Under the pieces are notes generated by a model. It was not told where the DNA came from, did not search any database, and saw only the letters and a program-made list of their open reading frames with translations. From NCBI GenBank assembly GCA_029862205.1, contig JAOTXT010000049.1:1-33260 (forward strand): DNA of 33,260 nt, in the 5' to 3' direction. Of the stretch, positions 1-33,260 are shown in pieces (the first letter of the stretch is position 1; each line of letters begins with the position of its first letter). The translations under genes were made by a program, and so were the position numbers. Source of the DNA: Paracoccaceae bacterium (GTDB lineage: Bacteria > Pseudomonadota > Alphaproteobacteria > Rhodobacterales > Rhodobacteraceae).

Positions 1-897
1 CCAACCTTCTGCGACCTGCCAGCGGCGACCCTCGAGACCCTGGGCGATGCCCAGGTGGCGATCCTGGGCGCCGCGCACGGCACCCCCTACAACCCCGGCG
101 TGCCCAGCCACTCCGCCGGCGCGCCGGCGGCGCTGCGCAGCACGCTGGAGTGGTACGACACCAGGCGCGATCACATCGACATGGACCGGGGCGAGCCGCT
201 GATGGGCGCGACCCGGGCGGTCGATATCGGCGACGCGGATACGAACCCCGACGACACGGGCGCCGCCAATCGCGCCGCGATCGCTCAGGCGGTGGCGGCG
301 GTGCGCGCCCAGGGCGCGGTGCCGATCCTGCTCGGCGGCGACGATTCCGTGCCAATCCCCTTTTTCGAAGGCTTCGCGGGCGAGAATGTCTGGATCGTCC
401 AGGTCGATGCCCATATCGACTGGCGCGACGAGGTCGAGGGGGTGACCCACGGCTTCTCGTCCACCATGCGCCGCGCCTCCGAGATGGACCAGATCCAGGG
501 AATCGTGCAGATCGGCGCGCGCGGCATGGGCTCGGCCCGCGCCGGCGAGGTCGAGGTCGCGCGGAACTGGGGCGCGAAGTTATTCCCGATGCGCCAGATA
601 CATGCAGAGGGCCTAGGGTCTGCCCTGGAGGCGGTGCCCGAGGGCGCCAACATCATCCTGACCACGGACGTGGACGGGCTCGACCCGGCACTCTGCCCCG
701 CGGCGCTCAGCGCGGAGTTCGGAGGCATCGGTTACCAGCAAATGCTCGACATCATCGAGGGCTGCGGTGCGCGGGGCCGGATCGTCGGCGCGACCATGAT
801 CGAGTTCGTGCCCGAGCGCGACCCCCACGGTCTGGCCGCCAAGGCGGTGGCGCGCATTCTCTGCAACCTGATCGCCGAGATCGGCGCGGGCGGGTGA
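1..897 (+). CDS. Ureohydrolase (arginase/agmatinase family), 5' end outside window
   Basis: This is a Mn-dependent ureohydrolase, which would release urea from a guanidino compound such as agmatine or guanidinobutyrate; the substrate cannot be read from sequence. The frame is open from base 1, and the residues before the first possible start (GTG at 55) read like family sequence (PTFCDLP, then VAILGAAHGTPYNPG), so the true start lies upstream of the window. Metal-site motifs seen are GGDDSVPIP, VDAHIDW and TTDVDGLDPA. The usual His of the GGDHS motif is Asp here; as I remember, this GGDD variant recurs in a clade of alphaproteobacterial homologues, so it is probably not a lesion. It ends at TGA 895-897, convergent with the desaturase. 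The family assignment is firm and the substrate is open. Confidence 0.9.
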   Translation, partial: PTFCDLPAATLETLGDAQVAILGAAHGTPYNPGVPSHSAGAPAALRSTLEWYDTRRDHIDMDRGEPLMGATRAVDIGDADTNPDDTGAANRAAIAQAVAAVRAQGAVPILLGGDDSVPIPFFEGFAGENVWIVQVDAHIDWRDEVEGVTHGFSSTMRRASEMDQIQGIVQIGARGMGSARAGEVEVARNWGAKLFPMRQIHAEGLGSALEAVPEGANIILTTDVDGLDPALCPAALSAEFGGIGYQQMLDIIEGCGARGRIVGATMIEFVPERDPHGLAAKAVARILCNLIAEIGAGG

Positions 898-1011
898 GCC
901 GGCAAATGCCACCATATCTGTGGCGCGGGCTAATGTCCGGTGTGCGGACGGAGTTGCCGATGAACATGATGTTTCAGTCGCAGTTATCTGGCACCAACAC
1001 GTTGGGCGGGC

Positions 1012-2046
1012 TCAACAGCAAAGAGCCTCAACCTGAGAAAAAGATACCAGCCGTCTGCTTTTCTCATCCCACAGGTGCAATCGTGCGTTGGCAAGGCTTT
1101 GCCGGACCGTCATCCGGTTGCCGTCCGCAAGTTCTGTGTGATCGTGGAGCACTTCGGGCAGACGATAGAACGGGATCCGGCTGTAGAGATGGTGCACATG
1201 ATGAATGCCGATATTCGCGCTGAACCAGCGCAGCACCGAAGGCAGGACATAATGCGAGCTGCCATTCAGCGCAGCATCGTGCAACTGCCAGTGTTCATCC
1301 TTGTCCCATTGGGTGTGCTCGAATTGATGCTGCACATAGAACAGCCACATCCCGGCAGTTGCGGCAAGCAGGGTCGAGGGCAAAAATATCAGCAGAACCG
1401 GCATTAATCCGCCAAAGAAAATGATCACAGTCAGCCCGGCAAGGATCGCGAAATTGGTGCCCATCGCGCTGATCCAGTACTTTGCCTTCGCCATTAGTCC
1501 GAACGGCAGCCGGTTGGTAAGAAAGAACAGATACCCGGGCCCCAGGCCGAACAGGATGATCGGGTTGCGGTAGAGCCTGTACATCAGCCTGTGGAATGGC
1601 GTCAGCGCGCAATATTCTGAGACCGTGAGCGTATGGATGTCGCCTATCCCGCGCTTGCCGAGATTGCCAGAGCTCGAGTGGTGTGCCGAATGTGTGCGCC
1701 GCCAAACATCGTAAGGCGTCAACGTCAGAACACCTAACACCCGTCCGAGCCAGTCGCTGAAAGTCCTGTTCTTGAAGAACGCCCCATGCCCACAATCATG
1801 CTGGATGGCGAACAGCCGTAACAGGAATGCGGCATTGAGAATCGAAATCGCGAAGGTCAGCCAATAGCTGATCGAAAGGGACCACCACGCCAGACACCAC
1901 AACAGCACGAAGGGAACAATGCTCACAATCAGCTCGAATACGCTGCGGAGCTGATCAGGTTCGCGGTACTCGGAGAGTATCCTGACCCAATCGCGCGGAG
2001 CGCGCGTGTCGGGATGCGCCCGGGATGGGCCGGTAGAGTCAGTCAT
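1012..2046 (-). CDS. Membrane fatty acid desaturase
   Basis: This is an integral-membrane di-iron desaturase that would insert a cis double bond into acyl chains of membrane lipids. The three histidine boxes are all present: HDCGH (residues 83-87), HSAHH (119-123) and HHVHH (282-286), with hydrophobic spans at roughly 38-80 and 195-240. The length of 344 residues is normal for the family, and the DesA/delta-12-like arrangement fits, but regiospecificity cannot be read off. The ATG at 2046 has no clear Shine-Dalgarno sequence. Base composition is visibly less GC-rich than the neighbours, and a long REP-bearing spacer follows upstream of it, which hints at acquisition by transfer. It appears monocistronic and convergent with the ureohydrolase. 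Confidence 0.9.
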   Translation of the reverse strand: MTDSTGPSRAHPDTRAPRDWVRILSEYREPDQLRSVFELIVSIVPFVLLWCLAWWSLSISYWLTFAISILNAAFLLRLFAIQHDCGHGAFFKNRTFSDWLGRVLGVLTLTPYDVWRRTHSAHHSSSGNLGKRGIGDIHTLTVSEYCALTPFHRLMYRLYRNPIILFGLGPGYLFFLTNRLPFGLMAKAKYWISAMGTNFAILAGLTVIIFFGGLMPVLLIFLPSTLLAATAGMWLFYVQHQFEHTQWDKDEHWQLHDAALNGSSHYVLPSVLRWFSANIGIHHVHHLYSRIPFYRLPEVLHDHTELADGNRMTVRQSLANARLHLWDEKSRRLVSFSQVEALCC

Positions 2047-2315
2047 GCGCCTGCGTCATTTTCGTTGATTTCAAGTGGGATAAACTACTGGCCCGACATA
2101 GCAACGAATATTTCGTAACGGGTTGGGCGAACTGACCCATCACAGTTGGAAAGCGTTGTAGCAAGGCTCAATCTGCCGGAAAAAACTGCGTCGTTGTAAA
2201 ACCCGCGTTTGGGTCCGCTTCGGGCTCGAAGCCGACATCGGCAAATTCTACTGTTTCTAGATCTGCACCCACGGCCGGCGCCCAGACCCAAGGGCCGGCG
2301 TTTGGATGCACAGTC

Positions 2316-2386
2316 GTAGGGTGGGCTCGGCAGAGCCCACCGCGGCGGGCGCTCGGTTGATCGCGGGCTCGTTCGAGCCCACCCTT
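2316..2386. repeat. REP pair A (inverted, GTAG foot)
   Basis: The left element has the foot GTAG (2316-2319) and the hairpin GTGGGCTC/GAGCCCAC (2321-2340) with a 4-base loop. The right element is its inverted partner, stem GGGCTC/GAGCCC (2365-2380), with an eroded foot after it. Head-to-head pairs of this sort are typical of REP doublets mobilised by RAYT-type transposases. Confidence 0.75.
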
Positions 2387-2603
2387 GTCTCTTTGGAATC
2401 TGTCATGAGAGTGGTGGCAGGCGAGACCCCGGTCCACCTTGGGTTTCGAGCTCGTGGCGTAGCGTGGGGCTCGTCTGCCGAACGTCGCCCTTTCCTCGGC
2501 AAAGGGCTGGGCGTCCATGGCGGGTCTCCCTTTCGTTCGATGCGCCGAAATTAGCCAGATCGCACGCCGCCGGCCAGCAGAGCACGCCGCAAGACGCGCC
2601 GAT

Positions 2604-2677
2604 ATAGGGTGGGTGCTTTGCACCCACCGTTTGGTCGAAATCGGTTGCGCTTGGTGGGTGCTTCGCATCCACCCTAT
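2604..2677. repeat. REP pair B (inverted, ATAG foot)
   Basis: The left hairpin is GGTGGGTGC/GCACCCACC (2608-2628, 3-base loop) preceded by ATAG, a one-base variant of the GTAG foot. The right hairpin is GGTGGGTGC/GCATCCACC (2653-2673) followed by CTAT, with one wobble-type mismatch. It has the same architecture as the other pairs but a different stem sequence. Confidence 0.75.
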
Positions 2678-2769
2678 AGCGCGTTGCGCGGGATGGCGCG
2701 GGAGCGCACGCCAACCGTTAATTGACGGTTAATCGCGCGAAAAACGAATTGGCTTCAATATCTTAGAAA

Positions 2770-2789
2770 GGCTCTCACATGTGAGAGCC
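2770..2789 (-). terminator. Likely intrinsic terminator of the M20 amidohydrolase gene
   Basis: This is a perfect 20-base palindrome, GGCTCTCACATGTGAGAGCC, two bases beyond the stop codon of the minus-strand M20 gene. On that strand it is followed by a short T-rich run (TTTCT). The 16-base core CTCTCACATGTGAGAG recurs just after the oxidase gene at 23583. Confidence 0.6.
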
Positions 2790-2791
2790 CC

Positions 2792-3967
2792 TCATTCCCC
2801 CGCCGGCATCGCGGTCTCGGCCAGCTTGGCCCAGAACGAGACCCCGTAGGGGATCGCCTCGTCGTTGAAGTCGTATTCCGGGTGATGGACCATCTGGGTC
2901 TCGCCGTTGCCGAGCCAGATCATGGCGCCGGGCCGCTCGTTCAGCATGTAGGAGAAATCCTCGCCCCCCATCAGCGGCGGCTGGTTCTGGTCCACCCCGT
3001 CCTCCAGCGCCACGGTCTCGGCCACGCCGGCCGCGAACGCGGTCTCGGCCTCGCTGTTCACGGTCACCGGATAGCCCCCCAGGAATTGCAGATCGATCTT
3101 CGCGTCGAAGGCCGCGGCCAGCCCATCCGCCATCGCCTGGAACCGGGTCTTGACCACGTCGCGCACCTCGTCCTTCAGCGTGCGGATCGTGCCCTTCATA
3201 TGGACCGTCTGCGGGATCACGTTGAAAGCGTCACCCCCGGTATGGAGCGAGGTGATCGACAGCACCGCGGATTCGATCGGGTCCACATTGCGGGCGACGA
3301 TCGACTGAACCCCCTGCATCAGCTGCGCGGCCACCAGCGTCGTGTCGATGCAGTCATGCGGCTTGGCCGCGTGGCCGCCCTTGCCCACGATATCGATAGT
3401 GAACTGGGTTGTCGCCGCCATGGTTGGCCCGGGCCGGATTGCAAACGTGCCGACCGGGATGCCTGGGGCGTTGTGCATCCCGAAGACCTGCTGGACGCCG
3501 AAGCGTTCCATCAAACCGTCCTTGACCATCTCGTTGCCGCCACCGCCGCCCTCCTCGGCTGGCTGGAAGATCATCACCGCGGTGCCGTCGAAGTTGCGGG
3601 TCTCGGAGAGGTATTTTGCAGCTCCCAGCAGCATCGCGGTGTGCCCGTCATGGCCGCAGGCATGCATCTTGCCCGGCACTTTCGAGGCGTGGGGCAGGCC
3701 GGTCTTCTCGTCGATCGGCAGGGCGTCCATGTCGGCGCGCATGCCAACGACCTTGCCCGAGCCGTTGCCGCGGCCCCGGATCACGCCCACGACGCCGGTT
3801 TGGCCGATCCCCTCGACCACCTCGTCGACGCCAAAATCGCGCAGCTTTTCGGCCACGACCCCGGCGGTGCGGTGGACGTCGAACAGCAATTCCGGGTTCT
3901 CGTGGATATCGCGGCGCCAGGCGGTCACTTCGTCGTGCAGGTCGGCGATGCGGTTGATGATGGGCAT
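2792..3967 (-). CDS. M20 family amidohydrolase (hippurate hydrolase / N-acyl amino acid hydrolase type)
   Basis: This zinc metallohydrolase of the M20D group would cleave N-acyl or N-aroyl amino acids to the free amino acid. Motifs: RADMDALP (residues 78-84), HACGHDGHT (102-110), PAEEG (137-141) with the catalytic Glu, MHN near 165, GKGGHAAKPH of the lid domain, and a C-terminal GGEDFSYML. The length of 391 residues is typical. ATG 3967 is preceded by GGGGAG at good spacing. It lies 19 bases downstream of argE on the same strand, so the two are probably co-transcribed, and it is divergent from the peptide importer. That context suggests handling of imported acylated amino acids or small peptides. 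HipO, carboxypeptidase and IAA-amino-acid hydrolase cannot be told apart by sequence. Confidence 0.92.
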   Translation of the reverse strand: MPIINRIADLHDEVTAWRRDIHENPELLFDVHRTAGVVAEKLRDFGVDEVVEGIGQTGVVGVIRGRGNGSGKVVGMRADMDALPIDEKTGLPHASKVPGKMHACGHDGHTAMLLGAAKYLSETRNFDGTAVMIFQPAEEGGGGGNEMVKDGLMERFGVQQVFGMHNAPGIPVGTFAIRPGPTMAATTQFTIDIVGKGGHAAKPHDCIDTTLVAAQLMQGVQSIVARNVDPIESAVLSITSLHTGGDAFNVIPQTVHMKGTIRTLKDEVRDVVKTRFQAMADGLAAAFDAKIDLQFLGGYPVTVNSEAETAFAAGVAETVALEDGVDQNQPPLMGGEDFSYMLNERPGAMIWLGNGETQMVHHPEYDFNDEAIPYGVSFWAKLAETAMPAGE

Positions 3968-3986
3968 GGAAAGCTCCCCGCTTGGG

Positions 3987-5165
3987 TCAGGTGCTGAGTG
4001 TCTGGATCAGCCGGCGCATGAATGCCTCGCCGGCCTCGAACTGGCTGATCTCGATGAATTCGTCTGCCTGGTGCGCCTGCTCGATCGAGCCTGGGCCCAC
4101 GACACAGGTGGAATAGCCGCCTTCGTTCTGGAAATGGCCGGCCTCGGTGCCATAGGAGACCGCATGCTCGCCATTGTCGCCGGTAAGCTGGCGGGCCAGG
4201 CGTTCGGCCTCGCCGTCCGTCTCCTTGCGGCAGCCCGGCGCCAGCAGGCGGACGTCGATCTCGATCCCGGTCTGCGGCCGGACGGCCTGCATCTGGGCCT
4301 GGACCCGGTCGCATTCGGCGCGGTAGCGGTCGAACCAGTCCTGGCCGTCCTCGGTGGGCAGGCAGCGGATATCGCTTGAGAACCAGCAATCTTTGGCGGT
4401 GATGTTGCCGGCCGTGCCGCCCTCGATCAGGCCGTTGTGCAGCGTCGTGTAGGGCGGCGTGAACAGCCGCTCCGGCGCGTCCGGGGGCAGGGCCTCGGCA
4501 GCCAGCCGGTTCTCGTCCATGCGCTCGGAGTGCCAGTTGATCAGCTTGGCCGCGTTCATCACCGCCGAGACGCCGGTATGGACAAGGCTGGAATGGACCT
4601 CATAGCCCCGCACCCGGGTCGTCAGGCTGCAGCCGCCCTTGTGCTGGGTCACCACCTTCATGCGCGTCGGCTCGCCCACGAAGACCGCCGAGGCTTTCGG
4701 CAGGGTCTGGACCATCTCGTCGATTAGATACGGCACCCCTTGATGACCGACCTCCTCGTCATAGGACAGCGCGATCTGGATCGGGCGCTTCAATCCCGTC
4801 TTCAGCATGTCGGGCACCAGCGCCAGGCCCAGCGCGTTGAACCCCTTCATGTCGCAGGTGCCCCGGCCATAGAGCTTGCCGTCGCGCTCGGTCAGAACGA
4901 AGGGATCGGTCGACCAGGTCTGCCCGTCGATTGGGACCACATCCGTGTGGCCCGACAGCACGACCCCGCCGGGCGCGTCCGGGCCGACCTGGGCATAGAG
5001 GTTGGCCTTCGGCTCGATCGGGCTCTCGACGATCCGGCTCTCGATCCCATGGCCAGCAAGGTAGTCACGAACAAATCCGATCAAATCGAGGTTGGACTCG
5101 CGCGAAACAGTGGGGAAGGCGACCAACTTGGCCAGCATCTCGCGCGCGGTGTAGTGATCTCCCAT
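3987..5165 (-). CDS. argE: Acetylornithine deacetylase (ArgE, M20A)
   Basis: ArgE hydrolyses N-acetylornithine to ornithine and acetate in arginine synthesis; the family also accepts other N-acyl amino acids. Metal-site motifs: SGHTDVVP (His73, Asp75), RGTCDMKGF (Asp105), YDEEVGHQG (catalytic Glu and ligand at 137-138), TEAGHFQ, and a C-terminal His in SIEQAHQADEF. The 392-residue length fits. ATG 5165 lies downstream of a GGGAGG at somewhat long spacing. It is the upstream gene of a probable two-gene operon with the M20D hydrolase and is divergent from the ABC importer. No other arginine-synthesis gene lies nearby, so the protein may serve catabolism of acylated amino acids rather than biosynthesis. 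Confidence 0.87.
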   Translation of the reverse strand: MGDHYTAREMLAKLVAFPTVSRESNLDLIGFVRDYLAGHGIESRIVESPIEPKANLYAQVGPDAPGGVVLSGHTDVVPIDGQTWSTDPFVLTERDGKLYGRGTCDMKGFNALGLALVPDMLKTGLKRPIQIALSYDEEVGHQGVPYLIDEMVQTLPKASAVFVGEPTRMKVVTQHKGGCSLTTRVRGYEVHSSLVHTGVSAVMNAAKLINWHSERMDENRLAAEALPPDAPERLFTPPYTTLHNGLIEGGTAGNITAKDCWFSSDIRCLPTEDGQDWFDRYRAECDRVQAQMQAVRPQTGIEIDVRLLAPGCRKETDGEAERLARQLTGDNGEHAVSYGTEAGHFQNEGGYSTCVVGPGSIEQAHQADEFIEISQFEAGEAFMRRLIQTLST

Positions 5166-5379
5166 GCCCCAGGGCCTCCCAGACGGCGGATCGGTTTTGG
5201 ACGCTGTTCCCAGGCCTTACTTGCGCGTCCTTTCCCCAAGGTCAAGCTGCCCCTGCATCAGCAAGCGGTTGAACGCAGTCACGAAAACTTGCTGTTGCGG
5301 TGCCCTGCAAGATGGGTTTCTTATGGTCGCCCGATGGCCGCGCAGAAGGGCCACGTGAGAAAAATGACAGGGAGGTGGC

Positions 5380-6406
5380 GTGGACGCACCCGCGATCACC
5401 GATTCGAAGGCCCCGGTCCTTGAGGTCCAGGGGCTGAGGACGGTCTTCCACACGTCGGAGGGCATGATACACGCCGTGAACGGCGTGAGCTTCTATCTGC
5501 GCGCCGGCGAGTTGGTCGGCGTCGTCGGCGAGTCAGGCTCCGGCAAGTCGGTGACCATGATGTCGCTGATGAAGCTGTTGCCCGAGCCCCCGGCCGAGAT
5601 CGTCGGCGGCTCTGCCCTGCTGGAAGGGCGCGATCTGCTGCGGCTCGAACCGAGTGCCCTGCGCCATGTGCGCGGCGGGGAGATCGGGTTCGTGTTCCAA
5701 GACCCGATGACCTCGCTCAATCCGGTCTTCACCATTGGCTACCAATTGACCGAGCCCCTGCGCGAGCATCTGGGCATGAGCAGATCGGAGGCCCGCGCCC
5801 GCGCGATCGATCTGCTAAGCTTGGTCGGCATCCCCACGCCCGAGGAGCGGCTGAACGACTTCCCGCATCAATTCTCGGGCGGGATGCGTCAGCGGGTGAT
5901 GATCGCCATCGCGCTCGCATGCGACCCGAAAGTCCTGATTGCCGACGAGCCGACCACGGCACTGGACGTGACCATCCAGGCGCAGATCCTGGAATTGGTG
6001 AAGTCGCTGCGCCAGGAGCTGGGCATGGGGATCGTCTGGATCACCCATGATCTTGGCGTCGTTGCCGGGATCGCCGACCGGGTGATGGTGATGTATGGGG
6101 GCCTCGTGGTCGAACATGCGCGGGTCTCGGAGCTCTACGCGCGGCCGATGCATCCCTACACGCGGGCGCTGTTGGAGACCCTGCCTAGCCTTGACGGCAC
6201 CCGTTCCGACCGCCTGCGATCGATTGCCGGTCAGCCGCCGCATATGACGCAAGCACCAAGCGCTTGCCCTTTCGCGCCGCGCTGCACCCATGTGCACGAC
6301 CGGTGTCTGGCCGAGAACCCGCCGCTGGTCGAGGCGGCCCCGGGCCATGACGTTGCCTGCTGGTGGCGCCCGCCGGAGCAAGTCTCCGAGAGCGAGGTCA
6401 ACGCCG

Positions 6407-6414
<8 letters not shown>
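5380..6414 (+). CDS. Peptide-type ABC transporter ATPase 1 (DppD/OppD family)
   Basis: This is the first cytoplasmic ATPase of an oligopeptide/dipeptide-type importer. Walker A GESGSGKS (residues 50-57), Q-loop Gln107, signature FSGGM (165-169) and Walker B with DE at 189-190 are intact. The C-terminal oligopeptide-ATPase extension with its cysteine-bearing motif ([14 protein letters not shown]) is present; in relatives this region binds an iron-sulphur cluster. The start is GTG at 5380, with AGGGAGG just upstream. It overlaps the next gene by 8 bases, so translation is probably coupled. It is the first gene of a five-gene run and is divergent from argE across about 210 bases, which must carry both promoters. 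Confidence 0.94.
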
Positions 6415-7399
<985 letters not shown>

Positions 7400-7550
7400 G
7401 GGGACCCACAGCGATGCCGTTTGAGAACCCGGACCAGGCATTGCCGCAGCCCGCGGAGCATATTGCGCCGCGCGGACTGCTGACCATTCCGGCCCGGACT
7501 TCCTTTCCCGAATTCGGGATCGGGGTCCATTCAACAAAGGGAGATAACCC

Positions 7551-9257
7551 ATGAAACTTTCCAGGAAGTATTTGCTGGCCGCCGCCGCGGGCGCGCTGTT
7601 GGCATCACCGGCGCTGGCGGCCGAGCGTGGAGCAGACGGCCAGGTCAACATCCTCTACTGGCAGGCGCCATCGACCCAGAACCCGTACCTATCGGGCGGC
7701 ACCAAGGACATCGAGAGTTCCTCGCTTGTGCTCGAGCCTCTGGCCAACTACGACCCTGCCGGTGAAATGCTGCCGACCCTGGCGGTGGAGATCCCGACGC
7801 TCGACAATGGCGGCGTCTCGGAGGATCTGACATCGATCACCTGGAAGCTGAAGCAGGGCGTCGTTTGGTCGGATGGCACGCCGTTCACGGCGGCGGACGT
7901 AGTCTTCTCGGCCGAGTATTGCCTGCACCCGGAAGGGGGCTGCAACGCGACGCCCAAATTCGCGGATGTGACCAGCGTCGAGGCAATTGACGATCACACC
8001 GTCAAGATCACGTTCGGGGTTGCCAAGCCCTTCCCCTATGGCCCGTTCGTCGGCAACGACTCGCCGATCATCCAGAAGGCCCAGTTCGAGAGCTGCATCG
8101 GCGCGAAGGCTCCGGAATGCACGACCGAGAACTTTGGCCCGATCGGCACCGGCCCGTTCATGGTGAAAGACTTCAAGGCGAATGACACGATTCAGTATGT
8201 CATGAACGAGACGTATCGCGAGGAAGGGAAGCCGCATTTCTCGTCGGTTCTGTTCAAAGGTGGTGGTGACGCGGCCGCGGCGGCCCGTTCCGTGCTGGAG
8301 ACGGGTGAGTTCGACTATGCCTGGAACCTGCAGGTCGAGCCCGAGATTCTCAGCCAGATGGAATCCGCCGGCAAGGGTAAGGTGATCGCCGCCTTCGGCC
8401 CCTCGGTCGAGCGTTTGATGATCAACAAGACCAACCCCGACCCGGCGCTGGGCGACGAGCGCGGCACGGTCAAGCATCCGCATCCGTTCCTGACCGACGC
8501 CAAGGTCGTGCGCGCGCTTTCGCTGGCGATCGAGCGCGAGATCCTGGTCGAAGCCGGCTATGGCGCAGCGGGCAAGGTGACCTGCAACGTGCTGCCGGCG
8601 CCCAATGCCTATGCCTCGACCAACAACGACTGGTGTAAAACCCAGGACGTCGAGCAGGCCAAGGCGCTGCTGGACGAAGCAGGCTGGAACGATACCGACG
8701 GCGATGGCGTCCGTGAAAAGGACGGTGTGAAGCTTTCGGTTATCTACCAGACATCGACCAACTCGGTCCGTCAGGGCACCCAGGCGCTGATCAAGCAGAT
8801 GTGGGCGGAAATCGGCGTGGAAACCGAGCTGAAGAACATTTCGGCGTCGGTCTTCTTCGGTGGCGACCAGTCCAGCCCGGACACGTTCCAGAAGTTCTTC
8901 GCGGACATCGAGATGTACACGAACAACTTCAACGGCACCGATCCGGAAGCCTATATGGGCTCGTGGACCTGCAAGCAGATCCCATCGCCGGAGAACCAGT
9001 GGGTGGCCAACAACATGCCGCGCTACTGCAACGCGGAATATGACGCGCTGGTGGCCAAATACGCCATCACGGCCGAGCCGGCCGAGCGTCAGGCCATCGC
9101 CAAGAAGTTGAACGACATGCTGATGGAAGACGGTGCGATCGTGCCGCTGATCCACCGCGGTCGGGTCGCTGCCCACTCCAACGCGCTTGGTGGTGTCGAT
9201 ATGACCGCCTGGGACAGCGAAATCCACAACATCGAAAACTGGTATCGCGTCAAGTGA
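7551..9257 (+). CDS. Periplasmic substrate-binding protein of the ABC importer (family 5)
   Basis: This solute-binding protein of the peptide/nickel family 5 would bind the substrate in the periplasm and deliver it to the permeases. A clear signal peptide occupies residues 1-24 (basic start, AAAAGALLASPALA, cleavage after ALA). Family features follow: ILYWQAPSTQNPYLSGG, then SITWKLKQGVVWSDGTPFTAADVVFS, and GPIGTGPF. At 568 residues it is slightly longer than DppA. ATG 7551 has GGGAG at good spacing. A perfect 12-base palindrome, CCCGAATTCGGG (7507-7518), lies 33 bases upstream and could be an operator or hairpin. A strong hairpin follows the gene. The neighbouring acyl-amino-acid hydrolases suggest peptides or derivatised amino acids as substrates, which is inference. 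Confidence 0.94.
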   Translation: MKLSRKYLLAAAAGALLASPALAAERGADGQVNILYWQAPSTQNPYLSGGTKDIESSSLVLEPLANYDPAGEMLPTLAVEIPTLDNGGVSEDLTSITWKLKQGVVWSDGTPFTAADVVFSAEYCLHPEGGCNATPKFADVTSVEAIDDHTVKITFGVAKPFPYGPFVGNDSPIIQKAQFESCIGAKAPECTTENFGPIGTGPFMVKDFKANDTIQYVMNETYREEGKPHFSSVLFKGGGDAAAAARSVLETGEFDYAWNLQVEPEILSQMESAGKGKVIAAFGPSVERLMINKTNPDPALGDERGTVKHPHPFLTDAKVVRALSLAIEREILVEAGYGAAGKVTCNVLPAPNAYASTNNDWCKTQDVEQAKALLDEAGWNDTDGDGVREKDGVKLSVIYQTSTNSVRQGTQALIKQMWAEIGVETELKNISASVFFGGDQSSPDTFQKFFADIEMYTNNFNGTDPEAYMGSWTCKQIPSPENQWVANNMPRYCNAEYDALVAKYAITAEPAERQAIAKKLNDMLMEDGAIVPLIHRGRVAAHSNALGGVDMTAWDSEIHNIENWYRVK

Positions 9258-9266
9258 TGCTGATCC

Positions 9267-9288
9267 GGGCGGCGCTTCGGCGCCGCCC
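9267..9288 (+). terminator. Stem-loop between binding-protein and permease genes
   Basis: Perfect 9-base arms GGGCGGCGC/GCGCCGCCC close a TTCG tetraloop, followed only by TTCCCCTT. It sits 10 bases after the binding-protein stop and 23 before the permease start. Such hairpins commonly protect the upstream message or cause partial termination, so the binding protein is made in excess. Confidence 0.65.
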
Positions 9289-9311
9289 TTCCCCTTAATC
9301 GACGGGCGCGG

Positions 9312-10325
9312 ATGTTTCGTTACACCATCAGGCGGCTTCTTTTTGCGATCCCCACTTTGCTGGTGATCTCGTTTATTATTTTTGCCCTTCTTGACCTGGC
9401 CCCGGGCGACCCGACGTCACAGCTTCCGATCAACATTCCCGCCGAGGTGCGCCAGAAGATCCGCGAGGCGCTGGGCCTCGGCGAGCCCTTCTACGTGCGC
9501 TACGGGCTGTGGATGCAGCAGTTCTTCGTCAACGAGCCGCTGAACATTCTTGAGCAGTGGTTTGGGGTGACGATCGGGGATTCCGAGAACCGGCTGCGCG
9601 TTCTTTCTTGGTCGACCCGCTCGCCGGTCGTCGATCTGATCGTCGAGCGGATGCCGCAGACGCTTTGGGTTGTCGGCATGGCCTATGTGGTCGGTATCGC
9701 CATCGCCTTGCCCGTGGGCGTGATCTCGGCCTACCGGCAATACTCGATCTTCGACCAGGCTGGCACCTTCATCACCATGATCGGTTTCTCGATCCCGCCC
9801 TTCTTCTCGGGCGTGCTGGTGATCGTCATCTTCTCGGTCAATCTCGGCTGGTTCCCGTCGATCTACGACACCACACATGTGGTCACCGATTGGGACAGTT
9901 TCCTGAAGCAGATCAATCAGATGATCCTGCCGGTGATGGTCTTGGCGCTCCAGATCACCGCGCAACTGACGCGCTTCATGCGCGCCTCGATGCTCGACAA
10001 CCTGAACCAGGACTATGTGCGCACGGCCCGCGCCAAAGGGATGAGCGAGCAGGCGGTGGTGCTGCTGCACGTGCTGCGCAATTCGATGATCCCGGTAATC
10101 ACCGTGATCGCGCTGGCAGTTCCGAGCATCTTCGGCGGCGCGATCATCACCGAGCAGATCTTCAAGGTGAACGGCATCGGCGCCCTTTTGATCGGCGGGA
10201 TCGAGGCAGGAGACTTGCCGCTGGTCCAGACGCTTACCTTCATCTTCGCCGTCCTGATCGTGCTCTTCAACCTGGTGGCCGACATCCTCTACGGCATCCT
10301 GGACCCGAGGATCCGCTATGACTGA
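9312..10325 (+). CDS. Peptide-type ABC permease 1 (DppB/OppB family)
   Basis: This is an inner-membrane permease subunit. The N-terminus (MFRYTIRRLLFAIPTLLVI) is characteristic of the DppB class, about six membrane spans are visible, and the cytoplasmic EAA loop (DYVRTARAKGMSEQAVVLLH) that contacts the ATPases is intact. The product has 337 residues. ATG 9312 follows a short purine-rich patch (GGGCGCGG), not a strong site. It overlaps the next gene by 8 bases. It forms the membrane channel with the following DppC-type subunit. Confidence 0.93.
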   Translation: MFRYTIRRLLFAIPTLLVISFIIFALLDLAPGDPTSQLPINIPAEVRQKIREALGLGEPFYVRYGLWMQQFFVNEPLNILEQWFGVTIGDSENRLRVLSWSTRSPVVDLIVERMPQTLWVVGMAYVVGIAIALPVGVISAYRQYSIFDQAGTFITMIGFSIPPFFSGVLVIVIFSVNLGWFPSIYDTTHVVTDWDSFLKQINQMILPVMVLALQITAQLTRFMRASMLDNLNQDYVRTARAKGMSEQAVVLLHVLRNSMIPVITVIALAVPSIFGGAIITEQIFKVNGIGALLIGGIEAGDLPLVQTLTFIFAVLIVLFNLVADILYGILDPRIRYD

Positions 10326-11376
10326 GCAGGTGACAGCCCGAGCCGTGGCCGGAGGCGAAGCCGCCGAGATGGGCGCGCACCGCTCGCTCTGGCGCGACGT
10401 CTGGCTGCAATATCGCACCCATACGGGCGCCGTCGTCGGCACCTTCGTTTTCCTGTTTATCGTGCTGGGCGTGATCATCGGACCGTTCTTCCACACGACC
10501 GACCCGACCTATATCGACTACCGGGCCAAGAACACGCTGCACATGTTCTCGTGCTTCTATTTCTCGGTGCCTGAGGCGGTGGAGAATGCCGGTGCCTGGA
10601 CCACCTGGAGCTGCTTCACCGATCCGGCGGGGTTCGCCGAGCTGACGGCCAAGCGGGTCAAGGTGAGCTGGACGCATCCGCTGGGGACCGACAACTACGG
10701 ACGCGACACGCTGGCCCAGTTGATGGCCGGCGGTCGGGTCAGCCTGGCGGTGGGCGTGACGGCAATGGCGTTGTCGATCGTCCTGGGCGCGCTGATCGGC
10801 GTGCTATCGGGCTTCTTCCGCTGGCTCGACGGGCCGCTGATGCGGCTGACCGACCTGTTCCTGGCCCTGCCGATCCTGCCGCTCCTGCTGGTCATGATTA
10901 TGCTTTTCCGCGAGACGCTTAGGGCGGCTTTCGGGCCGGAGGAAGGCATCTTCATTCTGGTGGTCTCGGCGATCGGCATCACGTCCTGGATGCAGACCGC
11001 GCGGATCGTGCGTGGCGACGTGCTGTCGATCAAGGAGCGGGAATTCGTGCTGGCCGCGCGCTCGATCGGCACCCGGCAGCACCGGATCATCGGGCGGCAC
11101 ATCTTCCCGAACGTGCTCTCGCCCGTCATGGTCTCGGCGACCCTGGGGCTGGCCAGCGCGATCATCACCGAATCCGCGCTGTCGTTCCTGGGACTAGGCT
11201 TCCCGTCCGACTTCCCGACCTGGGGACGGCTGTTGATCGACGGGCGGGACTTCATGGACATCACGCCGAGCCGGGTGATCTGGCCGGGCCTGGCGATTTC
11301 GCTGACGGTGCTCAGCGTGAACTACATGGGCGACGGGCTGCGCGACGCGCTCGACCCGCGAATCCGCGGACGCTAA
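10318..11376 (+). CDS. Peptide-type ABC permease 2 (DppC/OppC family)
   Basis: This is the second permease subunit. The cytoplasmic N-terminal segment and first membrane span (about residues 36-58) are followed by a periplasmic insert of some 70 residues, the DppC hallmark HPLGTDNYGRD, further spans, and the EAA loop (REFVLAARSIGTRQHRI). The C-terminus DGLRDALDPRIRGR is typical. The product has 352 residues. ATG 10318 overlaps the dppB-type stop (ATGACTGA), giving translational coupling. It is the last gene of the importer operon; no clear terminator hairpin is visible before the convergent lipoprotein gene. Confidence 0.93.
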   Translation: MTEQVTARAVAGGEAAEMGAHRSLWRDVWLQYRTHTGAVVGTFVFLFIVLGVIIGPFFHTTDPTYIDYRAKNTLHMFSCFYFSVPEAVENAGAWTTWSCFTDPAGFAELTAKRVKVSWTHPLGTDNYGRDTLAQLMAGGRVSLAVGVTAMALSIVLGALIGVLSGFFRWLDGPLMRLTDLFLALPILPLLLVMIMLFRETLRAAFGPEEGIFILVVSAIGITSWMQTARIVRGDVLSIKEREFVLAARSIGTRQHRIIGRHIFPNVLSPVMVSATLGLASAIITESALSFLGLGFPSDFPTWGRLLIDGRDFMDITPSRVIWPGLAISLTVLSVNYMGDGLRDALDPRIRGR

Positions 11377-11427
11377 GGGTTCACGCGTCTGGAATGAGAG
11401 GTCAAACGCCGCCGGGCAAGGGCGCGC

Positions 11428-11925
11428 CTATCGGGTGACGTCCTCCACCATGACCGGGCGGAAGCGGTATTTGGTGTCCTCCATCTCGCCCGCGCCCAAG
11501 CTTTGCGGCGGGAACACCACCTCGACCCTGGCGGTGTCGAAGCTCTGCCGCCAATCGGTGCCGGTGCGGATGCAGTTCGCGCTTTCTCCGCTGAGATTGG
11601 GCCGGTATTCGACCCGGCGCGCGAAGCCCAGATTGTAGTGCCGGTTACGCCCGTCCAGGCGCACGATCCCGGTATCGACGAAGTATTCGTGCATGCCCTC
11701 ACCCATGCCCGTGGCATCGCGGACCGTCCAGACACCGCAGAGCGCCAGTTTGCCCGAGCTTTCGAAGGCATCGACCGCGGCGATGATGGTGTCGCCGTAT
11801 TGCAGATTGCCGCCGCCCACAGCGTAATCTTTGTCGACCGTGCTCGCTGGAATCTTCGACCCAAGTCCGATGCACCCGGCCAGTGCTGCCACACCCGCGA
11901 GGGCGAAATATCTCATTAATTGCAT
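11428..11925 (-). CDS. Small lipoprotein of unknown function
   Basis: The N-terminus is a lipoprotein signal: Met, Arg at residue 5, a hydrophobic stretch and the lipobox LAGC with Cys at 18. The mature part (about 148 residues) is predicted soluble and attached to a membrane by its lipid anchor. It has three more cysteines or so and no domain I recognise. ATG 11925 is preceded by AGGGGAG nine bases away; ATG 11916 is an alternative that would still leave a complete signal. It is convergent with the importer operon and divergent from the amidinotransferase gene. The function is unknown. Confidence 0.75.
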   Translation of the reverse strand: MQLMRYFALAGVAALAGCIGLGSKIPASTVDKDYAVGGGNLQYGDTIIAAVDAFESSGKLALCGVWTVRDATGMGEGMHEYFVDTGIVRLDGRNRHYNLGFARRVEYRPNLSGESANCIRTGTDWRQSFDTARVEVVFPPQSLGAGEMEDTKYRFRPVMVEDVTR

Positions 11926-11967
11926 AAGTTTACACTCCCCTGATCATCCACACAGACTAGCGCCGCA

Positions 11968-11977
11968 CGTGATCACG
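11968..11977. promoter_or_regulatory. Possible weak operator upstream of the amidinotransferase
   Basis: The palindrome CGTGATCACG shares the GTGATCAC core with the two strong palindromes beside the gntR gene. It lies about 115 bases before the amidinotransferase start. An 8-base core can occur by chance, so this is tentative. Confidence 0.25.
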
Positions 11978-12090
11978 GGCTCCGCAATTCGCCGCACGGG
12001 TCCGTGACATCCCGTGAGAGTTTGTGTTTTGCGCCGCGCCGCGCTATCCGCTCGCAAATCAGTTTCGGCGGCGGCCTATAGGGGGCTTGG

Positions 12091-13224
12091 ATGGATAAGG
12101 CGATGGATGGGGTGGCCACAAAAACGGTGGTCAATTCCTGGAACGAGTGGGATCCCTTGAAGCATGTCATCGTCGGGCGCGCCGATGGCTGCTACATCCC
12201 GCCGCCCGAACCGGCGCTGGACGCGAAGGTTCCCGAGGATTCGGACATGCGCGGCCAATGGGGCATGCGCCCGCAGGAGACGATCGACCGGGCCAACGAG
12301 CTGTTGGACAACTTCGCCGCGCTGCTGGAGGGCCGAGGCATCCGGGTCGACCGCCCGACGCCGATCGATTTCTCCAAACCCGCGACCACCCCGGATTTTC
12401 ACACCGACAGCCAGTTCGGCTGCATGCCGCCGCGCGACGTGCTGCTGACGGTCGGCTCCGAGATCCTGGAAGCCACCATGAGCTATCGCTGCCGGTGGTT
12501 CGAATACCTCTGCTACCGGCCCTTGATGCAGCGCTATTGGGAAGAGGACCCGAACTTCCGCCACGAGGCGGCGCCTAAGCCGCGGCTGACGGATGCGGAT
12601 TACCGGCAGGACTATCTCTCGGAGAAAATCGGCGACGCCAAGCGCCTGGAATGGACGGCGGAAAAATTCTTCGTGACGACCGAGGAGGAGCCGTTATTCG
12701 ACGCCGCCGACGTGCTGCGCTTCGGGCATGACCTCGTGGTCCAGCACGGCTTCACCACCAACCTCAAGGGCATCGAATGGCTGCGCCGGCATTTCCCGGA
12801 CCACCGGGTCCATGCGGTGAACTTCCCGGGCGATCCCTATCCGATCCATATTGACGCGACATTCACGCCGCTGCGGCCTGGCCTGATCCTGAACAACCCG
12901 CAGCGCCGCCTGCCGGACGCGCAGCGCGAGATGTTCCACCGCAATGGCTGGGAGATCGTGGATGCGGCCCAGCCGGCCCACAATCAGCCCCCGCCGCTCT
13001 GCTATTCAAGCACCTGGCTGAGCATGAACGTCCTGGTGCTGGACCCGAAGACCGTCTGCGTCGAGGCGAGCGAGGTCTGGCAGGCCGAGCAGATGGACAA
13101 GCTGGGAATGGAGGTGATCCCGGTCGAGCTGCGCGACGCCTACGCCTTCGGCGGCGGGCTGCATTGCTGCACGGCGGACGTGTATCGCGAGGGCGGGTGC
13201 GAGGATTATTTCTCGAACCGGTAG
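12091..13224 (+). CDS. Glycine amidinotransferase-like enzyme
   Basis: This enzyme would transfer the amidino group from arginine to an amine acceptor, by the Cys-His-Asp mechanism of the AGAT superfamily. The expected motifs are present: PLFDAADVLRFG (201-212) with the active-site Asp, HIDATFTPLRPG (253-264) with the His, and GGGLHCCTADV (354-364), where Cys359 aligns with the nucleophile. The 377-residue length fits. ATG 12091 follows AGGGGG five bases away. The acceptor could be glycine (giving guanidinoacetate), another amino acid or an inosamine; sequence alone does not decide. The stop codon TAG (13222-13224) is the TAG of a REP foot. Ureohydrolase genes in the same window make a guanidino-compound role attractive, but it has no operon partner. 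Confidence 0.88.
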   Translation: MDKAMDGVATKTVVNSWNEWDPLKHVIVGRADGCYIPPPEPALDAKVPEDSDMRGQWGMRPQETIDRANELLDNFAALLEGRGIRVDRPTPIDFSKPATTPDFHTDSQFGCMPPRDVLLTVGSEILEATMSYRCRWFEYLCYRPLMQRYWEEDPNFRHEAAPKPRLTDADYRQDYLSEKIGDAKRLEWTAEKFFVTTEEEPLFDAADVLRFGHDLVVQHGFTTNLKGIEWLRRHFPDHRVHAVNFPGDPYPIHIDATFTPLRPGLILNNPQRRLPDAQREMFHRNGWEIVDAAQPAHNQPPPLCYSSTWLSMNVLVLDPKTVCVEASEVWQAEQMDKLGMEVIPVELRDAYAFGGGLHCCTADVYREGGCEDYFSNR

Positions 13225-13292
13225 GGTGCGCATTCATGCGCACCACCCGCGTCGCAACATTCCCGATTGGTGCGCATGAATGCGCACCCTAC
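13221..13292. repeat. REP pair C (inverted, GTAG feet)
   Basis: The left element has the foot GTAG (13221-13224) and hairpin GGTGCGCAT/ATGCGCACC (13225-13244). The right element is its exact inverse, hairpin 13269-13288 and foot CTAC (13289-13292). The left foot supplies the amidinotransferase stop codon, and the right foot supplies the stop of the antitoxin relic on the other strand. Confidence 0.85.
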
Positions 13293-13395
13293 CAGGGGGA
13301 TTTCCCCTTGTTCTGCGCCTCCACATACGCCTTCAGCACCGCATTGATCCGAGTCTGGTAGCCCTTGCCCTGGGCCTTGAATCGATCCAACAAGC
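13289..13395 (-). pseudogene. BrnA-type antitoxin remnant, 5' part missing
   Basis: Reading the minus strand, about 35 codons encode LLDRFKAQGKGYQTRINAV followed by LKAYVEAQNKGKSPW, which closely matches the conserved C-terminal ribbon-helix-helix part of BrnA antitoxins (the FKAQGKGYQTRIN core). The N-terminal half and any start codon are gone; the frame runs upstream into REP pair D, and no BrnT toxin gene is nearby. The stop TAG lies in the foot of REP pair C, so the relic is bracketed by REP elements. It is probably non-functional and left behind by a deletion at a REP; a call based on remembered family sequence. Confidence 0.7.
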
Positions 13396-13462
13396 GTAGG
13401 GTGGGGTTCCACCCCACCATTCTCCTTGTCATCGCATCCGGCGGGTCGAAAACCCACCCTAC
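13396..13462. repeat. REP pair D (inverted, GTAG feet)
   Basis: The left element has GTAG (13396-13399) and hairpin GGTGGGGT/ACCCCACC (13400-13418, 3-base loop). The right element is degenerate in the stem but keeps CCCACC and the foot CTAC (13459-13462). That foot provides the stop codon of the minus-strand LytM-like gene. Confidence 0.8.
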
Positions 13463-14097
13463 TCGCGTAGGCACGCCACAGGATAGAGGAGCGGCGCGCC
13501 ATCCCGGTTACCCCGCAGGGCCTCGGCGAGGCGATTGGGGGCATAGCCGCCCGCCTCCGGCGGCCGCGCGGCGCGCTCGGGATCGACGCATTGGACTCGG
13601 CCATCCGGGCGGGTGCGGAACAGCGGCTCAGGGTTCACCGCCTGGCCCGCCTTCAGCAGCTCGAAATGCAGGAACGCGATCCCCCGCGGCACGGTTCCAG
13701 TGTCGCCCACCGTACCGATCCGCTGTCCGGCCCGGACCGGCGCGCCTTCGGTCACCTCCACGGAATGAAGATGGGTGTAGACCGTCAGATAAGCCGGCCC
13801 GGCGCCGGTGGTGGCGATCTCGACCACCCGGCCACGCCCAGGCTCGACTGCGACCCGGACGACCACCCCATGTGCCACGCCGTAGACCGGGGTGCGGACG
13901 CGGGCAATGATGTCGATGCCCTGGTTCGGTTGCGCCCGCCATCCGCCGCCGATGCGTGTCGACGACCCGAATTGCGACACGATCCGGTAGGCGTCGTCCG
14001 GATAGCGCGTAAAATACGGTAGCTCTCCCCGGGCTGCAGGCGCAGGCCCGGTGATGGCGGCCGCGGTCAGAGCGGCAAGGATCGTGCAAACCGGCAT
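13459..14097 (-). CDS. LytM/M23-like domain protein with altered metal site
   Basis: This exported protein has a LytM (peptidase M23) fold: a signal sequence or N-terminal anchor (about residues 1-23), then GIDIIARVRTPVYGVAHGVV, YTHLHSVEV, VRAGQRIGTVGDTG and FLHFELLKAG. In active M23 enzymes zinc is held by the His and Asp of HxGxD and by the second His of HxH. Here the first reads NQGID (Asn58, Asp62) and the second FLH (Phe142, His144), so one zinc ligand and one catalytic His are missing. It is probably a non-catalytic cell-wall protein, such as an amidase activator, or a decayed enzyme. ATG 14097 is chosen over upstream codons, which run through a REP hairpin; TTGGGG precedes it. The stop TAG is the REP D foot. 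Confidence 0.82.
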   Translation of the reverse strand: MPVCTILAALTAAAITGPAPAARGELPYFTRYPDDAYRIVSQFGSSTRIGGGWRAQPNQGIDIIARVRTPVYGVAHGVVVRVAVEPGRGRVVEIATTGAGPAYLTVYTHLHSVEVTEGAPVRAGQRIGTVGDTGTVPRGIAFLHFELLKAGQAVNPEPLFRTRPDGRVQCVDPERAARPPEAGGYAPNRLAEALRGNRDGAPLLYPVACLRE

Positions 14098-14115
14098 CGC
14101 ATGCCCCAAGCAAGC

Positions 14116-14185
14116 GTAGCGTGGGTTTTCAACCCACCGCTCCCCGCGCGATCGCGTCATACGGTGGGTTGAAAACCCACCCTAC
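14116..14185. repeat. REP pair E (inverted, GTAG feet)
   Basis: The left element has GTAG (14116-14119) and hairpin GTGGGTT/AACCCAC (14121-14137, loop TTC). The right element has hairpin GGTGGGTT/AACCCACC (14163-14181, loop GAA) and foot CTAC (14182-14185). It lies between the LytM-like start and the OsmC-like stop, and the right foot contains that stop codon. Confidence 0.85.
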
Positions 14186-14601
14186 CCCGTATCCACCACC
14201 GCGAAGTCATGGCTCATCTCGGCCGTCTTCGCCACCATCGCCGAGGCCGAGCAGTATTTCTCGACCGAGAGGTTGACCGCGCGCTCGACCTTCTTCGCGC
14301 TCAGCCCCCGGCCCTTGACCACGAAATGCATGTGGATGCGGGTGAAGACCTTGGGGTCGGTCCCGGCCCGTTCGGCGTCGAGTTCGACCACACAGTCCTC
14401 GACCGCCTCGCGCCCCTTCTCCAGGATATGGACCACGTCGAAGGCCGAGCAACCGCCGGTTCCGATCAGCACAAGCTCCATCGGGCTCGGGCCTGGCTTC
14501 TGCCCCTGCTCCCCATGCGCGGTGCCAAGAACGACCGCATGACCGCTGCCCGCCTCGCCGACGAAAGTCCGGTCGCCCACCCATTTGACCCGCGCTTGCA
14601 T
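14182..14601 (-). CDS. OsmC/Ohr family protein
   Basis: This is an OsmC-like thiol-dependent protein of 139 residues, in a family that reduces organic or fatty-acid hydroperoxides in the cytoplasm. It carries both family cysteines in their usual settings, GGCSAFDVV and KYCSASAM, with PGPSPMELVLIGTGG between start and first Cys. It resembles the YhfA-type branch more than Ohr, so the peroxidase role is less certain. ATG 14601 is chosen because GGGAGG lies at ideal spacing and family sequence (MQARVKWVGDRTF) begins there; the longer frame upstream is not coding-like. The stop TAG lies in the REP E foot. It is separated from the LytM-like gene by that REP pair. Confidence 0.9.
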   Translation of the reverse strand: MQARVKWVGDRTFVGEAGSGHAVVLGTAHGEQGQKPGPSPMELVLIGTGGCSAFDVVHILEKGREAVEDCVVELDAERAGTDPKVFTRIHMHFVVKGRGLSAKKVERAVNLSVEKYCSASAMVAKTAEMSHDFAVVDTG

Positions 14602-14767
14602 GCCATATCCTCCCGCGATCCTGATTTTCCTGCCATTCTGCAAGCCAAGTGCGCCCCTGGCAAATCGTCGGGTCGTGCCGCAAAGACGGCTGCCACATAG
14701 AATTAGTGCGCGCGCCGAGCCCGGCGCAGGCACTTCAATCGTCGAGTCCCTGTGGAGTCTTGGGAGC

Positions 14768-14947
14768 TTAGTGGATCTTGTGGGACTCGATCGCGGTTGT
14801 GACGCGGCTCAGATCGAGGGACGGGACGGGGTCGCCGTCCAGATCATCAGCCATATCGATAAAGGCATCCAGCCTGGCAACCTCGGAGATCAGCTCATCA
14901 CGCAGTTCGATGGCGACCGCCACCAGATCGACCTCGGTGTCTGACAT
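14768..14947 (-). CDS. Small acidic protein, 59 residues, unknown
   Basis: A 59-codon frame starts MSDTEVDLVAVAIELRDELI and ends TTAIESHKIH, with TAA at 14768-14770. It is rich in Asp and Glu, has no cysteine and reads as a helical, soluble, strongly acidic peptide (ELRDELISEVARLDAFIDMA). AAGGGT stands about 11 bases before ATG 14947. The 14-base tandem repeats lie 48-90 bases upstream, where a promoter is expected. I recognise no family. Codon use resembles real genes of the window, so it is a moderately supported small gene. Confidence 0.55.
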   Translation of the reverse strand: MSDTEVDLVAVAIELRDELISEVARLDAFIDMADDLDGDPVPSLDLSRVTTAIESHKIH

Positions 14948-14994
14948 TTCAATTCACCCTTCACACATTCTGTCACGCTTACGCGACCAAACTC

Positions 14995-15036
14995 ACTGGC
15001 CGGAATTTATTGGCCGGAATTCACTGGCCAGACGAC
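14995..15036. repeat. Tandem direct repeat, 14-base unit, about three copies
   Basis: Units are ACTGGCCGGAATTT (14995-15008), ATTGGCCGGAATTC (15009-15022) and a decayed ACTGGCCAGACGAC (15023-15036). The TTGGCCGGAATT core spans nearly one and a half helical turns per unit. It lies between the 59-residue ORF and the membrane-protein gene, upstream of the former, so it could be a regulator binding array. Confidence 0.65.
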
Positions 15037-15132
15037 CTAGCCCACCCGGCGGGCGCACCAAAAAACCGCGTTGGGTCATCAGGCGAGCACCGTCCCTATA
15101 ACACCCCAATAACGGGAATTATTCAATGATTT

Positions 15133-15819
15133 TTAGGTTTTATGTCGCGACCGAAGCCAAAGATGGCCAAGTAAAACTGTTGCGATGCCAGCGCCCGAGA
15201 CCGCGATCAGCCAGGGCCAGGTCAGATCCATCATCCGGGCACCCATCCAAACCATCAGGATCGTCAGGGGCAGGATCCCCAGCCCCGTGGTCCATAAAAA
15301 CGTGCCCCAGCCGACGCGGGTCAGCCCTGCGGCGTAGTTGATCAGGTTGAACGCGATGACGGGGATCAGCCGCGCGATCAGCAGCGTGGCGGGGCCCAGT
15401 TCCTCGGTCCAACGGTCGAGCTTGGCGTTCGCGCTCGGTCCGAGCACCGCATTGACGAATGGCCGCCCGAGCCAGCGCGAGAGGCCGAACGAGAGCGCCG
15501 CGCCGATCATCGCGCCCAGCCAGACCATGGCGGTGCCCCAGACCGTGCCGTAGACCGCGCCGGCGCAGAGCGCCAGGATCTCGGCCGGGAAGGGCACGAA
15601 GCTGTGCAGCACCATCAGCGCGACCACCGCCGCCAGGCCCCAATCCCCGTAGCCGCGGATCCGCTCCGCCAGCACGGCCGGCTCGAGCCCGGTGCCCATC
15701 TCGGTGAATGCCAGCGTGGCACCCAGGCCGATCAGCAGTACGAGCGCCAGGGCGGCCAGCCCGATCCGCAACGATAGGCGCAGCGGCCGGGCGACGGCTA
15801 TCTCGCGGTCCCAGGCCAT
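15133..15819 (-). CDS. TVP38/TMEM64 (DedA-superfamily, VTT domain) membrane protein
   Basis: This inner-membrane protein of 228 residues belongs to the VTT/SNARE-associated group, linked to lipid scrambling or flipping and membrane homeostasis. After a cytoplasmic N-terminus and one span (about 17-38) come the family motifs: PFPAEILALCAGAVYG (76-91), a Gly-rich span GAMIGAALSFGLSRWLG, and ARLIPVIAFNLINYAAGLTRV (149-169), corresponding to the re-entrant loops with the R-P pair. ATG 15819 has only a weak upstream site. It is divergent from the PfkB kinase gene across about 110 bases. The precise substrate is unknown. Confidence 0.88.
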   Translation of the reverse strand: MAWDREIAVARPLRLSLRIGLAALALVLLIGLGATLAFTEMGTGLEPAVLAERIRGYGDWGLAAVVALMVLHSFVPFPAEILALCAGAVYGTVWGTAMVWLGAMIGAALSFGLSRWLGRPFVNAVLGPSANAKLDRWTEELGPATLLIARLIPVIAFNLINYAAGLTRVGWGTFLWTTGLGILPLTILMVWMGARMMDLTWPWLIAVSGAGIATVLLGHLWLRSRHKT

Positions 15820-15933
15820 GGCTCAGCATAACGCGCCCCGGGCCATGCCACCATTGCAAACATTCCGGTGTGAACAGGCACCCATCCGCCCTATGCTGAT
15901 GCCCGCCCGGATGCCTGGCGGAACGAGGTGACG

Positions 15934-17043
15934 ATGCCAGCCCAGCCCCTGCGATCGCTCCCCATGCGCTCGCTTCATGTCGGATCGGCGATGATCGACA
16001 TCATCTGCATCGTCGCGGCCGAGAATATCGAGCGCATGACGTTTACCAACGAGGGCAAGGCCTTCCTGATGGTCGAGACCGGGCGCAAGGTCGCCGCCGA
16101 GTCGATCACCAATCATGTGGGCGGCGGGGCCTGCAACACCGCCGTCGGTCTGACCCGGCGAGGGTGGCTGACGGACGTTCTGGCGAAGACCGGTGAGGAC
16201 CTGAATGCCGAGGCGGTGCGCGAGCATTTGGAGCTGAACGGCGTCTCGACCGAGCATCTGATCACCGCCGAGCGGTTGGCGACCGGGACGGCGGTGATGG
16301 TGGCCAGCCACGACCGCAACGCCTCGATCTTCGTGCATCGCGGCGCCAACGAAACGCTCGCGCCCTGCGACCTGCCGGATGAGATCTTCGCCGGGCGGGA
16401 CCTTGTCTATGTGGCCCCTCTCTCCAGTGCCTCGGCCGATTGCATGCCCGACCTGGTGGCCCGGGCCAAGCGCGCCGGCGCCCTGGTCGCGGTCAACCCG
16501 GGCATCCGGCAACTGGCGTCACGAACCCAGGCGTTCATCGACGCCCTGGCCGATATCGATCTCATTTCGGTAAATCGGGTCGAGGCCGAGACGCTGGTCC
16601 CGGCGATCATGGCGCGCGCTGCGCCCGGGGACGCGGGGCCTCCACCCGAGAACGGCCCAGAGCTGATGAAGCGCGGCCTGACCTTTGGCGGGTTCGAAAT
16701 CGGCTTGGCACCCTTCATGGAGGCGCTGCGCACGCTCGGGCCGCGTTGGGTGCTGGTGACCGACGCGATCAAGGGTGCCTATCTGGCGGCGCCCGAGGGG
16801 ATTTTCTGGCGCCCGGCGCTGCCGGTCACGGTGCAGGGCACGGCCGGGGCGGGCGATTCCTATACCTCGACCCTGACGGCCGCGCTGGCCGAGGGACTGG
16901 AGCCGGCCGAGGCCATGCTCGAGGCGGCGATCAACGCGGCCTCGGTGGTGGGTGCGCTCGATACCACGTCGGGTCTTTTGACGCCTGAGCAAACGGCTCG
17001 ACGCTTAGCGGCTTTAAGTGATGTTGTGCTTATAAAGATTTAA
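15934..17043 (+). CDS. PfkB-family (ribokinase-like) carbohydrate kinase
   Basis: This cytoplasmic kinase would phosphorylate a sugar, nucleoside or related compound. The N-terminal motif HVGSAMIDII and the glycine-rich HVGGGACNTAVGLTRRG (first PfkB signature area) are followed by the C-terminal anion-hole signature GTAGAGDSYTS with the catalytic base Asp308. An insertion around residues 225-260 (PENGPELMKRGLTFGGFEI) is longer than in E. coli ribokinase. ATG 15934 is preferred to GTG 15928, because that GTG is part of the GAGGTG ribosome binding site. The product is 369 residues. No sugar transporter or isomerase lies beside it, so the substrate cannot be inferred from context. Confidence 0.9.
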   Translation: MPAQPLRSLPMRSLHVGSAMIDIICIVAAENIERMTFTNEGKAFLMVETGRKVAAESITNHVGGGACNTAVGLTRRGWLTDVLAKTGEDLNAEAVREHLELNGVSTEHLITAERLATGTAVMVASHDRNASIFVHRGANETLAPCDLPDEIFAGRDLVYVAPLSSASADCMPDLVARAKRAGALVAVNPGIRQLASRTQAFIDALADIDLISVNRVEAETLVPAIMARAAPGDAGPPPENGPELMKRGLTFGGFEIGLAPFMEALRTLGPRWVLVTDAIKGAYLAAPEGIFWRPALPVTVQGTAGAGDSYTSTLTAALAEGLEPAEAMLEAAINAASVVGALDTTSGLLTPEQTARRLAALSDVVLIKI

Positions 17044-17198
17044 GATTGGCGCGCAGCCGGCCTGTCGCAGCAATCACCCTTCGCCTTTGGCGGCGCTTAA
17101 CAAATGGCGTTTCGGGCGCATGAGATCAGATTTGATCGGAGAGCCAGAGCACAGGAATGCTGCCCCCACCCGAGGGTAGGGGCGCATTCCGCGTCCCG

Positions 17199-17426
17199 TC
17201 AGATGCCGAAGACGTCGGGCAGGTCCGCCGCCGGAAGATCCGGCATATCAGCCATCGCGGCTTCAGTGGCGCTCGGGAGGCTCAGCTCCGGAAACGTTGG
17301 AGCGGTCAGCTCTGGCATTCCGGCATTTTCCGGAACCGTTGGTATGTCCATCGGCTCGGGCAGCCGTGCCTGAGGCGGAACCGCATTGGCCGCCTGCGAC
17401 GGCGGAGCGGCAGTCGATTTCCCCAT
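17199..17426 (-). CDS. Proline-rich acidic 75-residue protein, unknown
   Basis: This small ORF has one of the best ribosome binding sites in the window (AAGGAGG, seven bases before ATG 17426), which argues that it is translated. Fifteen of 75 residues are proline, with one Lys, one Arg, ten acidic residues and no Cys; Pro-acidic pairs recur (PEP, PEN, PEL twice, PDL, PDV), and DLP occurs twice near the C-terminus. It is probably disordered. There is no signal peptide or membrane span, and I recognise no family. It is convergent with the kinase gene, and its upstream region is the AT-rich block at 17465-17550. Confidence 0.6.
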   Translation of the reverse strand: MGKSTAAPPSQAANAVPPQARLPEPMDIPTVPENAGMPELTAPTFPELSLPSATEAAMADMPDLPAADLPDVFGI

Positions 17427-17464
17427 GATTAACCTCCTTCACGGGTTGGTTTCTTGGGTGCAGC

Positions 17465-17550
17465 TTAAAAGAGAGTAAGTTTTATAAATATTACCGAAAG
17501 AAATAGTATTAATATTAAATAGATTACTTTAATTAGTTAAATTATTGTTG
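17465..17550. promoter_or_regulatory. AT-rich block upstream of the proline-rich ORF
   Basis: About 86 bases contain only some 14 G or C (near 16%), in a window of roughly 65% G+C. It includes TATAAATATTA and repeated AT stretches. The likely role is promoter/UP-type DNA for the minus-strand ORF or a site for an AT-binding silencer such as MucR/Ros; I cannot pick out boxes. Confidence 0.5.
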
Positions 17551-17572
17551 AAAATGTGGCAACTTTCAACAA
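17545..17572. promoter_or_regulatory. Inverted repeat at the edge of the AT-rich block
   Basis: Perfect 9-base arms TTGTTGAAA (17545-17553) and TTTCAACAA (17564-17572) are separated by 10 bases. It lies about 120 bases upstream of the proline-rich ORF and has no T-run, so an operator is more likely than a terminator. Confidence 0.45.
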
Positions 17573-17716
17573 CACGGCGACGCTACACCGAACCTGGTTA
17601 AACGTTTCCTAACAACACATCGGGGAGATCGGGTGTCCGCCTCCGGCCGGAAGGGCCGGCATCGAAAACCAGCCGCGATATCGCGTCACCGAGCCGGTCG
17701 TCACGTGAGGCGCCCG

Positions 17717-19066
17717 TCAGAGAGTCCTGAGATAAGCGTCGTATTCCACGTCCGGAATGCGTGCCATCAGGGTCGCGCGTTCCTGGCGCTTGACCGCCGC
17801 GAACACCGCCCGGAACTCCTCGCCCAGCCAATCTGCGACGAAGCGCGACCCGGACAGCGCCTGCTCGGCCATGACCCAGCTGAGCGGCAACTCGGCGCCA
17901 TCGGCGCCGGATGCTTCGCCGGTCACCGGCGCGCCGGGGTCCGTGCCGCGCTCGATCCCGTCCAAGGCCGCGGCCAGCACCGCCGCCGCGAGCAGATACG
18001 GGTTGGTATCGGCGCCGGCCACGCGGTGCTCGATCCTTGCGCCCTTGCCCGCGGTCTCGGGCACCCTGAGCGCGGTGCCCCGGTTGTCGAGGCCCCAGGC
18101 AGCGACCACAGGTGCGTAGGAGCCCGGCATGAACCGGCGATAGCTGTTCTGATGCGGCGCGAAGATCAACATGCAGTCCGGCATTGCCCGCAGCATCCCG
18201 CCGACCGCCGCCTTGACCTTGTCATTCGGCTCGGTTCCGCCGCCATCGAAGATGTTGCGGCCGTCGCGATCGGTCAGGCTGAGATGGATATGCATGCCCG
18301 AGCCGGACATGTCGCCATAGGGCTTCGGCATGAACGTCGCGTCCATCCGTTGCGCGCGCGCCACGCCCCGGATCGCGCGCTTGAGCGCGACCAGGTGATC
18401 GGCGGCGGCCAAGGGATCGGCGGTGTGGGTCAAGTTCATCTCGAACTGGCCCGCGCCGAACTCGCAGATCGCGGTTTCGGCGGGGGCGCCCAGAGTTCGG
18501 GCGGCCTCCGTGATCCCTGCGATCACCGGTTCGAAGGACCGCATGACGCCCATGTCGTAGATTTGCGCGCGCTCGAGCCGTCCACCGGCTTCGGGGTTCA
18601 CGGGCGGCGCGGGCTTTTCCGGGTCGATCAGGTAGAACTCCAGTTCCAGCGCCATGACCGGGGTAAAGCCCATCGAGGCGGTGCGTTCGGCCACCCGTGC
18701 CAGCACGCCGCGCGGGTCGTAGCCACAGACCCCCTCGCCGTCAGGAGCGCTCAACATGCATTGGATCTGCGCAGTTGGGCGTTCGGCCCAAGCGAGCGGC
18801 GCCAGGCTCGGCCCCACCGGGATCAGGCTTCCATCCGGATCGCCTTTGTCGAGCGCGATGCCCGCTGCCTCGCAATCGGCGCCGAAGATATCCAGGCCCA
18901 GGGTCGAGGTGGGCATCTTCATGCCGCCGCCGCCCAGCTTCTCCAGCATCGCGGCGGGCACCAGCTTGCCGCGCGCGACGCCGTTGAGGTCGGTCACGTA
19001 GACCTCAGCGGTCTCGATATCCTGATACGCGGCGCGGAAGGCCGCGAGCTGTTCGGCATAGCTCAT
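17717..19066 (-). CDS. Glutamine-synthetase-family enzyme (gamma-glutamylpolyamine synthetase type)
   Basis: This GS-fold ATP-dependent ligase most likely joins glutamate to putrescine or another amine (PuuA/GlnA3-like) rather than to ammonia. Active-site motifs: LELEFYL (metal Glu), GAGQFEMNLTH, GSGMHIHLSL (metal His), NSYRRF and the arginine motif RIEHRVAGADTNPYL. The 449-residue length fits the PuuA group. ATG 19066 lies three bases after the agmatinase stop, so it is the second gene of a tight operon whose first gene is the agmatinase homologue. That neighbour, the aminotransferase and the PuuB-like oxidase make the polyamine route the best reading. The amine substrate is inferred. Confidence 0.88.
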   Translation of the reverse strand: MSYAEQLAAFRAAYQDIETAEVYVTDLNGVARGKLVPAAMLEKLGGGGMKMPTSTLGLDIFGADCEAAGIALDKGDPDGSLIPVGPSLAPLAWAERPTAQIQCMLSAPDGEGVCGYDPRGVLARVAERTASMGFTPVMALELEFYLIDPEKPAPPVNPEAGGRLERAQIYDMGVMRSFEPVIAGITEAARTLGAPAETAICEFGAGQFEMNLTHTADPLAAADHLVALKRAIRGVARAQRMDATFMPKPYGDMSGSGMHIHLSLTDRDGRNIFDGGGTEPNDKVKAAVGGMLRAMPDCMLIFAPHQNSYRRFMPGSYAPVVAAWGLDNRGTALRVPETAGKGARIEHRVAGADTNPYLLAAAVLAAALDGIERGTDPGAPVTGEASGADGAELPLSWVMAEQALSGSRFVADWLGEEFRAVFAAVKRQERATLMARIPDVEYDAYLRTL

Positions 19067-19069
19067 CGG

Positions 19070-20023
19070 TCAGCCCCTCAGCCGCGCCATCAGGCAAATG
19101 AGCTCCAGCGCGATGGTCGCGCCGGCCAGCGAGGTGATCTCCGCGTGATCGAAGGGCGGCGAAACCTCGACCACGTCCATGCCGATCAGGTCGATGCCAT
19201 CGAGCCGCCGGATGATCTCCTTGGCCTGCCAGGTGCTAAGGCCCCCGCAGACCGGGGTCCCGGTGCCCGGCGCATAAGCCGGGTCCAGGCAGTCGATGTC
19301 GAAGGTGATATAGCAGCAGTTGTCGCCAACCACCTCGCGGATGCGCGCGACCGCGGCGTCGATGCCCTGTTCGTGGACGCTGTTGGCGTCGTGGATCACG
19401 AAGTCCGAAGTGTCGGTATAGGTCGTCCGGATCCCCACCTGGATCGACCGCTTCGCGTCCAGCGTGCCGTCCTGGGCCGCGTGATAGAACATTGTGCCGT
19501 GATTGATCTGGCCCGCCCCGTCCTCCGCCGTGTCGCAATGGGCATCGAACTGGATCAAACTGATGCCGCGTCCATGCTTGGCGGCGTGAGCCTTCAGGAT
19601 CGGATAGGTCAAGAAATGGTCGCCGCCCAGGCAGAGCGCGGCGGCGCCTTGGTTCAGCACATGGGTGACGGCGGCTTCGATCTGGGCCGGGACCCCCGCC
19701 GGATTGCCCAGGTCGAAGGAGATGTCTCCCCAATCGACGACTGCCAGCCGCTCGAACGGATCGAAGGGCGAGGGCCAGCAATGGCTCCATGCGAGGTTCG
19801 CCGAGGCGGCGCGGATGCCCCGCGGCCCCAGCCGGCACCCCGGCCGGCCCGTCGTCGCGGTGTCGCACGGCACCCCGATCACCGCCAGGTCGGCGCCGGC
19901 CAGGTCACGGGCATAGCGCCGGCGGCAAAAGCTGAGCGCGCCCGAGAACATCTCCTCGTCATGGGTGACGGCGCGATTATCCTCGGCCAGGAAGGCGTAG
20001 TCCTTGCGGTAGGGGTCGGTCAT
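19070..20023 (-). CDS. Agmatinase/ureohydrolase (SpeB family)
   Basis: This Mn-dependent hydrolase would release urea from agmatine (to putrescine) or a related guanidino compound such as guanidinobutyrate. The metal motifs are canonical: GGDHFLTYPIL, FDAHCDT, and TFDIDCLDPAYAPGTGTP. The product is 317 residues. The frame is open further upstream to 20059, but ATG 20023 is chosen because a longer start would place the GntR palindrome inside the coding sequence. It is the first gene of an operon with the glutamine-synthetase homologue and is divergent from the gntR gene. It differs clearly from the ureohydrolase at the left window edge, which has GGDD instead of GGDH, so the two are unlikely to be recent duplicates. 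Confidence 0.9.
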   Translation of the reverse strand: MTDPYRKDYAFLAEDNRAVTHDEEMFSGALSFCRRRYARDLAGADLAVIGVPCDTATTGRPGCRLGPRGIRAASANLAWSHCWPSPFDPFERLAVVDWGDISFDLGNPAGVPAQIEAAVTHVLNQGAAALCLGGDHFLTYPILKAHAAKHGRGISLIQFDAHCDTAEDGAGQINHGTMFYHAAQDGTLDAKRSIQVGIRTTYTDTSDFVIHDANSVHEQGIDAAVARIREVVGDNCCYITFDIDCLDPAYAPGTGTPVCGGLSTWQAKEIIRRLDGIDLIGMDVVEVSPPFDHAEITSLAGATIALELICLMARLRG

Positions 20024-20059
20024 CGGATGTCTCAGGATTGGGGCATTGACAGAGCACAA

Positions 20060-20071
20060 TTGTGATCACAA
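20060..20071. promoter_or_regulatory. Operator palindrome in the agmatinase/gntR divergent promoter
   Basis: The perfect 12-base palindrome TTGTGATCACAA sits midway in the 79-base gap between the two divergent starts. The same core recurs at 20774-20787. FCD-type GntR proteins bind short palindromes of this size, so autoregulation plus control of the agmatinase operon is likely. Confidence 0.75.
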
Positions 20072-20102
20072 ATTAGATCGAGTTGCAAGGGATCGAATAC
20101 AC

Positions 20103-20780
20103 ATGCCCGCCGCGCTCCAACCGAAAATCGACGAGACGCTGCCCGCTCACGAGCGGGTCTACCGGGCCTTGCGCGCGCGGATCCTGTCGGGCGGCATGGC
20201 GCCGGGCGACTCGCTGACCCTGCGCGGGGTGGCCGAGGCGCTGGATGTCTCGATGACCCCGGCGCGCGAGGCGGTGCGGCGCCTGGCGGCCGAGCGGGCG
20301 TTGGAAATGACTCCATCGGGCCGGATTCTGGTGCCGACGCCCGGGCCCGCGCAGTTGGACGAACTGTTCCGGGCGCGCGCATTGCTCGAGCCCGAATTGG
20401 CAATTCGCGCGCTTCCGAAGACGGATTCACGCCTGATCGATGCACTAAGGCACTGCGACGATGCCCTCGGCCGCCATGTGGCCGCAGGCGATGTGGCCGG
20501 TTATGTGCGGGCCAACAATGCGTTCCACACGACCCTTTACGCGCGCGCCGGGGCGCCGGCGCTGATGGCCCTGGTCGAGAGTGTCTGGCTGCAGACGGCG
20601 CCGGTGATGCGCCGGGTCTATGGGAGGCTGGGCACCCAAGCCCTGACCGATTACCACGAAGCGGCGCTTGAAGCCTTGGCGGCACGCAATGCCGAAGCGC
20701 TGGCCCAGGCGATCCGCGACGATGTGGGGCAGGGCGCGGCGCTGGTGGCGCAGGTTTCCCTTGACCTCGTGGATTTGTGA
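20103..20780 (+). CDS. GntR-family regulator, FCD subfamily
   Basis: This DNA-binding regulator has an N-terminal winged helix (residues about 12-80, with LTLRGVAEALDVSMTPAREA as the recognition region) and a C-terminal FCD ligand domain. The FCD metal-site histidines are visible in NNAFHTTLYARAG (His142) and DYHEAALEAL (His185). The product is 225 residues. ATG 20103 is chosen, with AAGGGA upstream; the longer GTG start at 20046 would run through the operator. The gene lies between the agmatinase operon and the aminotransferase gene, with a matching palindrome at each end. It probably represses both until a polyamine-related ligand appears; the ligand and the sign of regulation are inferred. 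Confidence 0.9.
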   Translation: MPAALQPKIDETLPAHERVYRALRARILSGGMAPGDSLTLRGVAEALDVSMTPAREAVRRLAAERALEMTPSGRILVPTPGPAQLDELFRARALLEPELAIRALPKTDSRLIDALRHCDDALGRHVAAGDVAGYVRANNAFHTTLYARAGAPALMALVESVWLQTAPVMRRVYGRLGTQALTDYHEAALEALAARNAEALAQAIRDDVGQGAALVAQVSLDLVDL

Positions 20781-20787
20781 TCACAAA
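20774..20787. promoter_or_regulatory. Operator palindrome before the aminotransferase, overlapping the gntR stop
   Basis: The perfect 14-base palindrome TTTGTGATCACAAA contains the gntR stop codon TGA (20778-20780). It lies 56 bases before the aminotransferase start, a natural place for repression of that operon. Confidence 0.75.
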
Positions 20788-20842
20788 ATCGCAACGACAC
20801 CGTGCACAGACGCGCTCGACCTCCATTAAGGACCAGACAGCC

Positions 20843-22240
20843 ATGAATATCGCCACCAATCTCCGCTCGACCGCTGAATATCAGGCGATGGATGCGGCCC
20901 ATCACTGGCACCCCTTCACCGATACGGCTGCGCTCAATGCCAAGGGGGCCAGGGTCTTCACGGGGGCCGAGGGGGTCTGGCTGACCGACTCGGATGGCAA
21001 CCGAATCCTCGACGGCATGGCCGGGCTCTGGTGCGTCAATATCGGCTATGGCCGGCATGAGGTGGCCGAGGCGGTGGCGCGCCAGATGCGCGATCTGCCC
21101 TATTACAACACCTTCTTCCAATGCACCCATCCGCCGGCGGCCGAGTTCGCCGAGGCGCTGACCGCCGCCGCGCCCGATCACCTGAACCGGGTTTTCTTCA
21201 CCAATTCCGGCTCGGAATCGAACGACACGGTGTTTCGTCTGGCGCGGGTCTATTGGGAGTGCATGGACAAGCCCACCAAGAAAACCTTCATCTCGCGCAA
21301 GAACGCCTATCACGGCTCGACCATCTGCGGCGCGTCGCTGGGCGGCATGGCGGCGCCCCACCGCCAGGGAGGTTTGCCGATGCAGGGCATCCACCATATC
21401 GGCCAGCCCTATTGGTTTGGCGAAGGCCGCGACATGGACGCGGAAGAATTCGGCCGGATGCGCGCCCGTGAATTGGAGGTGGCGATCGACTGGCTGGGCG
21501 AGGACAACGTGGCCGCCTTCATCGCCGAGCCGGTCCAGGGCGCGGGCGGTGTGATCATCCCGCCCGAGAGCTACTTCCCCGAAATCGCCCGCATCTGCGC
21601 CGAGCGCAACATCCTGCTGGTCGCCGACGAGGTGATCTGCGGCTTCGGGCGTACCGGCAATTGGTGGGGGTCCGAGACATTCGGGATCGAGCCCGACCTG
21701 ATGCCGATCGCCAAGGGGCTGACCTCGGGCTATGTGCCCATGGGCGGGGTCTTCATCTCGGATCGGGTCGCCGGTCCGCTGATGGATAAGGCCGGCGAAA
21801 TCTATCACGGCTACACCTATTCCGGCCACCCGGCGGCCTGTGCGGCGGGGCTCGCCTCTTTGCGGATTATGCAAGAGGAGCAGCTGGTCGAGCGGGTGCG
21901 CGACCGGGCCGGTCCCTACCTGCAGCAACGCTGGGCGAGCCTGGCCGACCATCCCCTGGTGGGCGAGGCGCGCATGGTCGGGCTGATGGGAGGGCTCGAG
22001 ATCGTGCGGGACAAGAAGACGATGGAGCGCTTTGACGGCGAGGCCGAGGCCGGGCGTCGTTGCCGGGACACTGCTGTCGCGCAGCATGGGCTGGTGATGC
22101 GCGCGGTCGGCGACACGATGGTGATCTCGCCGCCCCTGGTGATCAGCGAGGAAGAGTGCGACGAGCTGGTCGGCCGCGCCCGCAAATCGCTGGACGGCCT
22201 GGCCGACGAGTTGACCCGCGATGGGGTTGCGCTGGACTGA
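20843..22240 (+). CDS. Class III aminotransferase (putrescine/omega-amino acid:pyruvate type)
   Basis: This PLP-dependent aminotransferase would move the terminal amino group of putrescine, another polyamine or an omega-amino acid to pyruvate. Lys291 in IAKGLTSGY binds PLP, Asp262 lies in ADEVICGFGRTG, and FTNSGSESNDT (119-129) binds the cofactor phosphate. N-terminal HHWHPFTD is typical of the SpuC/omega-aminotransferase group. The product is 465 residues. ATG 20843 follows AAGGA by ten bases; the frame opens earlier, within the operator, which is not a sensible start. It is followed without a gap by the FAD oxidase gene, and the GntR operator stands immediately upstream. Confidence 0.92.
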   Translation: MNIATNLRSTAEYQAMDAAHHWHPFTDTAALNAKGARVFTGAEGVWLTDSDGNRILDGMAGLWCVNIGYGRHEVAEAVARQMRDLPYYNTFFQCTHPPAAEFAEALTAAAPDHLNRVFFTNSGSESNDTVFRLARVYWECMDKPTKKTFISRKNAYHGSTICGASLGGMAAPHRQGGLPMQGIHHIGQPYWFGEGRDMDAEEFGRMRARELEVAIDWLGEDNVAAFIAEPVQGAGGVIIPPESYFPEIARICAERNILLVADEVICGFGRTGNWWGSETFGIEPDLMPIAKGLTSGYVPMGGVFISDRVAGPLMDKAGEIYHGYTYSGHPAACAAGLASLRIMQEEQLVERVRDRAGPYLQQRWASLADHPLVGEARMVGLMGGLEIVRDKKTMERFDGEAEAGRRCRDTAVAQHGLVMRAVGDTMVISPPLVISEEECDELVGRARKSLDGLADELTRDGVALD

Positions 22241-22267
22241 GTGGTGGATGCCGCACACGAGCCATCC

Positions 22268-23563
22268 ATGACAGGCTATCTGACCGCCAACGACACCCCC
22301 GGTTCCCATGCCGATAGCTGGTATGCGGCCACTGCGGGCGAAGTGCCCGAGTATCCGGTGCTGGAGGGTGAGACCCGGGCGGATGTCTGCGTGGTGGGAG
22401 GCGGCTATGCGGGCCTCTCGGCGGCGCTGCACCTGGCCGAGCGGGGCTTCGATGTGATCCTCGTCGAGGCGAACCGGGTGGGCTGGGGTGCGTCGGGGCG
22501 CAATGGGGGGCAGGTCGGCATCGGCCCGCGCGCCGAGATGGGGAAATACGAACGCGCGGTCGGGCGCGAGGATGCCCGCAAGGTCTGGGACATCGCCGTC
22601 GCCGCCAACCGGCTGGTCAAGGACCTGATTCAGCGTCGCGGGATCGATTGCGATCTGGCGCCTGGCTATCTGGAGGCTTGCTGGAAGGCATCGCACGCGC
22701 CCGAGGTGATGGCCTATCCTGAGCATCTGGCGCGCCATTACGATCACCACGATTGCCGGCCGGTGAGCAAAGACGAGATGGCGGGGATGCTGGGCACGAC
22801 CCGCTATCACGGCGGCTATCTGGACATGGCGGGTGCCCATCTGCATCCGCTGCGCTATGCGCTGGGCCTCGCCCGGGCGGCGGTGGGCGCCGGGGCGCGG
22901 ATTTTCGAGCGGAGCCGGGTCACGGGGCTCGCGCCCGGCCGGGTGGCGACGGAGGCGGGCAGTGTGACCGCCGATCATGTGATCCTCGCCTGCAACGGCT
23001 ACCTGGACGGGCTGGCGCCCCGGGTCGCCCGGCGGACCATGCCGATCAACAATTTCATCATCGCGACCGAGCCCCTGGACGAGGGCCGCGCCCGCTCGAT
23101 CATCCGCGATCCGGTCTGCGTCTGCGACACCAAGTTTGTGCTGAACTATTACCGGTTCTCGCCGGACAACCGGATGCTGTGGGGCGGGGGTGAGAGCTAT
23201 GGGCGCCGGTTCCCCCGGGACATCGCTGGGCTGGTGCGGGGTAAGATGCTCGAGGTCTTCCCGCAGCTCTCGGACCTTGCCATCACCCATGCCTGGGGCG
23301 GGACGCTGGCGATCACCGGCACCCGGTTTCCCGCCTTCCAGCGGCTGGACGAGCGGACCCTGGCGATCTCGGGCTGGTCGGGCTCGGGCATCCACATGGC
23401 GACCATGGGCGGGCAGATCGCGGCCGAGGCGGTGGCGGGGACCATGGAGCGGTGGGACCTGATGGCCCGCCTGCCGACCCCGGAATTTCCGGGCGGCGAC
23501 TGGTTCCGGGCGCCGCTGCTGGCGCTCGCCATGACCTGGTACAGCCTGCGGGACCGGCTGTGA
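22268..23563 (+). CDS. FAD-dependent oxidoreductase (PuuB-like, gamma-glutamylputrescine oxidase family)
   Basis: This FAD enzyme of the DAO family would oxidise gamma-glutamylputrescine or a similar amine to the aldehyde with release of ammonia. The Rossmann motif VVGGGYAGLSAALHLAERG (42-60) is followed by GWGASGRNGGQ, typical of the PuuB group. The C-terminal SGWSGSGIHMATMGGQIAAE completes the FAD site. The product is 431 residues. ATG 22268 is preferred; a GTG at 22241 would abut the aminotransferase stop and add nine residues, and neither has a strong ribosome binding site. It is the last gene of the aminotransferase operon, ahead of a terminator-like palindrome. PuuC and PuuD homologues are not in the window. 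Confidence 0.88.
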   Translation: MTGYLTANDTPGSHADSWYAATAGEVPEYPVLEGETRADVCVVGGGYAGLSAALHLAERGFDVILVEANRVGWGASGRNGGQVGIGPRAEMGKYERAVGREDARKVWDIAVAANRLVKDLIQRRGIDCDLAPGYLEACWKASHAPEVMAYPEHLARHYDHHDCRPVSKDEMAGMLGTTRYHGGYLDMAGAHLHPLRYALGLARAAVGAGARIFERSRVTGLAPGRVATEAGSVTADHVILACNGYLDGLAPRVARRTMPINNFIIATEPLDEGRARSIIRDPVCVCDTKFVLNYYRFSPDNRMLWGGGESYGRRFPRDIAGLVRGKMLEVFPQLSDLAITHAWGGTLAITGTRFPAFQRLDERTLAISGWSGSGIHMATMGGQIAAEAVAGTMERWDLMARLPTPEFPGGDWFRAPLLALAMTWYSLRDRL

Positions 23564-23884
23564 GGGGTGTGAGAGGGCCAGGCTCTCACATGTGAGAGGG
23601 GTTTTAAGCGATTGGATGAAAGGCAATATTTTGGACGTTTACCGTTTTCTCACAGTTGGCGCGCGGTGGTGCGTTATTTGACGCAACGCGAATTGCGCCG
23701 GACTGACCAAAGCCTCGGCCGGCGCTGTGCAGAATTTGGGGCTGAGAATGATCGTCGAGGAAGTATGGCGTGGTGGTGGGGTTTCGGCCCAAAGCTGCTG
23801 TCCGGCCGAGTGCCGGTGAGCATTGATTTCGTGCCTCAAAAAGACCTTCTCGCGGACGGCCGTGAGCGCGTGCTTTTGACTGGC
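23564..23884. other. Gene-free stretch after the oxidase gene
   Basis: Beyond the terminator palindrome I see no gene with both a start signal and recognisable coding character. The longest frame (from 23612, plus strand) has no motif and overlaps the end of a better-supported small minus-strand ORF. Base composition is lower in G+C than in the flanking operon. Confidence 0.45.
23583..23598 (+). terminator. Likely intrinsic terminator of the aminotransferase-oxidase operon
   Basis: The palindrome CTCTCACATGTGAGAG lies 20 bases after the oxidase stop and is followed by GGGTTTTAAG. The identical 16 bases follow the M20 gene at 2770-2789. Confidence 0.55.
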
Positions 23885-24058
23885 CTAAGAGGGCCGGTCG
23901 ACAATTCTCGCTACGACCCACCCGCCAGCTGCCGCACCGATCATCGCGCCTATGAAAGCTGAGATCTGCGTTGGGTCATTTCCAAACACAGAGCTCGCGG
24001 CCAACCCGCCGAGGGCGATGCCGAGCACTGCGCCCGTCGAGATCAGAGTATTTTCCAT
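23885..24058 (-). CDS. Small glycine-rich membrane protein, 57 residues, unknown
   Basis: The frame encodes MENTLISTGAVLGIALGGLA, a short loop (SVFGNDPTQIS) and a second hydrophobic Gly/Ala-rich span (FIGAMIGAAAGGWVVARIV), ending in a basic/acidic tail. Two helices with glycine-zipper spacing suggest a small inner-membrane or envelope protein. ATG 24058 has AGGA nine bases upstream; a GTG at 24082 is a less likely start. I recognise no family. It is divergent from the receiver-domain gene and lies in the lower-GC part of the window. Confidence 0.55.
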   Translation of the reverse strand: MENTLISTGAVLGIALGGLAASSVFGNDPTQISAFIGAMIGAAAGGWVVARIVDRPS

Positions 24059-24217
24059 GTCGTCTATCCTGACGGGCCCCACTCAAAGTGGGTCGCTCTT
24101 CGCTGTCACCGATATTACCGGATTCCAATGTGAAGGCGACCACCTCAATTCGAGGGGAGTGAGGCGATCACCTTCGCGGACAGCAACCGTTCTTCGCTTG
24201 TCGAAAGTTGGCACGCG

Positions 24218-24745
24218 ATGTGGCGATTGTTGGATTGTTGTGACCCGACGCCGATGGAAGACATCACCGGGCATTTCCTTGGGCGAGAAACGACAGTTCA
24301 TCTATTCCTGCCGACCGCGGATGGAGCGGTCCCAGCCGAAAAACGCTACGAGCGGGAGAACGTCTTCGAAGGGCACGGCGAAACGGTTCTCGTTGTCGAG
24401 GACGACAAAGAAGTCCGGAGTTTGGTGGTGCGCATGCTTAAAGGATTGAATTACCATGTCATCGAGACGGCTACAGCGGTGGAAGCGATACAAGAATTGG
24501 AAGAGGTATGCCGCGTCGACGTCGTTCTTTCTGACATTGGGTTGCCGGGCGGCATGAACGGATATGAGCTGGCTGCAGCGGTTAGATCCGAGTATCCTGA
24601 GATTAAGATCGGGTTTATCTCTGGCTATGATGCGAGCAAATTCCCAAAGGACGGTCTTAATGTGCCAAACAATACCCTTCTCCGCAAACCGTTCAGCAGG
24701 CGGAAGTTATCCAGGTTAATTGAGCGGCTCATCACCAAGTATTGA
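24218..24745 (+). CDS. Response-regulator receiver-domain protein, apparently the tail of a hybrid kinase
   Basis: Residues about 56-170 form a complete receiver domain: acidic pocket EDD (61-63), phosphoacceptor Asp106 in VVLSDIGLPGGMNGYEL, Ser in FISGY, and Lys157 in LLRKPFS. The preceding segment LGRETTVHLFLPTAD resembles the last strand of a kinase ATPase domain followed by the usual linker in hybrid kinases, yet the rest of the kinase is absent and nothing upstream matches it. So this looks like a 5'-deleted hybrid kinase that may still act as a stand-alone receiver. G+C is near 50%, unlike the neighbours, which suggests transfer. The start is uncertain (ATG 24218 or 24254), and neither has a strong ribosome binding site. 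Confidence 0.75.
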   Translation: MWRLLDCCDPTPMEDITGHFLGRETTVHLFLPTADGAVPAEKRYERENVFEGHGETVLVVEDDKEVRSLVVRMLKGLNYHVIETATAVEAIQELEEVCRVDVVLSDIGLPGGMNGYELAAAVRSEYPEIKIGFISGYDASKFPKDGLNVPNNTLLRKPFSRRKLSRLIERLITKY

Positions 24746-24898
24746 CTGATTCGCAAGGTAATTTGAGGAAAGTGCGCTTCTGGAAAATTGGTCGGCTCCG
24801 TGGCGAACTGAAGGTCTGCTTTCGCATTGTGGGCCAGTATTTTCGCGACCGCAGCGGATGACCGCTATCCGCCCAAATACTCACTGCCGACACCACCC

Positions 24899-26122
24899 TC
24901 ACTCCGCCGCCTTGGCCTCCGCCGCGCGGTAGGTGAAGAGCTCGACCTTGCTTTGGAAGTCGGCCAGGCAGCGTTGGCCCGCGGACACCCACTGGTCCGG
25001 CACCGCCTCGGCGACCTTGCCGGTCGCCAGCACCTGGTGGCCCATATCCTTGGTCGCCGCCTCGATCCGCTGCACGCCGTTCACGACCCTGCCGATGCCG
25101 GAGAAGGCCAGGCGCTCGGGCACGCCGATATTGCCGAATTTCAACTCGCCGATATCGAGACCGATGCCGAAGTCGAGTGGTGCCTCCGCCGGCGTGCCAT
25201 TGGCAATCGCCTGGGCCTGGAGCTCGACCGCCTGACCGGCCGCCGAGGTGGCCCGGCGCGCCGCCGCCGCCGCGTCCTCGTCCTTGCCCACCGGGAAGAT
25301 CGCCAGCACCCCGTCGCCGATGAAGTTCAGGATCTCGCCGCCGTGGGAGATGACCGGCGCCGCGGTGCATTCGAAATAGCGGTTCAGAAGCGCGAGGTAG
25401 TCGTCCGGGTCCATCGTATCGGACAGCCGGGTCGAGCCGCGCATGTCCGAGAACCAGACAACCGCCGGGATGTGGTCGCCATCGCCGCGCTGGATGTCGC
25501 CGGCGAGTACCCGCCACCCGGCGGTCGGCCCCAGATAGGCGGTGGCCAGGTTGGCCATGACCCGCTTCTGGATCGCCGCGCGGCAGGCAACCGCGAAGAC
25601 CGTCTGGATGCGGCTGAGCGCGTCCAGGTCCATGTCGGTGAAGCCGCCCGGCCGCGACGTGGTCCAGCTCGCCATGATGCCCGTCGGTCCATCGGCGAAT
25701 TTGGTGAAGTCCGCGATCCCGAACCGCGACGAGGTCAGCAGGTAATCGGTATAGCCCTGGGCGGCGAAATCCTTCAGCACGTCGAAGTCCAGGAAGGCGT
25801 TCTCGCCGGTCAGCCGGCGGCGCAAGCGCGGCAGGTTGCGCGATTGCATCCGATGGAACGGGCTTTTCAGCCAATCCGCATTCCCGGCATTCGAGTGGTA
25901 GTATTGTTCGAGCTTGGCGCCCTTGCCCAGCCACCAGAAGACCTGCTCGGCCCGGAACAGGGGATGCAGGGTCGGCCAGCTGAGCACCGCCCGCTCGACC
26001 GGAATCCCGACCCCATGCAGCCGCTGGCAAAGCGCCTCGAAAAGCGCGACGATCTCGGGATCGCCCAGCGCCTTGCCGAGCAGCCAGGTCTCGATCTCGG
26101 CGATGAGGGAGTTGTGGGACAT
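24899..26122 (-). CDS. Class III adenylate/guanylate cyclase-domain protein
   Basis: An N-terminal region of about 210 residues with no membrane span and no domain I can name precedes a class III cyclase catalytic domain. Metal-binding Asp226 (WFSDMRGSTRLS) and Asp270 (FIGDGVLAIFP) are present, and the catalytic Asn and Arg are in VNGVQRIE. At the usual adenine-specifying Lys of the GG..LK.IGD motif there is Asn266 (GGEILNFIGD), so nucleotide preference is uncertain. The product is 407 residues. ATG 26122 is preferred; the longer open frame upstream is GC-rich intergenic sequence without coding character. It stands alone downstream of metG on the same strand, after about 290 bases of hairpin-rich spacer. 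Confidence 0.88.
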   Translation of the reverse strand: MSHNSLIAEIETWLLGKALGDPEIVALFEALCQRLHGVGIPVERAVLSWPTLHPLFRAEQVFWWLGKGAKLEQYYHSNAGNADWLKSPFHRMQSRNLPRLRRRLTGENAFLDFDVLKDFAAQGYTDYLLTSSRFGIADFTKFADGPTGIMASWTTSRPGGFTDMDLDALSRIQTVFAVACRAAIQKRVMANLATAYLGPTAGWRVLAGDIQRGDGDHIPAVVWFSDMRGSTRLSDTMDPDDYLALLNRYFECTAAPVISHGGEILNFIGDGVLAIFPVGKDEDAAAAARRATSAAGQAVELQAQAIANGTPAEAPLDFGIGLDIGELKFGNIGVPERLAFSGIGRVVNGVQRIEAATKDMGHQVLATGKVAEAVPDQWVSAGQRCLADFQSKVELFTYRAAEAKAAE

Positions 26123-26234
26123 GGGTGGGATTGTAGTGCGGCGGGGGTCTTCGGTCCAATGCTTGGTGCCTGATCCATTAGGTCCGGTTTGGCGTAAAGC
26201 CCGATCATGCTGCTCCCTAGCTCCTATGGATCGA

Positions 26235-26314
26235 GGGGAGCGGCCGGCCGCGGGCGGAAGCGAAGCGCCCGCCCGGGGGGGCGGTCGGGCGCTCCCCGGC
26301 GCTGACGCGCCGGG
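26235..26314. repeat. GC-rich nested inverted repeats upstream of the cyclase gene
   Basis: Outer arms GGGGAGCG/CGCTCCCC (26235-26242 and 26290-26297) enclose a GGGCG/CGCCC hairpin (26252-26270). A second hairpin, CCCGGCGC/GCGCCGGG (26295-26314), overlaps the end and is followed some 17 bases later by TTTTT on the plus strand. No plus-strand gene precedes it; it may be a structured leader of the cyclase message or a termination region. Confidence 0.4.
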
Positions 26315-26368
26315 CGGGTCGGGTGGCGTAATTTTTCTCAAATGATCCCAAATAGCGCCAATTGTGCC

Positions 26369-26391
26369 GCCGGGCGTTTTAGCGCCCCGGC
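26369..26391 (-). terminator. Hairpin downstream of metG, possible terminator
   Basis: The arms GCCGGGGCG and CGCCCGGC (minus strand, one bulged base) enclose a six-base A-rich loop, 22 bases after the metG stop. There is no U-tract, so it may be a Rho-assisted or weak terminator. Confidence 0.35.
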
Positions 26392-26413
26392 GCGGGGCCG
26401 GGACAATGAGTTG

Positions 26414-28138
26414 CTACTCTCCCGCGAACCGCGCCTCCATCTCGGCGCGCATCTCGTCCGAGATCTTTGCGAACAGGTTATCCGGCACGGTGAAGGCGTG
26501 GCCAGGGGGCAGAGCGTCGAGCGCGGTGCCGATATCCTTCGGCCACTCCGCCTGCTCCAGCCCCAGCGCCGCCAGCATCGCCTCGGCGGTATCCGGCAGG
26601 AACGGGTGCGAGAGCGCGGCGTAGAGCCGGACCAGGTTGAGCGCGAAGCGCACAGTCGCGGCGGCGCGCTGGGGATCCTCCTTGAACGCGGCCCAGGGGG
26701 CGGCGGATTGCAGGTATTCGTTGCCGACCACCCAGATCGCGCGCAGCTCGGAAGCGGCCTTGCGGATCTCCATCGCCTCCCAATTGGCTTCATAGGCTTT
26801 CAGCCGCTTGGTAAGTTCTGCCACCACCGCCGCCTCGGCCGCGCCGTATTCGCCGCCCGGCGGCACCTCCTCGCCGAATTTCGAGCGGCAGAACTTGGTG
26901 ACCCGGCTGACGAAATTGCCCAGCACATCCGCCAGGTCCTTGTTGACCCCGGTCTGGAAGCCGCCCCAGGTGAAGTCGCTGTCCGAGCCCTCGGGCGCGT
27001 TCGAGAGCAGCCACCAGCGCCAGTAATCGGACGGCAGGATGTCCAATGCCTGGTCCATGAAGACCCCGCGCCCCTGGCTGGTCGAGAACTTGCCGCCCTC
27101 ATAGGTCAGCCAGTTGAAGCCCTTGATGTAGTCGACCAGCTTCCACGGCTCCTCGCCGTCGAAATTGGCGCCCATGATGGTTACCGGGAACGAGAGCGTG
27201 TGGAAGGGCACGTTGTCCTTGGCCATGAACTGCACATAGCGCACGTCGCCCGCGCCCAGATCCTCGCGCCACCAGCGTTGCCAGGCGGCATCGTCCTGGC
27301 CGGTGGCGTCCGCCCATTCGGCGGTCGCGGCGATATATTCGATGGGTGCGTCGAACCAGACATAGAAGACCTTGCCCTGCATTCCCGGCCAGGTCTGGTC
27401 GCCCCGCTTGACCGGAATGCCCCAGTCGAGATCGCGGGTGATGCCCCGGTCCTGCAGGCCGTCGCCCTCGTTCAGCCATTTCCTGGCGATTGAGGTGGTG
27501 AGCAAAGGCCAGTCCTTTTTCGAGTCGATCCAGTCGCTCAGCCGCTGGCGCATGGCCGATTGCTTGAGGTAGAGGTGCTTGGTCTTGCGCACCTCCAGAT
27601 CCGTGGAGCCGGAAATGGCCGAGCGCGGGTCGATCAGGTCGGTCGGGTTGAGCTGCTTGGTGCAGTTCTCGCACTGGTCGCCGCGGGCGCGCTCGTAGCC
27701 GCAATTGGGGCAGGTGCCCTCGATATAGCGGTCGGGCAGGTAGCGGCCGTCGGCGTTGGAATAGACCTGTTCTTCCTCGCGCTCCTCGATCAGGCCGGCA
27801 TCGGCCAGGCGGCCGGCCAGGTGCTGGGTCAGCTTGTGGTTGCGCTCGGACGACGAGCGGCCGAAATGGTCGAAGCTGAGCCGGAACCCGTCGCCGAGGC
27901 GCTTCTGGATCGCCCAGAGCTCGGCGCAGTAATCGGCCACCGATTGACCGGCCGCCGCCGCGGCCAATTCCGCCGGCGTGCCATGTTCGTCAGTGGCGCA
28001 GATCAGCAGCACTTCGTGGCCCTGGGCCCGGCAATAGCGCGCATAGGCATCGGCCGGCAGCATCGAGCCCACCAGGTTGCCCAGGTGCTTGACGCCGTTG
28101 ATATACGGCAGGGCCGAGGTGATGAGGATGCGCGCCAT
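26414..28138 (-). CDS. metG: Methionyl-tRNA synthetase
   Basis: MetG charges tRNA-Met, including the initiator. The class I nucleotide motif appears as KHLGN (17-21) after SALPYINGV, the zinc knuckle has Cys143, 146, 156 and 159, and the anticodon-binding helical domain follows. The KMSKS loop reads KFSTS (350-354): the second Lys is Thr. The product is 574 residues, without the C-terminal tRNA-binding domain, as in the shorter bacterial form. ATG 28138 has GGAGG upstream and is preferred to the longer frame from 28243. It is divergent from a small membrane-protein gene. This is an essential housekeeping gene, so the region is chromosomal core. Confidence 0.97.
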
Positions 28139-28331
28139 GGATGCCTCCGATCTTCGAGCGCCCTCTATAGCGCCCGGGGCGCCCGGGTCAAACGGTGGGT
28201 CAAACGCCGCGCGAGGGCTTTGCCGCCGCATGACCTGAGTCAAAGTGCGGGGCGTGGATTTACGCTATCCAGATTCGCGGTCGCCCGCCGGGCCGGGCGC
28301 CGCGATGGATGTATTGAAGCGAGAGGCACCG

Positions 28332-28766
28332 ATGTTTACCAGGCCATCCATGGTGACCCGCATCGCCGTCGGCAAGACGGTGGGGTTCTTCTTCGGCCTG
28401 ATCGGGTTTCTGATGATGCCCTATATGTTGCCCGAGGCAGGCCAGATGCTGGCCTGGGGTTTCCTGCTTTGGTACACGACGCTGGGCGCCATCGTCGCGA
28501 TCTTCGGGGTTTTCGACTTCCACCCGATCCTGCGTTTGCCGATGCCCTGGTGGTTCCGGGCGCCGCTTCTGGGCGCCTGGATGAACTTCGTTCTGACCCT
28601 GTTGATCTATGACCAGCTCGCGGCCTTCGGCCTGGCGTTGTTCGGGGCCGAGGGGGTGTTCACGTCGCCCTTCTGGTTCGTGGCCGAGGGGGCGGTGGTG
28701 GGCTTGGTCATCGGATTTGCCGCGACCCGGCTGGGCGGCGAGGGGCCCGAGACGGCGGGGAGGTAG
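28332..28766 (+). CDS. Small integral membrane protein, unknown
   Basis: The 144-residue product has about four hydrophobic spans (roughly 10-30, 37-58, 73-100 and 112-134) with short loops, and a charged C-terminal tail. ATG 28332 is preceded by GAGAGG at five bases and is preferred to ATG 28305 or GTG 28245. I recognise no family. A short distance after the stop lies REP pair F, whose other half ends the convergent dimethylformamidase-like gene. The promoter region is shared with metG on the other strand. Confidence 0.72.
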   Translation: MFTRPSMVTRIAVGKTVGFFFGLIGFLMMPYMLPEAGQMLAWGFLLWYTTLGAIVAIFGVFDFHPILRLPMPWWFRAPLLGAWMNFVLTLLIYDQLAAFGLALFGAEGVFTSPFWFVAEGAVVGLVIGFAATRLGGEGPETAGR

Positions 28767-28778
28767 CCGGTGTTGCAT

Positions 28779-28840
28779 GTAGGGTACGCATTCATGCGCA
28801 CCTGGAATCGATCAATGGTGCGCATGAATGCGCACCCTAC
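28779..28840. repeat. REP pair F (inverted, GTAG feet)
   Basis: The left element has GTAG (28779-28782) and hairpin GGTACGCAT/ATGCGCACC (28783-28802) with one mismatch. The right element has hairpin GGTGCGCAT/ATGCGCACC (28817-28836) and foot CTAC (28837-28840), the same stem as pair C. The right foot holds the stop codon of the gene on the minus strand. Confidence 0.85.
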
Positions 28841-30534
28841 AGATTCTTCGCCGGGGTGATCTCGTTGCGGCCATTACCCAGGTGCTCATAGAGCCCAACC
28901 GCCTCCGTGTTGCCCACGGTCGTCGTCATTGCATGGTCAAGAACGTTGCGCGTGACTCGCTCGACCAGCGGTTCGCGGGCGATCAGGCCTGACACCCAGT
29001 TGCAACTCGCGGCGTTCAGCACTTCGCCCTCGCCGCGCCGGTAGTGGGCGATCATGCCGGCGCCGCGCGCCACCTTGTCGATCGCCTCGTCCGTGTCCGC
29101 GCCATGCAGGGCGCGGGCCACCGCGCGGGCGTCGTTCAGGCCGATGAAGGGCTCGGGCTCGGGGCTGGTCTCGACCGTGGTGGCGGGGGCCATGGCCAGG
29201 ATCTCCAGGTTGTCCGCGTCGACCGGATGGGGCAGGCCGCCACGGGTCTCGTAATCCACGCCGTCGACCTCGTAGCCGAAGATGCGCGCCCCGGCACCCA
29301 GGACGTCGCCATAGCCGAGACCGGTTCCGGCGAAGGCCCAATGGTCGGGCCGGTAGATTGTGAACCCGCCCGCTCCGCGCGCCACGCAGCCGGCCCAGCC
29401 GGAATAGATGCCGAAGGCGCCGCTCAGCCCCATGGTCGCCGCACCCGGACGTCCGACCGACTCCCAGACATGGGTCATGCGCTCGGTGCCGCTGAGCGGG
29501 TCTTCTTCGGGCGCGCGGTATTTGTAGCAGACCTGCCGCCGGCCTTCGTCTTCCAGCCGGATCTGCCAGTAGAAGTTCCCGGCGAACCGCGCCAGCCGAC
29601 CGCCCGCGTCGAGCCAGGCGTCGAGCGTGTCGCGCATTTCCCACGACCAGTATTCGTCGTGCCCGACGATCACCGCCGCCCGGTAGCGGTCCAGAATTCC
29701 CGGGTCGAACTGCAAGTCGCCTTGGGTCGCGATGTCGAACCGGTAGCCCGCCTGCGCAAGCCATTGGACGAACGGTCGCTCGTAATGGGCCCAGCCCGAC
29801 GAAGCATACTTCTTCGAATAGCCATTGGCATGGGCCCAGCGCATATGGGGATAGGTGGGCGGCTGGCCCATCGGCGGCGGGTCGCAGGGGATGCGCGGGG
29901 CCTCGGGCGGTTGCTCGGCAAACCCCTTGGTCCAGGGGCGCTGGGTCGAGAGGATGGGCGAGAACTGGTCGCCCTTGGGTCCGGTGATCCCCTCATAGTG
30001 GTTCGAGCCGCCCCATTCGTTATAGGCGGTCCAGGTGCCGGTGCAGGCGATCAGCAGCAGCGGCGCGGGATGCTCAGCCCGGCCCCGGATCAGCACGATA
30101 TGGGCGTGGCGCGCCGGGCCGTTCGGATGGGACCCTTCCAGGATCACGAGATAGCCGTCAGCGGGCCAGTCCTCTCCGACCGGGATTTCGAGGGCCACGG
30201 GCCAGCCGCAACCCGCGACCGAACAATCGGCGGCGACGGCGTGGAACGTGCCCGGCTGGTTGCCGCTTGCCCAGACAACGTCATCGCCAGCGCCGTCGCG
30301 CCGGACCGTCACCCGGTAGCTGGGGCAGGTGGTCGAGACGTGCAGTTCAAGCGCCTGGCCGGGCGAATAGGCGTGGCGCCCGGTATAGGCCCAAATCTGC
30401 GGCTCGTTCGGGTCGTCGGTCTGGGCTTCGTAGTAGTGGTGGCGCACCGGGTCGGTGCCCGGTTGATCGGGGCCCAGTCCATCGGGGCCCTGACCTTCGG
30501 GTGCATGGAAGAAGCCCTTCAGGCGCTCAGCCAC
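28837..30534 (-). CDS. N,N-dimethylformamidase large-subunit-like protein
   Basis: The C-terminal two thirds match the dimethylformamidase beta-subunit domain, a glutamine-amidotransferase-like fold with an iron site built around Tyr residues: IVGHDEYWSWEMRDTLDAW, RFAGNFYWQIRLEDEGRRQ and VCYKYRAPEEDP are the recognisable stretches. The N-terminal part is a beta-sandwich-like region. No small-subunit gene is adjacent, so the substrate may differ from DMF. GTG 30534 is chosen: it overlaps the PaiB-like stop as GTGGCTGA, the overlap pattern used elsewhere in the window, with GAGG six bases upstream; the longer TTG start at 30540 adds two residues. The product is 565 residues. The stop TAG lies in the REP F foot. 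Confidence 0.8.
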   Translation of the reverse strand: MAERLKGFFHAPEGQGPDGLGPDQPGTDPVRHHYYEAQTDDPNEPQIWAYTGRHAYSPGQALELHVSTTCPSYRVTVRRDGAGDDVVWASGNQPGTFHAVAADCSVAGCGWPVALEIPVGEDWPADGYLVILEGSHPNGPARHAHIVLIRGRAEHPAPLLLIACTGTWTAYNEWGGSNHYEGITGPKGDQFSPILSTQRPWTKGFAEQPPEAPRIPCDPPPMGQPPTYPHMRWAHANGYSKKYASSGWAHYERPFVQWLAQAGYRFDIATQGDLQFDPGILDRYRAAVIVGHDEYWSWEMRDTLDAWLDAGGRLARFAGNFYWQIRLEDEGRRQVCYKYRAPEEDPLSGTERMTHVWESVGRPGAATMGLSGAFGIYSGWAGCVARGAGGFTIYRPDHWAFAGTGLGYGDVLGAGARIFGYEVDGVDYETRGGLPHPVDADNLEILAMAPATTVETSPEPEPFIGLNDARAVARALHGADTDEAIDKVARGAGMIAHYRRGEGEVLNAASCNWVSGLIAREPLVERVTRNVLDHAMTTTVGNTEAVGLYEHLGNGRNEITPAKNL

Positions 30535-31150
30535 TATCAACCTCGCGCATCATTCGGGCGATGGCCTGGGTTTCCAGGCCTGGCGTGCCCCCCTTGGCAA
30601 GCTCGGTCGCGGCATTCCGGCGGGCCGCCGCCTCGCGGTTCTGGTTCAGCTTGAAGGTGCTGTCGGTCGAGGCGATCGCCATCTCGACCGGTACGATCTG
30701 GCGCATCATCTTTTCCATCACGCCGGGGGTCATCTTGTCCGACCGCCAGATCGGCTTTGGAGCCAACCGGGTCTCGAAATTCTCGGACAGCCGGTCGAGA
30801 TGCGTCTTCAGCAGATCCTCGTCGATCAGGCGCAACATGCCGCGCAAATGGACGGCCGCATAGTTCCAGGTGGGGACCTTGTCCTCCTCGCCATACCAGT
30901 CGGGCGAGATGTAGGCGTTCGCTCCCGAGACGATCATCAGTGCCTCGGCCGGCCCTGACTTCAGCAACCGCGCCAGCGGGTTCGAGCGCACCAGATGCGC
31001 GGCCAAGACGCCGTCCTCGATCAGGAACGGCACATGGGCGGCCAGCACGCCGTCCGGTCCAGCGGTGGTCAGGGCGCCGAAGCCGCGCTCGCGCGCAAAC
31101 CCCAAGGCGCGCGCCTCCGGTGCCTCGCGGAAGGCGGGATTGGGGTGCAT
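30527..31150 (-). CDS. PaiB-like FMN-binding split-barrel protein
   Basis: The 207-residue protein belongs to the PaiB family (FMN-binding negative transcriptional regulator in annotations; Bacillus PaiB affects protease and sporulation genes). Family sequence: MHPNPAF start, HVPFLIEDG, AHLVRSNPLA, YISPDWYGEEDKVPTWNYAAVH. ATG 31150 is chosen because AAAGGAG lies at seven bases and the family motif begins there; the longer frame runs into the repeat at 31197. It overlaps the dimethylformamidase-like gene by 8 bases, so the two are translationally coupled. The molecular role of the family is poorly defined; flavin binding is inferred from the fold. Confidence 0.88.
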   Translation of the reverse strand: MHPNPAFREAPEARALGFARERGFGALTTAGPDGVLAAHVPFLIEDGVLAAHLVRSNPLARLLKSGPAEALMIVSGANAYISPDWYGEEDKVPTWNYAAVHLRGMLRLIDEDLLKTHLDRLSENFETRLAPKPIWRSDKMTPGVMEKMMRQIVPVEMAIASTDSTFKLNQNREAAARRNAATELAKGGTPGLETQAIARMMREVDSG

Positions 31151-31196
31151 GGGCGGGCTCCTTTTCTGTCCGGATTCGGCTGAAACCCATTCCGGC

Positions 31197-31268
31197 GACG
31201 TCCCGGGCTTGACCCGGGACCTCTTCCTCATTCGTAGCTGGGAGGTCCCGGGTCAAGCCCGGGACGTC
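31197..31268. repeat. Perfect 27-base inverted repeat with self-palindromic arms
   Basis: Arms at 31197-31223 and 31242-31268 are exact inverses around an 18-base spacer, and each arm contains CCCGGG..CCCGGG and can fold alone. It is a different family from the GTAG REPs. Similar CCCGGGTCAAGCCCGGG elements are, as I remember, common in alphaproteobacterial intergenic DNA. It lies between the methyltransferase stop and the PaiB-like start. Confidence 0.8.
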
Positions 31269-31298
31269 GTTGTGAGTGAGAACCCACGCAAACCGTTT

Positions 31299-32069
31299 TC
31301 AAACCGCGATGGCGGTGGTCAGGATCGGCACCGACGAGAAGAAGAATTCATCTGCCTGCTCGGCCTCGTCAAGGGCGTCGAGCCAGGCCTGGGCCTGGGC
31401 CTTGTCGACTCCCTGCTCGACCGCATAGGCCGCCATCAGCCGGGCTGCCCAATAGGCAAACGTGTTCTCGTGCAGGTTCGGGTTCACGACCGGCACCGGC
31501 AGGGTGCGGATGCTGCCGAAGCCCGCGGTCACCAGCATCGGCGGCAGGCGGGCGGGCAGGTTCGGCCAAGGCGCGTGGGCATCCCAGGCGCGCGCGATCT
31601 GGGCGGTCAGCGTGGCCTCGGGCCCATGCCAGAAGGCGCTGTCCCAATTGGTGGCCAGGCAATGGAACCGGCCGCCGGGTTTCAGCACCCGGCGCAGCTC
31701 GGTCAGCGCGCCGGGCACGTCCTCGATATACTCCACCACCTGGACCGCGACCGCGGCGTCGAAGACCTCGTCCGGATAATCGAGCACCCGGATATCGCCG
31801 ACCATCGGCTTGACCGCGGGAACATGCGCGCATTCCCGCGCCGCCGCGGCAATCTGATCCTCGGAGATATCGACCCCGGCCGCCAGCCCGTGCGGACCCA
31901 GCGCCAGGCCGATCTCGCGCAATAGAAATCCAGCGCCGCAGCCAACCTCGATCACCCGTTCGCCGCGCCGGGGAGCGAGTTCCTGCAGCACCGCATGTCG
32001 CCGCGCCGCCATCTCCTGACAGGCGGCGAGGCGCTGCTGGATGGTGGCGATTTCGCCAATGAAGTCCAT
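31299..32069 (-). CDS. SAM-dependent methyltransferase (class I)
   Basis: This class I Rossmann methyltransferase has the SAM motif I VIEVGCGAGFLLREIG (39-54), an acidic motif II region (AAGVDISEDQI), the motif-IV-like VFDAAVAVQVVEYIED, and VLKPGGRFHCLATNWDS. The product is 256 residues. The substrate is unknown; general resemblance is to the UbiE/Methyltransf_11 group. ATG 32069 has no strong ribosome binding site. It is divergent from the Na/Pi cotransporter gene across about 100 bases and upstream of the PaiB-like gene, from which it is separated by an inverted repeat. Confidence 0.87.
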   Translation of the reverse strand: MDFIGEIATIQQRLAACQEMAARRHAVLQELAPRRGERVIEVGCGAGFLLREIGLALGPHGLAAGVDISEDQIAAAARECAHVPAVKPMVGDIRVLDYPDEVFDAAVAVQVVEYIEDVPGALTELRRVLKPGGRFHCLATNWDSAFWHGPEATLTAQIARAWDAHAPWPNLPARLPPMLVTAGFGSIRTLPVPVVNPNLHENTFAYWAARLMAAYAVEQGVDKAQAQAWLDALDEAEQADEFFFSSVPILTTAIAV

Positions 32070-32168
32070 GGGGCCGCTTATAGGTGGCGCGCCGGCCCGC
32101 CGCCACCCCTAGCCGCCCGCGACGCTACGCGCGTTGATGCCGTGCCAACGTATCCGCATAGTGAGGGC

Positions 32169-33260
32169 ATGACTGCGGAATTGTTGCTCGCTGTCGGAGG
32201 GATCGGCCTGTTCCTGGTCGGCATGATCATGCTGACCGAGGGATTGAAAGGGCTTGCCGGCCGCGCGTTGCGCCGGGTTCTGGCCCAATTCACCGCCACC
32301 CCGCTTAGTGGCGCGGTCACCGGTGCGCTGACCACGGCGGTCGTTCAGTCCTCCAGCGCGACAACAGTTACCGCCGTGGGCTTCGTCGGCGCCGGGCTGA
32401 TCACCTTTCCGCAGGCGCTGGGAATCGTCTTTGGGGCCAATCTAGGGACCACGACAACCGGCTGGCTGGTGGCCCTGTTGGGCTTTAAGCTGCAGCTGGG
32501 CACGATCGCCCTGCCGCTGGTTTTTGCCGCGGCCCTGATGCGGCTCTTCGGTTCGCCGCGGCTCGACATGCTGGGGACGGCGTTAGCGGGGTTCAGCCTG
32601 CTCTTCATCGGCATCGATGCCATGCGCGAGGGGCTGGACGCGCTGGAAGGCGCGGTGACCCCGTCCGATTTCCCGGGAGACTCGCTGATCGGCCGGCTGC
32701 AGCTGGTGCTGATCGGGGCGGCCGTCACCGCGGTCACCCAATCCTCCAGCGCCGGGGTGGCCGCCGCGCTGGCCGCGCTTGCGGCCGGCGCGATCAACTT
32801 CCCTCAGGCCGCGGTCATGGTCATCGGCATGAACGTCGGCACCACGCTGACCGCACTCATCGCGACGCTGGGTGGCTCGACCGCGATGCGGCGTACCGGC
32901 TATGCGCATCTGATCTTCAACGTGATCACCGGGCTGGTGGCCTTCCTGCTGCTGGGCCCCTTCATAGCGGCAATCGGGCGATTTGGGGCCGGGGGCGACG
33001 GGCTGATAGCGGTTGTGACCTTCCACACAGTATTCAACTTGCTGGGGGTGGTGCTGTTCCTGCCGTTCGCCGAACCCTTCGCCGGGCTGGTGACCCGGTT
33101 GGTGCGCGAGCGCGGCCCAACGCTGACCCGGCGCCTGGGCAAACCGATCCTGCGCGACCCGGACGCCGCGACCGACGCCGCCGCCGCGACCGCCGAGGAG
33201 ATTGCCTGCGCCCATTTCGCATTTCTCGACCGGCGTCAGTCGCGGCGCCCGGGTCGCGCA
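32169..33260 (+). CDS. Na/Pi cotransporter family protein, 3' end outside window
   Basis: The frame stays open to the window edge for 364 codons, from ATG 32169. It begins MTAELLLAVGGIGLFLVGMI and carries the two inverted QSSSA repeats diagnostic of the Na/Pi-cotransporter (NptA/PhoU-linked) family, at residues 60-64 and 191-195, each within a half-repeat of about 130 residues (GANLGTTTTGW in the first, GMNVGTTLTAL in the second). Several membrane spans follow. The last residues (EEIACAHFAFLDRR) suggest entry into a C-terminal PhoU-like domain. It would import phosphate with sodium across the inner membrane. The start has GAGGG too close upstream, so an alternative start is possible. It is divergent from the methyltransferase gene. 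Confidence 0.9.
   Translation, partial: MTAELLLAVGGIGLFLVGMIMLTEGLKGLAGRALRRVLAQFTATPLSGAVTGALTTAVVQSSSATTVTAVGFVGAGLITFPQALGIVFGANLGTTTTGWLVALLGFKLQLGTIALPLVFAAALMRLFGSPRLDMLGTALAGFSLLFIGIDAMREGLDALEGAVTPSDFPGDSLIGRLQLVLIGAAVTAVTQSSSAGVAAALAALAAGAINFPQAAVMVIGMNVGTTLTALIATLGGSTAMRRTGYAHLIFNVITGLVAFLLLGPFIAAIGRFGAGGDGLIAVVTFHTVFNLLGVVLFLPFAEPFAGLVTRLVRERGPTLTRRLGKPILRDPDAATDAAAATAEEIACAHFAFLDRRQSRRPGRA

Follow-up and report, generated by a model that had tools for sequence, protein, structure and literature searches.

The closest described relatives of the elements reported here are the GTAG REPs, a superfamily of short palindromes with a GTAG foot that occur as monomers and dimers at the 3′ ends of genes (PMC3733652), and the inverted REP doublets known as REPINs. 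Di Nocera, De Gregorio, and Rocco (2013; PMC3733652) state in one sentence that GTAG REP termini often supply the TAG stop of flanking open reading frames (ORFs), so the phenomenon is already known; within the accessible texts, searches of the literature on stop codons and REPs found the statement only there. The available part of the same paper holds no foot-stop count, frame test, or ortholog comparison and terms TAG “opal.” REPINs (Bertels and Rainey 2011; PMC3116915) resemble the present elements in being inverted doublets that form a hairpin, in that most REPs lie in doublets, and in the presence of a RAYT in the genome; the terms “stop codon” and “GTAG” are absent from the main text of that paper, as far as it is accessible. 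RAYT transposases are related to IS200/IS605, and in REPtrons the RAYT is flanked by REPs, as it is here (Nunvar 2010, PMC2817692; PMC8266576). Known REPtrons carry REPs very near or directly downstream of the rayt stop codon, whereas here the rayt stop is the foot itself, and the RAYT scores on NF047646 and on no Pfam family. GTAG is a conserved recognition tetranucleotide that takes part in the choice of the RAYT cleavage site (PMC8266576). What is new here comprises the counts, the frame rule, the trimming relative to REP-free congeners, the elements with stops on both sides, and the difference from Escherichia coli.

E. coli REPs near stop codons reportedly stall ribosomes (Liang et al. 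2015). Stalling at such REPs is also described in PMC12306157, with the hairpin within 15 nt of the stop codon, as in the elements reported here; unlike these elements, the sampled E. coli feet supply no convincing gene’s stop.

REP pairs and gene ends in the window

The window, that is, the whole stretch of DNA analyzed, comprises 33,260 nt from a Paracoccaceae bacterium (GCA_029862205.1, contig JAOTXT010000049.1, positions 1 to 33,260, forward strand). Direct reading found six inverted pairs of short palindromes (REP pairs, listed without strand; 62 to 74 bp each) at 2316-2386, 2604-2677, 13221-13292, 13396-13462, 14116-14185, and 28779-28840. GTAG, with GGTG after it, is the usual foot. An earlier note on this DNA had given all six pairs GTAG-type feet; the pairs are indeed inverted and mostly GTAG footed, but both feet of the pair at 2604-2677 read ATAG, the right foot of the pair at 2316-2386 is degenerate (AAGG), and the readings at 14116 and 28779 given below also depart from the note. 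No stop capture was seen at 2316-2386, and at 2604-2677 the closest incoming coding stop is 118 nt short of the right foot.

Five of the 12 feet are in-frame TAG stops, as the earlier note had read them, and serve four ORFs and one gene relic. The REPIN-type inverted pair at 13221-13292 (GTGCGCATT arms; RNA fold z = −8.1) does so on both sides, its left foot (TAG, 13222-13224) ending an amidinotransferase-like ORF (12091-13224, plus strand, 377 amino acids [aa]) and its right foot (TAG, 13291-13289, minus strand) ending a BrnA antitoxin C-terminal relic (13292-13393, then TAG 13291-13289, minus strand; PF14384, 38.1 bits, cut-off 26.1). The relic is sandwiched by two REP pairs. The right foot of the second of these, at 13396-13462 (GTGGGGTT and GTGGGTTTT arms; z = −4.8), provides the stop (TAG, 13461-13459, minus strand) of a peptidase M23 (LytM-like) ORF (13459-14160, minus strand), whose listed start falls within the neighboring REP pair and whose real start is probably further inside the gene. 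At 14116-14185 (GTGGGTTTT arms; z = −8.1), the left foot reads GTAGCGTG and the right foot (TAG, 14184-14182, minus strand) is the stop of an OsmC-like ORF (14182-14733, minus strand; PF02566, 65.8 bits). The pair at 28779-28840 (GTGCGCATT arms; z = −11.5), which reads GTAGGGTACG at 28779, ends an N,N-dimethylformamidase beta-subunit-like ORF (DMFA2_C; 28837-30540, minus strand; PF20254, 235 bits) with its right foot (TAG, 28839-28837, minus strand), and an incoming plus-strand ORF ends 16 nt short of its left foot. When these four pairs were folded as RNA, each formed a single long hairpin (z, −4.8 to −11.5) with the stop TAG base-paired at the foot of the stem.

Pfam bears out the names given earlier to the M23, OsmC, dimethylformamidase-like, and BrnA products. 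The amidinotransferase name is weak, its sole Pfam match (PF02274, 20.1 bits) falling under the cut-off of 22.8; the single congener ortholog found for this ORF (G004, 87% identity) is of equal length and has a TGA stop.

Feet, stops, and the RAYT across the genome

The genome (4.44 Mb, 98.9% complete) contains 155 exact GTAGGGTGSG feet, versus 15 matches for the reversed control. Over the whole genome, the same motif with its first G altered (HTAGGGTGSG) has 23 matches versus 50 for its control and, because this count is below the control, the first G belongs to the element; identity as a TA-target MITE (IS630-like) was ruled out on the same counts. Hairpins stand at 143 of 168 TAGGGTG sites in loci picked by GTAG matches. 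Among hairpin feet, 137/143 have a G before TAG, a figure that is biased by the selection of the set on GTAG. The elements thus have a conserved GTAG foot 5′ to a palindrome and occur in many copies, largely outside genes (155 feet in 4.44 Mb), and the window and the loci read around feet elsewhere in the genome together hold 54 dimers of 58 to 117 bp made of two inverted REPs with short spacing.

The earlier note had expected a RAYT elsewhere in the genome, and one was found (G000:C21, L047:2614-3105, minus strand; NF047646, 168.4 bits, cut-off 80). It is located between REP dimers at 2501-2617 and 3140-3214 of L047, an arrangement of RAYT flanked by REPs that is typical of REPtrons, and its ORF likewise terminates at a foot TAG. 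A scan of the genome with the Pfam model Y1_Tnp (PF01797) gave no match, and the RAYT ORF belongs to no Pfam family; a provisional reading from PF01797 that the genome has no RAYT was wrong, as that model misses this RAYT and NF047646 detects it. A scan of species genomes yielded 18 relatives (best four, Defluviimonas, Pararhodobacter, Jannaschia, and Pseudooceanicola), and in 7 of these 18 the RAYT ORF ends on a GTAG foot. One further relative, L189, has its GTAG terminus at the edge of a contig and was left out of the 7.

Stop distances were counted with 146 of the 155 exact feet placed and their flanking stretches read; genes were called by codon usage (the genome has no annotation), and an ORF was counted if it was coding, was directed at the foot, and had its stop from 150 nt before to 200 nt after the foot. 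Near 144 hairpin-bearing feet, 83 distinct coding ORFs end, 31 of them exactly on the foot TAG (distance 0). The other 52 stop 5 to 144 nt ahead of the foot, with at most 4 ORFs at any distance value, and none of the 83 stops beyond the foot, up to 200 nt. A separate scan for ORFs continuing into the element gave just 2 weak candidates among the 144 feet. With the hairpin made optional, the relaxed list holds 36 foot-stopped ORFs. By subfamily, foot stops number 0/5 for GTGGGTGC, 5/18 for GTGGGCTCG, and 26/60 for the remainder, numbers too small to use.

Two null models of insertion were applied. In model 1, real elements were inserted randomly near the stops of 96 REP-distant genes, in a span reaching from 5 codons upstream of the stop to 60 nt downstream. 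The outcome was an upstream stop in 77%, a foot stop in 7%, and read-through in 16% (median extension, 29 residues), or roughly one in-frame capture per two read-throughs; with read-through excluded, the expected foot-stop share is 8.5%. In model 2, insertions were confined to the actual gap before the next gene (135 genes), and the expected share is 21.4%; both expectations hinge on an assumed loss of no more than 5 codons. The observed share is 31 of the 73 ORFs with a stop within 64 nt, or 42% (P = 6e-15 versus model 1; P = 4e-5 versus model 2). The overlap of feet and stops is real and well above chance. The earlier claim that it is non-random therefore holds against the 8.5 to 21.4% expected, and the genome-wide comparison with random insertion, in its sampled form, did not refute it. 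Loss of out-of-frame copies accounts for the absent read-through and for part of the distance-0 peak but not for all of it, and a 2- to 5-fold excess of foot stops remains beyond a simple survival filter.

Comparison with REP-free congeners and other genomes

Three congeners (G001, G002, and G004) are nearly REP-free, with 2 to 5 feet each, a scarcity that would by itself indicate no more than lineage-specific gain or loss. For 34 of the 36 foot-stopped ORFs, the C-terminal portion was used as a query against these congeners, and 22 had usable orthologs (50 to 95% protein identity); the 14 ORFs of the relaxed list without a usable ortholog include the 2 that were not queried. As controls, we took ORFs with a stop 7 to 64 nt ahead of a REP (30 of 37 eligible queried, 15 with usable orthologs among the 30 loci retained). 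Relative to the median of their orthologs, 11 foot-stopped genes are shorter, 8 are equal, and 3 are longer (by at most 1), the shortening ranging from 1 to 12 codons and in most cases from 1 to 4; among the controls, none is shorter, 13 are equal, and 2 are longer (shorter genes, 11/22 versus 0/15; Fisher P = 0.0009). L038, one of the 22, ends on a GTAG without a hairpin, and its exclusion gives 11/21 shorter.

Conservation is higher among the controls, with a median best identity of 84% versus 73% for the foot-stopped genes. The contrast in length is present at identities of at least 65% (7/15 versus 0/14, P = 0.006), at least 70% (6/12 versus 0/14, P = 0.004), and at least 75% (5/9 versus 0/13, P = 0.005), and is gone at 80% or above, where the genes are too few (0/3 versus 0/11). 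Stops of the orthologs of foot-stopped genes are TGA in 55 rows, TAG in 7, and TAA in 1 (63 rows, some genes repeated). With 11 of 22 foot-stopped genes shorter than their REP-free orthologs and none of the controls so, it seems that the element in many cases introduces its own stop where the native one stood or a little ahead of it.

G022 represents a different genus within the family; there, 5 of 33 ORFs end at distance 0 and none beyond the foot (57 stretches, taken around the first 100 of its 208 feet), an effect weaker than in the genome studied here. In 450 kb of E. coli K-12, where feet were located with an assumed foot pattern, 1 of 56 feet is an annotated coding sequence end, and that one is doubtful. 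The exception is yahH, an uncharacterized ORF within a REP array. Because E. coli K-12 gives only this 1/56, GTAG feet alone are insufficient, and the foot-stop effect is not universal. The earlier note had left aside whether stop capture was described as a rule; it had been, in the one sentence of PMC3733652, but the E. coli result denies it universality.

Origin and meaning of the foot stops

The best explanation, and in our judgment probably the right one, is that REPINs spread by a RAYT come to lie at gene ends, that an in-frame foot TAG replaces the native stop, and that out-of-frame copies are lost; our confidence is slightly lowered by the higher conservation of the control genes. The elements are REPINs, each made of two GTAG-footed REPs in inverted orientation; the RAYT of the same genome most likely spreads them, and they would land in or beside gene ends. 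With a copy in its last few codons, a gene would survive only if the foot TAG were in frame; the foot TAG would replace the native stop (usually TGA), the protein would lose a few residues (mostly 0 to 5), and the hairpin would then lie directly 3′ of the new stop. Out-of-frame copies would append REP-coded residues (simulated median, 29) and would be removed by selection. The foot would thus amount to a portable stop codon plus hairpin. This survival filter is the best-supported core explanation, and the remaining 2- to 5-fold excess may reflect a landing preference or an advantage of a hairpin at the stop. Between the two explanations offered in the earlier note, feet that restore termination fit better (shorter genes, no clear read-through) than does insertion aimed at stops.

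Two sites look like clean insertions when their flanks are compared. At L073, the native tail runs a few codons past the element to a TGA overlapping the ATG of the next gene, and the corresponding stretch of G003, which lacks the element, has the same ATGA overlap; at L040, the joined flanks give a TGA at the insertion point. G003 is not clearly closer to this genome than the other congeners are.

A more far-reaching possibility, which we put forward tentatively, is that landing preference or selection favors REPIN copies precisely where the foot serves as a stop. Such a copy would be a portable unit of stop codon and hairpin that captures the ends of genes, at times those of two convergent genes together, and would adjust termination and mRNA ends in dozens of genes.

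If the transposase instead inserted beside an existing GTAG, genes natively ending in G-TAG would be the targets and the stop would never be imported. The part taken by GTAG in cleavage-site choice (PMC8266576) agrees with such a course, which would account for the absent read-through and for the excess over the survival filter, but 11 of 22 foot-stopped genes fall short of their REP-free orthologs, controls do not, and the ortholog stops are mostly TGA. A binomial estimate for native GTAG ends was set aside, as it depends on an assumed wobble frequency. Of 22 two-sided dimers, with a coding ORF arriving from each side, 8 have no foot stop, 8 have one, and 6 have two, yet just one foot of an element could be native, and we consider insertion beside a native GTAG unlikely. 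Use of foot stops on the two sides is near independence (P = 0.39); for two of the six two-sided captures (L049 and L078), orthologs of the two genes are present in congeners, and the other four rely on codon usage for at least one side.

The native tail is absent at most of the 31 joined sites examined, which counts against the preferred explanation, and joined flanks end within 8 codons in frame at 7/31, versus 3/31 and 4/31 in the other phases. Missing tails would be accounted for, as would shorter proteins, two-sided capture, and the excess over the filter, if the element landed downstream of the stop and later deletions removed the native stop, in-frame joins surviving and foot stops accumulating. 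Set against this, the mean identity of the two REP arms carries no age signal with respect to foot-stop number (0.902 in 29 elements with no foot stop, 0.910 in 19 with one, and 0.889 in 6 with two; P = 0.84), and we regard such a gradual replacement as improbable. A difference in stem mismatches between the classes (P = 0.005) was set aside, as subfamilies of unequal stem length were mixed. That chance or gene calling produced the result, the foot TAG being read as the stop of spurious ORFs, is very hard to credit: genes were called by codon usage without annotation and 14 of the 36 relaxed-list ORFs lack a usable congener ortholog, but the foot-stop result is steady from a coding score of 12 to 80, and for 22 foot-stopped ORFs the congener orthologs terminate no more than about 25 residues away from the same position.

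Our preferred reading, in which in-frame REPIN copies survive at gene ends, suggests the repeated substitution, by a mobile repeat, of its own stops for native ones, trimming proteins by a few residues, which would be a simple, countable route for selfish DNA to edit gene ends. With E. coli as a contrast, the cause, whether a landing rule, a filter, or a benefit, can be put to the test. A hairpin that begins immediately after the stop should influence both the release of ribosomes and the 3′ ends of mRNAs.

REP feet at gene ends

In the REP-rich congener, the ortholog (locus L258, G003:C269) of the gene at L058, one of the loci around REP feet in the source genome, has the 3' end ATAGGGCGGGTCTTGACCCGCC, and takes its TAG stop from the foot of a different palindrome, at almost the same position. 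A C-terminal relic of a BrnA antitoxin lies at window positions 13292-13393, with a REP pair on either side. The annotated coding sequence yahH of Escherichia coli K-12 (L307, 39769-40089) spans a REP array, with its 3' end on a REP foot, and is perhaps not a real gene.

Other repeat arrangements

A perfect 28-nt inverted repeat (window 31196-31269), with CCCGGG cores and CGAC/GTCG ends, differs from the GTAG REPs and may represent a second, CGTC-like repeat family. A GTCCCGG...CCGGAAC motif was also seen at L096 in the source genome, close to a REP. In G022, from another genus of the family (L194-L250), many feet stand back to back or at a spacing of 250-310 bp, as against 60-75 bp, which suggests that they belong to longer composite elements.

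The REP-associated transposase

The REP-associated transposase (RAYT) of the source genome (L047:2614-3105, minus strand) was clear on NF047646 and missed by Pfam; RAYTs like this one may escape Pfam-based surveys, leaving REPs reported without a transposase.
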